Origin: a virus
IMG/VR virus record: IMGVR_UViG_3300023179_000029
Span: 62,001-126,000 of that record
Reading direction: 5' to 3' (one strand)
Length of the DNA: 64,000 nucleotides
Each line of letters begins with the position of its first letter. Positions within the stretch are counted from its first letter, which is position 1. Of the stretch, positions 1-64,000 are shown one piece after another. Under the pieces are notes generated by a model. It had not been told where the DNA came from. It did not search any database and saw nothing but the letters and a program-made list of their open reading frames with translations. Both the position numbers and the translations under genes were made by a program.

Positions 1-1050
1 TTGTGCATATGTCGCTAGGCCTAATTGCCATGGATTTAAATTTCCGCCTCTCATCAAATTTGCTTGCACTAATCCATTATTTTGTAAACGATTAATTGCT
101 AAGGCGGGTACACCAGTGGTCAAAGTCATGGCGGTCATTGTTTTGACTCCATTTAAAAACGTTCCGCCCGTTTGTCTTGATAAATCTCCAAATTGATTAA
201 CATCGTTCATCATTTGATTGACATTGACATGAGCAGCCCTAGCCGCAGGAACTAAATCTTTCATTGCGTCAGTAAAATCTCTAACGCTGTTGGACCCGTA
301 TCTAACGCTTTTATCAAGCATTTCATGCACCAATGGGTCGCTCGCAAATCCCGCTCCGATGCTTTTATTTAATTCGACCAATCCTGAAAAAACAGAATTA
401 AATCCAGAGGTTCCTTGATTGTATCCAAGACCTAGAGTTGCTTTACCAAGTTCTTCCGCCTGTCCAGTAGTAATTCCGCCCCGCCACCCAGTTTTTAAAG
501 CGCTTAATTTAAATTTAAGACCTTCTACGAGCGCAGGATTAAAAGGCGAACGAAAACCAATATCGGTTCCGGGAATAGTAACGTCGCCACTGGCGCCACT
601 AATCCCTTGCATCTCTCCAATACTATTTAATTCGGTGGCGATAGCTCCATATTTGGCTCCCGCTTTTGAAACTGTGTCTACAACAGCCTTTGCACGGGGT
701 ACGTAATCTGATCCCGCTTTAGAGAAAAATTGGGCGCCTTTTTCAGCAGATCTTTCTATAGCTTTTGGCGGCCGACTAATACCATCTTCTTGTTCTTGTT
801 TGCTTCTTTTCTTTTCTAATGAAGAACTTAATTTACTAAGTCCGGCAGAAGCCAGTTTGAACATATCATTACTTTTGCCTGCGGGTGTAATGCTAGAATT
901 AGGGGGTGTTGATTGACTGCCTTCCTCGCCTTCTGCTGCGCCAACGCCACCGCTTTTAACGCTAATGTCAATATCGGATAAAACTCCCTTGATTTCCCCT
1001 AGGAGCTTAACGACTTCAGCGTTACCGATGGCTTCTATATTGTCTGGCAT
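1..1050 (-). CDS. Tail tape measure protein, N-terminal part (partial)
   Basis: Open minus-strand frame of 350 codons running off the left edge without a stop; starts MPDNIEAIGNAEVV at 1050. The N-terminus has an acidic helix, then a Gly/Ser/Pro linker (about residues 30-55) and long Ala/Gly/Ser-rich, helix-prone sequence with short hydrophobic stretches. It is the next leftward gene after the tail-assembly chaperone pair, the standard place of the tape measure in sheathed and unsheathed tails. Tape measure proteins set tail length and help DNA entry. The assignment rests on position and composition, not on a catalytic motif. A weak GGGA lies about 6 nt before the start. The rest lies outside the window. 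Confidence 0.7.
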   Translation of the reverse strand, partial: MPDNIEAIGNAEVVKLLGEIKGVLSDIDISVKSGGVGAAEGEEGSQSTPPNSSITPAGKSNDMFKLASAGLSKLSSSLEKKRSKQEQEDGISRPPKAIERSAEKGAQFFSKAGSDYVPRAKAVVDTVSKAGAKYGAIATELNSIGEMQGISGASGDVTIPGTDIGFRSPFNPALVEGLKFKLSALKTGWRGGITTGQAEELGKATLGLGYNQGTSGFNSVFSGLVELNKSIGAGFASDPLVHEMLDKSVRYGSNSVRDFTDAMKDLVPAARAAHVNVNQMMNDVNQFGDLSRQTGGTFLNGVKTMTAMTLTTGVPALAINRLQNNGLVQANLMRGGNLNPWQLGLATYAQ

Positions 1051-1078
1051 TGTAATCCCGTTCTATCTATGCTATCAT
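1050..1078 (+). promoter_or_regulatory. Sigma-70-like promoter for the 178-aa membrane protein
   Basis: TTGTAA (1050-1055), 17 nt, TATCAT (1073-1078). Transcription should begin about 7 nt later, at or next to the ATG at 1086, which has no Shine-Dalgarno, so the message is probably leaderless. The promoter overlaps the start of the divergent tape-measure gene. Confidence 0.55.
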
Positions 1079-1085
1079 CATAGCT

Positions 1086-1622
1086 ATGAAACTAACTTTG
1101 AATAAAATTCTATTTTCAATTTGGATCGGATTTATATTGATTCAGAGCAATAATCCAAATCCCAATTCAACATCAAGTATGAACTTTTTGAAAATTACTG
1201 GTTTATTAATTGCTATTGCAATAATTAATTGGTGGATTTCAGAGACAATAGAGCAAAATAAGCGCTTGGAAGAACATGGAGGCGTCGACCCTTGGGAAGT
1301 TTATCGCAAATACGTTTATCAATACTATTACATGTCTGGTGAAATTGGTGGTTGGACGGTTACCTCCATTAATTTGCCGACGCCATTTGATTCAGAATAT
1401 TATAAGCACAAAGAAATATGGCATAAGCCCGGTTATTGGCAAGACGAATGGAAGGCTTTTTGTCTTGGCATGCCTTCAGTTTACACTGAAGCCAAGAGCT
1501 TGCCAGCACCTTGGCGCGGCCCGACCATGAGTTCAATCAATCCATCTATTTATTACAAGGGTACCGAACAAGAGATTCGCTCATGGCGCGAAAATCTACT
1601 TAATGACGCCCTCCCTCTTTAA
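1086..1622 (+). CDS. Putative two-pass membrane protein, unknown function
   Basis: 178 residues, rightward, inside the leftward tail operon between the chaperone pair and the tape measure. Two hydrophobic stretches lie at the N-terminus (about residues 8-20 and 35-50), followed by a soluble domain rich in Tyr and Trp (WEVYRKYVYQYYY, KPGYWQDEW). No family recognised. Its last 27 nt overlap, antisense, the end of the frameshifted chaperone reading frame. It has its own promoter and probably a leaderless start, so it looks like an independently expressed insertion (moron), possibly acting at the host envelope. Coding status is supported by protein-like composition; function is unknown. Confidence 0.6.
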   Translation: MKLTLNKILFSIWIGFILIQSNNPNPNSTSSMNFLKITGLLIAIAIINWWISETIEQNKRLEEHGGVDPWEVYRKYVYQYYYMSGEIGGWTVTSINLPTPFDSEYYKHKEIWHKPGYWQDEWKAFCLGMPSVYTEAKSLPAPWRGPTMSSINPSIYYKGTEQEIRSWRENLLNDALPL

Positions 1623-2368
1623 TTCAGCAAGCAGCTTATTAACATCGTCCTCTGTTTCAGGGACAACGGCATCAATTTCAAAATCGCCTTCTTCGACATC
1701 GGCTTCATTAAATAGAGCGCCATACAAATCAGGGTTAGAAATAAAGATGCTATTTTTTAACTCAGCTTCTTTTTGCTGAAGCGCATTTTTGGAATCTACG
1801 GAAATTTTGTATATAAGAAGCCTGCGTTGAACAGCATTTAATCCTGTTCTTCGGCCTCCAACATGTTCATAATTTCCGATACTGTTGATGAATCGGCCTT
1901 CGGCATCGAAGAGTCTGGCGAGGCCGTAAAGGTACTCAGACTCTCTTGTGATAAATTTTCCATTTCCTCCAAAACGTTCGCCTGTCTTTCAAGTAATTGC
2001 AAATAAGCGTTATAAATATGAACAATGGTTGGTTCATACCAATTACTGATTAAATAATTAAAGCGACCTCGGGCGTTGTCTTTTTTATTAAACCCGGCTT
2101 TTGGACAAAATTCTTCTTCGCCATCAACTGAAACTAATGCCAAGGCAACTTGAGCAGCTACCCAAGCTTTACCTTGACCAACTGTTTCATTGTATTCTTT
2201 AATTAATAAAGAACATAATAGCTGTTCTTCTAAACGTAGAGTTCTAATTACAAATTCATGACCGCAATAATCAACAACGTCTTCAAGATATCCTAGCCAA
2301 AGAAGGCCATTCACATCTTCTAAAACGTCGTCAGGGAACTCGTCTTTAACTTCAAAATTACTTTCCAT
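1596..2368 (-). CDS. Tail assembly chaperone, long form (-1 frameshift product)
   Basis: About 257 residues made by a -1 ribosomal frameshift out of the short chaperone. Frame 0 is read to Leu (codon 1954-1952), then the ribosome slips on A_AAT_TTA (1952-1958) and continues ITRESEYLYGLARLFD... to a TAG at 1596-1598. The downstream frame has no ATG of its own at the right place and encodes a clearly protein-like 118-residue tail. Seven nt after the slippery site comes an 8-bp stem (AGAGTCTG/CAGACTCT). This matches the gpG/gpGT arrangement of lambda and most long-tailed phages, where both forms bind the tape measure and recruit tube subunits. The gene sits directly upstream of the tape measure, as expected. 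Confidence 0.85.
1838..2368 (-). CDS. Tail assembly chaperone, short form
   Basis: Frame-0 product, about 176 residues from MESNFEVKDE, ending at TAA 1838-1840. An in-frame TTG at 2392 and an ATG at 2371 lie upstream, but AAGG is best spaced (5 nt) for the ATG at 2368. Acidic helical protein with a Ser/Thr-rich end. It lies after the tube protein gene and before the tape measure, and it carries the frameshift site, so its role as the abundant chaperone form (gpG-like) is well supported by gene order. Confidence 0.82.
   Translation of the reverse strand: MESNFEVKDEFPDDVLEDVNGLLWLGYLEDVVDYCGHEFVIRTLRLEEQLLCSLLIKEYNETVGQGKAWVAAQVALALVSVDGEEEFCPKAGFNKKDNARGRFNYLISNWYEPTIVHIYNAYLQLLERQANVLEEMENLSQESLSTFTASPDSSMPKADSSTVSEIMNMLEAEEQD
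1910..1958 (-). promoter_or_regulatory. Programmed -1 frameshift signal
   Basis: Slippery heptamer AAATTTA (1958-1952 on the minus strand) in the X_XXY_YYZ phase, a 7-nt spacer, then stem arms AGAGTCTG (1944-1937) and CAGACTCT (1917-1910) around a 19-nt loop. Heptamer phase, spacer length and stem are all within the range of known -1 signals. Confidence 0.85.
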
Positions 2369-2417
2369 CATAACCTTTCTTTTAACCCCCAAAAGGGGAC
2401 TTTAAACTTTTTATAAA

Positions 2418-3065
2418 TTAACCGAATGTGGTGGTGGTAGAGTCATAAGGAGTGACTCCACCAAGGTTCGTAGACCGGCGCTGAAGCATTGGATTGCGAC
2501 CACCGCGAGTCATGAACGTATAATTTACAAGTACGTTTTTAACAATTTCAAGTTTGCCAATTTCAATTTGCTCGCCATCTTCAACATTAGAAATGACGCA
2601 ATTGTGATACTCTTCGGTATAAGGTTTCATTGTCTTGCCGCGAATTTGAGGCGGCTTAATGTATTTAACAATGCGGATTGGTCGTGGAGAGTTTGACACT
2701 GCATTAAAAATACCGACAATATCGACCGGACCATGCCCTTTACCAAGAATTGAATCTTTAGAAACTTGTGAAGTGCCTGCTGCGTCTCCGCCTAGGTAAC
2801 TTGCAAGTCGTTCCCAAACTTGAGAACCATAAAGTTCAAAAAGCTGAAGTGTAATTGCGCCCATGCCCGCTGCCTGAGAGGTAACAAGCTCTACTGGATA
2901 TGGCTCATCAAGGGGGTGAATTTCTTTAGTTGGGGTAACAGGAGTCGGAGAAGTATGATCGATCTCCTTAGCGAAAAGAATGGGCTTATCGTCCCATGTA
3001 AAAACTGTGAAACCCGAACCAGCAATTCTGATTCTATTTTTTGCGCCAATGAGGTCACTAGCCAT
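2418..3065 (-). CDS. Tail tube protein
   Basis: 215 residues starting MASDLIGAKNRIRIAG, with GGAG spaced 6 nt before the ATG. It lies immediately downstream of the sheath gene and overlaps its stop by 8 nt, the usual sheath-tube order in contractile phages. It is beta-rich, as tube proteins are. The tube forms the inner channel for DNA and is surrounded by the sheath. Assigned by order and size; a baseplate tube-like paralogue is the main alternative. Confidence 0.75.
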   Translation of the reverse strand: MASDLIGAKNRIRIAGSGFTVFTWDDKPILFAKEIDHTSPTPVTPTKEIHPLDEPYPVELVTSQAAGMGAITLQLFELYGSQVWERLASYLGGDAAGTSQVSKDSILGKGHGPVDIVGIFNAVSNSPRPIRIVKYIKPPQIRGKTMKPYTEEYHNCVISNVEDGEQIEIGKLEIVKNVLVNYTFMTRGGRNPMLQRRSTNLGGVTPYDSTTTTFG

Positions 3066-5112
3066 TTGTCACTCCTGAGTTATTTGTATTAGTTAGTGTT
3101 AATGATCCTGATGTAAGGTCTACTGCAAATGAAACATTTACATAGTTTACTGGGAATGATGGGCGGTAACTAAACGTTACATTAATAATAGTTGGGTTAA
3201 GATCTTTGAATGTTGCGACAACATCTCCGTAACCAACAATGTCGCCGTCTGTAACAAGCGTTTGTAGCACTCCGCGAATTGCACTTTCAACAACAAGCGG
3301 AGCATTGTTGTCGGCAACAACGGTTCCAATAATCTGATTATCAATAGTTTGTAGGACTGAAAGTACCATTTTCTGTTTTGCTCTAACAACCGAAAGTTCT
3401 GATTTAGCAACAGTTTCAGTATTAACTGTTAAAGCATGTCTTACTTGAATGACCCCGTTACTATTTGTTTCAATAACAAATAGTCCATTTTGCGCATCTA
3501 GGTTCTTGTCGTCTTTACTGCGTGGATCAACATAAGTAAGACCAAGAAGGCTCTTACGAGTTAAAGTTTGTGAAGGCGCAAATCCAACCATGCGGCCTGC
3601 AATCGCGGCTGCGGCGTACTGACCGCCGATATCCACAGAGGCTCCTTTTGGAGACACAGTTTGGAATTTCGTAGGAGAAATGAGTACTGCCTGCTGGTCA
3701 TCGTCTAAAGTAGAAGCATGGCCTCGTAATGTATTTGGAAGGCCGTAATTTGGACTAGATACCCCATCTTCGCCTGCAATTAAAATTACATAATTTTGGT
3801 TAGAAGTTCTTTGAGATACGGTATATTTTTGACATTCTTTGATAATTCCAATTTGCGTATCATCTGTTAAATTAACATTGCTTCCTTGATATTGACCAAT
3901 TACAGGAACAATAACTCCAAGATTTTCCAAACTTTGTAATTTCTGTAAAGTAGGGTTCCATGTTGTAGTGGCATTGGCTATTTCAACGTCACTGGGCTGT
4001 ACGGCAACGTCATTAACTAATTTAAATAATGGTTGAATCCAAATGCGAGTCGCGCCGTTTAAGAAAGCAAGCGAGGCGGCTAAAGTGATGGGTTGGTTAA
4101 TAGTTTTTTGATCAGGTTCAACAAAAGCGGGGCCAAATTTATTAATAATGTCTGACATATTAGTATATAATTTGGCGGTAAAATGATCGCTTGGAGTATA
4201 TTTCCAAATGACTGCAACATAAATACCATCTGGGATTTGAGTTGCTCCAGTCGTGTCAGAAGCGGGGACATACACACTAATAGTACCCGGAGTCAGGACC
4301 GTACCGTAAGTAGTCGGCGTACCGGTTGTACTGTTTGCAACGGTAAAAGTATATCCATTGATGGCGGTTACTGTAAACGTGCCATTGTATCCGTCATGGG
4401 CTGAATCAAATCCACTAATAATGACGGTATTACCAACAGAATAACCATGAGTAGTAGTACCCGTTGTATAAGTTACTCCACCCGTGCCACTTCCTCCGCC
4501 TACAGCGGTTGTGGCTACAGCGCTAATAGTTGTGGCGGTTCCGTGTGATGTAGGAACATTATCAACGGTGTTCCTTGTTACTCCGGTTAACGTTACCGTG
4601 CCGGTTCCTGATTTACCAGTGTAAGTGATTGCGTCATCTTCAATAAGAATTGTCTGAGGATTGCTACTAGAAGCAGCGGGAAGTAGTGTCGCACCGGTGG
4701 TTACAGTAATTTTAATATCATCTGTTGATGTCGCAGATGAAATTGCTTTACTAAGAGTAGCACTAAAAGCGCTTGAGGCAGCCTTTGTCCTACGAATATA
4801 TTTAAGATTGTTTTCTGTTACAATCTCGTATTGAGTTCCTTGTGTATAGCCAACTGCGCTGTTATAAGCGCTGCCGCCCTTTAGAGGGTTGACAGCTGCA
4901 ACGGATTGGATTGCAAATGTACTTGATGCATTTGCTGGAACGCCTAATCTTACTTTGTTTAATCCACTTAGCTTAATTGGATTGGTGCTTACGCTTTCGT
5001 ATTCTGGAACGTAGCCAATAAGACAAATGTCGTCTGGCGTAGCAATGAGTGGCGCCACGCTAGGCTGCGTGGTTTCTTGAATTGAGACGCCGGGTGCTTG
5101 ATAAGTTGCCAT
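3058..5112 (-). CDS. Contractile tail sheath protein
   Basis: 684 residues. The N-terminus MATYQAPGVSIQE is the hallmark of phage sheath proteins (Y-x-x-PGV-x-x-x-E). A Ser/Thr/Gly-rich insertion around residues 100-290 looks like exposed immunoglobulin-like or decoration domains. The C-terminal part (DIVGYGDVVATFKDL to FSYRPSFPVNYV) resembles the conserved sheath end that joins neighbouring subunits. It contracts to drive the tube into the host and defines the phage as myovirus-like. The tube gene follows directly. Confidence 0.92.
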   Translation of the reverse strand: MATYQAPGVSIQETTQPSVAPLIATPDDICLIGYVPEYESVSTNPIKLSGLNKVRLGVPANASSTFAIQSVAAVNPLKGGSAYNSAVGYTQGTQYEIVTENNLKYIRRTKAASSAFSATLSKAISSATSTDDIKITVTTGATLLPAASSSNPQTILIEDDAITYTGKSGTGTVTLTGVTRNTVDNVPTSHGTATTISAVATTAVGGGSGTGGVTYTTGTTTHGYSVGNTVIISGFDSAHDGYNGTFTVTAINGYTFTVANSTTGTPTTYGTVLTPGTISVYVPASDTTGATQIPDGIYVAVIWKYTPSDHFTAKLYTNMSDIINKFGPAFVEPDQKTINQPITLAASLAFLNGATRIWIQPLFKLVNDVAVQPSDVEIANATTTWNPTLQKLQSLENLGVIVPVIGQYQGSNVNLTDDTQIGIIKECQKYTVSQRTSNQNYVILIAGEDGVSSPNYGLPNTLRGHASTLDDDQQAVLISPTKFQTVSPKGASVDIGGQYAAAAIAGRMVGFAPSQTLTRKSLLGLTYVDPRSKDDKNLDAQNGLFVIETNSNGVIQVRHALTVNTETVAKSELSVVRAKQKMVLSVLQTIDNQIIGTVVADNNAPLVVESAIRGVLQTLVTDGDIVGYGDVVATFKDLNPTIINVTFSYRPSFPVNYVNVSFAVDLTSGSLTLTNTNNSGVTNG

Positions 5113-5168
5113 TAATTAAATCCTTCGGTTATTAGGTGGGAGTGCAAGTCAATAAAGAAAGGTGCGAA

Positions 5169-5825
5169 TTAATCAATTTTTGGTACTGGTTCGACTCCAT
5201 CAACATATGGATAAAGGAAAACCTTTGAAACATATTCGAATGGCATATCTGAAGGGAGGCTGTAAAACTCTCCTAAAACATTAACTCGATAAGAAGTTGT
5301 ATAAACTAGGTCATCTTCAGAATTCCATGGAACTTTATTAGTTGTTTCATTAAATCCGTTAATTTTATCTGAATTAATATTGATATAATGCCCAGCCGAA
5401 TCTGGAATTAATTCAGGCTTAGGCGGATAAATCCGATTGAAAAAATTGTTTGTGTAATCTGATAGATCCCCCATAGCAATAGTTTGGACAATGGTATCTG
5501 CAATTAAGTCTCTATCAAGAGAAGATAGGGTATTAATTGAAAATTCAATATCTCCGTTATACATATAATGTTTAAATTTCCAAATTTTTCCATCTTCGCT
5601 TTGAAATATTTCTTCGTGCCCAACTCCGACATTTTTAATTTCAGTTTCATAAAATTGAATAACAACCGCTGGAAATTTCTGCCTTTCTTTAGGAAACTCA
5701 ATGGTGACATTGGTTTCTTGTAATTTATTATCTACATGATTGGCAAAAACTGGTTTGAGTGATTCTACTAAAGCAGTTTTAATATAAGTCTTATATCGAA
5801 CTGTTTTTTCAGGCAAATAATTCAT
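5169..5825 (-). CDS. Tail terminator/completion-like protein
   Basis: 218 residues (MNYLPEKTVRYKTYIKTAL). Start overlaps the end of the 280-aa gene upstream by 4 nt (ATGA). Its place just before the sheath, mixed alpha/beta composition and length fit a tail terminator or connector protein that caps the tail and joins the neck. No diagnostic motif seen; assigned by gene order. Confidence 0.5.
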   Translation of the reverse strand: MNYLPEKTVRYKTYIKTALVESLKPVFANHVDNKLQETNVTIEFPKERQKFPAVVIQFYETEIKNVGVGHEEIFQSEDGKIWKFKHYMYNGDIEFSINTLSSLDRDLIADTIVQTIAMGDLSDYTNNFFNRIYPPKPELIPDSAGHYININSDKINGFNETTNKVPWNSEDDLVYTTSYRVNVLGEFYSLPSDMPFEYVSKVFLYPYVDGVEPVPKID

Positions 5826-6664
5826 CGATCTATCTCAACGTTCATAAGTATATGATTACTAGGCAATAAAGTAATTTCGTAATTTTGATTAACCATATGC
5901 CTGTTTCCTAAATCGCCAGAATATTCCCTTCGACCTTTACGATCTAATCCTCTTATAGTCACGGGATTAGTTAATTTTGCTTGATATCTACGAGTTGAAT
6001 TTGCAAAAAATCCATTTTCATCTAATTCAATATTAATAATTAAATCATTATCGTTAACTTTGGGAAACCACCCCATTGTAACTTGGGCAGTCTGCACTTG
6101 TATCATTGCACCAGTTGGAGTTAAAGTGAAAAAATCTTGGGCGGAATCAGGTTGAATCAAATAAGTGACAATTCCCGGCCCATATCCTCTGTATTTAGGA
6201 GCTTGAATCCAAGAGGAATCCGGGGCTTCATCAGCCCTTATTATATTGCCATTTGATGGATCAATCCATTCATCTTCCGATTTTTCTTTTGATACAAAAC
6301 CAGATCCCCAAGAAAAATGATCATTATTTCGGGTTTGACCATAAATGTTGTCAAAATTTGGCGAACGTTCGGCAATATTATTTTCAACGTCATCAATTGT
6401 AAACATTTTTTTAATGATGACTGGTTGACCCATTCTGCGCATTAAATCATAAACTTGTCGCCGTAAGCGTTTAATATCTTGAGGTGCGGATTCTTCACCA
6501 ACGTATTTAGATAAATATAAAAGCTGATCATGAATTTTACTTTTAATGCCAAAATCCATAGCCAAAGAAGACGTAGCGTTGATTAAAGTTTCAACCGATA
6601 CGCCAGCATTTAAATTACCTTCAGTTTGAAGGATTTTTGCTGTATTATCTATATAATTAGTCAT
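5822..6664 (-). CDS. Virion structural protein, neck region
   Basis: 280 residues, no family recognised. An N-terminal helical half (residues 1-90, with RLRRQVYDLMRRMG) is followed by a beta-rich half with many Trp, Tyr and Pro. It sits between a small beta protein and the terminator-like gene, in the part of the operon that usually encodes head-tail joining proteins. Translation is coupled to the next gene by an ATGA overlap. Confidence 0.5.
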   Translation of the reverse strand: MTNYIDNTAKILQTEGNLNAGVSVETLINATSSLAMDFGIKSKIHDQLLYLSKYVGEESAPQDIKRLRRQVYDLMRRMGQPVIIKKMFTIDDVENNIAERSPNFDNIYGQTRNNDHFSWGSGFVSKEKSEDEWIDPSNGNIIRADEAPDSSWIQAPKYRGYGPGIVTYLIQPDSAQDFFTLTPTGAMIQVQTAQVTMGWFPKVNDNDLIINIELDENGFFANSTRRYQAKLTNPVTIRGLDRKGRREYSGDLGNRHMVNQNYEITLLPSNHILMNVEIDR

Positions 6665-6672
6665 TAGACCCC

Positions 6673-7152
6673 TTAAGTTAGGGTAATGACCAAACTACCG
6701 GCGCTAATATCAAATGTGTCTCCACTGGCCATAGTTACCGGAGCAGACAAGTCGCCAAACCAAAGAAGGTTTCCGCTTGTTAATGCATCCCAAATACCCA
6801 TAGCGACAATTGGCACTGAGGCAGTTGCACCGGAAGTTCCAGCCCAATACCCGCTAGCCGAAAATGATATTTTTCCGTTAGTCACTGGAGTCGATCCGGT
6901 ATTTGATACAATTCCAGTTGTTGTATCAATGGTCCAATAAGGATTACCGCCAGCAGAAGTTGTATAGACTTGAGGGCGGCTATAGCCGCTTCCTTGAACT
7001 TCAACACCATTGGTCATAGTACCATCGCTATTAATAATAGGACTAGTAACAAATAATCCTACGTAGGTTGCTGTATGCCAAGATGGAGTTGGAGCAACTC
7101 CTAGACTTTGTTGAACTAGTCTATTTCTAAGATATGGTGTAATGTTTGCCAT
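6673..7152 (-). CDS. Small beta-sandwich virion protein
   Basis: 159 residues, MANITPYLRNRLVQQSLG. The order of conserved-looking elements (T-Y-VGLF near residue 30, EVQGSGYSR near 52, a W-A-type strand, MGIWDA, GNLLWFGDL and a final GDTFDISAGSLVITL strand) recalls a common small phage virion domain found as tail-fibre or decoration modules. Exact place in the particle is unknown. Confidence 0.55.
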   Translation of the reverse strand: MANITPYLRNRLVQQSLGVAPTPSWHTATYVGLFVTSPIINSDGTMTNGVEVQGSGYSRPQVYTTSAGGNPYWTIDTTTGIVSNTGSTPVTNGKISFSASGYWAGTSGATASVPIVAMGIWDALTSGNLLWFGDLSAPVTMASGDTFDISAGSLVITLT

Positions 7153-7185
7153 CGTATATTAAGGTGTCGTAATTTATGATTAATA

Positions 7186-8085
7186 CTACCAATAACCGCG
7201 TCCAACAGACCTTGCACGCATTGGCGCAGGAATAAGACGACCGGCTTTTGCAGAAACAAGAAGCTTGCTGTGGCCAAGTTGAAGAAACCCGCGTTTATAA
7301 AGAGCTACCCAACGGTCATATTGAGCTTTTTCAAGAGTATGCATTGTCTCCCAGCGTTGAAGATAATCGCGACGATCTTGAAAGGCAACTTGCGCACCAG
7401 TGGGCATGGGTTGTTCAACGTATGAACGCATAATGTGACGAAGGGCTTGAATAAATACCCCTTGCACAAGAAGAGGATAATTATTTGTTACCGTGTAAGT
7501 CGCAGGAGTCGCCCCGTCAGAATGAACGAAATCTGCAATTCCAAGATTGGTTGGAGGATTTTGATAATTAATATCAAAAAGAGCATCGTTAATAAACTTT
7601 TCCATTTTTTCTTCACGGAAAAAATTCATTGTTACATCTTGTAACCAAGGCCCTTCATGCTCGGCATCAAAACAATCTTCTAATTTAGTCCAAACGCCAT
7701 CAGCCACAACCCGAACGGGGGAATCAACAATTTCAAATGGATCAAAAATTTCAAAATCCACTCTAGTTGATTTCGAAGTTCCGTCTATTAATTCAAATGT
7801 TGCTACACCAATATGGTGCCCTAATTGCGGAACCTCGGTAATCCCATTAGTTTGATAATCACTGGGTTCAAAAATTAATAAACCGGTCCCATTTTCAAGC
7901 ACCTCTCCTTGAATTGGATTTCCATTATTAGACCTTGTTTTATCCGGATATTGAATAACAAATGAAACGGAGCCAAGGTCTTCGTAAGAATGAGGTTGGT
8001 CATTCTCGTCATAAGGACGAGCGATAAGGCGAACGGAATCGCCTAAAGCAACAATTTTTAATTGACTGTCAAATCCAAGGCTCAT
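7186..8085 (-). CDS. Head-tail adaptor/neck protein (putative)
   Basis: About 299 residues from MSLGFDSQLK; the frame also opens at a TTG at 8106, and neither start has a clear ribosome site. The N-terminal third is an immunoglobulin-like beta domain (about 10-125). The C-terminal part contains RRDYLQRWETMHTLEKAQYDRW, then a long basic tail rich in Arg, Ala and Pro. The gene lies between capsid and sheath genes, which suggests a connector role, but no homologue could be checked. Confidence 0.5.
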   Translation of the reverse strand: MSLGFDSQLKIVALGDSVRLIARPYDENDQPHSYEDLGSVSFVIQYPDKTRSNNGNPIQGEVLENGTGLLIFEPSDYQTNGITEVPQLGHHIGVATFELIDGTSKSTRVDFEIFDPFEIVDSPVRVVADGVWTKLEDCFDAEHEGPWLQDVTMNFFREEKMEKFINDALFDINYQNPPTNLGIADFVHSDGATPATYTVTNNYPLLVQGVFIQALRHIMRSYVEQPMPTGAQVAFQDRRDYLQRWETMHTLEKAQYDRWVALYKRGFLQLGHSKLLVSAKAGRLIPAPMRARSVGRGYW

Positions 8086-8117
8086 GCATTTATTAACTGT
8101 TGGCAATAAATGATCTT

Positions 8118-8146
8118 AAAATAAAAGGGCCGCACAAGGCGGCCCT
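8118..8146 (-). terminator. Intrinsic terminator after the coiled-coil gene
   Basis: Perfect 8-bp stem AGGGCCGC/GCGGCCCT (8126-8133, 8139-8146), 5-nt loop, followed leftward by TTTTATTTT. Lies just past the stop of the 105-aa gene and separates capsid from tail genes. Confidence 0.8.
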
Positions 8147-8168
8147 AATACTTTAAATTCAAATAAAA

Positions 8169-8486
8169 TTACTTATCTGAATCGTCAGCAGCAGGCTCGT
8201 CAGCGGGGGCCTCTTCGGCCTTAGCGGCGGCTTTCTTTGTTGACTTCTTGGGAGCGGCCTTCTTGACCTCTTCCTTAACGGTTTCAACAACTTCTTCAGT
8301 CTTGTCAACAACGGTTTCAACGGCTGACTGCGCAACCTCTACCGAATCAGTTGCAAGACTCTTAAGAGCCTCAACGACTTCCTGAAGTTCCGCCTCTGCT
8401 TTTGCAAGGCTGGACTTGAAATGTGCAATAGTGGATGTAAGAGTCCACTCGCGTAGCTCTAGATCCCTTTGATTATTTTCGCTCAT
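8169..8486 (-). CDS. Coiled-coil protein with Lys/Ala-rich tail
   Basis: 105 residues. Residues 1-70 form a long amphipathic helix (LAKAEAELQEVVEALKSLA), and residues 75-95 are KKAAPKKSTKKAAAKA, a histone-H1-like basic stretch, then an acidic end. Such proteins beside capsid genes may bind packaged DNA or act in assembly. No family recognised. Terminator follows. Confidence 0.55.
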   Translation of the reverse strand: MSENNQRDLELREWTLTSTIAHFKSSLAKAEAELQEVVEALKSLATDSVEVAQSAVETVVDKTEEVVETVKEEVKKAAPKKSTKKAAAKAEEAPADEPAADDSDK

Positions 8487-8499
8487 ATTTTTCCTTTAT

Positions 8500-9108
8500 T
8501 TATTCGCGCTCGCTGATTGGAGGCAGCGGAGCGATAGAAATGGGCTTCCCATATTCATCTAGCGAACTACCCGGAACATTAGCCCTTGCTGGCTGAACGC
8601 TGCGAGTAACTTCGATAGACTTTTCTTCATTGTTTCTACCAGAAACTTCGTTTAGCTGACCAATGGTGATACTAATATCTTCATTGGACGGAGTAAGTCC
8701 GGTGAACTCTCCTTTATTACCAAGAGGATCAGTAAGAATATCCTCTGGGCGAGGCGTTGCAAGCGATGATGCATTAGTCATCTGCTTCTCACGGATCTTG
8801 GTTGCGTCAGCTGCGGAAATGACCTCATAAAGAGTTCCAAGGTTATCAAGGAAAATTGGGTCATCCAATTCTTCTTTACTGATAGCGGCCATATCATTTC
8901 TTTGACCGCGAGCGTTTAACTGAATTCTGCGACCAGAATCGAATGTTACGCGAACGTCAACGCCGCGAACATTACGAACATACTTGGTAGTAGATGTGGA
9001 CTTCTTTGGTGCAGGCTTAGCCTTGGTCGCTGTGCGCTTAGCGGGAATCGCCTTTGCGCCAGCAGGCTCTGCACCCTGTCCATTAGGGGTTAACTTCTTA
9101 GGTGGCAT
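8500..9108 (-). CDS. Capsid-associated protein with basic N-terminus (putative)
   Basis: 202 residues. The first 40 are rich in Lys, Pro and Ala (PAKRTATKAKPAPKKSTSTT), then a compact beta domain (VRNVRGVDVRVTFDSGRRI) and a charged, Pro-rich end. A purine-rich AGAAAGAGAGAA lies before the ATG. It is the first gene leftward after the NlpC/P60 island and runs with the 105-aa gene, which also has a basic tail. Likely virion associated; function unknown. Confidence 0.5.
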   Translation of the reverse strand: MPPKKLTPNGQGAEPAGAKAIPAKRTATKAKPAPKKSTSTTKYVRNVRGVDVRVTFDSGRRIQLNARGQRNDMAAISKEELDDPIFLDNLGTLYEVISAADATKIREKQMTNASSLATPRPEDILTDPLGNKGEFTGLTPSNEDISITIGQLNEVSGRNNEEKSIEVTRSVQPARANVPGSSLDEYGKPISIAPLPPISERE

Positions 9109-9220
9109 AATAAATTCTCTCTTTCTATAACAATATAATACTTAACTTGATACTACAAACGAGACTTGCCACTGATTAACGATGGGAATCGAACATGTAA
9201 ATAGTAAGCCGAAAGGACGC

Positions 9221-9249
9221 TTGATAAACAGGATACTGTCTGGTATAGT
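9221..9249 (+). promoter_or_regulatory. Strong sigma-70-like promoter
   Basis: TTGATA (9221-9226), 17 nt, TATAGT (9244-9249). Predicted start near 9256, immediately before a terminator-like hairpin. Reads toward the secreted NlpC/P60 gene. Confidence 0.75.
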
Positions 9250-9258
9250 ATCTGCACA

Positions 9259-9277
9259 AGCCGACGTTCGGCTTTTT
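9259..9277 (+). terminator. Promoter-proximal terminator/attenuator hairpin
   Basis: AGCCGA (9259-9264), loop CGT, TCGGCT (9268-9273), then TTTT. It begins about 3 nt after the predicted start, so most transcripts could end within roughly 20 nt. A second potential stem, AGCCC...GGGCT, follows around 9320-9350, hinting at alternative folding of the leader. Confidence 0.55.
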
Positions 9278-9392
9278 ATTTATAAACGAACAAAGGAGAA
9301 TATTCCACTGGTCTCACTCAGCCCGTTAAGTAGTTAAGTATTGGGCTTGCGAAGTCAATGTAGGACAAATGAGTGTGTTCCAAGGAAATTTT

Positions 9393-10046
9393 ATGTTTAA
9401 TAACAAAATGCTCATATTAGTTGCATTTATTGCGACTATGGCACTTATTGCCATTTGTCCATCAAATGCAAATGCGGAAATTTCGCAACCAAACAAAAAC
9501 GTTATTCAATTGTTTGACAATAATGGCGGAGTTATTCCAGAACAAAAACCGCCAACTCCAATTGAAAAATGGACTGGCAAAGTAAAAATTGCCGGGATTA
9601 CCAAGAAAGTAAACACAGACAATGCTTCTAAACCCATTGTAGAGGGTTCTAAGGCAATTGTTTATAATGGCATGGCATATGCTCCCAAAACCGCTCCTAA
9701 AATTGTACAAGCGGTTATTTGGGCCGGAAATCAAATTCGTAACCTTCCTTATTTATGGGGAGGCGGTCATGCATCATTCAAAGCATCAGGATACGATTGC
9801 TCTGGATCTGTTTCATATGCTCTTTATGGCGCTAAATTAATTAAATCGCCAATGGCATCAGGTGGGTATTATTCATGGGGCGAATCTGGTCCCGGAAAAT
9901 GGATTACTATCTATACAAATAGTGGCCACATGTATATGCATATAGCTGGAATTAGATTTGATACATCAGGAGCCAATCCTTCAAGATGGCAATCTGATTT
10001 AAGGCCTAGCTCTTCATATGCGCTTAGGCATCCAAAGAACTTGTAA
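9393..10046 (+). CDS. Secreted NlpC/P60-type peptidoglycan hydrolase (putative)
   Basis: 217 residues from the ATG at 9393, which has AAGGA spaced 6 nt; the frame also opens at 9369. Residues 1-30 are a signal peptide (LILVAFIATMALIAI, then NANAEIS as a likely cleavage region). The C-terminal domain has YLWGGGHASF, then GYDCSGSVSYALYG with the expected catalytic Cys, and SGHMYMHIAGIRFD supplying a His. This is the Cys-His layout of NlpC/P60 endopeptidases, which cut peptide stems in the wall. It is a rightward single gene with its own promoter and terminators, inserted in the leftward virion block, so it may be an endolysin, an exported wall enzyme or a moron. The third catalytic residue was not assigned. 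Confidence 0.75.
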   Translation: MFNNKMLILVAFIATMALIAICPSNANAEISQPNKNVIQLFDNNGGVIPEQKPPTPIEKWTGKVKIAGITKKVNTDNASKPIVEGSKAIVYNGMAYAPKTAPKIVQAVIWAGNQIRNLPYLWGGGHASFKASGYDCSGSVSYALYGAKLIKSPMASGGYYSWGESGPGKWITIYTNSGHMYMHIAGIRFDTSGANPSRWQSDLRPSSSYALRHPKNL

Positions 10047-10070
10047 AGTTTGCATTAAATTAAGCAAATA

Positions 10071-10098
10071 AAAAGGCCCCCATTGCTGGGGGCCTTTT
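10071..10098. terminator. Bidirectional terminator between convergent genes
   Basis: 7-bp GC stem GGCCCCC/GGGGGCC (10075-10081, 10088-10094) with A-runs on one side and T-runs on the other, so it works in both directions. It separates the NlpC/P60 gene from the major capsid gene. Confidence 0.9.
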
Positions 10099-10121
10099 CT
10101 TTACCCAAAGGTAAGCTAGGA

Positions 10122-11192
10122 TCAGGCAAGGCCTGAGATGTCGAGCTTGGTTGGGGTGAATGGTACAGAACCATTCTTGACGATTCGTGAGAGGCCACGG
10201 GCGTTAAGGATAAGCATACCAACAAGCTCGTCCATGACCCATCCCTTCCAGAATGTCTCAACGGAGTGGTTCTCCTCAACGTCAAGTGAGTACATGACGG
10301 GGAATACACCGACGTAATCAGGCTCAGCGGTAAGGAAGATCTCGCCCTGTGGGACGATGATCGAACGCTGGATCTGGAATTCACCGAATGTGGTGATCTT
10401 CTCTCCACCGAATACCTTATCCTTGAACTCAAAGCCAGTTACGTTGAGATCCCAGTTGTAGAAGTCACGGGCGTCCGCAGGGTGAATGAGGATGCGACGT
10501 GCCTCTAGCTGGTTGGTCTCAATCTGTGCGACAGCGTTGTAGAAGTCGCTAGGCTCTAGTGGGTTGCCAGAACCGATGACAACAGTCTGCTCCTTGTTAG
10601 AAGCGGCCTGTGCGGCGTCACCAGCGGTCTGAACACCACCAGTTGGGGCGGTACCAACGGTACCATTTGTACGAGCGGTTGCAAGCTCCGAAATAGCAGC
10701 CTCAAGAAGAAGGATAAGACGGGCGTCTTCCTGCTTCTGGATGGCCTGACGGCTCTCGTCCTGAGCGTACTCTACCGCGTTTACACGGAGGTAGTATAGA
10801 TCTTCCTTACGGATACGAGGGAACGTAGCGATACGGAAGAGCTGAGGGAAGGCCTGCTTGCCCTCAAATGGGGTGATCTTAACTTCCGAGTCGGTCTGGT
10901 TAAGGATATAAGCCCTACCCAGATCGTCAAGGATGTCGTAAGGCATGAGGGGACCGCGCTCTAGAGTGTCCTCAATAAGAACATTACGAGTAATGCCCTC
11001 ATAACGAAGACGAATCTGGATTGGACCAATCATACCCTGACCGATGCGGCGCATAGCGTTAGAAGAATCCTTAAGGATCGACTGTAGCTTCTGAGCCTTG
11101 GCCTCCTTACTGAGCTTAGGATCGTCAGCAAGCTTTGCTTCGTAGTCGGCTGATGAAATAGCCTTGCGTGATGTTAGTTCCATATTAATCAT
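10122..11192 (-). CDS. Major capsid protein
   Basis: About 356 residues from MINMELTSRKA; ATGs at 11192 (SD spacing 2) and 11183 (spacing 11) are both possible, and the longer open frame up to 11249 only overlaps the decoration gene. Composition is balanced and soluble; residues 45-130 are rich in Arg and beta-strand. It follows the prohead protease and decoration genes, is followed by a strong terminator, and its codon choice looks more uniform than that of its neighbours, as in highly expressed genes. Major capsid proteins form the icosahedral shell. The HK97 fold is expected but not proven here. Confidence 0.75.
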   Translation of the reverse strand: MINMELTSRKAISSADYEAKLADDPKLSKEAKAQKLQSILKDSSNAMRRIGQGMIGPIQIRLRYEGITRNVLIEDTLERGPLMPYDILDDLGRAYILNQTDSEVKITPFEGKQAFPQLFRIATFPRIRKEDLYYLRVNAVEYAQDESRQAIQKQEDARLILLLEAAISELATARTNGTVGTAPTGGVQTAGDAAQAASNKEQTVVIGSGNPLEPSDFYNAVAQIETNQLEARRILIHPADARDFYNWDLNVTGFEFKDKVFGGEKITTFGEFQIQRSIIVPQGEIFLTAEPDYVGVFPVMYSLDVEENHSVETFWKGWVMDELVGMLILNARGLSRIVKNGSVPFTPTKLDISGLA

Positions 11193-11202
11193 GTTCCTTT
11201 CT

Positions 11203-11808
11203 TTATACCAGTAGGTCCACGACAATACGTGAGGCACTAACGCGCTCAACTAGACGGGCAACGGGCTTTTTGTTTGATGGCGCTGATGAAAGCGCAACAA
11301 GGCGACCATCAGGACCACCATAAAGCAGAACATCCGTACCCGGAGCGGTCGCTGCTGTAATGGCGGCAGTTAGTGACTGAGCGCCTGTAATTGAGCTACC
11401 ATCTAATAGCGTTCCGGCGTCGTTAAACGCAGGGGCGAGGATCTCAAATACGGAGTCAGGACCGCGCCAAACGCCGACTTCATTCTGTAGTGAATCGCCA
11501 GAAAAACCTTCATCAAGGTCTCCGCCAACAAAGTTAGCAAGAAGGCCAAATGCTGGTTCAGTAGCTACATCTGAGTTAGCAGCAGTAGCAGTTACAGCGA
11601 CTTGTTCCGTACCCTTAAGGCGAGTTACCACCATGCCGGGCATAAGTCCATTCTGAAGTTTCGCTGCCGCACTGGGCAATGAAAGAACACCAGATGAACG
11701 ATAAGAGTCAGAAAGCTTAGCAGCATACGGCGTAGCCTGAGTATTGGCATATAAAGGCCGACAAGTGCGCTTCTGATACTTATTAGCTAGATTCTTTAGT
11801 CTTAGCAT
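11203..11808 (-). CDS. Head decoration protein (putative)
   Basis: 201 residues, Ala/Gly/Ser/Thr-rich. An N-terminal basic segment (LKNLANKYQKRTCRP) precedes a beta-rich body with PGMVVTRLKGTEQV and DVLLYGGPDGRLVAL. It lies between protease and major capsid genes, the usual place of decoration or stabilisation proteins, and its composition resembles them. A minor capsid protein is the alternative. Confidence 0.6.
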   Translation of the reverse strand: MLRLKNLANKYQKRTCRPLYANTQATPYAAKLSDSYRSSGVLSLPSAAAKLQNGLMPGMVVTRLKGTEQVAVTATAANSDVATEPAFGLLANFVGGDLDEGFSGDSLQNEVGVWRGPDSVFEILAPAFNDAGTLLDGSSITGAQSLTAAITAATAPGTDVLLYGGPDGRLVALSSAPSNKKPVARLVERVSASRIVVDLLV

Positions 11809-11920
11809 ATTAGTTTCCTATTTTTGTCTTTTGATTTAGTTTCACGCCTTGTGGGCGCTACGCCGTTTCAATTGTTTTTTGACGGCGGATTGTAAAAATA
11901 AAGTAATATTCTCTTATTTT

Positions 11921-14900
11921 TTACATAAACAGAGCAGAATCATCAGAATCTGCCTGAGTTGTTGCGGGAGCAGTACTTGCCTCCCTAACTAGAGACGGGA
12001 GTCTCTTAGCTGTCCGCGCCGACTTCTTGAGGCCCGCTGTCTTAACGCGATTAGCGTAAGCTAGCGAAGCTTCAACAACTGAAGGCGCTGCCTTTTCAAG
12101 CTCAGCAACTCTTGCATACTTCTGTGAAGCGTCAAGAATGCCTAGCTCAATCTCAGTGTCAGCAAGTTTAAATGCTGTCATAAGATGCGAGGACTTGTCA
12201 CCAAAGGCGTAATCCTTATCAGATACGTCAGTTGGATGATTTTCCTTACTGTTCTGATGCTCGTAGAAAGCTTCATTTTTTGGATCTACGGGATCAGCTT
12301 GACGAGTAACACCATTACCCTCGGTGCCAGTCCAAGTCTTAGTTGGGCCGGAATCCTCAGTGGTCTTGGTATGAGCATCGCCATGTGAGACTTCGATACG
12401 CTCGTCGGGGTTACCAACGGGATCGGCAGGACGAGTACCCTTAACATCAGAGACAACCCAAGTCGAAGACTTAGTTGCGGGTAGTTCGTGATGTTTAATA
12501 GGGGTAAAACTATCTGAATTAAATACCTGATAGGTACTTACGTCAGTTACAGGATCCTGCTGACCAAGTGAATCGCCCTCATTGCCATGCCAAGTATCCG
12601 TATGGATAGCTTCGATGTTCTTTGAATGCTCATCACCTTGCGTAACTTCTACTGTCTTTTCATCGCCAGTACCAACGCCAGATACGCCACCGATATCGGT
12701 AAGGTTAACCTGAGCGTCAGCCTTGGATGCCCCTGCATTAGAGGCTTCACCAACGCCACCTACACCCTCAACATCGGTATGATGATCGGGCTTGGCAACT
12801 GCTGGTGCGCTTGTTTCTGCGTCAGCGATATGTGTTTCCATGTTGTTCCTTTTTCTGTTACCAGCAGCCGCAAGGAAATCCGATGCGGTGCGAACTGATG
12901 ATGTGACGGGTTCCTTTTGGTCCTTCACAACATAGTCTTTCGGTTCATTCGACGCTGGTGGCGTCTGGACCGGAAGTATTGGTTTTTCAATTTTGTTGAT
13001 TTGTGCAGTCTTTTCGTTGGAAATAGTCCAGCCGGTATCTGTTACATGAGCGACTGTATTTAAATTATTAGTATCAACATCAATATTTGATAGAGCTTCT
13101 TCGGGAGCGCTTTCCTGTTCCTCTAATTTATCGTGCTCCTTAGCAGCGGTCAGATCTGGATCACCAAAGCCCTTAGGCTCTTTTTCGTATCCACAAACAT
13201 CGCACTGAGGACCGTCCATAATTTCACCACAAATGTCGCAAACTTCATCTTCGCGTAGCGTATCTACTTCTTCAGGTGCGCGAGTTTTAGTAAATTGCGG
13301 CTTATCGACATCGCCAGCTTCTTTTTTATTCTTTTTCTTGTTCATAGTGGCGTAAAAGACTTCCTTGCCCTTTTCTTCGCCATACTGATCAATCATTGAG
13401 TCGTAAGCCTTCTTAGCAGCACCTGTGCCGCCAAAATATTTGTCATACTCGCTGATTGGAGCAAATTTATTCATAGCAGTAACTGCGTTTTGTCCACTTT
13501 GTCGAAAATAATTAATTAATTCAGAAGGTTCTTGTAAGTATTGTTGAACAACTTTTCTAACCTGACCAGATTGTGCATACTCTGGCGGATAATATTCTAA
13601 ATACTTTTGTGCTAATTGAGGAACAATTTGTTCCAAATTTTGAGTTTGACCTTGAAGCTGGGATTGAATAAATTCGATCAAACCTTTAGTGATATTACCT
13701 TCATATTCTGTGCCGCCACCAATTGCAGGGCTGACTCTGTCAATACTATTATGTTGCGTAGAAGCTTCCTTTGCTGTGCTTGTATTTGGTTGAACAAAAG
13801 TTCCCTGATCTTGCGCTTGTTGATTTTGATTGCTTTGAATATAGTCAGACCAAACCTTGGCACCTTCATTGGCAAGATTTTGAAGTTCTTGATCGTATCC
13901 ACCTGCAAAATATTGATTAGGTTGAGTCATCTTTTTGTAATCCAAAATCCATTCTGGCAAATTTGGAAACTCATTTTTAATTAAATCACTAAGGATATAT
14001 GGGAAATTTTCTTGCTGAGGTTGATACGTAGCAGGCATTTGCATTTTTTCAGCAGCCAACTGGACGACTCTTTCATAAAATTTGTTTCTTTGCACTCCTA
14101 AATCTTTATAACGCTGTTGCATTTCATATGGATCATTGCTTGGATCGGTGATCGTGCTAACATCGGCAGTTTTATTCATAGAAGCTTCCTTTACATTAGA
14201 GCGTACTTCGCGGATAAGAGCGGTCTCATCGGCGGGATCAAATACTGCTGAAATCTCAAAGAACTTAATGCCGTAGCAATCCTCATATGACTTCTTTGAA
14301 GTCTTGTGGCCATTCTCATCGATGTAATCAAAATAAGCCCCCTTCATTTTGACATGATTACAAAACTCGTCAGGAGTAGTAGCAGAGTTCTTGCAAATAT
14401 TGCAAACAGAGCGCTCTACGTCGCAGCCCATTGAGAATCCATCAATGCCATTCTTTGCATTACGAGAACCATCGATAATGGCTTTTGCAAGCTTGGGGAA
14501 TGACTTGGCATCAACTTCAAGAAGAAGCTCAACCCAAGTTGGAGGAGTGTGATTAGCTGGAGCATCACGATAATAAGAATCTTTTTGAGCAGCAGTCTTG
14601 TGATCGTCAACATGAAGCTTGGCGTCGACAATAACCCCACGCGCACGGGAAGGATCAGAGTTATGATGATCTACGAAAATTGGCTTGCCAAGAAAAGTAG
14701 AGAAACCATACTCTGCATCTTTAGAAGCTTCAACAGTAAAACCACCTGTGCTAGAAGTGTGGTGATCAAAGATATCTTGGCTGCCCGCAAGTTCTACAGA
14801 GGGCCAGCCATCGTGATTTTTGTTTACACGGGAAGAGATGGCACGAATACGAGCATAAAGATAACCGTCTTGTGTACGGTAATCTTCAAAAGAGCTAATC

Positions 14901-14992
14901 TTAGCAAGAGATGCAGAGGTGTCTCGCTCTGGCGAACCCTTAACGTCTAAGATTTTGCTAACCTCTAAAGAGGCGTATTTTGTAAATGCCAT
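11921..14992 (-). CDS. Prohead protease with long scaffold-like extension
   Basis: 1023 residues. Residues 1-270 look like a capsid maturation protease: PIFVDHHNSDPSRARG supplies the His region and GIDGFSMGCDVERSVC the Ser. A CNICKN...CNH zinc site follows directly. The remaining 750 residues are low-complexity, Gln/Asn- then Asp/Thr/Glu-rich, with a second zinc ribbon (CDICGEIMDGPQCDVCGYE, about residue 580) and a basic end. Proteases usually cut scaffold and capsid termini, so the tail may act as built-in scaffold. It is several times longer than typical proheads proteases of 200-350 residues. It contains KTAD and RTAS peptides also seen in neighbouring proteins. Confidence 0.7.
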   Translation of the reverse strand: MAFTKYASLEVSKILDVKGSPERDTSASLAKISSFEDYRTQDGYLYARIRAISSRVNKNHDGWPSVELAGSQDIFDHHTSSTGGFTVEASKDAEYGFSTFLGKPIFVDHHNSDPSRARGVIVDAKLHVDDHKTAAQKDSYYRDAPANHTPPTWVELLLEVDAKSFPKLAKAIIDGSRNAKNGIDGFSMGCDVERSVCNICKNSATTPDEFCNHVKMKGAYFDYIDENGHKTSKKSYEDCYGIKFFEISAVFDPADETALIREVRSNVKEASMNKTADVSTITDPSNDPYEMQQRYKDLGVQRNKFYERVVQLAAEKMQMPATYQPQQENFPYILSDLIKNEFPNLPEWILDYKKMTQPNQYFAGGYDQELQNLANEGAKVWSDYIQSNQNQQAQDQGTFVQPNTSTAKEASTQHNSIDRVSPAIGGGTEYEGNITKGLIEFIQSQLQGQTQNLEQIVPQLAQKYLEYYPPEYAQSGQVRKVVQQYLQEPSELINYFRQSGQNAVTAMNKFAPISEYDKYFGGTGAAKKAYDSMIDQYGEEKGKEVFYATMNKKKNKKEAGDVDKPQFTKTRAPEEVDTLREDEVCDICGEIMDGPQCDVCGYEKEPKGFGDPDLTAAKEHDKLEEQESAPEEALSNIDVDTNNLNTVAHVTDTGWTISNEKTAQINKIEKPILPVQTPPASNEPKDYVVKDQKEPVTSSVRTASDFLAAAGNRKRNNMETHIADAETSAPAVAKPDHHTDVEGVGGVGEASNAGASKADAQVNLTDIGGVSGVGTGDEKTVEVTQGDEHSKNIEAIHTDTWHGNEGDSLGQQDPVTDVSTYQVFNSDSFTPIKHHELPATKSSTWVVSDVKGTRPADPVGNPDERIEVSHGDAHTKTTEDSGPTKTWTGTEGNGVTRQADPVDPKNEAFYEHQNSKENHPTDVSDKDYAFGDKSSHLMTAFKLADTEIELGILDASQKYARVAELEKAAPSVVEASLAYANRVKTAGLKKSARTAKRLPSLVREASTAPATTQADSDDSALFM

Positions 14993-15021
14993 ATCGCCTC
15001 TTAAGTGTGGGATAAACTAAA

Positions 15022-15192
15022 TTATTTAGTTAAAATGTCCCGAATTGACTTTTCAGCGTCATAAGTTAGCGATTTAAAAGTGGCTTTGCAACCCTTTTCT
15101 TGACGCTCGGGAAGACCCCAAGATTCAATTAAACCTAGAACTCTGCCACGAAGAGTATTAAACTCTTTGATAATAATTTCTTCGTCGCCCAT
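15022..15192 (-). CDS. Small protein, unknown
   Basis: 56 residues (MGDEEIIIKEFNTLRGR...IRDILTK). Fits tightly between two virion genes, starting 3 nt after the stop of the 391-aa gene. Mostly helical, one Cys. No family recognised; supported by gene packing and protein-like composition. Confidence 0.6.
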   Translation of the reverse strand: MGDEEIIIKEFNTLRGRVLGLIESWGLPERQEKGCKATFKSLTYDAEKSIRDILTK

Positions 15193-15195
15193 TTA

Positions 15196-16371
15196 TCATG
15201 CAAAGGGGTCGTTAGGATCGCTGGGAGCAGCATTCGATCCAGTTGAAGCGCCGCAAGAGCATGACCCCCTCGCTGGGTATTGGCCACCGCATTTTGAACA
15301 ATTCCACTCAATTGGCTTAAACGCATCATTGATCATTTTTTCGCGTCGCTCGCGAAGGTGCTTGGGATAAGCAATTTCTTTTTTGGTCTCATTGAAAGCA
15401 TCTTTTACAGCATCCCAGCGAGGACCGGCTTCGCGCTCCATGCGAGCATGAATGGTATCGCCTGCGCGCTTGATGCGAGCAACACGGAAACCTTCAAACT
15501 CATTCTCAAGCTGAGCTTTGGCCATTCTGATGCTTGTGCTGCGATCAGCATCAACCTTAGAAGCTGTGAAAGAAGTTACAGCATTTGCGGGAGTTGAAGT
15601 TGATGGAGACGCCGCATTTGCATTTGCTCCGCATACGCATGGGGTTTGACCGCATTGACAACCAGCGGCTGGATTAGATTCAGTTGTGCCAACAGGGGCA
15701 CCAGCACCAGTTGGAGGCATTGACATATCAGCAGTTTTAACTGAAGCAAATGAAGGCGCGCCTACAGGCGTAACGCCGGGCTTGTTAGGAACCTCGCCGG
15801 GCTTAAGCTTAGCGCCAGATCCGGGGGGAAGAGGCTCAGATTTCTTGGGACCCTCAGCAGGACCACCTTTAGGTGCAGGAGCAGCAGGAAGGTCAGCAGA
15901 AGGACCCTCAGGCTTAACATCAGGACTCTCACCCTTTTCGCTGATTCCAAGGGCATCTAAAAGCAGGTCAATTTTCTTTTCAAGTTCCTTGATTTTCTTT
16001 TCTTCTGACTGCTCATGCTTTTCTTCATGCTCTTCGTGTGCATGCTCTTCCATTTCTTCAAGAGGAGATTCGCTCTTTTCGTGCTTGTCCTCATGAAGAT
16101 CGGCAGGTGACTCATCAATGTCTTCAAAAGCACCAGCGGCAGTCTTCTTGCAATGCTGACAACCCTTATCCTCGCAATGCTCACAAGGCTCAACGTCTTC
16201 GCCAGCGGTCTTGGGAACCATAAGCTTGGCGACCCAATGACCGGCCTGATTGTGAATGCTGGCAATCTTAGTGCCGGGCTTGAAGTTGCGATTATTCTGA
16301 AGCGCTAGAAGGGCTTCGTGCTGAGTGAGGCCGGGGGCCGACTTTGCAATTTGAGTTGTATAGTGCATCAC
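15196..16371 (-). CDS. Zinc-ribbon virion-block protein, low complexity
   Basis: 391 residues. Three Cys clusters: CEHCEDKGCQHC (about 83-94), CQCGQTPCVCG (about 238-248) and a C-terminal ribbon CSKCGGQYPARGSCSCG. Between them lie a Glu/His/Lys-rich segment (90-150) and a Pro/Gly/Ala-rich segment (155-235). A helical basic part (residues 275-345) precedes the last ribbon. No enzyme motif. Located upstream of the protease in the head gene set; role unknown. Confidence 0.6.
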   Translation of the reverse strand: MMHYTTQIAKSAPGLTQHEALLALQNNRNFKPGTKIASIHNQAGHWVAKLMVPKTAGEDVEPCEHCEDKGCQHCKKTAAGAFEDIDESPADLHEDKHEKSESPLEEMEEHAHEEHEEKHEQSEEKKIKELEKKIDLLLDALGISEKGESPDVKPEGPSADLPAAPAPKGGPAEGPKKSEPLPPGSGAKLKPGEVPNKPGVTPVGAPSFASVKTADMSMPPTGAGAPVGTTESNPAAGCQCGQTPCVCGANANAASPSTSTPANAVTSFTASKVDADRSTSIRMAKAQLENEFEGFRVARIKRAGDTIHARMEREAGPRWDAVKDAFNETKKEIAYPKHLRERREKMINDAFKPIEWNCSKCGGQYPARGSCSCGASTGSNAAPSDPNDPFA

Positions 16372-16404
16372 TATTTATCCTTTGGGTTTAAGTTATTTTG
16401 AAGG

Positions 16405-19400
16405 TCAGCAACCGAAAAGAAAATAATCAGGATCCGATTCGGCGTAATGAGTGCCTTCTAAATTAAGTTTGTCTGCGTTGCGAGCCTCGCCGTACTCATC
16501 AATAAGTTCGCGCTGCTCCATTGGGGTATAATGCTTACCAGCTACATGGGTGAATGATTGTAAATCGGCACGGGCTGCATCCTGCATTCTTTTTTCACTA
16601 TAAATTTTTTGCATTAGTTCTTCAGAAGCCTTTACTAATGGAACATCGTGATAAGGGCATGTGCCGGGTTCAGTATCGCCACCCTGAATATTAAATTGGC
16701 AATTAGGCTGTGGGCAAGCCCAGAAATCGACATTTGCCTCTTTAGTAGAGCTACCAATTTGAATGTGCGGAGTAGAAAGATCTGAATCTTGACCGGGAGC
16801 CGTCACATTCTTGGTATCAAGGTTCTCTTCAATGCCAGCAGGATTATCCTCTGATCCGCCAGAAGTTGGGGCAAAACGATAACCATTAAGATCTGCCTCT
16901 TGGCGATCAATTTCGATTGTAGTCCTTAGACCGCCATCTGATTCAATTTCATAAACAACAGCATCAGGTTTAATTTCCTTGACTCGTCCAACATCAGGAA
17001 TCTCATAATCATGAGCATAAATTTCATATTCCTGACCCTCTTCAAGTGGCTCGCCGTTCTCATCTGTCCAAGTATGAGAAGAGTCATCAATTTCTGACTC
17101 TTCCTCAGGCTCGCTAAAAGAATCGACAGGGTTAGGCATAACTACCTCTGGCCCTTTATCAAGATTTAAAGCCTGATAAAAGCTAGCCGTGGTGCTAGAA
17201 TTACTTGAATCGCCATCGGCTTTTTCATAAGTTTCATCCTTCCATTGATGACCACAGCTATGACATCTTGATTTACCGTCCTGCTGGACCATTTTAGTAG
17301 TGTGACCATCACATTTAGGACACTTGCCAGCAACATTATCGGCGCCATATTTAAATGCGGCATGAAGCATTGAGGCCATAACTGGGGGCTGCATAGCGCC
17401 GGGACCAGCAGGATTTAAATCAGCGGGAGTAGGAGCGCCCATATCAGGGATACCGGGGGCTGCACCGGGAGGTCCGGGAGGCATACCGGGCATTCCGCCA
17501 TCCATACCGGGCATGCCAGCAGGTCCGCCGGGAGCGCCCATGCCCTGCATTTGTTCTTGCGGAGACATGCCTATATCTTCCGGGTCTTCTCCAAGCATTG
17601 GATCCTTATTTTGAATTTCTGCAAGTTCGTTGTCGTAGTCAGCGGGGTTTTCAAGCATATTTGGAATTTCATCCTCGCGACCCTGTTCAATGAGCATTTC
17701 TGCAACAGCGGCTTGCTGTTCATCTGTGTGAGGGCCTTGAGTATCAGATGCCGTGCGGCCAACAACATTTAATTCAGGTGTAAGCGTAATATTTGGCCTT
17801 TGAGCCGGAGCATATGCTTTAGCTGTGTCTGGGCTACATTGCTGACAGATTTGATCTGGACCCATTTCATTACCGCATTTAGGGCAAATGCCGCTAACTC
17901 CGATAGATGGAATTTGTTGATTTACTTGAGGTTGGACGGTTGTAGCAGATGATTTTTTGTTCATGTGTTCATCAATGGTAAGTAAAATTTTATTTTGGCC
18001 TTCAGTTGTAGCTAAATCTAAATATCCGGGGTGCTCTGATTCTAAATTTTCGTGAATCAATTTAATTGTTGGATGGTTTAAACCAGATTTTTCTGAATAG
18101 AAAAACTCCATAATTAAGGGTAAGAAGTTTAAAAATTGTTCGATAGCATTTGAAAATTCTTTAGAATCTTCGTTTTTTCCTTCAACGATTTTACGTTTAA
18201 GATTATGTTTCTCGTAATCATCTCCGCGTATATCTCTTGATTGGCCAATTTCATTAACATCTAGCATGTCATAAGCCCAATCATCGTTGCTTTCATCTGT
18301 GCGTTGATGAGGATCAATACCTCCATTAATAGGATCCTCTATCCTGCGAGTGATCGAACTAGGGTGCTCGTATTGATCTCCATAAGAAGATCGCCTTGGG
18401 CCAGCAAAATAATCCTCACCTCTTACTGGCAATTCCCACGGTTTAGTTTGCAAAGCTTTGTTTGGATTGTTAAATAGCCAATTATATATGCCGGGGATTG
18501 CGCCCATTCCATAGCCAAGCCATTTACCTCTACCGTCCTGTCCTCCTGCCGGGGCTTGAGGTTGAGGTTGTTGAGGTTGTTGAGGATTTTGAGTTTGAGG
18601 TGCGGGCTGCGTTTGTGGTTGTGACTGTGGCTGCTGAACTTGTTGCTGAGGTTCCTCTTGACCATAGCCTTCAACTTCCCAACTCATAGGTGCATCTACG
18701 CCAACAACTTCTTCGCCAGTAGTCGGATCTATTGGCATTTTTAATTTTGGTAACATAAACCTACCGGGCACGTCGGTTGTGCCGGTTCCCGGAATTTGAG
18801 GCTGACGCCTCTCCGTTGGCTCTATACCCTTCCACTTTGGACCAGTAGATACACCAGTTCCGTGACCGGTTTCCTGTGCGCGTTGAATACTTCTCTCTTG
18901 TCTTTCAATAATTTCAGATTCTGGAATTTTGCGTTCTTGCTTTGATTTTGCCAATTCTGCTGGAGTCATGACATCATGAATCTCCGGTACATAGCGATAA
19001 CGATCTGCTATTTTTTGACGCATAGCCGCCAATATTTGATTGCGCCAATTTACGTAAGCGGTTTTGGCGTAATAAGACTCATCATGAATACCTGACGGAG
19101 CTTGTTGCTGCGTAGCACCCGGGCCGCTTCCCCATCCAGTAAAATCTTTAAAGATCTCCTTTCCTGTACTTTTCGCTAATTCTTTAGTTAAATCTTTTTT
19201 GCCCAATGCTCCGCGCATTAGATTACCTACGCCACTTAAAAGTTCTCCTCCTGCTGTTTCAGCCCCAGCTGCTCCTGCCGCCTCTGCCACGGCGGCTCCG
19301 CCCGCTGCGGCTTCTCCAGCTAAGGCGGCGCCCTCAAGTGGTAAAGCAATTTCTGGAGCAAGAATTGTCCCTGCCGCAATGGCTGCGGGCATAATCCAAT

Positions 19401-20322
19401 CTGTCCATTCACTAATTTTATTTAAATGACTAGTTTTGTCTAATGCTGACAAATTATCAGTTCTGGCAACATCATTGATGATGTCCGCCATATGAGGATT
19501 TTCAACGCCGATTTGGATTGAAGAAGCGCTGCTTACCTTGGGACGAATGACAGACCAGTAATCCTTGTAAGGGCGAAGCTTGCCGTTTTCATCAGGGTTT
19601 TCGACCCAAGCATTAAGTTTAATTAAAGCTTCATGTAAATTATCGGTAATTCCCTTAGGAAGAGGCATGGAATATTTATTAGCGGCCTCTATGTGCTCCT
19701 TAGAGGGTTCTACGACATCAACGATATCCCACCCAAGATGCTCAACAGGAATATTTGAATCCAGTCCATCGTTTTTAAGCCATGAGGCGGCAGCGATTTT
19801 CTCTGTGGGATCCTCAACTTCTCCGCCTTTAGCATGCTCAAAATCTTCAACTACTTTGTCCCAAAGTTCATCCTCTGATTTTTCTTCGTCGCTTGATCGA
19901 CGTACAGAACCAACCATTTCATCGCGACCCATAGAGCGATCAGAAATTTCTCCTGATTTCCAAGCGTTATCTTTAATCGGATTCACTGTACCAAGGCCTT
20001 TGGGTTCGGTAGCTTCATCAATTTCTTCAAGACTTTCTTCATCATCTTTTTTAAGATTAGCAAAAATTCCTTCTTGAAGAGGATTACCGCCCCTGTCTTC
20101 GCTTGATCCGTCAAGCGGAGTATTACGTTCAGTCATTTCCGAATTAATCTCGGACGGTTGGCCACGATAAGGGCGCCCGCCCGTGTTTGAGCGTAAATCA
20201 TAGCCGCACTCGGGGCAGTTATTATGAACGGTCTCAGGTTGAAGTTCGCCCTGCTGAAAGAATGACCCGCACTCGGGGCATTCAATTTCGTTATAATGGT
20301 GTTCAGGACCTCTATGATCCAT
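16405..20322 (-). CDS. Giant zinc-ribbon protein of the head gene block
   Basis: 1305 residues. Four zinc ribbons are visible: ECPECGSF...CPECGYD near the N-terminus, CPKCGNEMGPDQICQQC (about 800), CPKCDGH...CHSCGHQW (about 1000), and CPQPNCQF...CPYHD (about 1220). About residues 300-365 are an Ala/Gly-rich, membrane-like stretch; a Pro/Gln-rich linker follows at 555-600 and a Met/Gly/Pro-rich one near 925-965. A small beta domain (HTWTDENGEPLEEGQEYEIY) lies near 1105. It could be an internal or injected virion protein, but nothing proves that. No portal signature seen. Confidence 0.6.
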   Translation of the reverse strand: MDHRGPEHHYNEIECPECGSFFQQGELQPETVHNNCPECGYDLRSNTGGRPYRGQPSEINSEMTERNTPLDGSSEDRGGNPLQEGIFANLKKDDEESLEEIDEATEPKGLGTVNPIKDNAWKSGEISDRSMGRDEMVGSVRRSSDEEKSEDELWDKVVEDFEHAKGGEVEDPTEKIAAASWLKNDGLDSNIPVEHLGWDIVDVVEPSKEHIEAANKYSMPLPKGITDNLHEALIKLNAWVENPDENGKLRPYKDYWSVIRPKVSSASSIQIGVENPHMADIINDVARTDNLSALDKTSHLNKISEWTDWIMPAAIAAGTILAPEIALPLEGAALAGEAAAGGAAVAEAAGAAGAETAGGELLSGVGNLMRGALGKKDLTKELAKSTGKEIFKDFTGWGSGPGATQQQAPSGIHDESYYAKTAYVNWRNQILAAMRQKIADRYRYVPEIHDVMTPAELAKSKQERKIPESEIIERQERSIQRAQETGHGTGVSTGPKWKGIEPTERRQPQIPGTGTTDVPGRFMLPKLKMPIDPTTGEEVVGVDAPMSWEVEGYGQEEPQQQVQQPQSQPQTQPAPQTQNPQQPQQPQPQAPAGGQDGRGKWLGYGMGAIPGIYNWLFNNPNKALQTKPWELPVRGEDYFAGPRRSSYGDQYEHPSSITRRIEDPINGGIDPHQRTDESNDDWAYDMLDVNEIGQSRDIRGDDYEKHNLKRKIVEGKNEDSKEFSNAIEQFLNFLPLIMEFFYSEKSGLNHPTIKLIHENLESEHPGYLDLATTEGQNKILLTIDEHMNKKSSATTVQPQVNQQIPSIGVSGICPKCGNEMGPDQICQQCSPDTAKAYAPAQRPNITLTPELNVVGRTASDTQGPHTDEQQAAVAEMLIEQGREDEIPNMLENPADYDNELAEIQNKDPMLGEDPEDIGMSPQEQMQGMGAPGGPAGMPGMDGGMPGMPPGPPGAAPGIPDMGAPTPADLNPAGPGAMQPPVMASMLHAAFKYGADNVAGKCPKCDGHTTKMVQQDGKSRCHSCGHQWKDETYEKADGDSSNSSTTASFYQALNLDKGPEVVMPNPVDSFSEPEEESEIDDSSHTWTDENGEPLEEGQEYEIYAHDYEIPDVGRVKEIKPDAVVYEIESDGGLRTTIEIDRQEADLNGYRFAPTSGGSEDNPAGIEENLDTKNVTAPGQDSDLSTPHIQIGSSTKEANVDFWACPQPNCQFNIQGGDTEPGTCPYHDVPLVKASEELMQKIYSEKRMQDAARADLQSFTHVAGKHYTPMEQRELIDEYGEARNADKLNLEGTHYAESDPDYFLFGC

Positions 20323-20329
20323 GATTCAC

Positions 20330-20719
20330 CTAATACTTGACACCAGAATCAGCAGTGCGGGCGTGAATTGAAAAAGTAGTTGGAGTGCCAGTGCCACTAC
20401 CACGAACAAATCTGATTCTCCAATAAGGAAGAATAATTTGTTCAGCAAATCCTTTAGCCACATTAGCGGTAATGGAAATGGCTGCATTAGTATTACTTGA
20501 TGCGCTATAATTAGTAATAGCTCCGCTTGCAATTGGGGTTGCAGTTGTAGAAATGCCCCAATTTATTCCATCTTGACTTTGATCGATATAAAAAGAACCG
20601 CCAACGTTACTAATAATTGAACCAGTAATTAAATCGTGAGTTTCTGTTTTTAGCCACCTTGAAGTGAAGGTATCAGTTCCACCAAAATCTGCGCTTGTGT
20701 CTGCTCCTAAAAATGCCAT
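20330..20719 (-). CDS. Small beta-rich virion protein
   Basis: 129 residues (MAFLGADTSADFGGTD...), Ser/Thr/Gly-rich, with IILPYWRIRFVRGSGT near the end, typical of beta-sandwich decoration or fibre-tip domains. Lies at the junction of fibre and head genes, 7 nt from the 1305-aa gene. No family recognised. Confidence 0.5.
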   Translation of the reverse strand: MAFLGADTSADFGGTDTFTSRWLKTETHDLITGSIISNVGGSFYIDQSQDGINWGISTTATPIASGAITNYSASSNTNAAISITANVAKGFAEQIILPYWRIRFVRGSGTGTPTTFSIHARTADSGVKY

Positions 20720-20727
20720 TCTAATAC

Positions 20728-20955
20728 TTACTCTTGCGTATCGTCGGTTTTAGTAGCCTCATCAATTACTTCACCAGATACAACCTCGTCAATAACGGTT
20801 TCTGATTCCTGAGAAATAAGCTCAGAGAGCATATTTACACGACCAAGGCGTTGAAGGCGTTCAGACTCAAGTTCCTCAAGCTTGGCCCTAACATCCTGAA
20901 TCTCTTTAACAACATTGTTATGAGCTTCAATTTCTGCATTTAACTTATCTTGCAT
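20728..20955 (-). CDS. Coiled-coil protein
   Basis: 75 residues. Residues 1-50 form a strong coiled coil (VRAKLEELESERLQRLG); the end is acidic (VIDEVVSGEVIDEATKTDD). Situated after the fibre genes, so it could be a fibre chaperone or adaptor, but that is a guess from position. Confidence 0.5.
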   Translation of the reverse strand: MQDKLNAEIEAHNNVVKEIQDVRAKLEELESERLQRLGRVNMLSELISQESETVIDEVVSGEVIDEATKTDDTQE

Positions 20956-21050
20956 ATTAAACTATCCTTTTCTTGCCTTATTGGGGCATTTAATGCTAAT
21001 ATTTAATCTTGCGTATCAGGTTATTTAGTAGGCTAAATGCAATGGAAATT

Positions 21051-22409
21051 TTAATAAATCAATATCCATGGAACGGGCATTGCGACATTTGTCGAATAGC
21101 TTCCGATAGTATATTTGTTAATTGTTGCCGCAGCACTTGTTGCCAATGTCACACCGGTTGAAGATGACAGCGTTTGACTTGTAGTAGTTGCTGAATTATA
21201 AGTAAACGTGATGTTATTAGCTGCTGGGATGCCGGTTGAAGAAATATAATAAGTTGTGCCATTTGTCAATCCAGTTGTGTTACTAAGGGTGATATTTGTA
21301 GAGCCAAGAGTGGAACTTACGTTTAAACCGGTAACTACGGCGTACCCGTTATTATATCGTGCGAACACGGGCGCTAATACATTAAGGCCAAGAGTGTTAG
21401 CAAAATAAGTGGGTACAGTAAAACCTTTAATAGTTGGAGCAGATGAATAAGTCAATCCCCATCCAAGCCAATAATATGTTCCGGTAGTAAGTGAGACTGA
21501 GGCAGGAAATGCTCCAGACGTAATAGACGTTGTACTAATTGATGTTATATCAGATGTTTGCGCGACAAGGGTTCCCGGCTGACCGCTGTTATCCGTCCAA
21601 ATACTTAATCTAGAACTAGTTACTGTGCCCGCAGCCGTACCAGCAATCATCGCGCCAGTGGCATTTGCAAATGCAGCATTAGTGCATAAAACTTTTACAA
21701 AATAAGTATCACCGCTTGCTAATGGAGATATTGATCCATTAGCAGTCATACGGTCCATAGTTTCCATTCTAGCCGCAGTTTTTGTAACTTGAGCATTAAA
21801 TGGAAGAGAGTAGGCATCAACAATTTTATTAGAAGAACTTATCGGATATGCGGAACCATAAAGAGATGTTGACGCGCTAATAAGTTTGTCTGACGAAATG
21901 GCGGTTGCGCTAGTAGTATTTGAATCAATATAATTTTTAGTTGCTGCGTCTTGAGCGGCAGTTGGATCTGTAACTGATACTATTTTATTATTAGCAGTAA
22001 TTGTAGAGCCGGAGTTAACGGTAAGATTTGATACAGTTGTAGTACCGGTTAATGTTGGAGACGCTAAAGTTTTATTTGTTAAAGTTTGAATGTCAGTTAA
22101 AGTCGTTGCCACACTTGTATCAATAGCAACAGTAACTCCGGTGGTACCTCCATTGAACGTAAAATTGCTGATGCCCGAACCGTTGGTTAAGGAATAGGTA
22201 GTAGTTCCGCCACCCGAACCACTTGACGCAGCAGTAACAATTCCTTTATTATTAACTGTAATACTTGCGTTAGTATAAGAACCAGAAGGATTTGGACTGA
22301 GTGTTTTTAATTTTGTTGTTTGATCAATGGCCGCACTAGTAGCAATGTCTGCGTCTACTATAGTACCATCAACAATGTCTGTAGAAGTTGTATTAGGATT
22401 ATAAGTCAT
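21051..22409 (-). CDS. Tail fibre protein
   Basis: 452 residues, dominated by Ser, Thr, Gly, Asn and Ala. The N-terminal part (NTTSTDIVDGTIVDADI) recalls the short repeats that open many phage fibre shafts, followed by LTNKTLASPTLTGTTT-type shaft repeats near residue 110 and a beta-rich end. Starts on the stop codon of the next gene upstream. Likely part of the receptor-binding apparatus. Confidence 0.7.
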   Translation of the reverse strand: MTYNPNTTSTDIVDGTIVDADIATSAAIDQTTKLKTLSPNPSGSYTNASITVNNKGIVTAASSGSGGGTTTYSLTNGSGISNFTFNGGTTGVTVAIDTSVATTLTDIQTLTNKTLASPTLTGTTTVSNLTVNSGSTITANNKIVSVTDPTAAQDAATKNYIDSNTTSATAISSDKLISASTSLYGSAYPISSSNKIVDAYSLPFNAQVTKTAARMETMDRMTANGSISPLASGDTYFVKVLCTNAAFANATGAMIAGTAAGTVTSSRLSIWTDNSGQPGTLVAQTSDITSISTTSITSGAFPASVSLTTGTYYWLGWGLTYSSAPTIKGFTVPTYFANTLGLNVLAPVFARYNNGYAVVTGLNVSSTLGSTNITLSNTTGLTNGTTYYISSTGIPAANNITFTYNSATTTSQTLSSSTGVTLATSAAATINKYTIGSYSTNVAMPVPWILIY

Positions 22410-22819
22410 TAGATAATTATCCAGTTTGATCCGTTTGATTGAACAGTTATTGATTGATATTGTTTAGAAATAGAATAAGTGGTCGCGTTATCAATATATT
22501 GCTGAGATGGAGACGTTGCCGCTACAACTGTTATTGTACCGGCGCCACTATTTTTAATATTATACACCCTGCCTGTTACTCCCACAGCCGTCGGCAAAGT
22601 AACAGCAAATGTATTAGCCGTGCAATCAACCGTATGATCGGTTCCATCAAGAGTCCTTGCTGAAGTAATAGCTCGATACGGTTTATTAATTGCCCCGCCA
22701 AAAGAAATGTAACCGGCGTTTCCGGGAAGTAGTTGGATGGTAGTAACAAGAGAGGTACCTGAATCGCCAATGATAATATCAGCTGGTCCTCCTACGGAGG
22801 GCAAATAAGCCCTCATCAT
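22409..22819 (-). CDS. Fibre-associated beta-helix-like protein
   Basis: 136 residues. Contains VDCTANTFAVTLPTAVGVTG and YNIKNSGAGTITVVAA, the pattern of a small domain common in fibre and collar proteins. Overlaps both neighbours by a few bases, so translation is coupled with the large fibre genes. Confidence 0.6.
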   Translation of the reverse strand: MMRAYLPSVGGPADIIIGDSGTSLVTTIQLLPGNAGYISFGGAINKPYRAITSARTLDGTDHTVDCTANTFAVTLPTAVGVTGRVYNIKNSGAGTITVVAATSPSQQYIDNATTYSISKQYQSITVQSNGSNWIII

Positions 22820-25593
22820 ATAACGTTGAGTGGATCCGTTACTAATTGAATAGAGGAAGTTTTGGGATAGGCACTTGTATCCGTGGTCGGATCTAAAACA
22901 ATTGCTTGTCCAGTTCTTCCTCCATCCGGGCTTGATGTAGCGGCTGAAAATCTTGCTCCCCCGGCAATATACCCGGCATTATTGATACTTAAAGGCGTGT
23001 AAACAATCGAATACGAAGAATTAGAGAATGTTGCAGAGGTATTAATGGTTATACTTGTTGCAGATGTCCAAGCCGTAATAGTATAAGTATTTGCGCCAAC
23101 AGTTAAAGTGCCACCAACCATTGCTGTTGTAAATGTTGTGCCCGATCCTGTAACTGTTGTAGTTCCAGATGCGGACACATTGCCAGTATTATAAATAATC
23201 TGCCATTCTTGAAGATTCGCAGTTTGAGAAGCCGCTGCTTTAACAATAACTCCCTTATGAGCGGCGCTTTGAATAACTATGCCCATCCCGTTTGTATCAT
23301 AATTTGGTTTTAGATAAGTAAGTCCGCTCGTTGTTGAAGCGAATGAGTTTGAGGTTCTTATTGCTCCAGTGGCATTAATGTCAGCCAATACGCCTCCGTT
23401 GGAATCTTGCCACTCTTGAAGACTCACGCTTTGACCATAAGCCCCTCTAGCGGTAATCGGAACGCTAGTTGTAAGCGTTGTTTCAAAATAAGCGCGACCT
23501 GATACTCCACTAATGCTAGAAGTATTTACTTGAATACCTCCGGAGCTATTTATGTAAGACGTAGCGGTACCAGAACTATTTTGCCACTCCTGAAGATTCG
23601 CAGTTTGTCCAGAAGCCCCTCTAGCGGTAATCGGAACAGCGGCGGCGCTACTAGTAATAAATAATCCTCGACCATTTGCATTACTAATAATGGTTCCGGA
23701 ACCAAAAGCAAGAGTTCCACTGCTACTAAAATATGAAAGGGTTCCGCTAGCTGCATCTTGAAATTCTAATAAGTTTGCAGTTTGTCCAGAAGAAGCTTTA
23801 ACAACAATACCCTTAACATCAGTAGCCGGGGAAATAGTTTGAGGACCAGTAGTAAAAGTATTGGCAGCATTAATTTGCGCGGCATTGGTAATACGAGAAT
23901 CATTACCCGCTGCGATAGTTCCGGCTGTTGTTCCAACATTAATTGACGCCGTTGTAACATTAGTAACGCGACCGTAACTGTCACTTGCAATCGATTGAAC
24001 AAATGAAGTTCCGGCAGATCCCGTTGGCGTGGTTTTAGTAACGGTGGCAAGGTCAATGTTGTCAGCATTAACCACAATATTGCCTGAATTGGCAGTATTA
24101 ACATCGATTGTATTACCGGTTTTTGTAAGGCCAAGACCGGCAACAAGAGTAGAGGTACCGGTAAATTGGGTAAATATGATGTCGTCACCACCGGCAGTAT
24201 TAACTTTAATAATGAGGCTTTTATCAGGATTTGAACCTACGCCAGTTTGAATAAAACCTTGATTACCATTCACAGTTGTTGATGGATTAGATGTAATAAA
24301 TACTGCATCTCCGGCCTTAACTTGTCCGGCAACACTGTTATCTGTGTCCGTGGCGCGAATCAACTTCCATAAAGATGAACCTGATCCAGCAGAAGATACG
24401 GTATAGATACCATTTTGTTTTTTTGCGTTTTCCTGATCTTTAACAAGAACTCTTTGCCCAACTGTCCAAGTTGTATTGCTATCAATTGACAAAGTTCCAT
24501 TAGTTGTTGCCTGAAGATAAGCGCCAACCCCTAGGCCGTTAGATGCATCTGCGGTACCATCGGTGTAAACAGGCGAGTTTGGAAGTACCGTAGTAGTAGC
24601 ATAATCACAAGCATCATGCCAATTCATTCCGGCAGAAATAGAATCGGCATAAGACTTAGTTACCACATCAGCAGCATCAGTAGGCGTTCCGCTAATAGTG
24701 ATTTGATTTGCTGCAATCCTGCCACTTGAATCGCGGGCTACAATTGTGTTTGCCGTATTTGCAGAAGTTGCGGTAGTGGCAGAATTAGAAACTTTGCCAG
24801 ATGTAGAAATTGTGTTTAATTTAGAATCAGGAATCGACCCTGCTAAAGTTGGGTTAGGGTAAGTTCCTGAAAGGTCTCCGCCCGCTGACCCTGTAGGAGT
24901 TCTAGAATTGGAGAGACGGGAATCGGTTGTAATAACGGCGGTACCAGTAATTTTAGAAGGAGATAATCCCGCACTTGTAATTGAAGCGTCTACAACCGAT
25001 CCTGCTGTTGGAGTACGAGTATCGCTCAATCTTGAATCAGTTGTGATAACAGCAGTGCCGGTTACTTGTGATGGACCAATAGAAATTAATGATTGATTAA
25101 TACCAATATTTGCGCTTGTAGAAGTACCGGTATTGGTGATTGGAGAAGTAACTGAAACGACTCCGGATGGACCCGGAGATCCGGTTTCACCAGTGTCACC
25201 ACGGGGAATTGTAAGGTTAAGAGTTTGATTAGGAGCAGTTCCTGTAATAGATGCCGATGCCGAAGTGCCCGCCGTAACAGTTCCAATAGTTAAAGTATTA
25301 GCGGGTCCTGTCGCACCAGCAACTCCTGCCGCCCCAGCATCGCCCTTACTAGCTAATAAATTCCAATTGTCTGTATCAAGATTTGGATATGTAGATGTAT
25401 TTACACCAGTCGTATTAACATAAGAGCTACCATTGTAAAACACAACATCGTAAATTCTGTAAGTAGTTGGATCAGCAGACCAAGCGCCCTTCCAAATAAA
25501 AGTTTGCAATTCAACATAAGTCAAATTAGGATCTTGAGCCAGTGTAAGGTTGACTGGAATAATTGGACTTTCAAGTTTAATATTGTTCGACAT
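22816..25593 (-). CDS. Large tail fibre with repeated shaft modules
   Basis: 925 residues. N-terminus adaptor-like, with a short collagen-like stretch (RGDTGETGSPGPSG), then shaft repeats of the type ITTDSRLSDTRTP and PNPTLAG, a central domain (DACDYATTTVLPNS) with VLVKDQENAKKQNGIY, and four copies of a ~60-residue module containing QTANLQEWQ or similar near the C-terminus. These features are typical of receptor-binding fibres. It is followed by a small beta-helix protein and a second fibre. Confidence 0.8.
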   Translation of the reverse strand: MSNNIKLESPIIPVNLTLAQDPNLTYVELQTFIWKGAWSADPTTYRIYDVVFYNGSSYVNTTGVNTSTYPNLDTDNWNLLASKGDAGAAGVAGATGPANTLTIGTVTAGTSASASITGTAPNQTLNLTIPRGDTGETGSPGPSGVVSVTSPITNTGTSTSANIGINQSLISIGPSQVTGTAVITTDSRLSDTRTPTAGSVVDASITSAGLSPSKITGTAVITTDSRLSNSRTPTGSAGGDLSGTYPNPTLAGSIPDSKLNTISTSGKVSNSATTATSANTANTIVARDSSGRIAANQITISGTPTDAADVVTKSYADSISAGMNWHDACDYATTTVLPNSPVYTDGTADASNGLGVGAYLQATTNGTLSIDSNTTWTVGQRVLVKDQENAKKQNGIYTVSSAGSGSSLWKLIRATDTDNSVAGQVKAGDAVFITSNPSTTVNGNQGFIQTGVGSNPDKSLIIKVNTAGGDDIIFTQFTGTSTLVAGLGLTKTGNTIDVNTANSGNIVVNADNIDLATVTKTTPTGSAGTSFVQSIASDSYGRVTNVTTASINVGTTAGTIAAGNDSRITNAAQINAANTFTTGPQTISPATDVKGIVVKASSGQTANLLEFQDAASGTLSYFSSSGTLAFGSGTIISNANGRGLFITSSAAAVPITARGASGQTANLQEWQNSSGTATSYINSSGGIQVNTSSISGVSGRAYFETTLTTSVPITARGAYGQSVSLQEWQDSNGGVLADINATGAIRTSNSFASTTSGLTYLKPNYDTNGMGIVIQSAAHKGVIVKAAASQTANLQEWQIIYNTGNVSASGTTTVTGSGTTFTTAMVGGTLTVGANTYTITAWTSATSITINTSATFSNSSYSIVYTPLSINNAGYIAGGARFSAATSSPDGGRTGQAIVLDPTTDTSAYPKTSSIQLVTDPLNVI

Positions 25594-25610
25594 CGTATAT
25601 TAAATGTTGG

Positions 25611-28600
25611 CTAACCCATAGAAACAATCGGGTTACCTTTTCGAGCTAAAGTTTCTTTCATTTTAACTTCTAAATACACTGTATTAATATTAAAATTAGA
25701 CACATTAAAAGTTGTATAAGATTTAGTATGGGTTGTTTGACTAGACGAATTTATCGGTTTATTGATGATAATAAACATGCTATCCAAAGTGTCTTGATAA
25801 AATTGCCCAGTATTCTGTTGTCCTAATCCATTATCAGCTTGCACCCATCCATTTGTATTATTTTTAAACGAAATTTTAGCATTGGGTTCAGCAGTAGCAA
25901 AAATATCTGTATACAAATTCATTGTTCCAAGAGTGGCATCAACGGCATCAATATTGCCATCGGTAAACTGATCTGCATAGACGGCCGCAATTGATATGTA
26001 TTTAGTTGAAGGGCGCGTATAAGTACTTGGAGTGGTATTAATTGCACTAACTCTTAAGTTTGATGGATCAAAATATGAATTGTTTGAAATTTGCTCCCCG
26101 GTGTTTACGTCTTTCCAAATACCGGTCGCACTATCTTTATAAAGAGAAATTTTAATCCAAACAAAATCAGTTGGGTTCGTGTCACAAGTTCCTATTAATT
26201 GCCAATATGAATTTGTATCATATGGATAAGTTGTATTAATACTGTAATAATTATTGTTTTGTAAACTTCTATATACTCTGTATATGCCATCATCTTGTTT
26301 GTAAGAAATTAAATCGCCAAGTGAGTAAGTAATTCGTGGATAGTCTGGGCCGGGAGGATTAGTGGCCCCAGTTTTAAGACCCTGCCTACCAGCAGAATCA
26401 GTTCCAAGAATATCTGGATTAAACCAATTGCCTTTATAGTTAATTGTTTTATAATTGGAAGACCTTGTAGAATCATAAAGTTTAATGGTGGCTGTTAAAG
26501 GCGCATTAGTTGCATTAATGTAAGCGCCGGTGTGAATATTAGATGCGGGTTTCCAAACAGTGGTTCCATCCTTGGTCATCGTCAATGTATTGTTAGATTT
26601 ACTTAAAACATAAACCCCCCGGTCGATCACTCCGGAATCGTCGGCCAAAAATGCTCCGACTCCAAAGTTGGCAATTGTTGAACTATTTGCAAAAGTTAAA
26701 ACGCCACTAGTAGTAAGGGTAGCGGCCGAGGTTTGTTGGCGGGTCGCCTTATCAGAATACCCAGTAAATAAGCAAACCCATACATCGATTTGATAAACAC
26801 TTTTACCACTTGGAAGTGATGAAGGAGTTGATAACGTCCAATCCATAAATTCAGTAGAAGAATTCGATACAGAGTTTCTAACTATGGTCGTTGCGAGAGG
26901 TGTAATGCCTCTGACTGTAGCTCCGGCGTTATGAGTTGTTGGAATAGTATTACTATAACCTCGTCCAGTTGATGGAACAGTTAAAACATTGCCAGATTTT
27001 GTGTATTTAATATATTCTTCATCAATAAGTACAACCCCAGATGCGGCGAACGCGCTTGCGCTTGCTACGGTAAACGAAATCGACCCTGCTGTGCTAGTAA
27101 TTGCCGTTGACAAGGTTGTGGTTCCCGTGCCATTAACGGCGGCGACAAAATCAGATCCCGATGGATATATCGACCATCTAGTACCGCTTTGAGTGGCAAC
27201 CGAAGGCCTTTGATTTCTAAACACCATGGCATTGGTGTTATGATTAAAATTTGCAACCGGTTTAATATAAAGAATGTCTTGATTACTACTTTTGTAAAAA
27301 CTATTAAAGTACATTGCAAGAGCGCCATCTGAATCAATTGAATTAAGGTATATAGTAGAATTTTGAGGAAGGGCGGATCCACTTTTTGTTAATTGGGTTT
27401 GAGCAGTATAAGATCCATCAATTGTGATGGTTGGTTCGTTAGTAGGAGACAATGAATCAGATTTTAAGAAACTAAATCCAGAAGAACCTTCAATGTCCCC
27501 TTCGGGAATCATGTACCTATTACCAATAATTTCCGGTTTATTTACATTTTGATCCGAAAAATTAGAAGGGCCATCATACGCTGAATGAATTGTAGAACTT
27601 TCAGGGTTATCAATTGGGGCATCATTTATAAATGGGTTTAACGAATCATAAATATACTGACTTTTATAAATATCACTAGTCCATGGATACCAACGAGAAG
27701 ACCCTAAATAAGTAAATTTATAATAACCTTGATAGCTATTTAAACCGCCAGCAAGATATCTTTTGCTGTTTAAAATATAATTAGTTGTTTGACGAACCGT
27801 AGTATTAAGTGGGAATGCGCCTTCTTCTAATATTGTCGGTTTATTATAATCTTTAAATATCGATAAATTAACTGCCAAATCAGTTGGAGCTTTGTATGAA
27901 ATTGGATATTGATGAGGTGAAAAAATATTGACTAAATCATTAATATTAGCCGGGCCAAAACCGTTTGTAAATTCACTAGATTTGCCATAAAAACTTGTGC
28001 TTGGAATGGTGATTGGTGTATACTGGTCTCCTCCAGTATTACGAATTGCATCTTTCATTTTTATAATCCAATTGCGAACAACAGTTTTACTATTGACACC
28101 TCTGGGCATAAGTGACAAATAAGGAATATAATGCCTATCTGAATTAAAAAAGGACTGTCCAACCCATTGAGTATCATTAGTAATAGTGCAGGATTCAGGC
28201 AATGAAGAAGACACTACGCCATTAGAATTTGACAATGTGACGGTATAAAGACCATTTGAATCAACAATTGTGTCGCCAGTAGTAAATGATATTCTGCCAT
28301 CTTTCGGAATTGTTTCACCATAAATGCGATAAGTCGTATTTGGCTTCAATTGTTGGCGCGAATAGGTCGCATTTTCAATTGATGGGGTGCTAGATGGCAC
28401 AGGTCCAATAACGGTAAAAATATTTGGAGAGAGAACGGTTTTAACGGTATAACTTCCATTGACGTTTGATGGTGTCGCCCCAGAAATTGTAACCTTATCG
28501 CCAATTTTTAAATAATGCGGACTACCCGTGGTATATGTATATGTGTATATTGATCCTGACGACGATACCGTGACGCCATAATCCGGCAATAGTGCATCGT

Positions 28601-31034
28601 TTTTAATAATTTTTTTATAAGTATTTAATATTTTTGTATGACCAGATGCATTCAAATTATTATTTGAATCATAATCAGAAGCTAAAATTAAATTTGTTTC
28701 TTTTGATGAATTTACATCTATGAAATAAATATTTCTATCGAAGAATTCGGCTTGTATTAATTTAGTAATCTTTTGATTCCATTTTATCATTGGTTTCAAA
28801 CCGTCTTGTGCTAATGGCACGATTGAAGTTGGAATATTATTATCAATAGAGTTTAGGAATATGGGGCGCGGATCGGACGATTCGATTTGCCAGTAATCTA
28901 AACAGGCCGTCCCGTTTGTTACATTTAAAGTGATTGTAATGGTATTTTCACCCGCAGGTAATGCGTTCAATCTTTTGACCACTGGTAATGCAAAATAGTT
29001 TGAGTCGTTTGTGCTTGGTTTATAAACATCCGTTCCAGATGTTAGACCTTGTGTATAAGTATTGCCATTAACTGAGATTGTAGCGCTAGCAGTAGATCCA
29101 TATTCCACCATGAATCCAATAGCCAGTGTTTCACCAGCAATAAAATTTAATGGTGTAGTAATTGTTACCGTAGTACTTCCGGATCCGCCAACCGGTTGAT
29201 ATCGCTGATAACTTCCTCCAGATGCGCTGTATGCGGCAGTGTTAACCGTTGAATCAACTGTTGTAAATCCACTCAAATTTGAAAATTCTGTAACATAACC
29301 GAATTTAGTAGACAATCTACTTAAAATAACTTTTAAAGATTGCGTAAAAAATCCGTCATTGTAACCTTGGCTTATTCCATATAATTTAAAGTCTTCTTTG
29401 CCAAAATTAATAGAATTAAATTTGAAATCGTTTCCATTAGGATAATTTTTTAATACCTGCCCATAACCAGTGGGAACGCCGCTGCTATGATTGTTGGAAG
29501 ACAATATTGCGTTAGACGCTCCAAAATTTTGCTCAGTTAGCAAAGGACTTAAACTACTCGCAAGTTGGCTAGAATACCTTTGAGAAATCGGCGTAGTCAA
29601 TCCTGTACCGACGATTACAGAATCTCCTACAAAACCAAAGGTGTCGATATCAGAACTGGATTGAGGTTTAAATGCCGTAGCATTAGATAAAAGGTCAATA
29701 ATCGCGGTTGTACTACCTTCTGTTGTTTGAACCAGTTTTAAATCATCAATATCTTTTTCTTTATAAATTAAAGATACATACGAACCAACGATTTCTTCTT
29801 CTGACAATTGCGGATATGAACCGTAAGCTAGGCGCTCAAATCCATTGATATTAATTGTATTACCAGAAAACGTTAAGCTTTGGTAATAAAGAAGTTCAAC
29901 TTTGTTTCCGGTCGTATCCGTCAACAGCGCAAACCCGGCGCCGTTTAATTTATCGGAAGGAAATCCGGTTCCTGACTGATTTGTTCCATAGGCATTATAT
30001 GTTCCATCGTCATTTTGTACATAATATGTGATAACAGCGTCATCAAATTGTTCAACTGGTTCGTTAATTAAACTATACCAAGCAACTGCCGGGTGAGTTT
30101 TCACAGCGTTGGCAACACTGGCCCAGAAACTAGCTTGTGCGGTCCATCTGTCGGCATCATTGGCCCAAGATAACCAATCAGGTTGGTTTCCTGCAATCCA
30201 CGAATTTACGCCGTTAATAATGACGTAAAGATCATATTTTGCAGCTAAATCACAAAAAGCATATAGGGCGTCAAGTTGACCTTGGTCAACGGCAAAAGGA
30301 TTTGTATTTACAGTCGTTGATACAATATCTGTGCCCGTACCCGTTACGGCTACATCCTCTGTATCAGTGGGGTCTATTTGACCTCCATTGGATGCATCGA
30401 TGGCTGATTGATAACCTTGGTCATCAAGCATAAATTGGTCCATTTGAAGACAAATGCGAATAATTCGTGATTTAGCAATATTTTTCATAATTGCTAAATC
30501 AAGTTCTATCGAACCCAAGCCTACTAAACATATATTGGTAATTGAAATGCCAGAAGTATTATTATTAACAAAATTTGAAAATTGTTGTTGGAACGTAATT
30601 GTATTATTAACTGTGTTAATATTAGAAATAGCTTGACGGTTATTGGCCGCATCTGTTGCAGCGCCTTCAATACTAAAAATAATTGACGCCCCATTGATAG
30701 GGCTTGTACTAGTCAAAGATGGACTTCCAGCAATAGTAACCTTATCTGTCCCAACAGTAAAAGTATCCGAGGTAAGCGGTTCATTTAATGTCAAAGTGAC
30801 GTTGTAAGTAAAAGTTGGCCCATTTCCAGAAACATATGACCAAGCTATTTTATTAACAGTAAAAACGCCGCCTTTAGCATACAGATTATCGTTCCAAACA
30901 TTTTCTATGATTTCTCCATATGCGCCGATATCTAAAATATTTAAATTGTCATAATTATGTCCCCAAGCAGGAAACAAAGAACCGTCTTGCTTAACAATAT
31001 TGGCTCCGTCTATTTTAAGCCTTTGCGTAATCAT
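25611..31034 (-). CDS. Giant tail fibre with glycoside hydrolase and inserted SGNH esterase domains
   Basis: 1807 residues. Residues 1-440 look like the first half of a cellulase-type TIM barrel, with AWYSLINEP (Glu about 325) as acid/base. Residues about 465-810 look like an SGNH hydrolase: GFVGDSVIVGTG carries the Ser, and NNLNASGHTKI the His. Barrel features resume at about 965, with FSPHQYP near 1040 and PTILEEGAF carrying a second Glu near 1071. The C-terminal 600 residues are beta-rich carbohydrate-binding-like modules. This should cut and deacylate host surface polysaccharide during adsorption. Catalytic residues are inferred by pattern only. The gene is flanked by other fibre genes. 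Confidence 0.75.
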   Translation of the reverse strand: MITQRLKIDGANIVKQDGSLFPAWGHNYDNLNILDIGAYGEIIENVWNDNLYAKGGVFTVNKIAWSYVSGNGPTFTYNVTLTLNEPLTSDTFTVGTDKVTIAGSPSLTSTSPINGASIIFSIEGAATDAANNRQAISNINTVNNTITFQQQFSNFVNNNTSGISITNICLVGLGSIELDLAIMKNIAKSRIIRICLQMDQFMLDDQGYQSAIDASNGGQIDPTDTEDVAVTGTGTDIVSTTVNTNPFAVDQGQLDALYAFCDLAAKYDLYVIINGVNSWIAGNQPDWLSWANDADRWTAQASFWASVANAVKTHPAVAWYSLINEPVEQFDDAVITYYVQNDDGTYNAYGTNQSGTGFPSDKLNGAGFALLTDTTGNKVELLYYQSLTFSGNTININGFERLAYGSYPQLSEEEIVGSYVSLIYKEKDIDDLKLVQTTEGSTTAIIDLLSNATAFKPQSSSDIDTFGFVGDSVIVGTGLTTPISQRYSSQLASSLSPLLTEQNFGASNAILSSNNHSSGVPTGYGQVLKNYPNGNDFKFNSINFGKEDFKLYGISQGYNDGFFTQSLKVILSRLSTKFGYVTEFSNLSGFTTVDSTVNTAAYSASGGSYQRYQPVGGSGSTTVTITTPLNFIAGETLAIGFMVEYGSTASATISVNGNTYTQGLTSGTDVYKPSTNDSNYFALPVVKRLNALPAGENTITITLNVTNGTACLDYWQIESSDPRPIFLNSIDNNIPTSIVPLAQDGLKPMIKWNQKITKLIQAEFFDRNIYFIDVNSSKETNLILASDYDSNNNLNASGHTKILNTYKKIIKNDALLPDYGVTVSSSGSIYTYTYTTGSPHYLKIGDKVTISGATPSNVNGSYTVKTVLSPNIFTVIGPVPSSTPSIENATYSRQQLKPNTTYRIYGETIPKDGRISFTTGDTIVDSNGLYTVTLSNSNGVVSSSLPESCTITNDTQWVGQSFFNSDRHYIPYLSLMPRGVNSKTVVRNWIIKMKDAIRNTGGDQYTPITIPSTSFYGKSSEFTNGFGPANINDLVNIFSPHQYPISYKAPTDLAVNLSIFKDYNKPTILEEGAFPLNTTVRQTTNYILNSKRYLAGGLNSYQGYYKFTYLGSSRWYPWTSDIYKSQYIYDSLNPFINDAPIDNPESSTIHSAYDGPSNFSDQNVNKPEIIGNRYMIPEGDIEGSSGFSFLKSDSLSPTNEPTITIDGSYTAQTQLTKSGSALPQNSTIYLNSIDSDGALAMYFNSFYKSSNQDILYIKPVANFNHNTNAMVFRNQRPSVATQSGTRWSIYPSGSDFVAAVNGTGTTTLSTAITSTAGSISFTVASASAFAASGVVLIDEEYIKYTKSGNVLTVPSTGRGYSNTIPTTHNAGATVRGITPLATTIVRNSVSNSSTEFMDWTLSTPSSLPSGKSVYQIDVWVCLFTGYSDKATRQQTSAATLTTSGVLTFANSSTIANFGVGAFLADDSGVIDRGVYVLSKSNNTLTMTKDGTTVWKPASNIHTGAYINATNAPLTATIKLYDSTRSSNYKTINYKGNWFNPDILGTDSAGRQGLKTGATNPPGPDYPRITYSLGDLISYKQDDGIYRVYRSLQNNNYYSINTTYPYDTNSYWQLIGTCDTNPTDFVWIKISLYKDSATGIWKDVNTGEQISNNSYFDPSNLRVSAINTTPSTYTRPSTKYISIAAVYADQFTDGNIDAVDATLGTMNLYTDIFATAEPNAKISFKNNTNGWVQADNGLGQQNTGQFYQDTLDSMFIIINKPINSSSQTTHTKSYTTFNVSNFNINTVYLEVKMKETLARKGNPIVSMG

Positions 31035-31038
31035 TTAA

Positions 31039-32580
31039 TTAATTAAGTCTATGTTCAAAGACAAGAGTGACTGTAAGATTTTGAGGAGCGGTACCAGAGC
31101 TAATGCCAGTAATGTATAAACCAATTCTATTTCTATCAGTAATAGAAATTGGAGTAAAATCATTACTATCTAAATGACTAGCGGTTGATGTAGCAGTTTT
31201 TCTAGTCGTTCCACTAGCGTCACTACCAAGCGTAACGCCTCCAGTGGGCAAAATAACGCTGGTATTTGATCCAGTGTTAATTGGATTATTATCATTAATT
31301 TGATAAATTTGAAAATTAACGGCTCCACTAGAAGTTGCATAATGAACTTCAACCAATTTCATGGATGTGTCCCCTTGGGTTAATCCAGTACTTCCAGTTG
31401 GTGTAGCTGGCCACCCATGAATTGCAAAAAATTGAGGAATTGCCAAAGCGCCACTGGTGACAATATTTCCTTGAATCATAAAATTATGAGAAGTCCTAAA
31501 TACATGAGGGTGCACTCCAGCAGCAACTTGATCAGATCCTGTTCCGACATTTTTAACTGCCGAGTTTCCAAGGCCAAGATTGGTAATAGCCGCAGGTTTA
31601 TTAGTTAAATCGCTTAAATTGGAAGATATTTGAGCGGCTCCAACAATTCTTGAATCATCGCCAGCGGCAACGGTTCCAGATGTTCGGCCGATATTTTTAG
31701 AAGCTGAATTACCAGCATCGGTAATTTGACTAATAGTATGAGTATGAGAAGTTGGAGCGGCGCCTAAATCAGAATAAGACAGGTAAATATTAGATCCAAC
31801 TTTTGGAGTGCCGACTGGAACAGTAATTTGAGAAATACCGCTTGCTGCTTCTGGAAACCAGTCCGAATAATTATTATTTGTGGTTTGAAATTTAACATAA
31901 GTTCCGGGATTAGTTCCACCAGTTTTAATGATTTTGTCACCGATGTACCAAGCATGGCCATTATACGGTGAAATTGCAGCGGTATTAAATGCGGTATCAC
32001 TAGATACCGATTCGTACTGGATCGGGGTTTGAACAGGTAAATAAGACGCATCGATTTTACTACTAGAATTTAATCCAACATAACCGTTGGCCTGATTTTT
32101 CTCCGACGTATTTTGTTTACCAGTCAAAGTCGATGAAAGACTGGTAATGTCTGTAATGGCGTGAGTGTGAACTAACGGAGCCTTACCGCTTACATTAGTG
32201 GCAATAGTTGATAAATCTGAAGTTAAATTAGTAATTTTTGATTGGCTCAAAGTGCCATTAATTTTTGCATCTGTTACAGATGCGTCACTTGGAGTGCGAT
32301 CATTACTTAATCTAGTATCACTACCTAAAACGAGTTGCAGATCTCCAGTGCCAGTATCGGCACTTATTGTTCTAGTGTTACTATTGTATATAATAGGAGC
32401 ATTGGCATTAACAATGCCGACCTCGCCCATATCCCCCTTTTCTCCCTGTGGGCCTTGAGGGCCTTGAACGTATATGCCGCCAATCGCAACAGAAACTTTT
32501 TGATTTTCGGTATTTAAAGTTAAACCCTGAGAATCTTCAACAAGAAGTATCTTTTTAGTGCCATCTATTTCCAGATTCAT
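31039..32580 (-). CDS. Tail fibre with collagen-like segment
   Basis: 513 residues from MNLEIDGTKKILL; ATGA overlap with the gene upstream decides the start. Residues 40-58 are collagen-like (GPQGPQGEKGDMGEVG). Shaft repeats (LGSDTRLSNDRTPSDAS, LTGKQNTSEKNQANGY) follow, then a beta-rich end. The DTRLSN repeat is shared with the 925-aa fibre. Probably part of the same fibre complex. Confidence 0.75.
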   Translation of the reverse strand: MNLEIDGTKKILLVEDSQGLTLNTENQKVSVAIGGIYVQGPQGPQGEKGDMGEVGIVNANAPIIYNSNTRTISADTGTGDLQLVLGSDTRLSNDRTPSDASVTDAKINGTLSQSKITNLTSDLSTIATNVSGKAPLVHTHAITDITSLSSTLTGKQNTSEKNQANGYVGLNSSSKIDASYLPVQTPIQYESVSSDTAFNTAAISPYNGHAWYIGDKIIKTGGTNPGTYVKFQTTNNNYSDWFPEAASGISQITVPVGTPKVGSNIYLSYSDLGAAPTSHTHTISQITDAGNSASKNIGRTSGTVAAGDDSRIVGAAQISSNLSDLTNKPAAITNLGLGNSAVKNVGTGSDQVAAGVHPHVFRTSHNFMIQGNIVTSGALAIPQFFAIHGWPATPTGSTGLTQGDTSMKLVEVHYATSSGAVNFQIYQINDNNPINTGSNTSVILPTGGVTLGSDASGTTRKTATSTASHLDSNDFTPISITDRNRIGLYITGISSGTAPQNLTVTLVFEHRLN

Positions 32581-32966
32581 ACGCCGACAACCTTGATTCC
32601 CCCGTAAAGCAGCGCATCCGTGATGCCATTGTGAGTTATGGTTAAATCGTAGACGCCGGATTTCCAAGTACTTGGCTTGCCAAGATTTTTTGTCACAGTG
32701 TCCGCAATCTGCAATTTAATTTGACCTTGGTTGCTGGTAGTAGTTCCAAGTGAGATCGTACAATCGGCATCCCGATTGGCGTTTTCTAATGTTGCCAAAG
32801 TTAATAATGCTCTGCCATTTGGTTTGTCTCTAATAACCATTTCCGCAGTGTAACCAGCTAAATTACGCGGGGACGTTTTATCCATTGTTTCATACAATGT
32901 TAAAACTTCAAAAAAAGTCGCGCCTTGCCAAATAGTAAAAGTATGTTTATCAGGTATCATAGTCAT
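32577..32966 (-). CDS. Fibre-base or baseplate adaptor-like protein
   Basis: 129 residues, beta-rich. FTIWQGATFFEVLTLY, then YTAEMVIRDKPNG and SGVYDLTITHNG match the layout of an N-terminal domain often found in fibre-attachment proteins. It leads the fibre genes and is translationally coupled to the collagen-like fibre. Both ATGs at 32966 and 32960 lack a clear ribosome site. Confidence 0.55.
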   Translation of the reverse strand: MTMIPDKHTFTIWQGATFFEVLTLYETMDKTSPRNLAGYTAEMVIRDKPNGRALLTLATLENANRDADCTISLGTTTSNQGQIKLQIADTVTKNLGKPSTWKSGVYDLTITHNGITDALLYGGIKVVGV

Positions 32967-32998
32967 GCTATAAATTATTGTCCGCTTAAGCTATAAAT

Positions 32999-33058
32999 CT
33001 ACAGCCCAATGTCTTCAGGTTCAATAATAATATCTTGAATATCCCAATCAATCTCCAT
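32999..33058 (-). CDS. 19-residue acidic micropeptide with perfect ribosome site
   Basis: MEIDWDIQDIIIEPEDIGL, from an ATG inside the last codons of the 783-aa gene. AAAGGAGG lies 6 nt before the ATG, an almost exact match to the 16S complement and the best ribosome site in this part of the window. Too short to assign; it could be a real micropeptide or a device for re-initiation. The next 33 nt before the adjacent gene hold nothing else. Confidence 0.4.
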   Translation of the reverse strand: MEIDWDIQDIIIEPEDIGL

Positions 33059-35399
33059 CGGCAGCCTCCTTTCCTATATCATCAAGGTCCAGCGTCCAAA
33101 TTTCAGGAGTAGTTAATGGCTGGTCCCCAAGCATAAGAGACTCAATAATGTGTTGCATGTAAGTTTGACCCGGGCGGCCAATAACCTTTTTCTTTGTATC
33201 TGGATGATTGTAAAATGGGGTAAGCAGTGTTGAAAATCCTGCATCAGCCTTTTTCTTAAAAGGAATCGCCCCCTTAGGATGATTGACTGCCTCTGCTTTA
33301 TCCCAATCTTTTGCCACTTGCTTACGAGCGGGTTTAGTGTCATTAAACCAACTAGGAGTCTTTGGCTTATCTGACTTTTTATCTCTTTTATCCCATGCCA
33401 CATGCTCATGCGGAGTTGGCTTGAGCGCATGCAAATGATCTTTAGAAGGATGATGGCCGGGTAAATGCAATGTGACATTCTTTAAACCTTTGGAAAATTG
33501 CGCTAGGGGCATGTGACCATATCCGGAGGCATCTCTAGCAGCCTGCAATTCTCGCTCGGCTTTGAAATAATCACGAAGATTAAGATCATCCTTTTTACGA
33601 CCAAGAATCCCTAATATCTCTGGGGTAATCATTCCAAGTTGACTAGTTTCGGGAGCAAGATAGAACCAAGCTTCATCGATTTGGTGAGGGTCCATATCTC
33701 TAGTGAAATATTGCTTCATTAGAGAAGATCTGAAATGGTGACCCCTGCCGCCTTTTTCGATATCTTCAAGCGCGGCCTTAGTGACCCCCTTGATATTTTT
33801 GGAAATATCAGAAATTGGTTTTACATGATAAGCGAGCGGCTGTGGGTAGATGGCTGAATCGGGGTGCTTAGATTCAAAAAACATTCTATTGTCACCAAAA
33901 TCATAATCTTCATGCACCTTGGCATTTGTAGCCCTTTTGAGACGCTTAATAAGGCGCTTGGTGGCCTCTCTGTGAATATCTTCAGAGGTTGCCTCAGGAC
34001 CAAGCTTGCGTTTTGCCTCGCGCTCTTCTTCCGCCCTCATATTGAGAAGGTGATGATTGGCAAGATCATTAATTTCATGATGACTAATATCAGGAGAGAT
34101 GTTTTGAATGTGCCTCTTTAACGGCATCATGAATGGATCAAGTTCTTTATTTGCCTGTAAATATCCACGGGCATTGTTATGTGAATCACGGGCATGGCTA
34201 AGTGCGTCCCAATAACGCATTGAATCATCTACCGAACCGGGGAGATGATGAAGGGCTTGATAATGCTGGGCGTGTCCCTGTTCGTGCTTGTGAGGCTTCA
34301 GAAAAGCGTTTCTAAAAGCGTTTGCTACAGCTTGCTCTTGACTGGCTTCATCTAATTGATGCCAATTAGATTTAATGCCATTGACAACATCGGCAAGACC
34401 ACGGCTATTTAATGGATCGACCATTTGACCGTCTGCATTACGAACCCTGTGCCAATTAAAAGCGTTATTATCTAATGGCAAAATACCAGTTTCATATCCA
34501 TCATTAGGATCAGCCAATTCATCTAATGATGCGGTCTTATCAAGGGTCGCATCATAAGGAATTTTAGCCATTGGCCCCGGAACAACGGTTTGAGACGGAT
34601 GAACCGGATGGTGATAAGGTTCGGGCGATTCGGGATTATCAAAAATCTTTAAGAAAGCGACCTTTTGCTGAGCGTAAGATCCATAATAAGAATTAAATGC
34701 GCCCTTGCCAATGACTTCAGTAAACAGTGCCTTTTGTGCAGTGTAAGTGAGTAGTGGAGCGTGGGCCTGAAATGCTCTGTTGATGCCAAACCAAGACCAA
34801 TCTCCGCCAGAAGCAACATGGCCCAAAATGTCATGGGCAATACGAAAATCTATAACCTGATTGATGTTCCAAACGGGATGAGAGGCATTTGCTCTAGAAA
34901 CAACAAAGTGTCCCTTTTGAGTAATGTCTTCCGCTAATTCAGAAAAACTCTTGTAAGGTAATGGATTGTCAGTAATTTCAATTTCAATTTCGCCCTGAAT
35001 AATCTCTACACGACGACGACAATCCTCGGCAAGTTCCATCCAAGCAGAGGCGGCCTTTTTATCATAAGATTTAAGATCGCCGTACTCATGGGCAATTTCT
35101 TCTTGTAAATTAACATAATCATCATCCCAAGCGGCAACGCGGGCATTCATAGGCATTCTCATACTTTGAAAACGCTGAATTTGATGCAGCAAATTACCGG
35201 CAGCGGTCTGCTCTGTATTACCAGTAGCCTCTAACTTTTCTCCATGTTCACTAGTTGCCTTAACGACATACCCATCTTTTTTAAAACCAATATTATTAAT
35301 TTCCCACCCAAGGCTCTGGATTTGACCCAGAATCTCGGGCAGGGGCGTAGTAATACCAACAAAGGCCGAAGTAATATCAATGACCTTTGGCTCTTCCAT
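33048..35399 (-). CDS. Large protein of unknown function with HDILGH motif
   Basis: 783 residues. N-terminal small domain (1-80), then a well-ordered segment VIDFRIAHDILGHVASGGDW with FGINRAFQAHAP, YTAQKALFTEVIGKGAFNSY and QQKVAFL, resembling a conserved phage segment that may bind metal through His/Asp. The C-terminal half is very His-, Lys- and Asp-rich with amphipathic helices. Contains DKTASLDE, a peptide type repeated in neighbours. No enzyme family could be assigned. Start overlaps the MazG-like gene by one base. Confidence 0.55.
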   Translation of the reverse strand: MEEPKVIDITSAFVGITTPLPEILGQIQSLGWEINNIGFKKDGYVVKATSEHGEKLEATGNTEQTAAGNLLHQIQRFQSMRMPMNARVAAWDDDYVNLQEEIAHEYGDLKSYDKKAASAWMELAEDCRRRVEIIQGEIEIEITDNPLPYKSFSELAEDITQKGHFVVSRANASHPVWNINQVIDFRIAHDILGHVASGGDWSWFGINRAFQAHAPLLTYTAQKALFTEVIGKGAFNSYYGSYAQQKVAFLKIFDNPESPEPYHHPVHPSQTVVPGPMAKIPYDATLDKTASLDELADPNDGYETGILPLDNNAFNWHRVRNADGQMVDPLNSRGLADVVNGIKSNWHQLDEASQEQAVANAFRNAFLKPHKHEQGHAQHYQALHHLPGSVDDSMRYWDALSHARDSHNNARGYLQANKELDPFMMPLKRHIQNISPDISHHEINDLANHHLLNMRAEEEREAKRKLGPEATSEDIHREATKRLIKRLKRATNAKVHEDYDFGDNRMFFESKHPDSAIYPQPLAYHVKPISDISKNIKGVTKAALEDIEKGGRGHHFRSSLMKQYFTRDMDPHQIDEAWFYLAPETSQLGMITPEILGILGRKKDDLNLRDYFKAERELQAARDASGYGHMPLAQFSKGLKNVTLHLPGHHPSKDHLHALKPTPHEHVAWDKRDKKSDKPKTPSWFNDTKPARKQVAKDWDKAEAVNHPKGAIPFKKKADAGFSTLLTPFYNHPDTKKKVIGRPGQTYMQHIIESLMLGDQPLTTPEIWTLDLDDIGKEAADGD

Positions 35400-35764
35400 C
35401 AGTACCTTTTACCGTGCCTGTGGGGGCGCTTCTTGTTTTTCTTGATCTTATTGGTAATTGAATTACCAATATCAAGGCCAAGTCCACCAGCAAGATCTAG
35501 AGTACGAATAACAATATCAGCTAGCTCTTCAGTGAATTCCTGTTCCTGCTCTGCTGTCATGTAATTGAGCTTAGCGCTTTCTACACCTTCATACTCATCA
35601 CGATGAACCTTAAGTGCTTCGCTGACCTCATCTCCGATGAGAGCTAGCTTGATAGGAACAATGGCAAAATCGCTGACATCTTCAATGCTCCAAAAGCCCT
35701 TGTCTTCTGAAATTTCATAGATCTTATCTGCAAGATCATTAATCTTATTACCTAACTTTGACAT
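35399..35764 (-). CDS. MazG-like nucleotide pyrophosphohydrolase
   Basis: 121 residues from the ATG at 35764, which shares its A with the stop of the gene before it. The motif set IGDEVSEAL, EFTEELADIVIRTLDLAGG, then DIGNSITNKIKKNKKRPHRHGKRY is the standard MazG-like signature: two acidic pairs for Mg2+ plus the basic NxxRPxxHGKxY end. These enzymes hydrolyse (d)NTPs, or possibly alarmones, to monophosphates. Its place amid virion genes is unusual. Confidence 0.88.
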   Translation of the reverse strand: MSKLGNKINDLADKIYEISEDKGFWSIEDVSDFAIVPIKLALIGDEVSEALKVHRDEYEGVESAKLNYMTAEQEQEFTEELADIVIRTLDLAGGLGLDIGNSITNKIKKNKKRPHRHGKRY

Positions 35765-36051
35765 CAAATTCCTTTCATGGGCAAAGGCTGCCCATAATGT
35801 AGTTTTTCGAAATTATAATCGTTAGGAGACTCAGCCACAGGGTTATTACCCCGTAGCTGCTCCATTACTTTTCTTACAATATAAGGATCATCAACTGCAT
35901 CATGATCCCTGTTTGTTAAACGCCAGCCGCCATCAATGCGATAAACATATCCGTCATGCTCGCGTGTTTTATCATCGATATAAGCTTCATCGATATTAGG
36001 ATCGTAGCTCCAGCTACGATACATTCTATGTGCCTCAGGAATTTCCTTCAT
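35764..36051 (-). CDS. Small protein, unknown
   Basis: 95 residues (MKEIPEAHRMYRSWSYDPN...), start ATG at 36051 (a GTG lies one codon earlier). Rich in Asp, Tyr and Arg; alpha/beta composition. Translation is coupled to the MazG-like gene. No family recognised. Confidence 0.55.
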   Translation of the reverse strand: MKEIPEAHRMYRSWSYDPNIDEAYIDDKTREHDGYVYRIDGGWRLTNRDHDAVDDPYIVRKVMEQLRGNNPVAESPNDYNFEKLHYGQPLPMKGI

Positions 36052-36078
36052 CACTAATTATGGGCAAGTTTGCCCGTC

Positions 36079-36438
36079 TTATACTTCTTCTGGAGCAGGA
36101 TCCTCAGGCGCAGGCTCAGAAGCGGGAAGATTATCGATAGCATCAATAATTTCTTGTGCTTCCTTAGAAAACTTAGTCCTAGCCTCTGCTACCCGACGAA
36201 TAAAATCGACCTGAGTTTCAGTAGAAGATTCTACTGATCCGCTATTAGGATCAGAAAGTTCAGCAACTTGCTGCTCAAGTTCGACAATTCTTCGTTCAAG
36301 ATTAGCAACATTTTGATTAGATTCCGCTTCCTGTTGTTCAAAATCGGCAATGCGCTGATTGGCAATTAAAATATTTTGATTTTTAGATTCATTATAAATT
36401 TCTAATGATCTAAAAATAGATTGAAGCTGATCATCCAT
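36079..36438 (-). CDS. Coiled-coil protein
   Basis: 119 residues from MDDQLQSIFRSLE; the ATG overlaps the preceding stop (ATGGATGA). Residues 25-70 are a long heptad coiled coil (VANLERRIVELEQQVAEL), ending in a Pro/Glu-rich tail (SEPAPEDPAPEEV). No family recognised. Confidence 0.6.
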   Translation of the reverse strand: MDDQLQSIFRSLEIYNESKNQNILIANQRIADFEQQEAESNQNVANLERRIVELEQQVAELSDPNSGSVESSTETQVDFIRRVAEARTKFSKEAQEIIDAIDNLPASEPAPEDPAPEEV

Positions 36439-36748
36439 TACTCTTAATTCCCTCAATGACATTTGCCACTTGATCGACCTCTTCTTGATTAGCTGGTACT
36501 ACAATATTAGAACCCTCTGGTAGATTCTTGGCAGCATCAAGCGCCTTTTCAAAATACTCAATGGCCTGACTACGAGTAAGCTGGAAACGGTAGCTGCCAC
36601 TAGGCACCCGAAGGGGATTGTCATCTGGACCCTTAACTGGGAAAGTTAGACCTGAAACAAAAATAAGTTCCAGTACGCCTTCTTTGCCGGGTTCTACATC
36701 GATTGTGCCGACTGAAGCGCCGACAAGTTCTACTGTTGTATCAAACAT
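36431..36748 (-). CDS. Small alpha/beta protein, unknown
   Basis: 105 residues. Beta strands in the first half (VLELIFVSGLTFPVKGPD), then a helix with SQAIEYFEKALDAAKNL. Good AGGA ribosome site. First gene after the divergent promoter at 36.8 kb, leading five coupled genes down to the 783-aa protein. Confidence 0.55.
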   Translation of the reverse strand: MFDTTVELVGASVGTIDVEPGKEGVLELIFVSGLTFPVKGPDDNPLRVPSGSYRFQLTRSQAIEYFEKALDAAKNLPEGSNIVVPANQEEVDQVANVIEGIKSNG

Positions 36749-36788
36749 TGCTTTCCTTTTGTTAGTTTATACTCGACTGAGTGGTGAT

Positions 36789-36839
36789 AATATAGCAGAC
36801 GATACACAGATTTGCAAATTGGGCAAAAGTGTGTATACT
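36789..36839. promoter_or_regulatory. Divergent promoter pair sharing one palindromic -35
   Basis: TTGCAA (36812-36817) is its own reverse complement. Rightward it is followed after 16 nt by TATACT (36834-36839); leftward after 17 nt by TATATT (36789-36794). Both neighbouring operons could therefore start from the same -35, and polymerases would compete. Confidence 0.6.
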
Positions 36840-36885
36840 GTCTATTGGCCAAAAGGCCGTTGCACATATTATAGAAAGGAATAAC

Positions 36886-37098
36886 ATGGGAAGAAAGCCT
36901 AGTAAGGGACATCGCGGTGGCGGAAAGTCAAACATTCCGGCAGAGAAAGACGATGGCAGCCGTTGGGTGGTAATTGGCGAAAATGGTCGTCAGGTATACC
37001 CCGGCTCTGGCATTAAGAAGAAGGACGCACAACGTCTTGCTGTTGGACTTGTTCAGTCTGCTACCATTGAGATGGTCGTACCACCTACAGAGGAGTAA
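36886..37098 (+). CDS. Small basic protein, DUF2188-like in composition
   Basis: 70 residues from MGRKPSKGHRGGG; AAAGGA spaced 6 nt. Basic Gly-rich N-terminus, then DGSRWVVIGENGRQVYPGSG with KKKDAQRLAVGLVQSA, resembling small proteins with a W-V-V / R-A-A layout (DUF2188 type), an impression only. First gene of a three-gene rightward operon with stop-start spacing of 1 nt. Confidence 0.5.
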   Translation: MGRKPSKGHRGGGKSNIPAEKDDGSRWVVIGENGRQVYPGSGIKKKDAQRLAVGLVQSATIEMVVPPTEE

Positions 37099-37099
37099 C

Positions 37100-37519
37100 A
37101 TGCAAACATTTGTACCATACGATGACTTTGAACTTTGCGCCATGACGCTTGACAACAAGCGACTTAACAAGCAGCGTATTGAGTCATTTCAAATCCTACG
37201 CGCTATCACTGACGATACTTATGGCTGGCAGTCACATCCTGCCGTACATATGTGGCGTGGTTATGTTGGCGGACTTGTTTCATACAGTCTTGCTATGTGC
37301 CGCGAGTGGCGCTTGCGTGACGGTGCTGACAGGACCGACCTTGAAGGTCGCATTGCAGCCTTTGGTGCAGATGATAATCTACCGGCATGGTGGGGCGATG
37401 AGCGCGTTCATGAATCTCATCGCTCCAACTTGTTTCATAAGGAACCAGAATGGTATAACCAATTTTGGACTAATTTGCCAGAGCTTCCATACTTCTGGCC
37501 GACTAAGGAAGGGTATTGA
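37100..37519 (+). CDS. Pyrimidine-dimer DNA glycosylase-like protein (MSMEG_6728-type)
   Basis: 139 residues from MQTFVPYDDFELCAMTLDNK; AGGAG spaced 4 nt. The layout LDNKRLNKQRIESFQIL, then GWQSHPAVHMWRGYV, LAMCREWRLR and SHRSNLFHKEPEWY matches, from memory, the actinobacterial MSMEG_6728 group often annotated as DNA glycosylase. The role would be base-excision repair or nuclease activity on phage or host DNA. No enzymology is known to me for this group. Overlaps the next ATG by one base. Confidence 0.65.
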   Translation: MQTFVPYDDFELCAMTLDNKRLNKQRIESFQILRAITDDTYGWQSHPAVHMWRGYVGGLVSYSLAMCREWRLRDGADRTDLEGRIAAFGADDNLPAWWGDERVHESHRSNLFHKEPEWYNQFWTNLPELPYFWPTKEGY

Positions 37520-37974
37520 TGGAATTTAATGATGATACACCTTTGGGTGAAGCGATTGATTTTACTGTTGATGCTGCGATGAATGGCGGAGCAATTTGTC
37601 CATGCTGTTCTCAATTTGTAAAAGTATATAAACGTAAAATTAATAGCGCAATGGCAAAAGCGCTCGTTGATTTGTATAAAGAGGGCAAAACATTTAAATT
37701 TGTTCACGGCCCTACGGTTACCACCTGTAGAGAGGTAAGCAAGCTGAGTTGGTGGGGACTTGTCGTTGAAGAGTCTACATTAAGACCGGATGGTGGGCGT
37801 TCTGGGTATTGGCGCGTCACGGAAAAAGGCGAACAATTTATTAAAAAGCAAATCAAGTGTCAAAAATATGCCCATGTTTTTGATGGCAAAATTCTAAATC
37901 ATGATGGCGATTTTATAAATATTGAAGATGCTTTTGGCAGTCCATTTCATTATCGTGAATTAATGGATGCTTAG
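37519..37974 (+). CDS. Winged-helix-like protein with CxCC zinc site
   Basis: 151 residues. Contains ICPCCSQFVKVYKRKI near residue 25 and then a wing-helix-like stretch (AKALVDLYKEGKTF, SGYWRVTEKGEQFIKK), where WRVTEKGEQF is typical of winged-helix ends. Probably DNA-binding or a small regulatory protein. Its TAG interlocks with the TAA of the convergent 962-aa gene (shared TTAG at 37971-37974). Confidence 0.55.
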   Translation: MEFNDDTPLGEAIDFTVDAAMNGGAICPCCSQFVKVYKRKINSAMAKALVDLYKEGKTFKFVHGPTVTTCREVSKLSWWGLVVEESTLRPDGGRSGYWRVTEKGEQFIKKQIKCQKYAHVFDGKILNHDGDFINIEDAFGSPFHYRELMDA

Positions 37975-40859
37975 CCAGCCCAATCAGTAGGGAATGTAGT
38001 TGTACCCGGATCATCGGGTTTTTCTAAATTACAAACAGGGCACCAAGGGTATGCCTCTGCTTGAGCTTCAGCTAATTCGGAAGCAGAATACTCGGTCATA
38101 TAATCGCTAATAAGCAAATCATGTTTGCCTTCTTCATGGGCATAACGCTCTGATTCTTTGATATCTTCGCCAATGGAATTATAAATTTCATTCCAATTAA
38201 CTTTTGATTCATCAATAATTTGAGCGGTTTCATCTGATCTTGGATCCATGTCAAAGATTTCATCGAAGCTTTCAATAAGGGCTTGGCCGCCCTCGCTAAT
38301 ATCTTCTCGTCCTGTTGGGCGCTCGTCATATGGAATCTCGTTCCATTCTTGGGCGTCTGCTAGGGCCTGCTGATTATGAGGGGCAATGACGGTTTCTGTT
38401 GCCCACATTACAAATTGATCAATTGGAGTAAAGTTTTGCACAAGCTGCCTTGATTGCATGTAAGGCTCATAATCATTATCAATCATAAGTTTGGTATTCC
38501 AAGTTTCCCAATTAGTCCAACCTTGGTAATCTGCCGTCTTGGCAGTAAAGGTATTTGGCCATATTACTTGATCAGTATTAGAATCAATAATTGTTGTATT
38601 ACCGGCTGCATCAGTTGCAGGATATGCTAAACCTTGACTGATCGCTTGGGTAATTTCTGGTGGCAATTGAGACGCAATATCCTGTGGTAATTCAGTTTCA
38701 GTCAACGGTACAATTTGTTCGTTTGGTTGAGCAAAATCCCATTGCGGAGCAACTAAATCAGTTTGAGGTTCAACAATTGAACCGGTGTCAACTGGAGGAA
38801 TGATGCCCTGCTCTGGTGAAGGCGCAGCCGATTCGCCTAATTGTTGATTTTGTGCTTCAATTTGTTTTTCTTGTAAAATTTGATTAATAAAATTATAAGC
38901 TATTGGCTCACCGGTATTTGGGTCAACAGCATCAAAGTCGATTCCCAATCTTTCGCCTAAAGATTCATCACCTAATCCCAAATATCCAGTTTCCAATACA
39001 TCTCGTACTTCCTCTGCATTATCAAAATTGCCAAATTTAATTAAGCTAGTTAAATCTTCTTCAGTCAACACTTCATCAAGTTGGTCTAAATGCCCCCCAT
39101 TTTCAATAATTTTTTCAATTATTAATTTATAAAAATCAAAATCTAAGTGGCTCGCGACTTTTGTTTTTGAAGAATCAACGCTTATTGTTTCTGTATAATT
39201 TGTTAAAATATTACTAGGAGTTAATCCTAATGAGTTCCATAGCTGGTTAATATATCTTTCAATCCATGAGGCAATATATGGGTTGTCCAGCGCCTTGTAA
39301 TAAAATTGATTATTTTGACCGGCAGCAGCGAATTCATTTAAAAGATCCATGCTATCTTTCAACCATTCATTTAATTTTGTTTTGTCGTCAAATTGTTCCC
39401 ATTTTTTAGGATCTTTACGAAGAAATCTTGGTTGCAACAAAACATTTTTATCTGGCATTTCAGAAATGGGCTGCAAACCCCTTTCTAATAATTCTTCGTT
39501 ACTCGGTTCGTAACTTTCAAAATTTTCCCATTTTTCAATGTCTTTTTCTACAGGCGTTGGATTTGGGTCGAATCGAACTCTATTTTTATCACCAATAATT
39601 CTAGAGGTGCCTTGCTGTCTTATATTATTTAAATATTCTTCTATACGCTTTGGCATATCATTTGCAATACCAATTTTGATTTCTGTTCCTAGTTGGAATA
39701 AATAAACAATATCTTCAGGATCGCTAGATTTAAAACTTTGAGGAATGATACCCTCTTTTTGCATTTTTCGTACTTTAGATCTGACTGCCGCCGGAGTAAG
39801 TGATTGACCTGTAAGTTCTGTAAATTTTTTAACTATTTGAGTAGGAGAATAATTTTCGCCAGATTTAACGGCTTTTTGTATTAAATCAAGTACAATTTGA
39901 TTATGTTCTTCGTTTAGCGCTTGATATTTTTCAGATTTTTTAGCAGCTTCAGGATGACAAATTGGACAGGGGCCAATATTTGTCGCGTCTTTAGTAGTAA
40001 CTAGTCCCGGCCTAACATCTCTTTTTATAGTTCCACATGTGTTACATATTAAATTATATGGGGTTTTTCCTCGATGAGACGTTAGAGGTGGCGTTTTAGG
40101 ATCCCAATGATATCCAAGTTCGGCTGCGGCATCATGCCTTTCTTGAATTAAACAATTTTTACAAGATCGACCATTAAATTTTAAAGACGGCGTTGGTTCT
40201 AATCTCAGCGCGTCTGCGGGTTTTACATCTCTCACCTTTTCATTACATTTTTGACACATCAAGGGATATTTAGTTAAAGCAACTTCAGGAGTTTGACCCC
40301 AATAATAACCCCTTTCATTAACAAAATCTTCGCGTTCTTTTATATAACAGGCTTTGCACTGCGGAGTTCTCCTCATTACATCTCTCGGTCTAACAGGGCC
40401 AATAATATGCTGGTTTTTACATTTTAAATAATAACCTTCACTCCGATTTTTTGGTTTGATTTTTTCTCCTTTTTTATTTACCCAAATAAACCCGATTTCT
40501 TTTGCTCTATTTATTACATCTTGAATTGTATATTTCGATTTTGGTGCAGAAAGTTTCCAAGAAGCAGCCCTAATGCCAGCCTTATCATCCCTAAATGGAT
40601 CAAGTGGGAAGTTCTCAACAGGAACGGATCGATTCTGTGGACCCCAATCACAGCGCAAGCAAGAGCCATCAATAAGCTGATCCTTGCACTTATTGCAAAA
40701 CGCATCAGTCTTCTCTCCCCTGCCCTCGGGATAGCCGCCTCCGGGGCGAACTACATTAGGGAAATGGTCTGGTTGAGCGGGCCTACCGGAAGCAGGATCG
40801 TCGGCTGTTTGCTCAATGTCTTTTTCTTTGCTAAAATGCCAAAGCTGTCTCTTGTCCAT
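37971..40859 (-). CDS. Large fusion: zinc-ribbon repeats, DNA-binding helix, GIY-YIG-like domain, DUF7249-like end
   Basis: 962 residues. A zinc knuckle (CNKCKDQLIDGSCLRC) is followed by three ~60-residue repeats with CxxC pairs (YYLKCKNQH...CKAC, LMCQKCNEK...CKNC, LICNTCGTI...CPIC). A helix-turn-helix-like part (SPTQIVKKFTELTGQSLTP) precedes YLFQLGTEIKIGIANDMPKRI, which resembles a GIY-YIG/T5orf172-type nuclease start. After an acidic linker, GWTNWETWNTKLMIDND matches a phage-specific module (DUF7249-like, recalled). A last CPVC site ends it. It contains AKTADYQG. Likely a mosaic DNA-binding protein derived from a homing nuclease; activity unproven. Confidence 0.6.
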   Translation of the reverse strand: MDKRQLWHFSKEKDIEQTADDPASGRPAQPDHFPNVVRPGGGYPEGRGEKTDAFCNKCKDQLIDGSCLRCDWGPQNRSVPVENFPLDPFRDDKAGIRAASWKLSAPKSKYTIQDVINRAKEIGFIWVNKKGEKIKPKNRSEGYYLKCKNQHIIGPVRPRDVMRRTPQCKACYIKEREDFVNERGYYWGQTPEVALTKYPLMCQKCNEKVRDVKPADALRLEPTPSLKFNGRSCKNCLIQERHDAAAELGYHWDPKTPPLTSHRGKTPYNLICNTCGTIKRDVRPGLVTTKDATNIGPCPICHPEAAKKSEKYQALNEEHNQIVLDLIQKAVKSGENYSPTQIVKKFTELTGQSLTPAAVRSKVRKMQKEGIIPQSFKSSDPEDIVYLFQLGTEIKIGIANDMPKRIEEYLNNIRQQGTSRIIGDKNRVRFDPNPTPVEKDIEKWENFESYEPSNEELLERGLQPISEMPDKNVLLQPRFLRKDPKKWEQFDDKTKLNEWLKDSMDLLNEFAAAGQNNQFYYKALDNPYIASWIERYINQLWNSLGLTPSNILTNYTETISVDSSKTKVASHLDFDFYKLIIEKIIENGGHLDQLDEVLTEEDLTSLIKFGNFDNAEEVRDVLETGYLGLGDESLGERLGIDFDAVDPNTGEPIAYNFINQILQEKQIEAQNQQLGESAAPSPEQGIIPPVDTGSIVEPQTDLVAPQWDFAQPNEQIVPLTETELPQDIASQLPPEITQAISQGLAYPATDAAGNTTIIDSNTDQVIWPNTFTAKTADYQGWTNWETWNTKLMIDNDYEPYMQSRQLVQNFTPIDQFVMWATETVIAPHNQQALADAQEWNEIPYDERPTGREDISEGGQALIESFDEIFDMDPRSDETAQIIDESKVNWNEIYNSIGEDIKESERYAHEEGKHDLLISDYMTEYSASELAEAQAEAYPWCPVCNLEKPDDPGTTTFPTDWAG

Positions 40860-40877
40860 ACAAATTAAGGGTCGGGA

Positions 40878-40906
40878 TTGAAGCGTTCGATAGGATGTGC
40901 TATCAT
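40878..40906 (+). promoter_or_regulatory. Promoter for the thyX operon
   Basis: TTGAAG (40878-40883), 17 nt, TATCAT (40901-40906). The core TGCTATCAT is identical to that of the promoter at 1050-1078. It precedes the 87-aa gene by about 28 nt. Confidence 0.6.
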
Positions 40907-40933
40907 GATTGGCACACCAACAGAAAGGATCGC

Positions 40934-41197
40934 ATGTTTAAGCGAATCAAGGACTATATTGAAAACAAGGGGCTTTGCTTTACAATGCGTTCAAAGTCCA
41001 AGAAGATCACTGTCAGCATTTGTAATGATCTAGACGCTGCCCGAATCAAGACTCCGTATACCGATGAGCTAGTATGGATGAATGACATTCTATCGGGTCT
41101 ATCTACAGCGTATCGCGCAGCACAGGATGCAGAAGATCAAAAGGTAGCAGATGAGCTTCACGACATCCGGCATACGATTTCAAAGGTATATGCTTGA
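40934..41197 (+). CDS. Small protein ahead of thyX
   Basis: 87 residues from MFKRIKDYIENKGLCF with AAAGGA upstream. Basic N-terminal half, then an acidic helix (AYRAAQDAEDQKVADELH). Shares the A of its TGA with the thyX ATG. Function unknown; the operon suggests nucleotide metabolism or a regulatory role. Confidence 0.6.
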   Translation: MFKRIKDYIENKGLCFTMRSKSKKITVSICNDLDAARIKTPYTDELVWMNDILSGLSTAYRAAQDAEDQKVADELHDIRHTISKVYA

Positions 41198-41880
41198 TGG
41201 CAGATATTATCAAAGTATTTCCCCCGCACGGGTGGGTGGACCTAGAGGATTACAGCGGATCTGATCTTGATGTAGTTAATGCTGCCAAGGTGTCGTTTGC
41301 CAAGCAGTCAGATGGATTTGAAACTGCGGAAAGCAGGATCCTTCATTTCCTTCTTAGAGAAAGGCATGGCAGTCCATTTGAGCATAACTTTTTCAAGTTT
41401 CATGTACGCGCTCCCATTTTTGTCGTAAGAGAATGGCAGCGGCATCGCATTGGATTTTCATACAATGAAGAATCTGGTCGCTATGTAGAACTAAGGCCGG
41501 ACTTCTATGTTCCAGAGGAAGCCCGTATTCAGGAGGGCAAGCCCGGATCATATGTATTCGAAGATGGCGATGAGTTTCAAACAGAGCAGCTTAGGACTTC
41601 TGTTATGCTACACTCTAAAAATGCCTACAAGCATTATCAGGAGCTACTTGAATCTGGTATTGCAAAGGAACAAGCAAGGATAGTTCTACCACTTAATACA
41701 TACACTGAGTTTTATTTCACCTGCAACGCCAGAAGTCTTATGAACTTTCTGGAGTTGCGAATGTCATCTCATGCAATGTATGAGATTAGAAAATACGCAG
41801 AAGCCATGTATAAGCTATGGGCAGATGTTATGCCCTATACAGCAGATGCATTTGAGCATTATGGTTTCGTTGCACCTTAA
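41197..41880 (+). CDS. thyX: Flavin-dependent thymidylate synthase ThyX
   Basis: 227 residues. The ThyX core is clear: REWQRHRIGFSYNEESGRY, with the RHR...S...NE...S.R signature, plus LHFLLRERHGSPFEHN (flavin-side His/Glu) and the C-terminal LELRMSSHAMYEIR. It makes dTMP from dUMP using methylene-tetrahydrofolate, FAD and NAD(P)H, supplying thymidylate for phage DNA. The spacing between RHR and the motif Ser is 8 rather than the 7 of the published RHRx7S. Starts on the stop of the previous gene. Confidence 0.93.
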   Translation: MADIIKVFPPHGWVDLEDYSGSDLDVVNAAKVSFAKQSDGFETAESRILHFLLRERHGSPFEHNFFKFHVRAPIFVVREWQRHRIGFSYNEESGRYVELRPDFYVPEEARIQEGKPGSYVFEDGDEFQTEQLRTSVMLHSKNAYKHYQELLESGIAKEQARIVLPLNTYTEFYFTCNARSLMNFLELRMSSHAMYEIRKYAEAMYKLWADVMPYTADAFEHYGFVAP

Positions 41881-41889
41881 GGAGTAATA

Positions 41890-42171
41890 ATGGAAATTAG
41901 AAAAATCAACCCGTCAGAATTAGATGGATTTGCGGAGCTTATAAAACCCGCTGATCGCTCACAAAATACTTGCATTTGCAGCGGAATTATGTCAAATCCT
42001 GCCGCTCAGTCAAAAATCCTACAGGCTTTGGCGACTGATGCGCATCGGCATTCTCAACTAGCCGTTGAAACAGGAGATGAGTTTTACATTAATCACGCGC
42101 AAGCAATCAGGGAGCTTTGGAAAGAGCTTCGAATTGAATTTGGAATCGAGGATAATAATGAAGAAAATTGA
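41890..42171 (+). CDS. Small helical protein after thyX
   Basis: 93 residues (MEIRKINPSELDGFAEL...). AAGGAG spaced 5 nt. Contains SQNTCICSGIMSNP then long helices (AHRHSQLAVETGDEF, LWKELRIEFGIED). Overlaps the next gene by 14 nt. No family recognised. Confidence 0.6.
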   Translation: MEIRKINPSELDGFAELIKPADRSQNTCICSGIMSNPAAQSKILQALATDAHRHSQLAVETGDEFYINHAQAIRELWKELRIEFGIEDNNEEN

Positions 42172-42475
42172 AACAAATAATGGCAGTGTCTATGTAGTTG
42201 ATTCGCCCTATTGGGCTGGTGAGCATACATTTACGCATTATTCAACTGTAACTTCTAATGATAAGATGGATTTCACTGACCTTTGGGCCGTTGATGTTTA
42301 CAAGCGTTCAGGACTTAATCCGCTAGAGCATTATGATCGCCGCTACATTTGGGCCAGTGATGATGCCGAGCATGCCGCTCATATCGCAGATATATTTATC
42401 GATGATGGGACCAAGGTAATGATTACCCATATTGTTCCTCTTAATGATCGTCTTCGGGAGCCTACTACATTTTAA
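42158..42475 (+). CDS. Small alpha/beta protein, unknown
   Basis: 105 residues from MKKIETNNGSVYVVD; GAGG spaced 6 nt. Contains YWAGEHTFTHYST, WAVDVYKRSG and AEHAAHIADIFIDDGTK. Last gene of the thyX operon. No family recognised. Confidence 0.55.
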   Translation: MKKIETNNGSVYVVDSPYWAGEHTFTHYSTVTSNDKMDFTDLWAVDVYKRSGLNPLEHYDRRYIWASDDAEHAAHIADIFIDDGTKVMITHIVPLNDRLREPTTF

Positions 42476-42504
42476 TCAATTGAGCTTGGTTAATTGATGT
42501 AAAT

Positions 42505-42552
42505 AGCGCACCGGAATAACCGTCTGGGGATAGCCCTTCGCAGGCCGGTGGC
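42505..42552 (+). promoter_or_regulatory. Structured leader of the rightward virion-like gene
   Basis: CACCGG and CCGGTG (about 42509-42514 and 42545-42550) can pair, enclosing CTG/CAG and GGGATAGCCC. The fold sits about 25 nt upstream of the ATG. No clear -35/-10 pair seen, so the gene may be transcribed by readthrough from the thyX operon. Confidence 0.4.
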
Positions 42553-42573
42553 AAAACAAAAGGAAAATAAATT

Positions 42574-43155
42574 ATGGCTACATGGCTCCCCGTTAGAGCA
42601 TTTAACCGCACCCAAGAGATCCGTATTGGTAAGCAGAAGGTAACTTCAGTTGATTCTGTTGGCGCCCTTGCTAACCACGTTTACATTGATCTTGAAGATA
42701 AGGTTTCTCGTAAAGAGCTTGCTTATCACACTTCAATCGGTGGCGTTTATGCCGCAGGTACTGAGATTGAAGTTGTCGCTGGTACTGCCGTTGGACATGG
42801 CGCTAGGGTCACCGTTACCACTCTTAATGGTGGATCAACTGACCCCGCCGCTGTAATCTACGTCACTAACACAGCAGTTCTTGGTGTATCTGGTGTCACT
42901 CCAGTTTACACTGTTGATGGTTCTTACAATGTTACTAAGCCAAGCGGTACTTGGACAACCGGTTATTACGCCGACATCCTTGTTCAGATTCATAGCACCA
43001 CTGGCGTTGTTTCAACAAAGACTGGTACCGCTGTTAACACTGGTACTCAGGTAACCCCATCAGTTGATGCAAGCAACCTTGCTGTTGCTAAGTTTACGCT
43101 TACTTATGGCGCATCAAACCATACCGCATCAGCCGTTACAAACCTCAAGTACTAA
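42574..43155 (+). CDS. Virion-like beta protein on the rightward strand
   Basis: 193 residues. N-terminal RAFNRTQEIRIGKQKV, then long Thr/Val/Ser/Gly-rich beta sequence with two Ig-like-sized parts (60-135 and 135-193). AAAGGA spaced 8 nt. Codon choice is uniform and pyrimidine-ended (GTT, CTT, GGT), like a highly expressed structural gene. A strong terminator follows. Probably a capsid decoration or other abundant virion protein, curiously encoded opposite to the virion block. Confidence 0.55.
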   Translation: MATWLPVRAFNRTQEIRIGKQKVTSVDSVGALANHVYIDLEDKVSRKELAYHTSIGGVYAAGTEIEVVAGTAVGHGARVTVTTLNGGSTDPAAVIYVTNTAVLGVSGVTPVYTVDGSYNVTKPSGTWTTGYYADILVQIHSTTGVVSTKTGTAVNTGTQVTPSVDASNLAVAKFTLTYGASNHTASAVTNLKY

Positions 43156-43176
43156 ATTTAATTAGCACTTGAACGA

Positions 43177-43204
43177 ATAAGGCCGCGAAAGCGGCCTTAT
43201 TTAT
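43177..43204 (+). terminator. Intrinsic terminator with GAAA tetraloop
   Basis: AAGGCCGC/GCGGCCTT stem (43179-43186, 43191-43198) with GAAA loop, then ATTTATTT. Also partly usable from the minus strand, where a 48-aa gene ends. Confidence 0.85.
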
Positions 43205-43347
43205 TTCTTATATACATGCCATCTAGAGCATTTGCGGCATTTGAAAAAATCCCAATAGCCAAATCTACTAAATGCTTCGCTAGCGGCGCTGTACGCTGAA
43301 TTATACTTAAAGTATTTATCGCACTTACGAGACTTAAACAGTTTCAT
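43201..43347 (-). CDS. Small zinc-finger-like protein
   Basis: 48 residues from MKLFKSRKCDKYFKYNSAY, overlapping the end of the 428-aa gene by 14 nt. CDKYF and later FFKCRKCSRWHVYKK give three Cys and a His, possibly one metal site; highly basic and aromatic. No family recognised. Confidence 0.55.
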   Translation of the reverse strand: MKLFKSRKCDKYFKYNSAYSAASEAFSRFGYWDFFKCRKCSRWHVYKK

Positions 43348-44620
43348 TTTCGTCTGATACTTGACTTTCAATACTTGGATGGTGACCATTCCTAAATGTC
43401 CAAGCCCCACCCATATCTTCTACAAGAGTAAGAGGAACTGGGCGATTAAAACTTTTAGTGCGCTGAATGATTTGCGCCCAATCTCCGGGTTGAGGATCGC
43501 GCTGACCACCAGAAGGTTGAATTGCAACTAACCAGCGTCCATCTGCGCCTTTAACAAATCTACCTGATGTATAAAGTTCTTGATTATCAAAATCTTCTAA
43601 TTGATTTTCAGCGTATCGACTGTATCTATCTTTAGCTTCCCAAAAATAGATACCATTCTGTTGTCCGCCCCAATGACTTGGAATGTTTTCTTCTGAAATT
43701 AAATTAGTTAAAACCATTGGTTTTGCCGTACTACTGCCGCTTCTTACGTTAATTGTATCTCCAGACTGCGGGGGTTCCTGACCCTCGCCGACTTCAACTT
43801 GAACTAACCATTTATTATCAAATTTCTGCCAAGTTCCATAAATATCTGATCTTTCAGATCCTGTATGCGGTCCAAGGGGATGCTCTGCGGAAGGTAAATT
43901 AAATTGTTGCTCAAGTGGGTCTTGCCTAGTTTCTTCCCTGCCTGCGGGAGTAGCAGGCGGTGGAACGCCCGGCTGATTAGCCGCATTGTTCCAACCGCAA
44001 CTATTGCAATGCATGCTGCCGTCTTCTTCAAGATAAACAGAATTATCATTAAAACATTCGGGGCAAGCGTTATCTTCGTCCCATCCACAATTTTCGCATT
44101 GTCTGACGGCAGGATCAACAGCATCTACTCCACACTGCGGGCAATTACCCTTTAGCGGCTCTTCGCCGGGGTTGGTATTCATTGTTGGAATGTTCTCAAG
44201 ACCCGCACCTGATGATGGTTCTTGAATAGCCTTCATAAGAGCATCCTCGGCTTCAAAAATATCTACCGGATGGAGGTCTTCATGTTCCCCACCTTCATCG
44301 AATTCATCCTCCATGGCAATTTCATCAAATTGGTGATACATATCACGAAGGGCCATAAATTCGTCACCATTAAGTCTTACCGTATATAGCTGCCGCTCAT
44401 TAGGGCCGCCATTATAAGTTTGATCAAGATGTTCTAAAATACTTTGATATTGAGAAGGATCAGTTATTCCGGTCCTATTTGCCCAAGTAATAATATCAAA
44501 AAGGCCCATAAGGCCACTCATATCTACATTAATAGTAAAATAAAGATTAGAATCGCCTAAATCAGAAACCTTTTTAATAGGTTCCTCATCTGGATTATCA
44601 AATAAGGAAAAGTGTCTCAT
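43334..44620 (-). CDS. Zinc-ribbon protein with internal repeat
   Basis: 428 residues. N-terminal part has QLYTVRLNGDEFMALRD and GAGLENIPT, both echoed in the 311-aa protein next door. The middle has zinc sites CPQCGVDAVDPAVRQCENCG and CPECFND...CNSCGW. The C-terminal 190 residues hold two ~60-residue copies of a domain (KWLVQVEVGEG...GDTINV and RWLVAIQPSGG...GDWAQI). Start shares a base with the next gene upstream. Role unknown. Confidence 0.6.
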   Translation of the reverse strand: MRHFSLFDNPDEEPIKKVSDLGDSNLYFTINVDMSGLMGLFDIITWANRTGITDPSQYQSILEHLDQTYNGGPNERQLYTVRLNGDEFMALRDMYHQFDEIAMEDEFDEGGEHEDLHPVDIFEAEDALMKAIQEPSSGAGLENIPTMNTNPGEEPLKGNCPQCGVDAVDPAVRQCENCGWDEDNACPECFNDNSVYLEEDGSMHCNSCGWNNAANQPGVPPPATPAGREETRQDPLEQQFNLPSAEHPLGPHTGSERSDIYGTWQKFDNKWLVQVEVGEGQEPPQSGDTINVRSGSSTAKPMVLTNLISEENIPSHWGGQQNGIYFWEAKDRYSRYAENQLEDFDNQELYTSGRFVKGADGRWLVAIQPSGGQRDPQPGDWAQIIQRTKSFNRPVPLTLVEDMGGAWTFRNGHHPSIESQVSDENETV

Positions 44621-45555
44621 TATTCAGGAAGGGTGGGAATGTCTTCAAGGCCAGATTGTGATCCTGCTACATCATACTCTGCTGTATCAAGGGCGGATAG
44701 CGCATCAAGCACTTTAGCGGCCTCTGGATTACTTTCGCCAATCATATTGAGAAATACCCTAAGTGCGCCTTTAATATTTGCTAGCTGGTCTGCATTGAGC
44801 CTGAGAGTGTAATAAGCACTTTGCAGCGGATCGCCAGCAAGATGAGCATTAAGTTGATCAGGGGTCATCGCCGCAATAATATGATCATCGGGCATGCTTG
44901 AGCGCAAAGGTTCCTGATTACTTGCAGCAGCCTGATTTACAATATCGGTTACTTCAGCCATAATTTGCTCCTCTGATGCGCCAGCGGCCCGCATTTCCCT
45001 AATAATTCTCACAACAGCCTGATTTACTTCAGGGGAAAGACTAGCATAGTCTTCATCAGTAAGATTGCTCTTTTTAAGTCGTTGGTCCATAGCTTCCTCT
45101 ATATCATTAATGCTGGGTTGTACTTCATCTTCAGGTACTCCGCCTTCAATCATTTGCTCCCTAAGAACAGAATCAAGATTTGGGTCAAGCTTATACCCAA
45201 CATGCGCAGTGTTTTGATTTGAATTGCCAAAGACTTCATTTACCATATCTTGTACCATTTTTTGATACGTAGGCGCATCAGATAATATTTTGTAATGTGC
45301 ATACATATTCATTGGTTGGCCAAAGTTTTGTGATTGAACAGCATTAGTGATGCGTTGCAAAAAGTAATTAAACCAATTATATGATACAAATTCGGGCTTT
45401 TGAGGACATGAATGCATCATATCTAAAGTGCCCTCTTTTGCATTTTCAATAACAATATCAAACATTTCCTGCGCTTCAGGATCTTGATCGTATTTTGCAA
45501 TCCAAAAATCGGCTTGATCGGCAGTAAAATTGAATTGAAGGGGATTGAATTCCAT
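44620..45555 (-). CDS. Virion-block protein, unknown
   Basis: 311 residues, mostly helical and acidic (MEFNPLQFNFTADQADFW...). The end AYYTLRLNADQLANIKGA to GLEDIPTLPE is similar to a part of the 428-aa protein, suggesting a shared module. First gene of the leftward set at 45.5 kb; its upstream region is AT-rich with TATAAAG-like elements but no convincing promoter. Confidence 0.55.
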   Translation of the reverse strand: MEFNPLQFNFTADQADFWIAKYDQDPEAQEMFDIVIENAKEGTLDMMHSCPQKPEFVSYNWFNYFLQRITNAVQSQNFGQPMNMYAHYKILSDAPTYQKMVQDMVNEVFGNSNQNTAHVGYKLDPNLDSVLREQMIEGGVPEDEVQPSINDIEEAMDQRLKKSNLTDEDYASLSPEVNQAVVRIIREMRAAGASEEQIMAEVTDIVNQAAASNQEPLRSSMPDDHIIAAMTPDQLNAHLAGDPLQSAYYTLRLNADQLANIKGALRVFLNMIGESNPEAAKVLDALSALDTAEYDVAGSQSGLEDIPTLPE

Positions 45556-45874
45556 ATAAGTTACTAGTCGCCCATTCCCAGCTTTAAGTGGCGCAGCCTT
45601 TCAGAAAAAACAACCCCTCCCGCGCAAACATCGGCTTTTTCAGATTCGACTTTATAGGCTTTATATTTAATAATTAAATATAAATTAAAATAAGGCGTTC
45701 TAAGCTTTGCTTTATTCAATCCGGGTAAATACTCAAATGATTTAATTCAATCCGGGAGAATGCGTTTATGGGCCTGCTGAGAGGATGCTAAGAAGGCAAT
45801 CCGAGGAAGCTTGCAAGCAAGCCGAGAGGATTGGGCGCGACTATATTATATCTTTTTTCTTATGTTTAATGTTT
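45556..45874. other. 319-bp intergenic region with short repeats
   Basis: No ORF with support. Contains an AT-rich palindromic stretch near 45670-45690, two copies of ATTCAATCCGGG (45714-45725, 45745-45756; 31 bp apart) and two of GAGAGGAT (45779-45786, 45824-45831), and a GCTTGCAAGC palindrome near 45809. Looks like a regulatory zone between divergent genes. Confidence 0.5.
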
Positions 45875-46114
45875 ATGAAGCACAATAGCTCACATGAAGC
45901 ACTCAAGAACAAGCCTTTTGAACTCTTAGCTTACAATCAAGACGTTTTTCGTCGGCAGTGGGAGAAGCGAGCAATGGAGGCGGCAGAAGCAGACGGTGGG
46001 CAATTCGGCGCAGCCTGTCAAGCGCTCATGGATGAAGCGGAGGATGCATGGGAAGAGAACCAGTACGAGCACCCAGCAGACATTATAATGTACTACTGGC
46101 GAAACAACTATTAA
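45875..46114 (+). CDS. Small acidic protein, unknown
   Basis: 79 residues from MKHNSSHEALKNKPFELL; a longer frame opens upstream at 45785, but residues there look like translated repeat. Helical, rich in Glu, Ala, Trp and Tyr (CQALMDEAEDAWEENQY). Followed by a strong terminator. No ribosome site is obvious. Confidence 0.5.
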   Translation: MKHNSSHEALKNKPFELLAYNQDVFRRQWEKRAMEAAEADGGQFGAACQALMDEAEDAWEENQYEHPADIIMYYWRNNY

Positions 46115-46133
46115 ACAATAATCGCTTTTCTTG

Positions 46134-46160
46134 AAAAGGTCCCTCAATGGGACCTTTTTA
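46134..46160. terminator. Bidirectional terminator
   Basis: AAAAGGTCCC/GGGACCTTTT stem (46134-46143, 46149-46158), TCAAT loop, T-run on the right. Separates the convergent 79-aa and 38-aa genes. Confidence 0.9.
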
Positions 46161-46274
46161 TTTGGGTGTATGGCCCTTCTGCTTACCCTTGTCGCGAAGC
46201 TTCTGCTTATACGACTTGAACTTAGCGCTATAGCTACCCGTGTTCGATGATTTATTATTATTTTCTTTCTTCAT
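46158..46274 (-). CDS. 38-residue basic protein
   Basis: MKKENNNKSSNTGSYSAKF...KQKGHTPK: Lys/Asn/Ser-rich and disordered-looking. Similar in style to the 50-residue basic gene at 49.3 kb. No ribosome site is obvious, but the terminator directly follows its stop. Could bind nucleic acid. Confidence 0.45.
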   Translation of the reverse strand: MKKENNNKSSNTGSYSAKFKSYKQKLRDKGKQKGHTPK

Positions 46275-46300
46275 ATAAATTAATTGCCGGTTAAGGCCAA

Positions 46301-46326
46301 AATATGACCTATAAATATGACCTATA
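46301..46326. repeat. Perfect tandem 13-bp repeat
   Basis: AATATGACCTATA occurs twice head to tail, directly before a TGA-TATAGT extended -10. Looks like a two-site operator for a regulator of the small leader transcript and perhaps of the divergent 38-aa gene. Confidence 0.6.
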
Positions 46327-46338
46327 TTTACCTTAACC

Positions 46339-46347
46339 TGATATAGT
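46339..46347 (+). promoter_or_regulatory. Extended -10 promoter of the leader transcript
   Basis: TGATATAGT (46339-46347), TGn plus TATAGT, with no -35 at 16-18 nt. Expected start about 46354, some 23 nt before the ATG of a 24-codon ORF with AAAGG upstream. Confidence 0.5.
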
Positions 46348-46376
46348 ATTAGGTATAGACCAAAGAAAGGCCAACC

Positions 46377-46451
46377 ATGACCATCACATTATTTTTATTT
46401 TTATTTTTCACTGTAAACATCACCATCGTAAACAATCGGGTACCCAAATAA
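46377..46451 (+). CDS. 24-residue hydrophobic leader-like peptide
   Basis: MTITLFLFLFFTVNITIVNN...K, with AAAGG spaced about 7 nt. The centre is Leu/Phe-rich, so it could sit in the membrane. Its stop codon lies in the loop of the terminator hairpin that follows, which suggests attenuation control or a type-I-toxin-like peptide. No antisense RNA was identified. Confidence 0.45.
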   Translation: MTITLFLFLFFTVNITIVNNRVPK

Positions 46452-46470
46452 GGGACCCGATTTATTTTTT
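46434..46470 (+). terminator. Terminator overlapping the leader stop codon
   Basis: AATCGGGTACCC / GGGACCCGATT pair with one bulged A (11 bp), loop AAATAA contains the stop codon, followed by TTATTTTTTAT. Confidence 0.75.
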
Positions 46471-46501
46471 ATATATGGGACCCAATTATTTTTTATATTA
46501 G
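46452..46501. repeat. Duplicated GGGACCC-AT-rich unit
   Basis: GGGACCCGATTTATTTTTTATAT is followed directly by a second near copy starting GGGACCCAATTATTTTTTAT (46478 onward), and GGGACCCG recurs at about 46517. Looks like a tandem duplication of terminator tails. Confidence 0.5.
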
Positions 46502-46662
46502 GTACCATCAAAAAGGGACCCGTCTTCGATACTCATTTCCTAAGCAAACAGCCCCGTCCATAGGGGCAAAAAGAAGACTGGGGGTTACCCTATCCCAAGC
46601 TACAATAGGGACTCCTAAAGATCCTCAGCCTTTACCATACCTTTACTATTGGTGTGATAGGA

Positions 46663-46686
46663 GGGAGGGGATGTCTTTCCCCTCCC
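46663..46686 (-). terminator. GC-rich hairpin (U-less terminator)
   Basis: GGGAGGGG/CCCCTCCC, 8 bp perfect, 8-nt loop. It follows the 93-aa gene. No T-run follows on the minus strand, as for other hairpins in this region. Confidence 0.5.
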
Positions 46687-46698
46687 TTTACTATCTCT

Positions 46699-46980
46699 TT
46701 ACTCTGCGTCTACCTTGATGCTGAGGTTGTGAGCCGTGGTCAGGTGGGCGATGGCATCGTGCAGCTTGATGTAGCCTGCGTCCATGCTGTCCCACCTCAG
46801 ATCCCTGTTGATGCTGATGGGGTGCCACTCCACCATGTTTGCGTCAGGGATGAAGTCCCTAGCGTTGCTTGCTTCGATGCAGGCGTTGATCTCCATCTCC
46901 ATTTCGTGCAACTCCTCCACGATGTTGTAGAGGCGGTCAGTGATGGATACTACGGTTGAGGTACTTCCTGTGTTGTTCAT
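46699..46980 (-). CDS. Small helical protein, probably leaderless
   Basis: 93 residues from MNNTGSTSTVVSITDRLYN. An ATG at 46989 lies within the -10 box and cannot be used; the predicted start of transcription falls at the ATG 46980. The body is helical and acidic (NIVEELHEMEMEINACIE), ending in LTTAHNLSIKVDAE. No family recognised. Flanked by a TTTACC promoter and a GC-rich hairpin. Confidence 0.65.
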   Translation of the reverse strand: MNNTGSTSTVVSITDRLYNIVEELHEMEMEINACIEASNARDFIPDANMVEWHPISINRDLRWDSMDAGYIKLHDAIAHLTTAHNLSIKVDAE

Positions 46981-46987
46981 GCTATGC

Positions 46988-47021
46988 ATGTTAGCAGGTC
47001 GTGGGTAAAGAGCAGGCTAAA
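46988..47021 (-). promoter_or_regulatory. TTTACC-type promoter 1
   Basis: -10 TAACAT (46988-46993), 10 nt, box TTTACC (47004-47009), second box TTTAGCC ending 47021. Drives the 93-aa gene, probably leaderless. Confidence 0.7.
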
Positions 47022-47253
47022 CCTTAGCCTGCTGCTCTCCCTTGTCGAACCTCTGGCTGACTCCCTGCGCCATTTCGAGGATCTCCAGCGCCTTCTCCAG
47101 AGGAGCGGTAGCGTCTTCGATCAGGTGGAAGCGGCGGTCGTCAAGGTCATTGACTGCCTCAGTCTCTACGAGTTCCATGTAGAGATCGTTAGCGCCCTTC
47201 AGTGCTTCCTCTGTCGCGCTGATGATCTCTTCGATCTTGTCTGTGGTGGTCAT
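47017..47253 (-). CDS. Small acidic helical protein
   Basis: 78 residues (MTTTDKIEEIISATEEALKG...). Amphipathic helices throughout with many Glu and Ala. GGAAGGA ribosome site, TTTACC promoter 25 nt further up. No family recognised. Confidence 0.65.
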   Translation of the reverse strand: MTTTDKIEEIISATEEALKGANDLYMELVETEAVNDLDDRRFHLIEDATAPLEKALEILEMAQGVSQRFDKGEQQAKV

Positions 47254-47284
47254 GGCGTCCTTCCGGTTGATTGACTGTAGGTGA

Positions 47285-47317
47285 ACCTTAGCAGCCTGAT
47301 GGTAAAGGGCGAGTAAA
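47285..47317 (-). promoter_or_regulatory. TTTACC-type promoter 2
   Basis: -10 TAAGGT (47285-47290), 10 nt, TTTACC (47301-47306), TTTACT (47312-47317). Drives the 78-aa gene. Confidence 0.7.
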
Positions 47318-47362
47318 GCTTTGTTTCATGTTGCGCAACCTGCAACGGCGGCGGCCCTTGTT

Positions 47363-47413
47363 CCTTCCCGCCCTCCCTGCATGATAGCGAGGACAGGGTA
47401 AAGAAAAGGCAAA
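47363..47413 (-). promoter_or_regulatory. TTTACC-type promoter 3 with G-rich start
   Basis: -10 TATCAT (47381-47386), 10 nt, TTTACC (47397-47402), TTTGCC (47408-47413). Transcript would start inside GGGAGGGCGGGAAGG (47363-47377) and run about 60 nt without a substantial ORF into promoter 2. Confidence 0.65.
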
Positions 47414-47416
47414 GCT

Positions 47417-47593
47417 TTATTCAAAGTATGACTCTGGAAGCTCTGCTGCATAGATGTATTCAGGCTCTGCATCCTCTGGGATCCATGTGGCGGCGGCCTT
47501 TGCTGTGCGGATTACCTCTGCATTAGTGGCGTCCGTGGGGTTCTCATTGTGGGCTTTCACTGCGGCCCTGTATGCTTCTCTCAGTTCGTTCAT
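47417..47593 (-). CDS. Small Ala-rich protein, probably leaderless
   Basis: 58 residues from MNELREAYRAAVKAHNEN. The ATG lies 7 nt after the -10 box of promoter 4, so the message should begin at the start codon. Helix-rich N-terminal part, then PEDAEPEYIYAAELPESYFE. No family recognised. Confidence 0.6.
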   Translation of the reverse strand: MNELREAYRAAVKAHNENPTDATNAEVIRTAKAAATWIPEDAEPEYIYAAELPESYFE

Positions 47594-47599
47594 GCTTTC

Positions 47600-47632
47600 A
47601 GCATAGCAGGTTGATTGTAAAGACAAGGTAAA
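47600..47632 (-). promoter_or_regulatory. TTTACC-type promoter 4
   Basis: -10 TATGCT (47600-47605), 10 nt, TTTACA (47616-47621), TTTACC (47627-47632). Leaderless start at 47593. Confidence 0.7.
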
Positions 47633-47659
47633 ACATACGGCGGCGGCTAACTACTATTT

Positions 47660-47710
47660 CCTTCCCGCCCTCCCTGCATTATAGCGCCCCTTCGGTAAAG
47701 AGAGGGTAAA
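47660..47710 (-). promoter_or_regulatory. TTTACC-type promoter 5 with G-rich start
   Basis: -10 TATAAT (47678-47683), 10 nt, TTTACC (47694-47699), TTTACC (47705-47710). Transcript begins at GGGAGGGCGGGAAGG (47660-47674); no ORF before promoter 4. Confidence 0.7.
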
Positions 47711-47715
47711 GGATT

Positions 47716-47742
47716 GGAGGGGGTGATTGGCCCACCCCCTCC
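47716..47742 (-). terminator. GC-rich hairpin after winged-helix gene
   Basis: GGAGGGGGTG/CACCCCCTCC, 10 bp perfect with 7-nt loop. The only T-run is the TTTACC box of promoter 5, so terminator and promoter abut. Confidence 0.6.
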
Positions 47743-47753
47743 GTTCCCTTCTG

Positions 47754-48029
47754 CTAGCTGGCCTTCGCGGCGAGCTTGCGGCCCTTGTCGGTGAGGCCGT
47801 AGGTGTGGGCAGGGCGTCCGCGCTGCGGCTTCATCACCTTGCCGGTCACCTTGACCAGACCCTGAGCGACCATCCGGGTCATGAGCGACGGCTGCTGCTC
47901 CAGCGAAACAGCGGTGGCCTTGCCCTTGCTCTCCTTGATCTCCTTGAGGATCTGAGCGGCCTTGACCTCGTAAGCAGCGGTACGGTGGTGCTTCTCGGTC
48001 TTGGTGGTCTTGTCGGTCTTGGTAGCCAT
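47754..48029 (-). CDS. Small winged-helix DNA-binding protein (putative)
   Basis: 91 residues from MATKTDKTTKTEKHHR, with AAAGGAG spaced 6-7 nt (an upstream ATG at 48062 has only AAGG). The C-terminal half SLMTRMVAQGLVKVTGKV...GRPAHTYGLTDKGRKLA has the helix, wing and LTxKGR end of winged-helix regulators. The N-terminus is Lys/Thr-rich. It is a candidate regulator for this gene region, though no direct link to the TTTACC boxes is shown. Confidence 0.6.
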   Translation of the reverse strand: MATKTDKTTKTEKHHRTAAYEVKAAQILKEIKESKGKATAVSLEQQPSLMTRMVAQGLVKVTGKVMKPQRGRPAHTYGLTDKGRKLAAKAS

Positions 48030-48082
48030 GTGGCTCTCCTTTGGTTGAGTGGTAATCACCATTTGATTACCTTGTGCAATGC

Positions 48083-48115
48083 ACTATAGCGGGTTGATAG
48101 TAAAGAGAAAGGAAA
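48083..48115 (-). promoter_or_regulatory. TTTACC-type promoter 6
   Basis: -10 TATAGT (48083-48088), 10 nt, TTTACT (48099-48104), TTTCCT (48110-48115). Drives the winged-helix gene with a ~45-nt leader. Confidence 0.65.
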
Positions 48116-48158
48116 GACAAGGCAAAAGTTAGGTAAAGCTTTGTTTGCCACCCTTTCT

Positions 48159-48207
48159 CCGACCCGCCCTCCCTATTTTATCATTGAGCAGGTAAAGAAC
48201 GGGTAAA
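48159..48207 (-). promoter_or_regulatory. TTTACC-type promoter 7 with G-rich start
   Basis: -10 TAAAAT (48175-48180), 10 nt, TTTACC (48191-48196), TTTACC (48202-48207). GGGAGGGCGGGTCGG (48159-48173) lies at the start. Confidence 0.65.
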
Positions 48208-48228
48208 GCCGGGGCTTTCGCCCCGGCT
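48207..48228 (-). terminator. GC-rich hairpin
   Basis: AGCCGGGG/CCCCGGCT with CTTTCG loop, directly followed leftward by the TTTACC box of promoter 7. Ends the 72-aa gene transcript. Confidence 0.65.
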
Positions 48229-48257
48229 CACCTGCGCCGCTCAACCAAACGGCAAAC

Positions 48258-48476
48258 TTAGTCTGCGAGTGCGTAATCTTCGTTGAGGCTGTCGAAGTAG
48301 CCTGTGATAGCCTCAGTGATACGGCTACCAAGCTCTGCCTCATCCAGATCGGCTTCTGCCGGTGTGAACGGAGTCTTGGGAACTGCGACAAGGATCAGAC
48401 AATCCTCATGTGCCTCTGCCTCCTGAGCAAGCTCGTAGAAAGACTTATTTTTGTTACGACGGTTGAAGATACCCAT
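48258..48476 (-). CDS. Small acidic protein, unknown
   Basis: 72 residues (MGIFNRRNKNKSFYELAQ...). Basic N-terminus, then LILVAVPKTPFTPAEADLDEAELG and an acidic helix. GAAAGGAAC ribosome site. No family recognised. Confidence 0.6.
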   Translation of the reverse strand: MGIFNRRNKNKSFYELAQEAEAHEDCLILVAVPKTPFTPAEADLDEAELGSRITEAITGYFDSLNEDYALAD

Positions 48477-48510
48477 TTGGGTTCCTTTCGGTTGATTTAC
48501 TGTGTCCTAC

Positions 48511-48543
48511 ACTCTAGCAGATGCTAGGTAAAAAGAGAGTAAA
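48511..48543 (-). promoter_or_regulatory. TTTACC-type promoter 8
   Basis: -10 TAGAGT (48511-48516), 10 nt, TTTACC (48527-48532), TTTACT (48538-48543). Drives the 72-aa gene. Confidence 0.65.
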
Positions 48544-48616
48544 GCTACGACACGGGCTGCCTATAATGAGGTCTTACGCAAATATCATCTGGCCGTAAGC
48601 CTTACTCTCATTTACT

Positions 48617-48650
48617 ACATTAGCAGGTCAATGGTAAAGACCTTGCTAAA
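48617..48650 (-). promoter_or_regulatory. TTTACC-type promoter 9, leads into a non-coding stretch
   Basis: -10 TAATGT (48617-48622), 10 nt, TTTACC (48633-48638), TTTAGC (48645-48650). The next ~90 nt hold only an 8-codon ORF before promoter 8. Confidence 0.6.
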
Positions 48651-48682
48651 CTTTGTATCCCGCTCCACTCGCTAATGCGAGA

Positions 48683-48705
48683 GGGAGGGGATCGCACCCC
48701 CTCCC
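48683..48705 (-). terminator. GC-rich hairpin
   Basis: GGGAGGGG/CCCCTCCC (48683-48690, 48698-48705), 7-nt loop, after the 85-aa gene. Confidence 0.55.
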
Positions 48706-48712
48706 TTTGCTA

Positions 48713-48970
48713 CTAGTTTGCCGTAACAGCGCCCAGCATCTTCTCCATCTCGGTCATGTTTTGGGCTGCTGCCAGCAGTGCCTCATTGCGAAGCTCAGTC
48801 CCGCCGATAGTCTCGGCCAGATCAGCAAGGCTATCCAGAAAATTCTCGCCCGTCATTCTGACCAGAAACCCCGGTACTTCCTGCTCGTTCGGGGTCTGCC
48901 CCATAGTGGCACACACTGCCATCATCTCGCTCAGGATCTTGGTGGCTTCTGCCTTCTGCTGCTCGTTCAT
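48713..48970 (-). CDS. Small helical protein, unknown
   Basis: 85 residues (MNEQQKAEATKILSEMMA...), predominantly helical and Glu/Ala-rich (LDSLADLAETIGGTELRN). GGGAGG ribosome site 5 nt before the ATG. Transcribed from TTTACC promoter 10. No family recognised. Confidence 0.65.
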   Translation of the reverse strand: MNEQQKAEATKILSEMMAVCATMGQTPNEQEVPGFLVRMTGENFLDSLADLAETIGGTELRNEALLAAAQNMTEMEKMLGAVTAN

Positions 48971-49005
48971 TTCTACCTCCCGGTAGTGGTTGATTTGTGT
49001 TTACT

Positions 49006-49039
49006 ACCTTAGCAGGTCTTAGGTAAAGACTTTGCTAAT
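49006..49039 (-). promoter_or_regulatory. TTTACC-type promoter 10
   Basis: -10 TAAGGT (49006-49011), 10 nt, TTTACC (49022-49027), weak second box near 49034. Drives the 85-aa gene. Confidence 0.65.
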
Positions 49040-49202
49040 CTTCTGGATTGTGCTTTTTATCACAATCGTTACAAAGCCATCCACCCGGCGGCATAGGCTC
49101 TGATGACATTACAATGCCGGTATGGAGGGCGCTATGCTTCCACGGTACAGTGAATACCACTCCGCAATCGAAGCACACCTCCCAAACCTCATGCGTTTGC
49201 AT
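49035..49202 (-). CDS. Small zinc-ribbon protein
   Basis: 55 residues from MQTHEVWEVCFDCGVVF; AAAGGAG spaced 6 nt. CFDCG near residue 10 and CNDCDKKH near 45 form a two-knuckle zinc site. The longer frame to 49229 would overlap the -10 box. No specific family. Confidence 0.65.
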   Translation of the reverse strand: MQTHEVWEVCFDCGVVFTVPWKHSALHTGIVMSSEPMPPGGWLCNDCDKKHNPED

Positions 49203-49227
49203 AATAACTCCTTTGGTTGATGCAATC

Positions 49228-49260
49228 ACCTTAGCAGGCTATTAGTAAAGAGATCGCAAA
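49228..49260 (-). promoter_or_regulatory. TTTACC-type promoter 11
   Basis: -10 TAAGGT (49228-49233), 10 nt, TTTACT (49244-49249), TTTGCG (49255-49260). Drives the zinc-ribbon gene; its boxes overlap the 3' end of the basic gene upstream. Confidence 0.65.
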
Positions 49261-49394
49261 GCCTGCTTACTGCTCTTTCGATCCTTCTTATTCTTTTGTT
49301 TCTTTGAAGGATCATGGCTGCCTGCACTGTTCCTCATGTGAGCAGCGACGGCGACCAAGTTTCTAGTTTTGGGTTGAGTGATCTTTTTCATCAT
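49242..49394 (-). CDS. 50-residue basic protein, leaderless
   Basis: MMKKITQPKTRNLVAVAAHM...KKQKNKKDRKSSKQALRSLY. The ATG pair lies 6-9 nt after the -10 box of promoter 12, so the message is probably leaderless. Very basic and Lys/Ser-rich; may bind nucleic acid. Its end runs through the boxes of promoter 11. Confidence 0.55.
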   Translation of the reverse strand: MMKKITQPKTRNLVAVAAHMRNSAGSHDPSKKQKNKKDRKSSKQALRSLY

Positions 49395-49399
49395 TAGTT

Positions 49400-49432
49400 A
49401 CGTTAGCAGGTGGATGGTAAAGAGAGTGTAAA
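49400..49432 (-). promoter_or_regulatory. TTTACC-type promoter 12
   Basis: -10 TAACGT (49400-49405), 10 nt, TTTACC (49416-49421), TTTACA (49427-49432). Leaderless start for the 50-aa basic gene. Confidence 0.7.
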
Positions 49433-49437
49433 ACATC

Positions 49438-49470
49438 CTACTAGTAGATTTGTCAGCTTCCTACTAGTAG
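49438..49470. repeat. Two copies of palindrome CTACTAGTAG
   Basis: Palindromic decamers at 49438-49447 and 49461-49470, 23 bp apart, within the non-coding transcript between promoters 13 and 12. Possible dimer-binding sites or small hairpins. Confidence 0.5.
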
Positions 49471-49492
49471 TTTGGTCAGGTGTTTGTCTGGT

Positions 49493-49544
49493 CCGTCCCG
49501 CCCACCCTGTCATTGTAGCGCAAAGCGGGTAAAGAAAGAGTAAA
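49493..49544 (-). promoter_or_regulatory. TTTACC-type promoter 13 with G-rich start
   Basis: -10 TACAAT (49512-49517), 10 nt, TTTACC (49528-49533), TTTACT (49539-49544). GGGTGGGCGGGACGG (49493-49507) lies at the start; about 75 nt without ORF follow. Confidence 0.65.
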
Positions 49545-49566
49545 GGCCGGGGCTTTCGCCCCGGCC
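49545..49566 (-). terminator. GC-rich hairpin ending the non-coding transcript
   Basis: GGCCGGGG/CCCCGGCC with CTTTCG loop, followed leftward by TTTACTC. Confidence 0.65.
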
Positions 49567-49856
49567 CTCCCTTCGCATATGCTGGCTAATTTTTACATCA
49601 GTTAGGCTTGCCTATTTTCCTAACCCAGATGGGACAAACGCTACTTTGTTATCCGAAACATGACTGCCGTAAGGTGGATCAGTCTACCGCACACGCACCT
49701 ATCTTAGCGTTGCGAACCTATAAGGACTGTTTAGCGAGATTTAGTCCACTCTCGGTAGCTCTCTGATAAGGCTAGCATAATCTATTATTTACCCTATAAA
49801 GGGAACGGATTACATTATCTAGCTACTTGGTTGTTGTTGCGCGCTTCATCAACAGG
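49545..49856 (-). ncRNA. Candidate non-coding RNA, about 310 nt
   Basis: A leftward transcript from promoter 14 would end at the hairpin 49545-49566. No ORF above 15 codons has a ribosome site in this span, and no tRNA or rRNA match was seen. Small complementary segments (GGACT/AGTCC) suggest folding. It could also be a leftover of deleted genes. Confidence 0.4.
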
Positions 49857-49860
49857 AACT

Positions 49861-49893
49861 ACTATAGCAGTCCAAGAGTAAAGACTAGGTAAA
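49861..49893 (-). promoter_or_regulatory. TTTACC-type promoter 14
   Basis: -10 TATAGT (49861-49866), 10 nt, TTTACT (49877-49882), TTTACC (49888-49893). Leads into the candidate ncRNA. Confidence 0.7.
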
Positions 49894-49915
49894 ACATCTA
49901 ATGTGTATTACCTCT

Positions 49916-49966
49916 GTCCCACCCGCCATACCCTACAAGTGTATCAACAAAATAATCGCTTGTCAA
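49916..49966 (-). promoter_or_regulatory. Sigma-70 promoter with the G-rich start but no TTTACC boxes
   Basis: TTGACA (49961-49966), 17 nt, TACACT (49938-49943); GGGTATGGCGGGTGGGAC (49916-49933) lies at the start. It links classical promoters with the G-rich element. 49967-50052 shows nothing beyond AT-rich sequence and a weak AGGGAAA/TTTCCCT hairpin. Confidence 0.65.
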
Positions 49967-50052
49967 GTATCAAATAATCATAATACTTTTTATAGTATAT
50001 TTCACTAGGGAAATTTCAATACTTTTCCCTGTAAATAAAGGCTTTTTATTTT

Positions 50053-50124
50053 TTGACAAATGAGGTATATTTATCAGAATATAATACAATAAATTGATTG
50101 TATCATATATTTTTCATTTGTCAA
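50053..50124. promoter_or_regulatory. Nested inverted repeats with promoter
   Basis: TTGACAAATGA (50053-50063) and TCATTTGTCAA (50114-50124) are perfect inverted copies; inside lies ATACAAT/ATTGTAT (50084-50090, 50097-50103). Leftward TTGACA (50119-50124), 16 nt, TACAAT (50097-50102) is a good promoter; the rightward TTGACA lacks a well-spaced -10. Looks like an operator-controlled promoter. Confidence 0.55.
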
Positions 50125-50142
50125 GGGCAAATATTACTTTAT

Positions 50143-50202
50143 TTATGCCTTAGCTGCGCAGAATACCATCACGGCACCTGTAACTACAAATAATACGGTC
50201 AT
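50143..50202 (-). CDS. 19-residue hydrophobic micropeptide
   Basis: MTVLFVVTGAVMVFCAAKA, with AAAGG spaced 5 nt. Long enough to cross a membrane once. Flanked by AT-rich regulatory DNA with TTACT/AGTAA repeats. It could be a type-I-toxin-like peptide or small membrane regulator; no antisense RNA is evident. Confidence 0.4.
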   Translation of the reverse strand: MTVLFVVTGAVMVFCAAKA

Positions 50203-50331
50203 AATACCTTTCAGATTGAATATTTTACTTATAGTAACGAATATATTACTTTCACCTATTATATACGCGCACGAGGGAGGGAGGCTGTTGAGGGGGGTGG
50301 ATAGGTTGATCACACATAAAATGAATATGTG

Positions 50332-50490
50332 TCAGTCTCTTGGATCCCACAAATAAATGAATAAGTAGGATGCTGCCCCTACTGCTGCCCCCACGCATAT
50401 CTTATTTATTAGATCAGGGGGAGCGATTGCCATAAATGTTATTCCTATGAGAATAGCTGAGACTATTCTTTTCTTTAGTATTGTTGTCAT
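50332..50490 (-). CDS. Small two-pass membrane protein
   Basis: 52 residues (MTTILKKRIVSAILIGITF...). Two hydrophobic segments (10-24 and 32-47) separated by PPDLINK. A G-rich stretch GGGAGGGAGG lies just downstream at about 50274 on the plus strand. No family recognised. Ribosome site not obvious. Confidence 0.55.
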   Translation of the reverse strand: MTTILKKRIVSAILIGITFMAIAPPDLINKICVGAAVGAASYLFIYLWDPRD

Positions 50491-50545
50491 GTTTATTCTT
50501 TTATGTTATTCATTGTATTGTTATCTGGAGGAATGTGGGCGACTA

Positions 50546-50785
50546 TCAGTATAGCCAACTGTCGTGAGTCTTGGCATCTAGCTCGTCCCACTTTTCTTTT
50601 TCTTTTAGGTCTGTGGAATAGATTTCAAAACCAAATAGACCGACTCTCACACGAATATACTTTTCATGTGAATTAGTTGCTTGGCGGTATATGCCAAATG
50701 AACCTTTCAGTGAACGGATGCGGCTCACCCGAAGAATCTTGATTTCTTTATTCTTTGTCTTGTATATTGTTTTATGTATTTCCAT
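50546..50785 (-). CDS. Small basic protein, unknown
   Basis: 79 residues (MEIHKTIYKTKNKEIKIL...). AAAAGGAAA ribosome site. Basic beta-like first half, then FGFEIYSTDLKEKEKWDELD. No family recognised. Confidence 0.6.
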   Translation of the reverse strand: MEIHKTIYKTKNKEIKILRVSRIRSLKGSFGIYRQATNSHEKYIRVRVGLFGFEIYSTDLKEKEKWDELDAKTHDSWLY

Positions 50786-50827
50786 TGTATTTCCTTTTAT
50801 TATTCTGGGGATGATTGTGGGCGACTA

Positions 50828-51385
50828 TTACTTTGCCCATTCGGGCGGATTGGGATTATCTTTGTAATGCTCCTGCCAATATTCTTTTCTTTGCTCTGCC
50901 CAATAATCCTTATCATTTATTTTCTTTGAATAATCAATAAATTCATCGTACCCTTCAGGAAGGCCAGCGACCACATTATTGATTTCTTGATTCCAGAGCT
51001 TATCGCGTTCATGCAAATACTTTTTCTCAAGCCATAGGTAAAGCCTGAACGCATAGTTGCTCAGGGATTTATATATCTTTCTTTTGCTCATTTTCTTTTC
51101 TTTCTTGTGAGCGACCATCTCTGTCGAAACGCCAAATACATCAGTAATATTATCTACTGAAAGCTGGTCCTTTATTTCTTTGCTCCAAGATTCTGGGACA
51201 AGTGGGCGATTTTCTTTATTTGATTGAACAGGAAAATTGACCTCAGTAAATAATCCGTCCAATTCGTCGGGGACTGTCTCGCAGTCACGGCAAACAGGAT
51301 CAGCGTCCTCCCAGAGCATGGCAGCATCCTCAAAGAGCTTGCCGCACTTACTACAATCGAACCATTCAATAGACCTACCGCCCAT
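50828..51385 (-). CDS. Zinc-ribbon protein
   Basis: 185 residues. CSKCGKLFEDAAMLWEDADPV-CRDC (about residues 11-35) is a classic zinc ribbon. The middle carries Pro/Ser linker, then KKMSKRKIYKSLSNYAFRLY and a helical acidic end (KDYWAEQRKEYWQEHY). Possibly nucleic-acid binding. Overlaps the next gene by 11 nt. Confidence 0.6.
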   Translation of the reverse strand: MGGRSIEWFDCSKCGKLFEDAAMLWEDADPVCRDCETVPDELDGLFTEVNFPVQSNKENRPLVPESWSKEIKDQLSVDNITDVFGVSTEMVAHKKEKKMSKRKIYKSLSNYAFRLYLWLEKKYLHERDKLWNQEINNVVAGLPEGYDEFIDYSKKINDKDYWAEQRKEYWQEHYKDNPNPPEWAK

Positions 51386-51581
51386 AATTAGTTACTCCAA
51401 TCTTGAATACATACTTCCACAGGTTTATTGACAAAGTATAATAAATGGGCGAAGGCGGAAGCAGCGTGGGCGCGATCCCGGTCATGCGAGTAAAACTAAT
51501 ACCAAGTATCCTATGGTGAGTGTAATGATAAGTTGCCTGAACACCAAACTCTGTATTGCCAATTTTAGTTTTCTTTATCAT
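51375..51581 (-). CDS. Small protein, paralogue of the 75-aa gene at 52.0 kb
   Basis: 68 residues from MIKKTKIGNTEFGVQATY; another ATG at 51596 is possible, both with weak ribosome sites. TKIGNTEFGVQATYHYTHHRI aligns with MKIGPLNIHVEGALTHHVI of the 75-aa protein, sharing KIG, V and the HH pair. Function unknown. Confidence 0.55.
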   Translation of the reverse strand: MIKKTKIGNTEFGVQATYHYTHHRILGISFTRMTGIAPTLLPPSPIYYTLSINLWKYVFKIGVTNYGR

Positions 51582-51786
51582 AAAAACTCGATCCATATTG
51601 TTTTTGTAGCTCGTCCCGATGCTCAGGCATATTCACATAAATATTACAAGCCTTTAGACTTGTAGCGCCATAAGAAAGACTAAGGCGGCTATCAACACCA
51701 TAAACGGGATCAAAAATAACATTATCGTCCTCGTCCACAACAATCCAACGATTGTCAGGGTATTTATTTCCTGTAACTACTCTCAT
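51565..51786 (-). CDS. Small protein, unknown
   Basis: 73 residues (MRVVTGNKYPDNRWIVVDED...). Good GGAG ribosome site. Beta-like start, then helix with YVNMPEHRDELQKQYG. Ends 16 nt inside the next gene. Confidence 0.6.
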   Translation of the reverse strand: MRVVTGNKYPDNRWIVVDEDDNVIFDPVYGVDSRLSLSYGATSLKACNIYVNMPEHRDELQKQYGSSFYDKEN

Positions 51787-51868
51787 TTGTTTCTCCGGTA
51801 AATTTCAGTAAGACCAATTATACATATCATACAAATAGATAACGATGCGGCCTCAAATATTTGGTTCG

Positions 51869-52096
51869 TCATTTATCTTTTGCGACAGCGACCCTAATCC
51901 AAGAAAACGGCAGGTTAGTGTCAAGGTTGAACCACGCTGGAGAGGTGTAAGGCTCTCCGTTGTCCCTCTGATAAGTCTTAGCCCTGCCAGCGCCCCACTC
52001 AACCGATCCTAGCCCGATCACATGATGCGTCAAAGCCCCCTCAACATGAATATTCAGGGGGCCAATCTTCATTTTCTTATCAAAATACTTGTTCAT
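51869..52096 (-). CDS. Small protein, paralogue of the 68-aa gene
   Basis: 75 residues (MNKYFDKKMKIGPLNIHV...). GGAG ribosome site. Shares the KIG-x(5)-V-x(6)-HH pattern with the gene at 51.4-51.6 kb. Function unknown. Confidence 0.6.
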   Translation of the reverse strand: MNKYFDKKMKIGPLNIHVEGALTHHVIGLGSVEWGAGRAKTYQRDNGEPYTSPAWFNLDTNLPFSWIRVAVAKDK

Positions 52097-52148
52097 GGTT
52101 TCTCCATTATATCACATATTTGATTTTTGATTACTTTTGTTTACATCT

Positions 52149-52187
52149 AGCGGGCGATTCCCTTATATTTATTGGAAACCGCCCGCT
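52149..52187 (-). terminator. Long hairpin after the 256-aa gene
   Basis: AGCGGGCG/CGCCCGCT (52149-52156, 52180-52187) with additional TTCC/GGAA pairing inside. Likely terminator without a proper T-run. Confidence 0.55.
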
Positions 52188-52223
52188 CACTTCTTTTTTA
52201 TCTTATGTGATCACTTCTTGTAT

Positions 52224-52243
52224 CATGTAACATTTGTTACATG
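52224..52243. promoter_or_regulatory. Palindrome CATGTAAC-ATTT-GTTACATG
   Basis: 8-bp perfect inverted repeat with 4-nt spacer just past the stop of the 256-aa gene. May be a hairpin of the transcript end or a dimeric operator. Confidence 0.5.
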
Positions 52244-52247
52244 AAAG

Positions 52248-53018
52248 TTAGTACCCGCTTACAGGCTCAATAAATTCGATATGACCGTCACCGTCAGGTG
52301 CAAAAAATGCCTGAGCATCCTCGTCCCACTTCAAGTCACCGAAATAGTCTAGCAGAGGATTGTCGCCCTCTTTTTTATCCCAACGGTAGCCGTAACCGAT
52401 GTACGCTCCGTCAGCGTCAGACACATCACCCTCACGGAAATCAAGGCGCACAGGTTCGCCCTTGCGATCATCAGCAGACTGAATAATGTAACTATTCCAG
52501 TCATATGAAATAATACCGGCCTCGCCATACTCACGGAAAATCTTTGGTGCCGTGTAGCCGCCACGAACATCGCAGCCGCCATGAATTTGTAGCATGAGAT
52601 AAATCTCACCCTCATACTCAAAGTAATGACCTTGAATAGTTTGCGAGAGCAGACAATCGTAGTTGTAAGAATTGAATCCACGAAGCCAATTGGTGGGATA
52701 CTTTTCACACCACTCGTCCATCAAAGTATACCAATCAGTCTTCTGATTTTCTTCCATATTACAAAAATCATCGAACTCGGATTGAATTTCTGGCATGAAC
52801 TCGATACGCTCGCGCAAATAATGAAATAGGTCAAGGCTGATGCCGTATTCTGTAACATTTACAGCGGGCGCGTCAATAAATGACTGAACATCCCTGCCTT
52901 TATTTCTTTCCCAATTGCGGCCATACGCGCCACCAGAGTCAAGCATATGACTCCCGGTATTTTCTGTCAGCATACCGGCAAGGATCTCGTCGGTCAGGGT
53001 AATGTTTTGATTAGTCAT
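52248..53018 (-). CDS. Conserved-looking phage protein, unknown
   Basis: 256 residues. GSHMLDSGGAYGRNWERNKG near the N-terminus recalls a phage hypothetical family (from memory). Later YLMLQIHGGCDVRGGYTAPKIF and HIEFIEPVSGY. Strong AAGGAG ribosome site. Alpha/beta, acidic. Function unknown. Confidence 0.65.
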   Translation of the reverse strand: MTNQNITLTDEILAGMLTENTGSHMLDSGGAYGRNWERNKGRDVQSFIDAPAVNVTEYGISLDLFHYLRERIEFMPEIQSEFDDFCNMEENQKTDWYTLMDEWCEKYPTNWLRGFNSYNYDCLLSQTIQGHYFEYEGEIYLMLQIHGGCDVRGGYTAPKIFREYGEAGIISYDWNSYIIQSADDRKGEPVRLDFREGDVSDADGAYIGYGYRWDKKEGDNPLLDYFGDLKWDEDAQAFFAPDGDGHIEFIEPVSGY

Positions 53019-53033
53019 GTTGTCTCCTTTTTA

Positions 53034-53213
53034 TTATCCTACAAATGATACCAACAGGGCGGTAGCCGCCAATGACCATACTATAGCAACCGTAACCCGG
53101 TGCCATGTATGCTTACAGAAACCGCGAGCGTAGTAACCGCCTACAGCAGCTAGACCCTCAAATCCAAGATGGAAGAAATAATCTGATAGTGTGAAATGAA
53201 ATGAAAAGTGCAT
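53034..53213 (-). CDS. Small membrane protein
   Basis: 59 residues (MHFSFHFTLSDYFFHLGF...). A C-terminal hydrophobic helix (VAIVWSLAATALLVSFVG) and a shorter one (GLAAVGGYYARG) suggest two passes. AAGAA ribosome site. Directly follows the 87-aa gene. Confidence 0.55.
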   Translation of the reverse strand: MHFSFHFTLSDYFFHLGFEGLAAVGGYYARGFCKHTWHRVTVAIVWSLAATALLVSFVG

Positions 53214-53219
53214 TTCTTT

Positions 53220-53483
53220 TTACTTACTGAGAGCGTCCCAGAACTCGTCGTGATTATTTCTTGCCTGACGGAGCTTCCAATGCCACGGATTGTAAGAATA
53301 ATCACCCTCAATACCGTGGTAGTAAACGCCAACATAAAGACCGGGCTGTTCGTCCAGCCTTCTAAACAATGATCCGTCACCTTCAAACAAACCACCAATG
53401 TAGGCGGCCTGCTCAGGCGTGATCCTGCCATCCTCAGTCGGCATATCCGCAATAGCGCGGACTACTTCTCGTTCACTAGCCAT
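53220..53483 (-). CDS. Small protein with LAGLIDADG-like start motif
   Basis: 87 residues. TPEQAAYIGGLFEGDGSLFRR resembles the first LAGLIDADG homing-endonuclease motif (AYxxGLFxGDG), but the rest is too short for the full enzyme (a single motif copy, no second). AGGAGG ribosome site. It may be a remnant or domesticated fragment. Driven by TTTACC promoter 15. Confidence 0.6.
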   Translation of the reverse strand: MASEREVVRAIADMPTEDGRITPEQAAYIGGLFEGDGSLFRRLDEQPGLYVGVYYHGIEGDYSYNPWHWKLRQARNNHDEFWDALSK

Positions 53484-53512
53484 TTGTTTCCTCCTAGTTG
53501 ATTGCTGAATAC

Positions 53513-53545
53513 AGTATAGACGATGCCGGGTAAAGAGTTGGTAAA
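53513..53545 (-). promoter_or_regulatory. TTTACC-type promoter 15
   Basis: -10 TATACT (53513-53518), 10 nt, TTTACC (53529-53534), TTTACC (53540-53545). Drives the 87-aa gene. Confidence 0.7.
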
Positions 53546-53547
53546 AC

Positions 53548-53787
53548 TTAGATTGTTTTATCTATGGCCTCGTTGAAGGCCTTTGTGTATTCCTTCATGT
53601 ATTCATCATTCTTCATTCTTTCCTCATGCTTACGCTTATGTAAAGATTTGACTTCCTCCCAATGCTTCCAAGATTTATCAAATGGATTTCTTACGATAAA
53701 ACAAAAGGCCTTATCGTAATCCCTATCTCCAAATTGGGTTGAAGTATACCCAATATACCAAAATCTATTATCAAACAGTTTGCGCAT
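53548..53787 (-). CDS. Small protein, unknown
   Basis: 79 residues from MRKLFDNRFWYIGYT; GGAG spaced 5 nt decides the start over the longer frame. Aromatic N-terminus, then WKHWEEVKSLHKRKHEERM and a helical end. No family recognised. Confidence 0.6.
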   Translation of the reverse strand: MRKLFDNRFWYIGYTSTQFGDRDYDKAFCFIVRNPFDKSWKHWEEVKSLHKRKHEERMKNDEYMKEYTKAFNEAIDKTI

Positions 53788-53983
53788 TATTCTCCAGAAT
53801 CCAATCGCCGTAATAATCAACCTTCATCATTCTATAAGCATCTTCCAACTCTTTATTTTGCTCAATAAGATTATTTCTTGCAGAACCCTTCGGCAACTGC
53901 TCAATATGATAATCATTACGACCGACTTGACGCATGAGCAAGCTCGTAACCTTTAGATATGTTTCATTACTAAGTTTTGACAT
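53771..53983 (-). CDS. Small helical protein, unknown
   Basis: 70 residues (MSKLSNETYLKVTSLLMRQ...), with LIEQNKELEDAYRMMKVDYY. ATGA overlap with the next gene. No family recognised. Confidence 0.6.
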   Translation of the reverse strand: MSKLSNETYLKVTSLLMRQVGRNDYHIEQLPKGSARNNLIEQNKELEDAYRMMKVDYYGDWILENNAQTV

Positions 53984-54219
53984 CAGTTCTCCTTTGATTC
54001 GATTGCATCAGCCCATTCTAGCACCTTCTGAGCTACTTCACGGGCCATCTTAGGCGTCATAGTCATAGCCGCGCTGCGTAGGTACTCATTGCTGTAATCA
54101 GTCACATGCAGCCCGATTCTAGTCGCATCCTCACGGGCATAATCGGGATCATCTGACTCGCTAGTGCGACCGTAGACCTCAATCAACCCATGATTATTTT
54201 TGTATGTTATTTCTTTCAT
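53983..54219 (-). CDS. Small protein, unknown
   Basis: 78 residues from MKEITYKNNHGLIEVYGR; the extension to 54252 would use TTG. ARED-type acidic middle, then TPKMAREVAQKVLEWADAIE helix. No ribosome site is clear. Confidence 0.55.
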   Translation of the reverse strand: MKEITYKNNHGLIEVYGRTSESDDPDYAREDATRIGLHVTDYSNEYLRSAAMTMTPKMAREVAQKVLEWADAIESKEN

Positions 54220-54270
54220 AAATGAGGGTTCGTAATTTTTATTACAAAACAATATATCGCTGCAATTATT

Positions 54271-54423
54271 TTACTTATCATTAGACTTAATTTGATCAGC
54301 AATAACAGACCCAGCAAAAATACCCAACATGGTTGCGTAAGCTGTCTGAGGACTTACCCAACCCAAAATAGAAACCAAAGACAGAGCGGTTCCAATTCCT
54401 GTTCCATAAATAAAAGGCTTCAT
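54271..54423 (-). CDS. Small two-pass membrane protein
   Basis: 50 residues (MKPFIYGTGIGTALSLVSIL...). Two hydrophobic segments around residues 6-22 and 30-42. ATGA overlap with the gene before; GGAG ribosome site inside that gene. Function unknown. Confidence 0.6.
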   Translation of the reverse strand: MKPFIYGTGIGTALSLVSILGWVSPQTAYATMLGIFAGSVIADQIKSNDK

Positions 54424-54530
54424 TCGTCATCTCCTTCATCATCCTTGTTTACAGCAATCAAAACCAGAGTCAGCATCGCAACATAAAATATGGTTAGACC
54501 TGCTGCGATTGTTGGCGCACTAATGCTCAT
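54420..54530 (-). CDS. Small single-pass membrane protein
   Basis: 36 residues: MSISAPTIAAGLTIFYVAML...VNKDDEGDD. Hydrophobic helix 7-28, then an acidic end. Overlaps both neighbours by 4 nt, so it belongs to one coupled cluster of two membrane peptides. Confidence 0.55.
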   Translation of the reverse strand: MSISAPTIAAGLTIFYVAMLTLVLIAVNKDDEGDDE

Positions 54531-54784
54531 TTAATATCCTTTCTATTCCAAAAAACACTCTTGGAGTATTCATTCTTACAATCACGGGCTTGTACCGTTG
54601 TGTAAGTAATTTCAATATCTATTACATTGTCCTCTGCAACCATACCAATAACAATTTCGCTCTTTAGATCACGGGCGGCGCTCAGGAAATTCTCAAACTT
54701 ATACTCGCCGTAAGTTCCATCATCATTTAGAACAAATGCCGTGACAGGGAACGAACGATTATCATTATCATTAAGAATACTCAT
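54527..54784 (-). CDS. Small protein, unknown
   Basis: 85 residues (MSILNDNDNRSFPVTAFVL...), mixed alpha/beta with acidic middle. ATGA overlap with the next gene upstream. No family recognised. Confidence 0.6.
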   Translation of the reverse strand: MSILNDNDNRSFPVTAFVLNDDGTYGEYKFENFLSAARDLKSEIVIGMVAEDNVIDIEITYTTVQARDCKNEYSKSVFWNRKDIK

Positions 54785-54999
54785 GCTTCACCATTCTTAC
54801 AATGAGCGCACCACGGGCGATCACAGTCAGCAATTCTTATTGTATTACCATTTGTGCGCAGCGGGCTAATCCACCAATCAACATCGGATTCAAGCTCCCA
54901 CACGCTCAGGGCATCATCTGTGGTCGCATACGGACCATACACGGTAATTCCATTTAGAGGATCACCCACTACGACCACGACTCCGTTAGTATCAGTCAT
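54781..54999 (-). CDS. Small protein, unknown
   Basis: 72 residues, NGVVVVVGDPLNGITVYGPY then a Trp-rich acidic part (LSVWELESDVDWWISPL) and CDRPWCAHC near the end, which could hold a metal. No family recognised. Confidence 0.6.
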   Translation of the reverse strand: MTDTNGVVVVVGDPLNGITVYGPYATTDDALSVWELESDVDWWISPLRTNGNTIRIADCDRPWCAHCKNGEA

Positions 55000-55219
55000 T
55001 TTTTATCATTCCTTCAAGTGTATCAATAATTGGCACAAAGTCAATTTTGTTTACTTGCTCCTGCGCGTTAGTCAAAAAAGTTAGCGCCTCTGTCTGTGAC
55101 AGGTGGGCTTTAGCCAACCTAATATTATCTTGTATAGTAGAAATCCTAAATTCGATCTTTTGGATTACTGTTTCAATATCATTTAGAACTTCGTTTATTT
55201 CTTTTTGTCTTTCTGTCAA
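54992..55219 (-). CDS. Coiled-coil protein with TTG start
   Basis: 75 residues; TTG start is supported by AAAGGA spaced 6 nt and no ATG near. Long helical coiled coil (QKEINEVLNDIETVIQKIEF). No family recognised. Confidence 0.6.
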   Translation of the reverse strand: MTERQKEINEVLNDIETVIQKIEFRISTIQDNIRLAKAHLSQTEALTFLTNAQEQVNKIDFVPIIDTLEGMIKND

Positions 55220-55307
55220 TTTTTTCCTTTAACTTTTCGGGTGTCCAATTTTTGTATTCAAAGAGCGCCTGAATACGCTCGTTTTCTTTTTGCTGCTTCT
55301 TGTTCAT
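55179..55307 (-). CDS. 42-residue basic protein
   Basis: MNKKQQKENERIQALFEYKN...KRNKRSSK; overlaps the next gene by 41 nt and starts on the stop of the 212-aa gene. Highly basic. Supported by gene packing only. Confidence 0.45.
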   Translation of the reverse strand: MNKKQQKENERIQALFEYKNWTPEKLKEKIDRKTKRNKRSSK

Positions 55308-55945
55308 TAAAGCGTCACTACATCCCTAGCGGCCCAATACGCCCGCTCAGAATCCTCTTTAGCCTTACGCTCACGGTAGCAGCCAAGTTCAAACTCAAAA
55401 GCCTCCTCAGCGGCTTCCTCAGCGTACCTGTAACCGATTAGACCGCCACAACCGTCACCCTCACCATCAGGGCAATCAATTGTGTAGTAATAAACATCAC
55501 CACTAGCCCAATCAGAATACTCGTCAATTTCTCCGTTGAGCCATTTCTTGATAGTAGCCTCGTCACGCTCTGCAATACCAAGATAATCCATGCGCTCTTC
55601 TGTAGTGAAAATAACTCCGCACAGGGAGCTATCCCATTGGCAAGTGTAAGGATTAGACTCGCCCATCGAATAACTTACGCTTGAATGGTCATACATCCAC
55701 ACAGGGTAAATATGAATAGCGCCGTGATTTTCTTTCAGATAATCAATAGCCTCGTCAAGAGAATCAAAATCCTCAAACTTAAAACCCTTGACCTCTTGTG
55801 GAAGATAATAGCTGCGATGCTCTCGACAAACAAAGATGCCAAGATTGTCGTTGTCGCGGGGATCGTACATATCGCCGCTGTAATCTACATAAAGATTACA
55901 CTTAACGCCGTCCTGCTCCCAAGTCTCTACGGGATCGTTATACAT
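55307..55945 (-). CDS. Acidic protein, unknown
   Basis: 212 residues from MYNDPVETWEQDG; AGGGGG spaced 4 nt. Contains DNLGIFVCREHRSYYLP, GVIFTTEERMDYLG, and a C-terminal YYTIDCPDGEGDGCGG then EEAAEEAFEFELG. Similar in style to phage hypothetical proteins. No motif tells the function. Confidence 0.6.
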   Translation of the reverse strand: MYNDPVETWEQDGVKCNLYVDYSGDMYDPRDNDNLGIFVCREHRSYYLPQEVKGFKFEDFDSLDEAIDYLKENHGAIHIYPVWMYDHSSVSYSMGESNPYTCQWDSSLCGVIFTTEERMDYLGIAERDEATIKKWLNGEIDEYSDWASGDVYYYTIDCPDGEGDGCGGLIGYRYAEEAAEEAFEFELGCYRERKAKEDSERAYWAARDVVTL

Positions 55946-55953
55946 AATGCCCC

Positions 55954-56178
55954 CTATGCCCTGTCCCAAGCAGGCCACTCGTTATTTTCTGCGATATCAA
56001 AAGCCTGCTCCCTGATATCTTCGTCAATGATTGGATTCCAACTATGGTCCACATCATAAACATCAGCAAAGTCAGGCAGGAAAATGTTTTCGTTTTCCTG
56101 TAGAACGCGCTCCACTTCCTTAGTCTCAGTGTCAATAAAGACCGTAGCGGGGATCAAATATGTTACTGCTACCTTCAT
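55954..56178 (-). CDS. Small protein, unknown
   Basis: 74 residues (MKVAVTYLIPATVFIDTETK...). Starts with a beta hairpin and ends acidic (DIAENNEWPAWDRA). AAGGAGG ribosome site; driven by TTTACC promoter 16. Confidence 0.6.
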   Translation of the reverse strand: MKVAVTYLIPATVFIDTETKEVERVLQENENIFLPDFADVYDVDHSWNPIIDEDIREQAFDIAENNEWPAWDRA

Positions 56179-56207
56179 AACTGCCTCCTTGATTGGTTGC
56201 TGTTACC

Positions 56208-56240
56208 AGCATATCAACTACAGGGTAAAGAGAGAGTAAA
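56208..56240 (-). promoter_or_regulatory. TTTACC-type promoter 16
   Basis: -10 TATGCT (56208-56213), 10 nt, TTTACC (56224-56229), TTTACT (56235-56240). Confidence 0.7.
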
Positions 56241-56241
56241 A

Positions 56242-56487
56242 TCAGTCCTCGTCCCACGGTGAACAATGCGTAGGCTCATTGGTAATCAAATCAGCCCGGT
56301 ACTTATCTACCTCAATCTCGATATCCCGAGCAAGACGGTAAATAAATTCCTCGTATGCCTCGTCCCATTCAAGACCGGCATCATCAGCCTGAGTCTTGTA
56401 GATATCAATAAGTTCATAAAAAATGAACTCGCACTCTTCGTCTACCTTGACTTCCTTGTTATTTACAACGATAGTGCGGTCACGCAT
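56242..56487 (-). CDS. Small acidic paralogue A (DxGxEW family)
   Basis: 81 residues. QADDAGLEWDEAYEEFIYRL matches QAEDEGIEWTQEHNEFIE and EAVDYGVEWTAEHDKFVE of two genes at 58.3-58.7 kb: A-x-D-x-G-x-EW, then an aromatic or His and F. AAGGAGG ribosome site. All three are acidic and helical; function unknown. Confidence 0.65.
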   Translation of the reverse strand: MRDRTIVVNNKEVKVDEECEFIFYELIDIYKTQADDAGLEWDEAYEEFIYRLARDIEIEVDKYRADLITNEPTHCSPWDED

Positions 56488-56516
56488 AACGCCTCCTTAG
56501 TTGAATCGTGCTACAC

Positions 56517-56549
56517 ACGGTAGCAGCCCCGTGGTAAAGGGATGGTAAA
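56517..56549 (-). promoter_or_regulatory. TTTACC-type promoter 17
   Basis: -10 TACCGT (56517-56522), 10 nt, TTTACC (56533-56538), TTTACC (56544-56549). Drives paralogue A. Confidence 0.7.
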
Positions 56550-56551
56550 AC

Positions 56552-56821
56552 CTAGCCTTCTAGCTTGTGAAGCTCAGTCAGGCGCTCAGTAATACTTTCA
56601 AGATCCTGTGGATCCTCCTCAATCGGATGGTACGGATCCTCGTTATCAATAATTTTTAGAATGAGCTTTTCTTCATCGGTTGCGGTATCAACAACAAAAC
56701 TCGCGGTCTTGCCCTGAATAAATACCTCACCCGGCTCATTTACCTTAGACTCGTATGGCGTGAACATATTAATATATCCTGACACCATATTGTCTACTGC
56801 TCGCTGTGTAGCCTCGTCCAT
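56552..56821 (-). CDS. Small acidic protein, unknown
   Basis: 89 residues from MDEATQRAVDNMVSGYIN; AAGGAG spaced 6 nt. Beta middle (GEVFIQGKTASFVVD), helical end (LESITERLTELHKLEG). Operon partner of the secreted lytic-enzyme-like gene. Confidence 0.6.
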   Translation of the reverse strand: MDEATQRAVDNMVSGYINMFTPYESKVNEPGEVFIQGKTASFVVDTATDEEKLILKIIDNEDPYHPIEEDPQDLESITERLTELHKLEG

Positions 56822-56831
56822 TTTTATCTCC

Positions 56832-57248
56832 TTAGAGGGCATGACGCCCGTTGTATGATCTATACAGTCTATCAAAAAGCCTAGCGGCATAAAACGCATC
56901 GTGCCGTAGATCGCCGGTGGCGGGACCAATCAGCCCAAAATGATTCCAAGCCCGCCCTGCGCCGCTCTCAGCGACCCAGACGCCCAACAGAAGCCTCCAC
57001 GGTACCCGGTACTTGACTGCGGCCTCTAGGACAATCCCGCGATTCTTTCCGTGAGGGGCATACCTGTAATAACTATTAATTCGTCCAATGTTGTAACTTC
57101 TGCCTGTATAAGTATTTACAGGACCACTCCAATCCAAACTAACGGGCGCATTTCTTACTTTATGCTCTAAGGTTTCCTTTTTTGCTGCCTGAGCAACAGC
57201 GGGAAGCGAAGCAATCAGTGTAATAATAATAGTCAAAATACTTTTCAT
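56832..57248 (-). CDS. Secreted lysozyme/transglycosylase-like protein
   Basis: 138 residues from MKSILTIIITLIASLPAVA; AAGGAG spaced 6 nt. Clear signal peptide (residues 1-22, AQA cleavage-like). The C-terminal half YRVPWRLLLGVWVAESGAG...NHFGLIGPATG resembles the start of a lytic-transglycosylase fold, with the Glu in AESGAG as likely acid. Truncated compared with typical enzymes, which are 150-200 residues, so activity is uncertain. An unusual stem-loop array precedes it. Confidence 0.6.
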   Translation of the reverse strand: MKSILTIIITLIASLPAVAQAAKKETLEHKVRNAPVSLDWSGPVNTYTGRSYNIGRINSYYRYAPHGKNRGIVLEAAVKYRVPWRLLLGVWVAESGAGRAWNHFGLIGPATGDLRHDAFYAARLFDRLYRSYNGRHAL

Positions 57249-57271
57249 AATAACTCCTTGTGTAAGATTAT

Positions 57272-57441
57272 GGGGAGGGGGCCAACGACAACCCCCTCCC
57301 CGTTTGCGCAAGTTTTATCTTGCGACCTGAGTTCTCGGTACTCAGGGCTTTTATTGCCGAAGTGACCAGCTTCGGCGGGTGAGGGAGTGAAGGAGGAAAA
57401 TCTCCCTCACCACCTTGATCTTAGCATAAATTTACTAAGAT
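57272..57441 (-). promoter_or_regulatory. Six consecutive stem-loops upstream of the secreted lysozyme-like gene
   Basis: Perfect stems at 57272-57301 (GGGGAGGGGG/CCCCCTCCCC, 10 bp), 57307-57324 (CGCAAG, 6 bp), 57326-57346 (CCTGAGT, 7 bp), 57356-57376 (GCCGAAG, 7 bp), 57378-57411 (GGTGAGGGAG, 10 bp) and 57418-57441 (ATCTTAG, 7 bp). Only short spacers separate them. Read leftward, the loop of the 57378-57411 stem carries CCTCCTT, which could pair with the AAGGAG ribosome site of the next gene. No TTTACC promoter lies inside, so the array is within an operon. Confidence 0.6.
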
Positions 57442-57675
57442 TCAAGACTCATCAACGTATCCGATCATATCAACGGCAAAATTAAGTAGTAGCTTAGACG
57501 CTTTAATTTGACTTTGCGCCTCTTTAAGCTCTAGCTCCGCCATATCAAGATCGACCAGCATCATGCTGCGAGCAAATTCATTTTTTTCAATTGCCCGACG
57601 ATTGATTTCTTTTGTTACAATGTTTATTGCAGAAACAATCTGGTCAATCGTGTTATCTGTTTCAACAATAATCAT
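57442..57675 (-). CDS. Small helical protein, unknown
   Basis: 77 residues (MIIVETDNTIDQIVSAINI...); coiled-coil-like centre (LVDLDMAELELKEAQSQIK) and hydrophobic end. Overlaps the next gene by 4 nt. No family recognised. Confidence 0.6.
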   Translation of the reverse strand: MIIVETDNTIDQIVSAINIVTKEINRRAIEKNEFARSMMLVDLDMAELELKEAQSQIKASKLLLNFAVDMIGYVDES

Positions 57676-57854
57676 GCTTTGTCACGTTCGGGATCATGCT
57701 TCGGCGGCTTAGTTCCCATAAATGCCGGGTGCATGGTGCGGGCGACCGGGAAAGGCTTATCAAGCATATGATTCTGCTTGTAAATCGTGACAGGCTGGCC
57801 CGTCTGCTGTGCCTCTGCGATTGCTGCATCCCACTTCTTTAGAAAATTACTCAT
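57672..57854 (-). CDS. Small basic protein, unknown
   Basis: 60 residues from MSNFLKKWDAAIAEAQQTG; AAGGAG spaced 7 nt. Ends basic (GTKPPKHDPERDKA). No family recognised. Confidence 0.6.
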   Translation of the reverse strand: MSNFLKKWDAAIAEAQQTGQPVTIYKQNHMLDKPFPVARTMHPAFMGTKPPKHDPERDKA

Positions 57855-57871
57855 TTGTTTCTCCTTGTTAT

Positions 57872-58234
57872 TTAGTACCTGAAAAGGTATGTTGTGCCTT
57901 GCCACTCAACTTCTGAGAAGTCCATCTTAAGTTCCTCAGCCGCAGCATCCCAATCAATATGACTTATCGGCCAATCGTAGCTGCTCACAGTGACAGCGCC
58001 AATATCGCTAGCGAACTCCTCAGCATACTGAGTAAAATCATCCTCTGCGATAAAATAAATTAGGTTTTTTGCAGCAGATTCTAGATCCATTCCAAGCTCG
58101 CTTTCAAGCTCATTAATTTCATCAAGCTCGTATTGAGCCTCCTTTTGCTCGTCTACAGAATATTGCTCGTCCTCGTCATTAAGGATTTCTACAAGCTCGT
58201 TCCTGCGCTCCAATACTTCATCAATGTCTAGCAT
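57872..58234 (-). CDS. Acidic phage protein with WPxxHIDW motif
   Basis: 120 residues. Helical N-terminus (LDEINELESELGMDLE), then IYFIAEDDFTQYAEEFASDI and WPISHIDWDAAAEELKMDF, a combination recalled in several actinophage small proteins. AAAGGA ribosome site. Function unknown. Confidence 0.65.
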   Translation of the reverse strand: MLDIDEVLERRNELVEILNDEDEQYSVDEQKEAQYELDEINELESELGMDLESAAKNLIYFIAEDDFTQYAEEFASDIGAVTVSSYDWPISHIDWDAAAEELKMDFSEVEWQGTTYLFRY

Positions 58235-58270
58235 AGTTAATTCCTTTGGTCGTATTTAACTGCTGCGTAC

Positions 58271-58303
58271 AGCATAACAGATCAAGAGTAAGGGTTTGGT
58301 AAA
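58271..58303 (-). promoter_or_regulatory. TTTACC-type promoter 18, degenerate first box
   Basis: -10 TATGCT (58271-58276), 10 nt, CTTACT (58287-58292), TTTACC (58298-58303). Drives the 120-aa gene and the operon containing the stem-loop array. Confidence 0.55.
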
Positions 58304-58305
58304 AC

Positions 58306-58521
58306 CTACTCGTCCTCGCTAAAGGTTGGCAGCGGCTCTGCAAAATGACTCATGTACATATCCACTGCCTGAATTACTTGATTGTAAAGGCTGGCAGCAT
58401 GAGGCTCAATAAACTCATTATGCTCCTGAGTCCATTCGATGCCTTCATCCTCTGCCTGCTGCTTGTAACTATCCCTGAGATAATTGTCAATAGCCTCATA
58501 GATTAAATTCTTGTCACTCAT
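58306..58521 (-). CDS. Small acidic paralogue B (DxGxEW family)
   Basis: 71 residues from MSDKNLIYEAIDNYLRDS; GAGG inside the previous gene as ribosome site. Carries QAEDEGIEWTQEHNEFIE. Adjacent to paralogue C with an 8-nt overlap. Confidence 0.65.
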   Translation of the reverse strand: MSDKNLIYEAIDNYLRDSYKQQAEDEGIEWTQEHNEFIEPHAASLYNQVIQAVDMYMSHFAEPLPTFSEDE

Positions 58522-58738
58522 TCTCGTCCTCCTCAATTGCTTCGGCAAGGCCCGGAAGCTCTGGTGCCTCTATATTATACCAATTGCTTTTACTGTCCTC
58601 AAGATAACTGCAAAGGTCGCTTGCCGCATCTTCTACAAACTTGTCATGCTCGGCAGTCCACTCTACACCATAATCTACTGCTTCGGCGTGATAGTGACCA
58701 TAAACCTCGTCAAAGATATACTGATATCTAATTGCCAT
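58514..58738 (-). CDS. Small acidic paralogue C (DxGxEW family)
   Basis: 74 residues from MAIRYQYIFDEVYGHYHA. Contains EAVDYGVEWTAEHDKFVE and an acidic end. Coupled to the 52-aa gene by an 11-nt overlap. Tandem duplication with paralogue B. Confidence 0.65.
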   Translation of the reverse strand: MAIRYQYIFDEVYGHYHAEAVDYGVEWTAEHDKFVEDAASDLCSYLEDSKSNWYNIEAPELPGLAEAIEEDENE

Positions 58739-58886
58739 CGTCGTCCATCTCCTTGTCGTAATCAACAATTACACACCCACAGTCCATGCACTCTACCGCA
58801 ACATTAACGGGTTTATCTGTGCCATAGGTCACACACTCCAAATCGTGACCCACATGATTAATGAGATCCTCAAAATGATTTACCAT
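58728..58886 (-). CDS. 52-residue Cys-rich protein
   Basis: MVNHFEDLINHVGHDLECV...; CMDCGC near residue 34 and another Cys at 18, a possible metal knuckle. AAGGAA spaced 4 nt from the second ATG. Overlaps paralogue C. Confidence 0.55.
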   Translation of the reverse strand: MVNHFEDLINHVGHDLECVTYGTDKPVNVAVECMDCGCVIVDYDKEMDDDGN

Positions 58887-59106
58887 CATATTCCTTATAG
58901 TTCACATCAAGAAGCTTGTCATTTGCTTCCAGATAATCATATGCCGTCTGTACCATTAGCTCGTCCGGCACCTCGCGCTGCCAATATACCAGATTGGGAA
59001 GCGGGCCGCCATGCGCCTTGATTTCTGTCACGATGCCCCTGTCACGGTCAGCCCGTGACAGGAAACACCAATCGCCGTTGTCGCTGCTAAAGCCGTAAAC
59101 GATCAT
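58870..59106 (-). CDS. Small protein, unknown
   Basis: 78 residues (MIVYGFSSDNGDWCFLSR...). Beta-like start then an acidic helix with LMVQTAYDYLEAND. 4-nt overlap with the gene upstream, 17-nt overlap with the gene downstream. No family recognised. Confidence 0.6.
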   Translation of the reverse strand: MIVYGFSSDNGDWCFLSRADRDRGIVTEIKAHGGPLPNLVYWQREVPDELMVQTAYDYLEANDKLLDVNYKEYDGKSF

Positions 59107-59705
59107 GTGTGAACATCCACAGACAGGATAGCAAGCCCGTAGTCCTCGCCGTCCGTCAGGTCAAAGGTGCGAGCCGTGTAAGGCGTCACATCCCAAGCGT
59201 TGAAGAACGGGGGATTGAAATACTTATCCAGAAACCGCTCATAAGTCTCAGCAAGCCACGGACGAGTGTAGGACAGCTTCCAATCCTCAAAACCATCATC
59301 GGTGCCAGCATAACTATTTGCAAGCGCCTCACGGATGGCACCAGCGGCATCCTCAATTGACTCAAACTCGCGGAAATTGTCGCGGGGCGTATCAGTAAGA
59401 ATGTTGATCCTGTTATTGATATCCCAATACAAAGACTTGTATGCGGCATCAACAGCGGCATCAAAATTCCAGCTATCCCTATCGTCAATCCAAGCGTCCA
59501 CACCACCGCGATAATTGTCAGAGCTAAATTCGGCAGGGTGGCCGTCCTTGTAAGTCAAAGCCAGCGGTGTGTACCAATTGTTGTCATCAAACTTATGATC
59601 AACATAGTCAGCAAACTGCTCATGCTCTGTGGCAAAAATCTTGCCGTCTTGATAAATCATATCATCTTCATCAAGATTGATTAGGAAATGATTAAGTGAA
59701 TGCAT
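59103..59705 (-). CDS. Acidic protein, unknown
   Basis: 200 residues (MHSLNHFLINLDEDDMIY...). Rich in Asp, Tyr and Trp; FADYVDHKFDDNNWYTPL, INILTDTPRDNFREFES and FDLTDGEDYGLAILSVDVHT. AAGGAG ribosome site. TTTACC promoter 19 upstream. No family recognised. Confidence 0.6.
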   Translation of the reverse strand: MHSLNHFLINLDEDDMIYQDGKIFATEHEQFADYVDHKFDDNNWYTPLALTYKDGHPAEFSSDNYRGGVDAWIDDRDSWNFDAAVDAAYKSLYWDINNRINILTDTPRDNFREFESIEDAAGAIREALANSYAGTDDGFEDWKLSYTRPWLAETYERFLDKYFNPPFFNAWDVTPYTARTFDLTDGEDYGLAILSVDVHT

Positions 59706-59735
59706 TTAATTCTCCTTAGTGGTTGTCGTGCTTAC

Positions 59736-59768
59736 ACGGTAGCAGGTCGTAGGTAAAGGGTTGGCAAA
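59736..59768 (-). promoter_or_regulatory. TTTACC-type promoter 19
   Basis: -10 TACCGT (59736-59741), 10 nt, TTTACC (59752-59757), TTTGCC (59763-59768). Confidence 0.7.
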
Positions 59769-59963
59769 TCAGCCAACCCCTACCTTTGCGAGCTTCCGTT
59801 CGATGTAAGAAACAATCGAATCCGCATTAGCAATATCGCCTTCGATGTACCTGATTGCTTCATCTGTGTTCTGCTGAGTTTCCAGAACATTATGAAGCTC
59901 CTCCGCGTAACTATTTGCGATGCGGATAATTTCTACTGCAACATCAATATCTACTTCAATCAT
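59769..59963 (-). CDS. Small helical protein, unknown
   Basis: 64 residues (MIEVDIDVAVEIIRIANSY...), acidic two-helix layout. AGGAGG ribosome site. Its stop abuts the second box of promoter 19. Confidence 0.6.
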   Translation of the reverse strand: MIEVDIDVAVEIIRIANSYAEELHNVLETQQNTDEAIRYIEGDIANADSIVSYIERKLAKVGVG

Positions 59964-60189
59964 TATTTACCTCCTGAATCATCCAGTCAAGAAAATGACC
60001 GTCGCCTCGTTCACACTCTTCAAGCAAATTATGCAGGTATTCGTCCATCACATGAGAGTATTCAAGCCTGCCCTCAATACGCTCACCCTCGTAATCAATT
60101 ACCTCGCGGACGGCATCGGCCTCAGTCGGTGCCTCAACCTCAACCGTCTGGTAATGAATTTCTGGTACTTGAATATGATACTTCGGCAT
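59956..60189 (-). CDS. Small protein, unknown
   Basis: 77 residues from MPKYHIQVPEIHYQTVEVE; ATG overlaps the stop of the preceding gene, the 137-aa DUF4241-like one. Beta start, then a helix with LHNLLEECERGDGHFLDWMI. No family recognised. Confidence 0.6.
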   Translation of the reverse strand: MPKYHIQVPEIHYQTVEVEAPTEADAVREVIDYEGERIEGRLEYSHVMDEYLHNLLEECERGDGHFLDWMIQEVNND

Positions 60190-60602
60190 CAAAGATCCTC
60201 CTCGTCACAATTGCAGTAGTCGTAGCTCAGGTCTGTGCCGCACTCAGGGCAAAGATCATCCTCGTTCACGGGATCAAAATCAATTGTGAGCGTCTTGATC
60301 CTGCCGTTGCGGTCAAGCTCTGCGTACACGGGGTACAGACCATCGCCGTATGCGGTGCGGGAAGCAATTGCGAGCTTCTGGCCGTATGCGTTTCTGAGAG
60401 CGCCATAGCCTTCCTTGCTCAGAGTTGCGTTACAGCACCCATCGTAATTCATTTCGTATGAATCCTGCGTGGGCGCGTCGTCAAACTCGCCAAGCTGACC
60501 CGGATCGAATTCCTTGACGAAATCAGTGTTGATGTAGCAGGGATCAATAATCATTACCTGCCCGCTATCAACGGCGATCTCACCAATCTTTGTCTTTGTC
60601 AT
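60189..60602 (-). CDS. DUF4241-like protein with zinc ribbon
   Basis: 137 residues. AVDSGQVMIIDPCYINTDF near the N-terminus matches the DUF4241 signature (SGxLxxxDPCY), and AYGDGLYPVYAELDRNGRI continues it. A zinc knuckle (CPECGTDLSYDYCNC) ends the protein. DUF4241-type proteins are widespread in phages; function not established. Coupled to both neighbours. Confidence 0.7.
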   Translation of the reverse strand: MTKTKIGEIAVDSGQVMIIDPCYINTDFVKEFDPGQLGEFDDAPTQDSYEMNYDGCCNATLSKEGYGALRNAYGQKLAIASRTAYGDGLYPVYAELDRNGRIKTLTIDFDPVNEDDLCPECGTDLSYDYCNCDEEDL

Positions 60603-60856
60603 GCTACTTCTCCTTTCACAACATCCTGAGATGTGTAATTGTCGTAGTTGTCAATGGCGGCTTGAATCCAAGCCTGCCGGTTGTATGTATTGCGGTCCTC
60701 AACGATATCACAGTCGCCACAGACAAGGGTACCATATCCCTGAGCCTCACCGGGGGCAATAAGCTCAATGGTTCCATCATCAAATACAGCGCGAACCTCA
60801 ACATCCATGCTAAGAAATACCGCGTCACTGGTACAGCTAGGGCATACTGCTTTCAT
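60599..60856 (-). CDS. Zinc-ribbon protein
   Basis: 85 residues. CPSCTSDAVF near the N-terminus and CGDCDI about 45 residues on form a zinc ribbon, then an acidic helix. AGGAG ribosome site. TTTACC promoter 20 precedes it. Confidence 0.65.
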   Translation of the reverse strand: MKAVCPSCTSDAVFLSMDVEVRAVFDDGTIELIAPGEAQGYGTLVCGDCDIVEDRNTYNRQAWIQAAIDNYDNYTSQDVVKGEVA

Positions 60857-60891
60857 TTGTTACTCCTTTGTCGTATTGAATAACTGAATAC

Positions 60892-60924
60892 AAGGTATCA
60901 GGTTGCGGGTAAAGACTTAGTAAA
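60892..60924 (-). promoter_or_regulatory. TTTACC-type promoter 20
   Basis: -10 TACCTT (60892-60897), 10 nt, TTTACC (60908-60913), TTTACT (60919-60924). Overlaps the end of the 135-aa gene. Confidence 0.7.
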
Positions 60925-61324
60925 GGTGTCCCGTACTCGAAAACGGGTTCTCCATAATCTTTGCCCGAATCTTCTCCAGATCAGCAAGCTCATGCTGTGG
61001 CCTGTCCCTGCGATTGGTAAGCTGATCTTGAATGTATCGGAGCTTACTTACCGTGTTTGGGCGGGCATCAGTCGAATGACGGTCGGGGCTATTCACCTGC
61101 ATACGCGGATCATTAATTACCGCTTCAACCTTCTCAGCCCAAATCTTTTCTTCTGCTGACTTCTTGCTTGCCCTTGCGGCATGGGCGGCCTCCAAGCCAC
61201 TCAGCCCGCTGCTCACGGCCTTTGGTTCGCTATGCTCAGGGCAATTAATAGGAATGCGACCGCGCTGTGACGGGCGCTCCCAAGTGTGATTGCCAGCTTC
61301 ACAATGCAGCGTTCTCATAGTCAT
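60917..61324 (-). CDS. Basic protein with Cys/His finger
   Basis: 135 residues. MRTLHCEAGNHTWERPSQRG...CPEH (one Cys/His/Cys/His site) followed by a long basic helical part (LEAAHAARASKKSAEEKIW). AAGGAG ribosome site. Possibly a small DNA-binding protein; TTTACC promoter 21 precedes it. Confidence 0.6.
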   Translation of the reverse strand: MTMRTLHCEAGNHTWERPSQRGRIPINCPEHSEPKAVSSGLSGLEAAHAARASKKSAEEKIWAEKVEAVINDPRMQVNSPDRHSTDARPNTVSKLRYIQDQLTNRRDRPQHELADLEKIRAKIMENPFSSTGHLY

Positions 61325-61353
61325 AATGATCTCCTTGATCGTTGGTTAGAACC

Positions 61354-61386
61354 ATCGTAGCACATCTTCTGTAAAGACTTGGTAAA
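61354..61386 (-). promoter_or_regulatory. TTTACC-type promoter 21
   Basis: -10 TACGAT (61354-61359), 10 nt, TTTACA (61370-61375), TTTACC (61381-61386). Confidence 0.7.
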
Positions 61387-61427
61387 GAGAGGACGCCGCG
61401 AGGGGGAGTATGGTCTTTTATATCCTG

Positions 61428-61452
61428 AGCTAACGGGGAGGGGGCGTTAGCT
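61428..61452 (-). terminator. Hairpin after the DUF932 gene
   Basis: AGCTAACG/CGTTAGCT (8 bp) with GC-rich 9-nt loop; no T-run follows on the minus strand. Confidence 0.55.
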
Positions 61453-61470
61453 GGAATCCTCATTTATTAC

Positions 61471-62457
61471 TTAAGCGTTCAGGACGAGTTCAAAGCCCCG
61501 CTGCTTAATTGCATTATCATCAAATGACCGGGCGACCTGATTGCCACGCTTAGTCATTTTGCGACCGAAATCGGCGTACTCTGCGATTGCGTTGGCCGCA
61601 CACCACTTGGTACCCGGAGCGTTGCCGGTAGTGTCACCACGGACGCCTTCGCCACGATAAATCGTCATAATGGCGTTCTTGGCAACTTCACGATTAGTTA
61701 CAGCACGATCACCCATGCTGCCCTCAACCGGGTACAGAGCATCAAGCACACCGTTCATCTGGCGCTCAGAAAACTTTGTAAGAGCCATAGTGTCACCAAG
61801 CTGCTTGAACTGCTTGTAGTAATCAATAGTAATGCCCATTACATTACGAGCCTCATGGAGCTTACTATTAACATTACCTGTGTGCCTGACTGTATAGCTG
61901 CGCTGACCAGCCTTAGCCCTGCTGACTGCCCACCCAAGAGTATTCGCGCAAACAATGCGAACCGGGCTGACTGAAACAAGGCAAGCGGACTTGCCATCAT
62001 GGGCGTTGGCAATAAATACATACTGACCAACATTGTCACCCGCTACCTCAATGTATTCGGGCAGACGACACAGCACCCATACCTTCTTGCCCCCGTGAAG
62101 GGAACCGGCGGTTTCATAATGCATCTGCGAACCAATAAGATTATCCATGAAAGAAAACGCCTCATGGTTCTGAATCGGCTTGTAACGCTCAGTAACTACA
62201 CCAAGCGGCTCATTGGTATCCTCACGAACATTCAGCCAAAAGTTATCTGCCTGAGCGTATGTGGTGATTTCGTGACCGCTAACATCGGTAATCACAGGGT
62301 AGTGAACAGGGCGCTGGATAATATTCCAATCAAGACCAGAAAGCTCAAGTGCCTCCTTGATAGAACCGGGGTACTGATCGAGAACCTGTCCCAGACCATG
62401 CCACGGCATTTCGCGGACGCTAAACATAGTGTCCTTGTCGGTGATTCCATGTGCCAT
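61471..62457 (-). CDS. DUF932 family phage protein
   Basis: 328 residues. MPWHGLGQVLDQYPGS near the N-terminus, GVVTERYKPIQNHEAFSFMD and KVWVLCRLPEYIEVAGDN with VCANTLGWAV are typical of the phage/plasmid DUF932 family. Its job is unknown, though it is common in actinophages and plasmids. AAAGGAG ribosome site. Transcribed by a sigma-70-like promoter that lacks TTTACC boxes. Confidence 0.85.
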   Translation of the reverse strand: MAHGITDKDTMFSVREMPWHGLGQVLDQYPGSIKEALELSGLDWNIIQRPVHYPVITDVSGHEITTYAQADNFWLNVREDTNEPLGVVTERYKPIQNHEAFSFMDNLIGSQMHYETAGSLHGGKKVWVLCRLPEYIEVAGDNVGQYVFIANAHDGKSACLVSVSPVRIVCANTLGWAVSRAKAGQRSYTVRHTGNVNSKLHEARNVMGITIDYYKQFKQLGDTMALTKFSERQMNGVLDALYPVEGSMGDRAVTNREVAKNAIMTIYRGEGVRGDTTGNAPGTKWCAANAIAEYADFGRKMTKRGNQVARSFDDNAIKQRGFELVLNA

Positions 62458-62498
62458 TTGTTGCTCCTTTGTTTAGTTTGTAATCAACTGCTGGATAC

Positions 62499-62549
62499 AG
62501 CATAGCAGGTTTGTATTCAATTGCAAGATGTCTTGTAATTCCCTGTATT
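62499..62549. promoter_or_regulatory. Second divergent promoter pair sharing a palindromic -35
   Basis: TTGCAA (62521-62526): leftward 16 nt to TATGCT (62499-62504), rightward 17 nt to TGTATT (62544-62549). Leftward it drives the DUF932 gene, rightward the small-protein operon. A second rightward pair TTGACT-17-TATGAA lies near 62562-62590. Confidence 0.5.
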
Positions 62550-62642
62550 TGCAGGTCATTTTGACTATCTAATCAAAATTTTGTATGAATCTAGTTTGAT
62601 AGCCTTATATATTTTTATCTAACAATAATGTAATAATTGATC

Positions 62643-62798
62643 ATGAGTTTATTGAGAATTGACAACCAACTAAACAGGGTCTGGATTCTCAATAAAAGAA
62701 TTCATCATGGAGCCGTAGGATTTGTTTCTACAGTCGTAGGAATCGCCCTGATGAAGCATGATTGGAAAGATTTTCCGTGGCTTCGTGATAATGATTAG
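62643..62798 (+). CDS. Small protein with membrane-like helix
   Basis: 51 residues from MSLLRIDNQLNRVWILN; hydrophobic GAVGFVSTVVGIALM near the middle, then WKDFPWLRDND. First gene of the right-edge operon. Ribosome site not clear. Function unknown. Confidence 0.55.
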   Translation: MSLLRIDNQLNRVWILNKRIHHGAVGFVSTVVGIALMKHDWKDFPWLRDND

Positions 62799-62826
62799 GA
62801 TTACGAACAGTAAATAGTAGATACCT

Positions 62827-63255
62827 ATGTTATTAGCATCGTTTTCAAACTTTATGGGACAGCCACTTCCCCTTGTTATCTTTGAATTGATTGGTTCAAG
62901 CTTAGCCGCTTACGGTCTTTTTTCTTACATTAAAAATGTTAATGTTAAATCACAATTAACTGCAAAAGATACAATTATTGAAACAAATCAGCAGACAATC
63001 GCATCATTCGGAGAGCGACTAGATTCACTTGAGGCTCAAGTTAAAGCTCTTGAGGAAGAAAACACTGTTCTTAAAGCTGAATTAACTAATTGGGAAGAGA
63101 AATATAAATCTCTTGAAAACTTTGCTGCTCCGCAATTAGGTGAAAAACTAATTGCAATGTTCCAACAACAGGAGGATCTGTTAAGTAAAATGGTGAGTGC
63201 ATTAGAAGGAATCCAAGCTAAACTCGATTCCTTTGATGAACAGCAGAGTGAGTAA
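62827..63255 (+). CDS. Membrane-anchored coiled-coil protein
   Basis: 142 residues. One hydrophobic segment (residues 13-34, PLVIFELIGSSLAAYGLFSYI), then a long coiled coil (LDSLEAQVKALEEENTVLKA...) and an acidic end. Holin-like or virion-associated anchors are possible, but nothing decides. Its stop overlaps the next ATG. Confidence 0.55.
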   Translation: MLLASFSNFMGQPLPLVIFELIGSSLAAYGLFSYIKNVNVKSQLTAKDTIIETNQQTIASFGERLDSLEAQVKALEEENTVLKAELTNWEEKYKSLENFAAPQLGEKLIAMFQQQEDLLSKMVSALEGIQAKLDSFDEQQSE

Positions 63256-64000
63256 TGTGGGACTTTTCTTTTCAAAAAGAATCTACTAATAACCACCATT
63301 GGAGGCCGGGAAGCCTCGGTGCTGGTTATATCACCGCGCCAACAAATACGCCAGATTCTTTTGATTTATTACAAATGGATGTGACCACTTGGGTCATTGG
63401 TCCAGATCAAACGCAGGATGTTCACCGCGAATATATGCGCAGTCGTCCTGTTACTCCTATCCTATTTCAATTTTATATCAGTCCTACGGGCGGAATACAT
63501 GATGGCGGCAAGGGATTTAAAAACCGCACAGGTAAGCCTGTAAAGGCCGTCATTAATTATTTACATCGTCTTGACAACCGTTTATACAACGGTCATGATG
63601 AGATTAAAGTTAATCGTTTAAGTAATGCAGAGATAGACTCTGCTCTTCACTTTAATACTAAAACAGGCGAGCCATGTTATTGCGGATTTGGTCAAAGCAG
63701 AAAAACTAAATCTTTGATGAGAGAAGCCAACCTTAAGTATAAGGATCTTAAACGCGGGGAAGTTCCAAAATGGATGGACGAAGATGAAGCACAACAATTA
63801 CAAAAGTTTTTAACTGCCATTGTTGAAGGCGGCACCGGATACAGGGCCACACCCGGAATCAAAAAGATTGTTCCATGGCTTATTCAGCAATTAAAAACTG
63901 GATCTTTAAAATTCAATAATGGAAAAAATGAGGACGAGCGTTTTTCACGCGATCCATATTTTGTAATCATGGAAGAAGGTCCAAATCAAGCCAAAAGGTT
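63255..64000 (+). CDS. Unknown protein, N-terminal part (partial)
   Basis: At least 248 residues, running off the right edge. Starts MWDFSFQKESTNNHHW; TAATG overlap with the previous stop shows translational coupling. Contains EYMRSRPVTPILFQFYISP, a Gly-rich turn, CYCGFGQSRKTKSL (two Cys) and basic helices. No family recognised; terminase and portal signatures were looked for and not seen in this part. Confidence 0.5.
   Translation, partial: MWDFSFQKESTNNHHWRPGSLGAGYITAPTNTPDSFDLLQMDVTTWVIGPDQTQDVHREYMRSRPVTPILFQFYISPTGGIHDGGKGFKNRTGKPVKAVINYLHRLDNRLYNGHDEIKVNRLSNAEIDSALHFNTKTGEPCYCGFGQSRKTKSLMREANLKYKDLKRGEVPKWMDEDEAQQLQKFLTAIVEGGTGYRATPGIKKIVPWLIQQLKTGSLKFNNGKNEDERFSRDPYFVIMEEGPNQAKR

What the first reader, a model, noticed from the sequence alone, without database searches (positions are those of the whole stretch)
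46988..61386. 21 copies of a tandem TTTACC promoter in a dispersed regulon
Every copy has a TAnnnT -10, exactly 10 nt, then a TTTACC-like box, and 11-12 nt further up a second one; both boxes therefore fall on the same DNA face. No -35 hexamer exists at 16-17 nt, yet many copies have TGC before the -10. The geometry is similar to activator-dependent phage middle promoters such as T4 MotA sites, but the box sequence is different. About 20 of the small leftward genes hang on these promoters, and many copies abut a GC-rich hairpin, making insulated cassettes. A phage-coded activator or altered host sigma could read them.
Basis: partly seen in the sequence, partly recalled or inferred. Interest (0 to 1): 0.82.

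Follow-up and report, generated by a model that had tools for sequence, protein, structure and literature searches.

The report
Phage promoters read by host regulator
A bacterial virus carries 21 near-identical switches, each two TTTACC boxes one DNA turn apart just upstream of a gene start, of the kind that bacterial OmpR-type response regulators read, so the virus probably borrows a regulator of its host to turn on a block of small genes.

Summary
A PWM built from the 21 sites scores them 29-44; elsewhere in the 127-kb record only two opposite-strand sites at the array end exceed 8. All 21 are leftward, box1-N5-box2-N10-TAnnnT, no indel. Four related IMG/VR phages carry the same promoters (69 in all). 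Among 81 box pairs, TAnnnT lies at 10 (45), 11 (9, all in one phage) or 20-22 (17) nt, almost never between. Orthologous genes switch between 10, 11 and 20: a one-helical-turn displacement typical of an activator, not a sigma factor. A TTGACA-like -35 is depleted. Leaderless ATGs 6 nt after the -10 place the start site. The 11-bp direct repeat and its position match OmpR/PhoB-type sites (KdpE TTTATA-N5-TTTACA; SARP boxes at -40 to -19; MtrA). No OmpR DNA-binding domain was found in the five phages. A bacterial-genome scan found the same pattern before Na/Pi cotransporter and KdpD-like kinase genes in Clostridia. Most likely: phage promoters activated by a host response regulator. Which regulator, and the host itself, are unproven.

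The parts
61354..61386 (-). promoter 1; gene 60917-61324 (135 aa, putative zinc-binding)
   Evidence: orthologue promoters in G001 (gap 10), G004 (gap 20), G005 (gap 11)
60892..60924 (-). promoter 2; gene 60599-60856
59736..59768 (-). promoter 3; gene 59103-59705
58271..58303 (-). promoter 4; gene 57872-58234
56517..56549 (-). promoter 5; gene 56242-56487
56208..56240 (-). promoter 6; gene 55954-56178
   Evidence: homologues in G001, G004 (gap 10) and G005 (gap 11)
53513..53545 (-). promoter 7; gene 53220-53483
49861..49893 (-). promoter 8; drives ~320-nt noncoding transcript
49512..49544 (-). promoter 9; abuts hairpin; short G-rich noncoding transcript
49400..49432 (-). promoter 10; near-leaderless gene 49242-49394
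49228..49260 (-). promoter 11; gene 49035-49202
49006..49038 (-). promoter 12; gene 48713-48970
48617..48649 (-). promoter 13; no clear ORF
48511..48543 (-). promoter 14; gene 48258-48476
   Evidence: orthologues gap 10 (G003) and 20 (G004)
48175..48207 (-). promoter 15; abuts hairpin; short G-rich noncoding transcript
48083..48115 (-). promoter 16; winged-helix gene 47754-48029
   Evidence: orthologues gap 20/21 in G003/G004
47678..47710 (-). promoter 17; near hairpin; short G-rich noncoding transcript
47600..47632 (-). promoter 18; leaderless gene 47417-47593
47381..47413 (-). promoter 19; short G-rich noncoding transcript
47285..47317 (-). promoter 20; gene 47017-47253
46988..47020 (-). promoter 21; leaderless gene 46699-46980
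46631..46663 (+). box pair without a good -10 on the opposite strand, at the array end; conserved in G001, G003, G004
46687..46703 (+). second opposite-strand box pair, just after the terminator hairpin at 46660-46689

Best explanation
Each site is an activator-dependent promoter. A host OmpR/PhoB-type winged-helix response regulator binds head-to-tail as a dimer to the two TTTACC half-sites (about -39 to -34 and -28 to -23), on one face of the helix, overlapping the place of the missing -35. There it contacts RNA polymerase, whose sigma holds an extended -10 (TGnTAnnnT), and transcription starts 7 nt downstream of the -10 hexamer. The phage thus puts about 15 small genes and 6 apparently noncoding transcripts under one host signal or one constitutively active host regulator. 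Shown (from sequence): the sites, their geometry, conservation, helical phasing, lack of a -35, and the likely start-site position. KdpE-like or MtrA-like is most compatible; which one is not settled.
For: Sites: 21/21 exact geometry; same promoters in G001, G003, G004, G005. Helical phasing: gap 10 or 11 in 54 of 81 pairs (null mean 3); of the other 27, 16 lie at 20-22 (null mean 1.5, none of 20,000 draws reached it). Orthologous genes switch gap 10/11/20. -35 depleted. Leaderless ATG at +6 in 7 promoters, 0.5 expected. Half-site and spacing match KdpE TTTATA-N5-TTTACA with invariant leading TT (PMC3264566), MtrA [G/T]T[G/A]ACC-N5-GT[G/T]ACN (PMC5650626; PMC13189361), GlnR GTnAC-n6-GTnAC (PMC10704036). 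SARP/AfsR boxes lie at -40 to -19 with 11-bp repeats (PMC10936776), the same place as here. No Trans_reg_C domain above cut-off in the five phages, with working control. Blind scan of genome contigs for the pattern: 35 hits, 19 in Clostridia; 12 of the 19 precede Na/Pi cotransporter (6), PHO4 transporter (1) or DUF4118 (KdpD-like) kinase (5) genes; in the two kinase loci opened, a KdpE-like response regulator follows. Precedent: cyanophage genes bound by host PhoB (PMC10976474).
Against: No binding or RNA data. The host is unknown (actinobacterial by distant protein similarity only) and no actinobacterial genome could be searched, so no host promoter of this type was shown there; the exact-pattern genome scan gave no actinobacterial hit. 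The pattern is rare even in Clostridia (4 of 391 genomes) and absent from all but the centre genome in 400 Chloroflexota. A phage-coded activator of an unknown fold is not excluded.
Confidence: 0.6

Rival explanations
1. A phage-coded activator that is not OmpR-like reads the boxes (MotA-like logic). Candidates: the 126-aa sigma-region-4-like protein (record 36335-36715), the zinc-finger-like protein 60917-61324 under promoter 1, or the winged-helix protein 47754-48029.
For: The sigma-4-like gene is 80-84% identical in G001, G003 and G004 and was not found in E3, Stormageddon, Myrna, Pupper or LE2-3, which also lack the promoters. The zinc-finger-like protein is present in the four phages aligned.
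Against: The winged-helix gene was not found in G001, which has the promoters (that record may be incomplete). A sigma-4-like protein would not by itself explain two 11-bp-spaced half-sites or the one-turn displacement. The geometry matches OmpR-type dimer sites.
Confidence: 0.22
2. The boxes are operators for a repressor on constitutive extended -10 promoters, like the dispersed stoperators of cluster A mycobacteriophages (recalled from general knowledge).
For: Extended -10 TGn is common (16/21), and such promoters can work without a -35; the sites recur in one orientation.
Against: Strict 10/11 or 20-22 nt phasing with few sites between and depletion of the -35 fit activation better; a repressor need not keep the helical face.
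Confidence: 0.1
3. An altered or phage-encoded sigma reads TTTACC directly as its upstream element.
For: The phage codes for a sigma-region-4-like protein.
Against: Sigma elements keep a nearly fixed spacer; here it is 10, 11, or 20-22, and two boxes are conserved. The -10 is a normal TAnnnT with extended TG.
Confidence: 0.06

Closest known systems
KdpE-family (OmpR/PhoB) response-regulator sites
   Same: Two 6-bp direct repeats separated by 5 bp, TTTATA and TTTACA in E. coli, leading TT invariant (PMC3264566); the phage pattern also precedes KdpD-like kinase genes in Clostridia
   Different: Phage boxes are TTTACC; 21 copies in a phage; regulator and host not identified
SARP/AfsR promoters of Streptomyces
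   Same: 11-bp direct repeats at -40 to -19, overlapping the -35, OmpR-type DNA-binding dimer (PMC10936776)
   Different: Phage sites have an extended -10, and some relatives place the pair 10 bp further up; no SARP seen in the phages
MtrA, PhoP and GlnR sites of Actinobacteria
   Same: TnAC half-sites at 11-bp period (PMC5650626, PMC3353115, PMC10704036)
   Different: First base T instead of G; activating MtrA sites in C. glutamicum lie upstream of a -35
Cyanophage genes under host PhoB
   Same: Phage genes controlled by a host OmpR-type response regulator (PMC10976474)
   Different: There few scattered Pho boxes on stress-related genes; here a uniform 21-promoter array on small unknown genes
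T4 MotA middle promoters (recalled)
   Same: Activator box near -30 replaces the -35, -10 kept
   Different: Single box, different sequence, phage-coded MotA; here paired boxes

Membership tests
OmpR/PhoB-type response-regulator-activated promoter | two direct half-sites with ~11-bp period | tested here: met
   21/21, N5 between 6-bp boxes; TTTAC-TTTAC spacing of 11 dominates in all five phages
OmpR/PhoB-type response-regulator-activated promoter | site replaces or overlaps the -35 on a fixed helical face relative to the -10 | tested here: met
   gap 10/11 or 20-22; -35 depleted
OmpR/PhoB-type response-regulator-activated promoter | bound by a protein with an OmpR-type DNA-binding domain | not testable with these tools
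   no such domain found in the phages; host unknown
KdpE site | TTTAYA-N5-TTTACA with invariant leading TT | tested here: inconclusive
   leading TT invariant in box1 and in 20 of 21 box2, last base C/T/A/G; no KdpE of the host at hand
SARP promoter | 11- or 22-bp repeats, 3' repeat 8 bp from the -10 | tested here: inconclusive
   11-bp repeats at the same position when counted as 11-mers, but relatives also use a 10-bp upstream shift; no SARP identified
T4 MotA middle promoter | phage-coded MotA | tested here: inconclusive
   no MotA family in the Pfam/PHROG scans made, which list at most 25 families per pooled scan and left out most structural genes
lambda cII promoter (recalled) | repeats with ~10-bp period flanking a -35 | tested here: not met
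   11-bp period, no -35
alternative-sigma promoter | near-fixed spacer between upstream element and -10 | tested here: not met
   spacer 10, 11, 20-22, switching between orthologues

The most novel reading that the evidence does not exclude
A phage lineage has placed a whole block of small genes and noncoding RNAs, 21 promoters, under one host response regulator, and the lineage shifts the box-to--10 distance in steps of one base (all nine promoters of G005) or one helical turn (G003, G004) while keeping the genes.
Probability: 0.45. Interest if true: 0.82.

Novelty: new variant of a known kind. Interest (0 to 1): 0.68.

Why it matters
If right, it is the largest uniform set of phage promoters tied to a host two-component regulator known to me. 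It would link infection to a host signal such as ion or envelope stress, and it offers a natural series (gap 10, 11, 20-22 on the same genes) for testing how OmpR-type dimers must be phased against RNA polymerase. It also gives a sequence rule to find such regulons in other uncultured phages.

Tried and rejected
Cultured actinobacterial myophages E3, Finch, Stormageddon, Myrna, Pupper and LE2-3 have no such promoters. No close phage record by megablast. Extra viral-contig hits L071 and L074-L076 look like single chance matches. The weak Trans_reg_C match at record 24173-24259 lies in an ORF whose translation looks spurious. Searching actinobacterial genomes failed: the one genome-contig scan gave no actinobacterial locus, and a taxon name is not accepted as a centre. 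Structure models of two candidate regulators were low-confidence (pLDDT 68 and 65), so no fold search was made.

Full report
The window is bases 62001-126000 of a 127,398-base IMG/VR phage record. The phage codes for a tail sheath whose nearest annotated relatives are actinobacterial myophages at 27-29% identity; its DNA polymerase and a gene flanking the array point the same way. No similar record was found among phages by megablast, so the host is inferred, not known.

The 21 sites are real. Each reads TTTACC-like, 5 nt, TTTACC-like, 10 nt, TAnnnT, without any indel, all on the - strand. The PWM separates them from all else in the record except two opposite-strand pairs at the array end. The PWM was built from the same sites, so its scores describe them rather than test them; the independent evidence is in the relatives.

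Four related records carry the same promoters in the same region. Over five phages there are 81 box pairs with at most one mismatch; TAnnnT follows at 10 nt in 45, 11 nt in 9 (all from G005), 20 nt in 10, 21 in 5 and 22 in 2, while other distances have at most 4. Of the 27 pairs without a -10 at 10 or 11, 16 have one at 20-22, against 1.5 expected and none of 20,000 random draws. The same genes switch distance between phages: for promoter 14, G000 and G003 have 10 and G004 has 20; for promoter 1 the distances are 10, 10, 20 and 11. Such a jump of one helical turn is what a DNA-bound activator tolerates and a sigma -35 contact does not. Some of these pairs are orthologues, so the counts are not all independent events. 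The two pairs at 22 overlap a TTGACT with a 17-nt spacer and may be ordinary promoters.

A -35 is not only missing but depleted. The extended -10 TG is kept. In 7 promoters an ATG opening an ORF of 40 codons or more stands exactly 6 nt after the -10, 0.5 expected: leaderless starts that place the first transcribed base.

What reads them? Two half-sites one turn apart, next to the -10, are typical of OmpR/PhoB-type winged-helix dimers. E. coli KdpE binds TTTATA-N5-TTTACA (PMC3264566); MtrA, GlnR and PhoR sites share the 11-bp period; AfsR boxes sit at -40 to -19. None of the five phages shows the OmpR DNA-binding domain, while the control genomes do, so such a reader would be the host's. In a scan of about 85,000 species genomes for the bare pattern, 19 of 35 hits were in Clostridia, 12 of them before Na/Pi cotransporter, PHO4 or KdpD-like kinase genes, and in the two kinase loci opened a KdpE-like regulator follows. 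The KdpE-like and KdpD-like labels rest on domain content and on reading the sequences, not on a dedicated family model. The scan says what kind of regulator uses this layout; it does not say which one the phage host has. The exact pattern is rare in larger samples.

Gene content: 15 promoters directly precede an ORF, 6 do not. One of the latter starts a ~320-nt transcript conserved in G003 and G004 with six pairs changed on both sides and no Rfam match at the gathering score. Several others start with GGGnGGGnGGG in all five phages.

Verdict: a uniform, activator-dependent phage promoter set, most likely read by a host OmpR-type response regulator. Function, timing and regulator remain to be tested.

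Noticed in passing
window 49555-49876 (-): ~320-nt noncoding transcript under promoter 8, conserved core in G003 and G004, six base pairs with both sides changed, no Rfam match
   Followed up: partly
after promoters at 49544, 48207, 47710, 47413 and relatives: short apparently noncoding transcripts starting with GGGnGGGnGGG right at the predicted start; about 13 copies in five phages
   Followed up: partly
window 46631-46703 (+): two opposite-strand box pairs around a terminator hairpin at the array end; the outer pair is conserved in G001, G003, G004
   Followed up: no
record 36335-36715 (L006:16335-16715 +): 126-aa sigma-region-4-like protein without region 2, conserved in G001, G003, G004
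   Followed up: partly
window 47754-48029 (-): small winged-helix protein with weak similarity to the AspA partition protein
   Followed up: partly
window 49512-49569 and 48175-48227: terminator-like hairpins end exactly at box1, so the T-rich boxes may double as the terminator tail
   Followed up: no
window 50097-50124 (-): canonical TTGACA-16-TACAAT promoter inside the array region, a different promoter type
   Followed up: no
L023, L024, L026, L031, L032, L036, L030, L035, L049, L052, L055, L057: Clostridial Na/Pi cotransporter, PHO4 and KdpD-like kinase genes with the same promoter layout
   Followed up: partly

What the first reader, a model, noticed from the sequence alone, without database searches (positions are those of the whole stretch)
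57272..57441. Six perfect stem-loops in a row in an operon
Six stems of 6 to 10 bp with no mismatch are placed end to end in 170 nt between a 77-aa gene and a secreted lysozyme-like gene. That density is far above other gaps in the window. Read in the direction of transcription, the loop of the second stem carries CCTCCTT, matching the anti-Shine-Dalgarno and able to pair with the AAGGAG of the following gene. This could be a structured regulatory RNA or an RNase-resistant barrier that times expression of a wall-attacking protein.
Basis: partly seen in the sequence, partly recalled or inferred. Interest (0 to 1): 0.68.

Follow-up and report, generated by a model that had tools for sequence, protein, structure and literature searches.

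The report
Six-hairpin cluster inside a phage operon
A phage of the actinobacterial-phage type carries six perfect RNA hairpins packed back to back just upstream of a small secreted, probably wall-cutting protein; the cluster is real and far beyond chance, but it is found in this one phage only and most likely just dampens or separates expression within the operon rather than being a new kind of regulatory RNA.

Summary
Six uninterrupted Watson-Crick stems (7, 10, 7, 7, 6 and 10 bp; 47 bp in all) lie at 57272-57441, 1-9 nt apart, starting directly after the stop codon of the 77-aa gene. None of 5,000 shuffles had more than three such hairpins, the fold z-score is about -7, and nothing equals it in about 1.3 Mb of held sequence, mostly relatives.

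The CCTCCTT loop can pair with the next gene's Shine-Dalgarno sequence, but pairs more strongly with 16 of 19 other ribosome-binding sites tested. The lysozyme-like gene's own site is no more buried than its neighbours'. The array has no homologue anywhere searched, so covariation is untestable. In one relative the two flanking genes overlap, with neither array nor lysozyme-like gene; in another that gene (53% identical) lies 4 nt after its neighbour, with no hairpins.

Best reading: a lineage-specific hairpin cluster resembling this phage's own transcription-unit-end hairpins, placed inside an operon, where it probably partly terminates or insulates transcription into the lysozyme-like gene. 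mRNA processing/stabilisation is a close rival; a functionless recent scar is possible.

The parts
57442..57675 (-). 77-aa gene directly upstream; its stop codon is immediately followed by H1
   Evidence: homologues in G009 (47%) and G006 (42%)
57418..57441 (-). Hairpin H1, 7 bp perfect (9 bp with a wobble pair), A+T-rich, -7.8 kcal/mol
57378..57411 (-). Hairpin H2, 10 bp, loop ATTTTCCTCCTTCA with anti-Shine-Dalgarno-like CCTCCTT, -17.4 kcal/mol
57356..57376 (-). Hairpin H3, 7 bp, -9.6 kcal/mol; followed by single-stranded AATAAAAGC linker
57326..57346 (-). Hairpin H4, 7 bp, -8.7 kcal/mol; only on the + strand does it have a T-rich tail
57307..57324 (-). Hairpin H5, 6 bp, -6.6 kcal/mol
57272..57301 (-). 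Hairpin H6, 10 bp (13 with wobble pairs), GGGGAGGGGG/CCCCCTCCCC, -25.7 kcal/mol; same GGGAGGGG stem type as hairpins at transcription-unit ends elsewhere in the window
57249..57271 (-). Leader of the lysozyme-like gene with Shine-Dalgarno AAGGAG
56832..57248 (-). 138-aa secreted lysozyme-like protein (signal-peptide-like N terminus, ESG...N.FGLIG motif); weakly similar to the C-terminal domain of a larger protein of the same phage
56552..56821 (-). 89-aa next gene; in relative G009 its homologue overlaps the end of the 77-aa homologue
58260..58316 (-). Nearest upstream promoter-like site (tandem TTTACC-type repeats plus TGTTATGCTG), proposed promoter of the gene run 58234-56552

Best explanation
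The array is a lineage-specific cluster of U-tract-less hairpins that acts as transcription punctuation. RNA polymerase coming from the promoter near 58293 reads the three upstream genes, meets six hairpins straight after the 77-aa stop codon, and is partly terminated. The lysozyme-like gene and the gene after it are thereby insulated and expressed at a lower level, by read-through. Shown here: the hairpins, their position directly after a stop codon, the lack of a recognisable promoter between array and lysozyme-like gene, the likeness of H6 (and, less closely, H2) to G-rich hairpins at other transcription-unit ends in the window, and the absence of the whole array-plus-gene unit at the equivalent site of one relative. 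Inferred: that termination occurs, that it is partial, and that it matters for dosage or timing of the lysozyme-like protein.
For: The cluster fits the published definition of hairpin-cluster intrinsic termination: hairpins under 15 nt apart, mostly within 80 nt of a stop codon, no U-tract needed (PMC8355165). The gaps here are 1-9 nt and H1 starts directly after the stop codon. Elsewhere in the window, G+C-rich hairpins lie after stop codons and are followed by promoter motifs: 47716-47742, 48207-48228, 48682-48706 and 61428-61452, with 49545-49566 similar in a longer gap. GGGAGGGG occurs 8 times against 0.95 expected, six of these in the two arms of three hairpins including H6. Weak, non-significant matches to H6 fall in intergenic gaps of Rhodococcus and Streptomyces phages. 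No promoter motif lies in the array (best score there 1.4, against above 17 for the motif family), and no sigma-70-like site.
Against: No hairpin has a U-tract in the direction of transcription, and the terminator scan finds none on the minus strand; the same phage has hairpins with T-rich tails elsewhere (for example 10071-10098). The function of U-tract-less clusters is itself inferred from RNA-seq correlation. Two genes lie downstream with no other recognisable promoter, so strong termination would silence them. No transcript data exist.
Confidence: 0.4

Rival explanations
1. mRNA processing and stability element: the operon transcript is cut in the single-stranded A-rich linker between H3 and H4, leaving H1-H3 to protect the upstream messages' 3' end and H4-H6 to protect the lysozyme-like message's 5' end.
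For: The array is within a gene run without an internal promoter; the hairpins flank a 9-nt A-rich linker AATAAAAGC. Cutting of polycistronic transcripts to uncouple gene expression is well documented (PMC3997798).
Against: No homologue with a conserved linker, no transcript ends known; six stems are more than such a device needs.
Confidence: 0.25
2. Neutral or recent acquisition: DNA brought in, or generated, when the lysozyme-like gene moved within the operon, with no present function, or acting at the DNA level (cruciform, recombination or replication site).
For: The array is found only in this contig. It is absent where the two flanking genes overlap in G009 and where the lysozyme-like gene sits elsewhere in L137. 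The stems are almost as stable on the other strand (z -6.7 against -7.4).
Against: Six intact stems without one mismatch are unlikely to persist without selection unless very recent; no repeats or recombinase signature were seen.
Confidence: 0.2
3. Specific regulatory RNA: the anti-Shine-Dalgarno loop of H2 pairs with the lysozyme-like gene's Shine-Dalgarno and holds translation back until a signal releases it, as first read.
For: The loop holds CTCCTT, complementary over 6 nt to AAGGAG; only 2.8% of random 14-mers from this strand pair as well. T4 lysozyme gene e is a precedent for translational delay by RNA structure (PMC3014915).
Against: The pairing is not specific to this gene. The loop is about 130 nt and four hairpins away. 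The ribosome-binding site is as open as its neighbours'. No homologue, no Rfam match.
Confidence: 0.1

Closest known systems
Hairpin-cluster intrinsic terminators (Gupta and Pal 2021, PMC8355165)
   Same: Several hairpins less than 15 nt apart, close to a stop codon, no U-tract
   Different: Six hairpins is at the rare end (occurrence falls exponentially with number, per the abstract); here inside a gene run rather than between operons; in a phage; termination not measured
Promoter-terminator stem-loop cassettes (PeSL) of T4-type phages (Arbiol 2010, Comeau 2014; papers not held, known here by citation and from own knowledge)
   Same: Hairpin-bearing intergenic segment at the edge of a gene present in one phage and absent at the same site in a relative
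   Different: No promoter motif in the array; no second copy in the genome or in relatives
Structure-controlled translation of T4 lysozyme gene e (PMC3014915)
   Same: RNA structure upstream of a wall-degrading protein
   Different: In T4 the ribosome-binding site is held in the helix; here it is not
Intercistronic processing/stability stem-loops such as those of the puf operon (hairpins from own knowledge; operon decay in PMC3997798)
   Same: Hairpins between genes of one transcript
   Different: No cleavage or decay data; far more hairpins

Membership tests
Hairpin-cluster intrinsic terminator (PMC8355165) | Hairpins separated by fewer than 15 nt | tested here: met
   Gaps 6, 1, 9, 1, 5 nt
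Hairpin-cluster intrinsic terminator (PMC8355165) | Located within about 80 nt downstream of a stop codon | tested here: met
   H1 starts directly after the stop codon of the 77-aa gene
Hairpin-cluster intrinsic terminator (PMC8355165) | Drop in transcript coverage at the cluster | not testable with these tools
   No transcript data
Hairpin-cluster intrinsic terminator (PMC8355165) | Lies at the end of an operon | tested here: inconclusive
   Co-directional genes follow with no promoter motif between
Canonical U-tract intrinsic terminator | Hairpin followed by a run of T on the transcribed strand | tested here: not met
   None on the minus strand; one weak match, H4, on the plus strand
Known Rfam RNA family | Covariance-model match at the gathering score | tested here: not met
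   No match; only chance-level matches at relaxed threshold
Conserved structured regulatory RNA | Compensatory base changes among homologues | tested here: inconclusive
   No homologue found in any collection searched, so nothing to compare
Ribosome-binding-site-sequestering leader (T4 gene e type) | Shine-Dalgarno or start codon held in a stable helix | tested here: not met
   Mean unpaired probability 0.47, within neighbours' range; local stem only -2.7 kcal/mol
Promoter stem-loop (PeSL) cassette | Early promoter within the hairpin-bearing segment | tested here: not met
   No phage promoter motif or sigma-70-like site in the array

The most novel reading that the evidence does not exclude
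The array is a dedicated six-hairpin regulatory RNA, with an anti-Shine-Dalgarno loop and strong terminator-like stems, that keeps a secreted wall-attacking protein off until a phage antitermination or RNA-binding factor acts late in infection.
Probability: 0.08. Interest if true: 0.6.

Novelty: new member of a known kind. Interest (0 to 1): 0.3.

Why it matters
If it terminates or attenuates, it is a clear natural example of a long U-tract-less hairpin cluster working inside a phage operon, a mechanism so far argued mainly from RNA-seq correlation. It would also show how a phage can add a potentially harmful wall-attacking gene to an existing operon while keeping its expression low. If it is only a recent scar, it is of little general interest.

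Tried and rejected
Homologues of the array: blastn against phages and plasmids, DNA search of 44 related records, two degenerate pattern scans of IMG/VR and a covariance model over about 1 Mb of loci and 33 records. The model is weak, being built from one sequence given twice, and the empty record search had no positive control. Nothing homologous was found. The H5-like match in five relatives is in what looks like coding sequence and is taken as chance. The two contigs with an H2-like hairpin are unrelated and have single hairpins near capsid-type genes. The L143 match is in a coding sequence. A moron with its own promoter: TGCTAAGAT in H1 resembles the phage -10 element, but the full motif scores only 1.4, against above 17 for the motif family. 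A small ORF inside the array: none plausible on reading. tRNA or known RNA: none. The structure model of the lysozyme-like protein was of low confidence (pLDDT 51), so no fold search was run.

Full report
Setting. The window is bases 62001-126000 of a 127,398-bp IMG/VR phage record. Its major capsid protein has its nearest named relatives, at 53-56% identity, in phages of Mycobacterium, Gordonia and Rhodococcus, and many closer relatives among uncultured contigs. The region of interest is a dense run of small genes on the minus strand.

Observation. Read in the direction of transcription, the 77-aa gene ends at 57442. The next base begins six hairpins: H1 57441-57418, H2 57411-57378, H3 57376-57356, H4 57346-57326, H5 57324-57307 and H6 57301-57272. 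Their stems are 7, 10, 7, 7, 6 and 10 Watson-Crick pairs without interruption, separated by 6, 1, 9, 1 and 5 nt. Folding of 206 nt gives these hairpins, with z -7.1 and no shuffle as stable. None of 5,000 shuffles of the 170 nt had more than three such hairpins. No cluster in the window or in 1.35 Mb of held sequence, mostly relatives, matches it. The lysozyme-like gene's ATG follows H6 by 23 nt, with Shine-Dalgarno AAGGAG.

Transcription context. A matrix built from the phage's own recurrent motif, tandem CTTTACC repeats 11 nt apart followed by TGCTANNNT, finds 23 sites scoring above 12 in the window. They include 58293 upstream of this gene run and 56539 just after it, but none in or near the array. 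A sigma-70-type scan also finds none there, and finds no U-tract terminator on the minus strand. Hence the genes 58234 to 56552 probably form one transcription unit with the array inside; this is inference. Elsewhere in the window, G+C-rich perfect hairpins after stop codons are followed by promoter sites, and the GGGAGGGG stem shared by H6 is over-represented (8 against 0.95 expected). H6, and less closely H2, look like this phage's own transcription-unit-end hairpins. The array gap is the only one longer than 60 nt in the 46.7-62.5 kb gene run that holds several G+C-containing hairpins and no promoter site.

Comparison with relatives. In G009 the homologue of the 77-aa gene (47%) ends inside the start of the homologue of the 89-aa gene (64%): the two reading frames overlap by 14 nt, and there is no array and no lysozyme-like gene between them. 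In IMGVR_UViG_3300032225_001122 a 53% identical lysozyme-like gene exists, but it follows a homologue of the 89-aa gene after 4 nt, with no array and no significant structure. The array is therefore tied neither to this operon position nor to the lysozyme-like gene across relatives; whether it was gained here or lost elsewhere cannot be told from so few genomes. No homologue of the array was found anywhere, so covariation could not be tested. Records very close to the window may be left out of the collections.

The gene downstream. The 138-aa protein has a signal-peptide-like N terminus and an ESG...N.FGLIG motif kept in its one homologue. It has no significant Pfam, PHROG, NCBIfam or PDB match. 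Its homologue weakly matches the Glucosaminidase family below threshold (E 0.016). A larger protein of the same phage has a distantly similar C-terminal domain (28%, E 9e-7; ORF). 'Lysozyme-like' is thus a fair but unproven label.

The anti-Shine-Dalgarno idea. The H2 loop pairs with the lysozyme-like gene's site at -7.8 kcal/mol. Of 19 other phage ribosome-binding sites tested, 16 pair more strongly and only three more weakly. It is a general complement to Shine-Dalgarno sequences, not a match to its neighbour. Accessibility of the lysozyme-like gene's site (0.47) is ordinary (range 0.36-0.79). Sequestration of the T4 gene e type (PMC3014915) is not seen.

Mechanism. The cluster fits the definition of hairpin-cluster intrinsic termination: hairpins less than 15 nt apart, close to the stop codon, no U-tract required (PMC8355165). 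With no other promoter before the lysozyme-like gene, the most economical reading is partial termination or insulation, lowering expression of the genes beyond. Processing and stabilisation of the two halves of the message is a close rival, and a recent insertion scar without function remains possible. None of these has direct evidence.

Verdict. A real, striking and strongly non-random structure, probably a member of a known kind, found in one phage only. Interest is modest.

Noticed in passing
window 47000-61400, minus strand: About 20 promoter-like sites of tandem CTTTACC repeats 11 nt apart plus TGCTANNNT, before most transcription units; looks like an activator-box promoter class of this phage.
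   Followed up: partly
window 47377, 47674, 48173, 49507 (minus strand): Four of these promoters are followed at once by nearly the same G-rich leader GGG(A/T)GGGCGGG, and each has a second promoter 78-112 nt further on.
   Followed up: partly
window 46540-46700: Apparently non-coding element conserved at 79-86% in three relatives (L111, L100, L101) and carrying a plus-strand promoter-like site at 46641.
   Followed up: partly
L139 7938-8010: Hairpin after a capsid-type gene whose loop CCTCCTTTA is a 9-nt perfect complement of the next gene's Shine-Dalgarno TAAAGGAGG; a better candidate for loop-to-Shine-Dalgarno control than the window's array.
   Followed up: no
window 61428-61452: Hairpin after the DUF932 gene whose loop is CCCCCTCCC, another anti-Shine-Dalgarno-like loop.
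   Followed up: no
window 49438-49470: 10-bp hairpin made of two copies of the palindrome CTACTAGTAG between two promoters.
   Followed up: no
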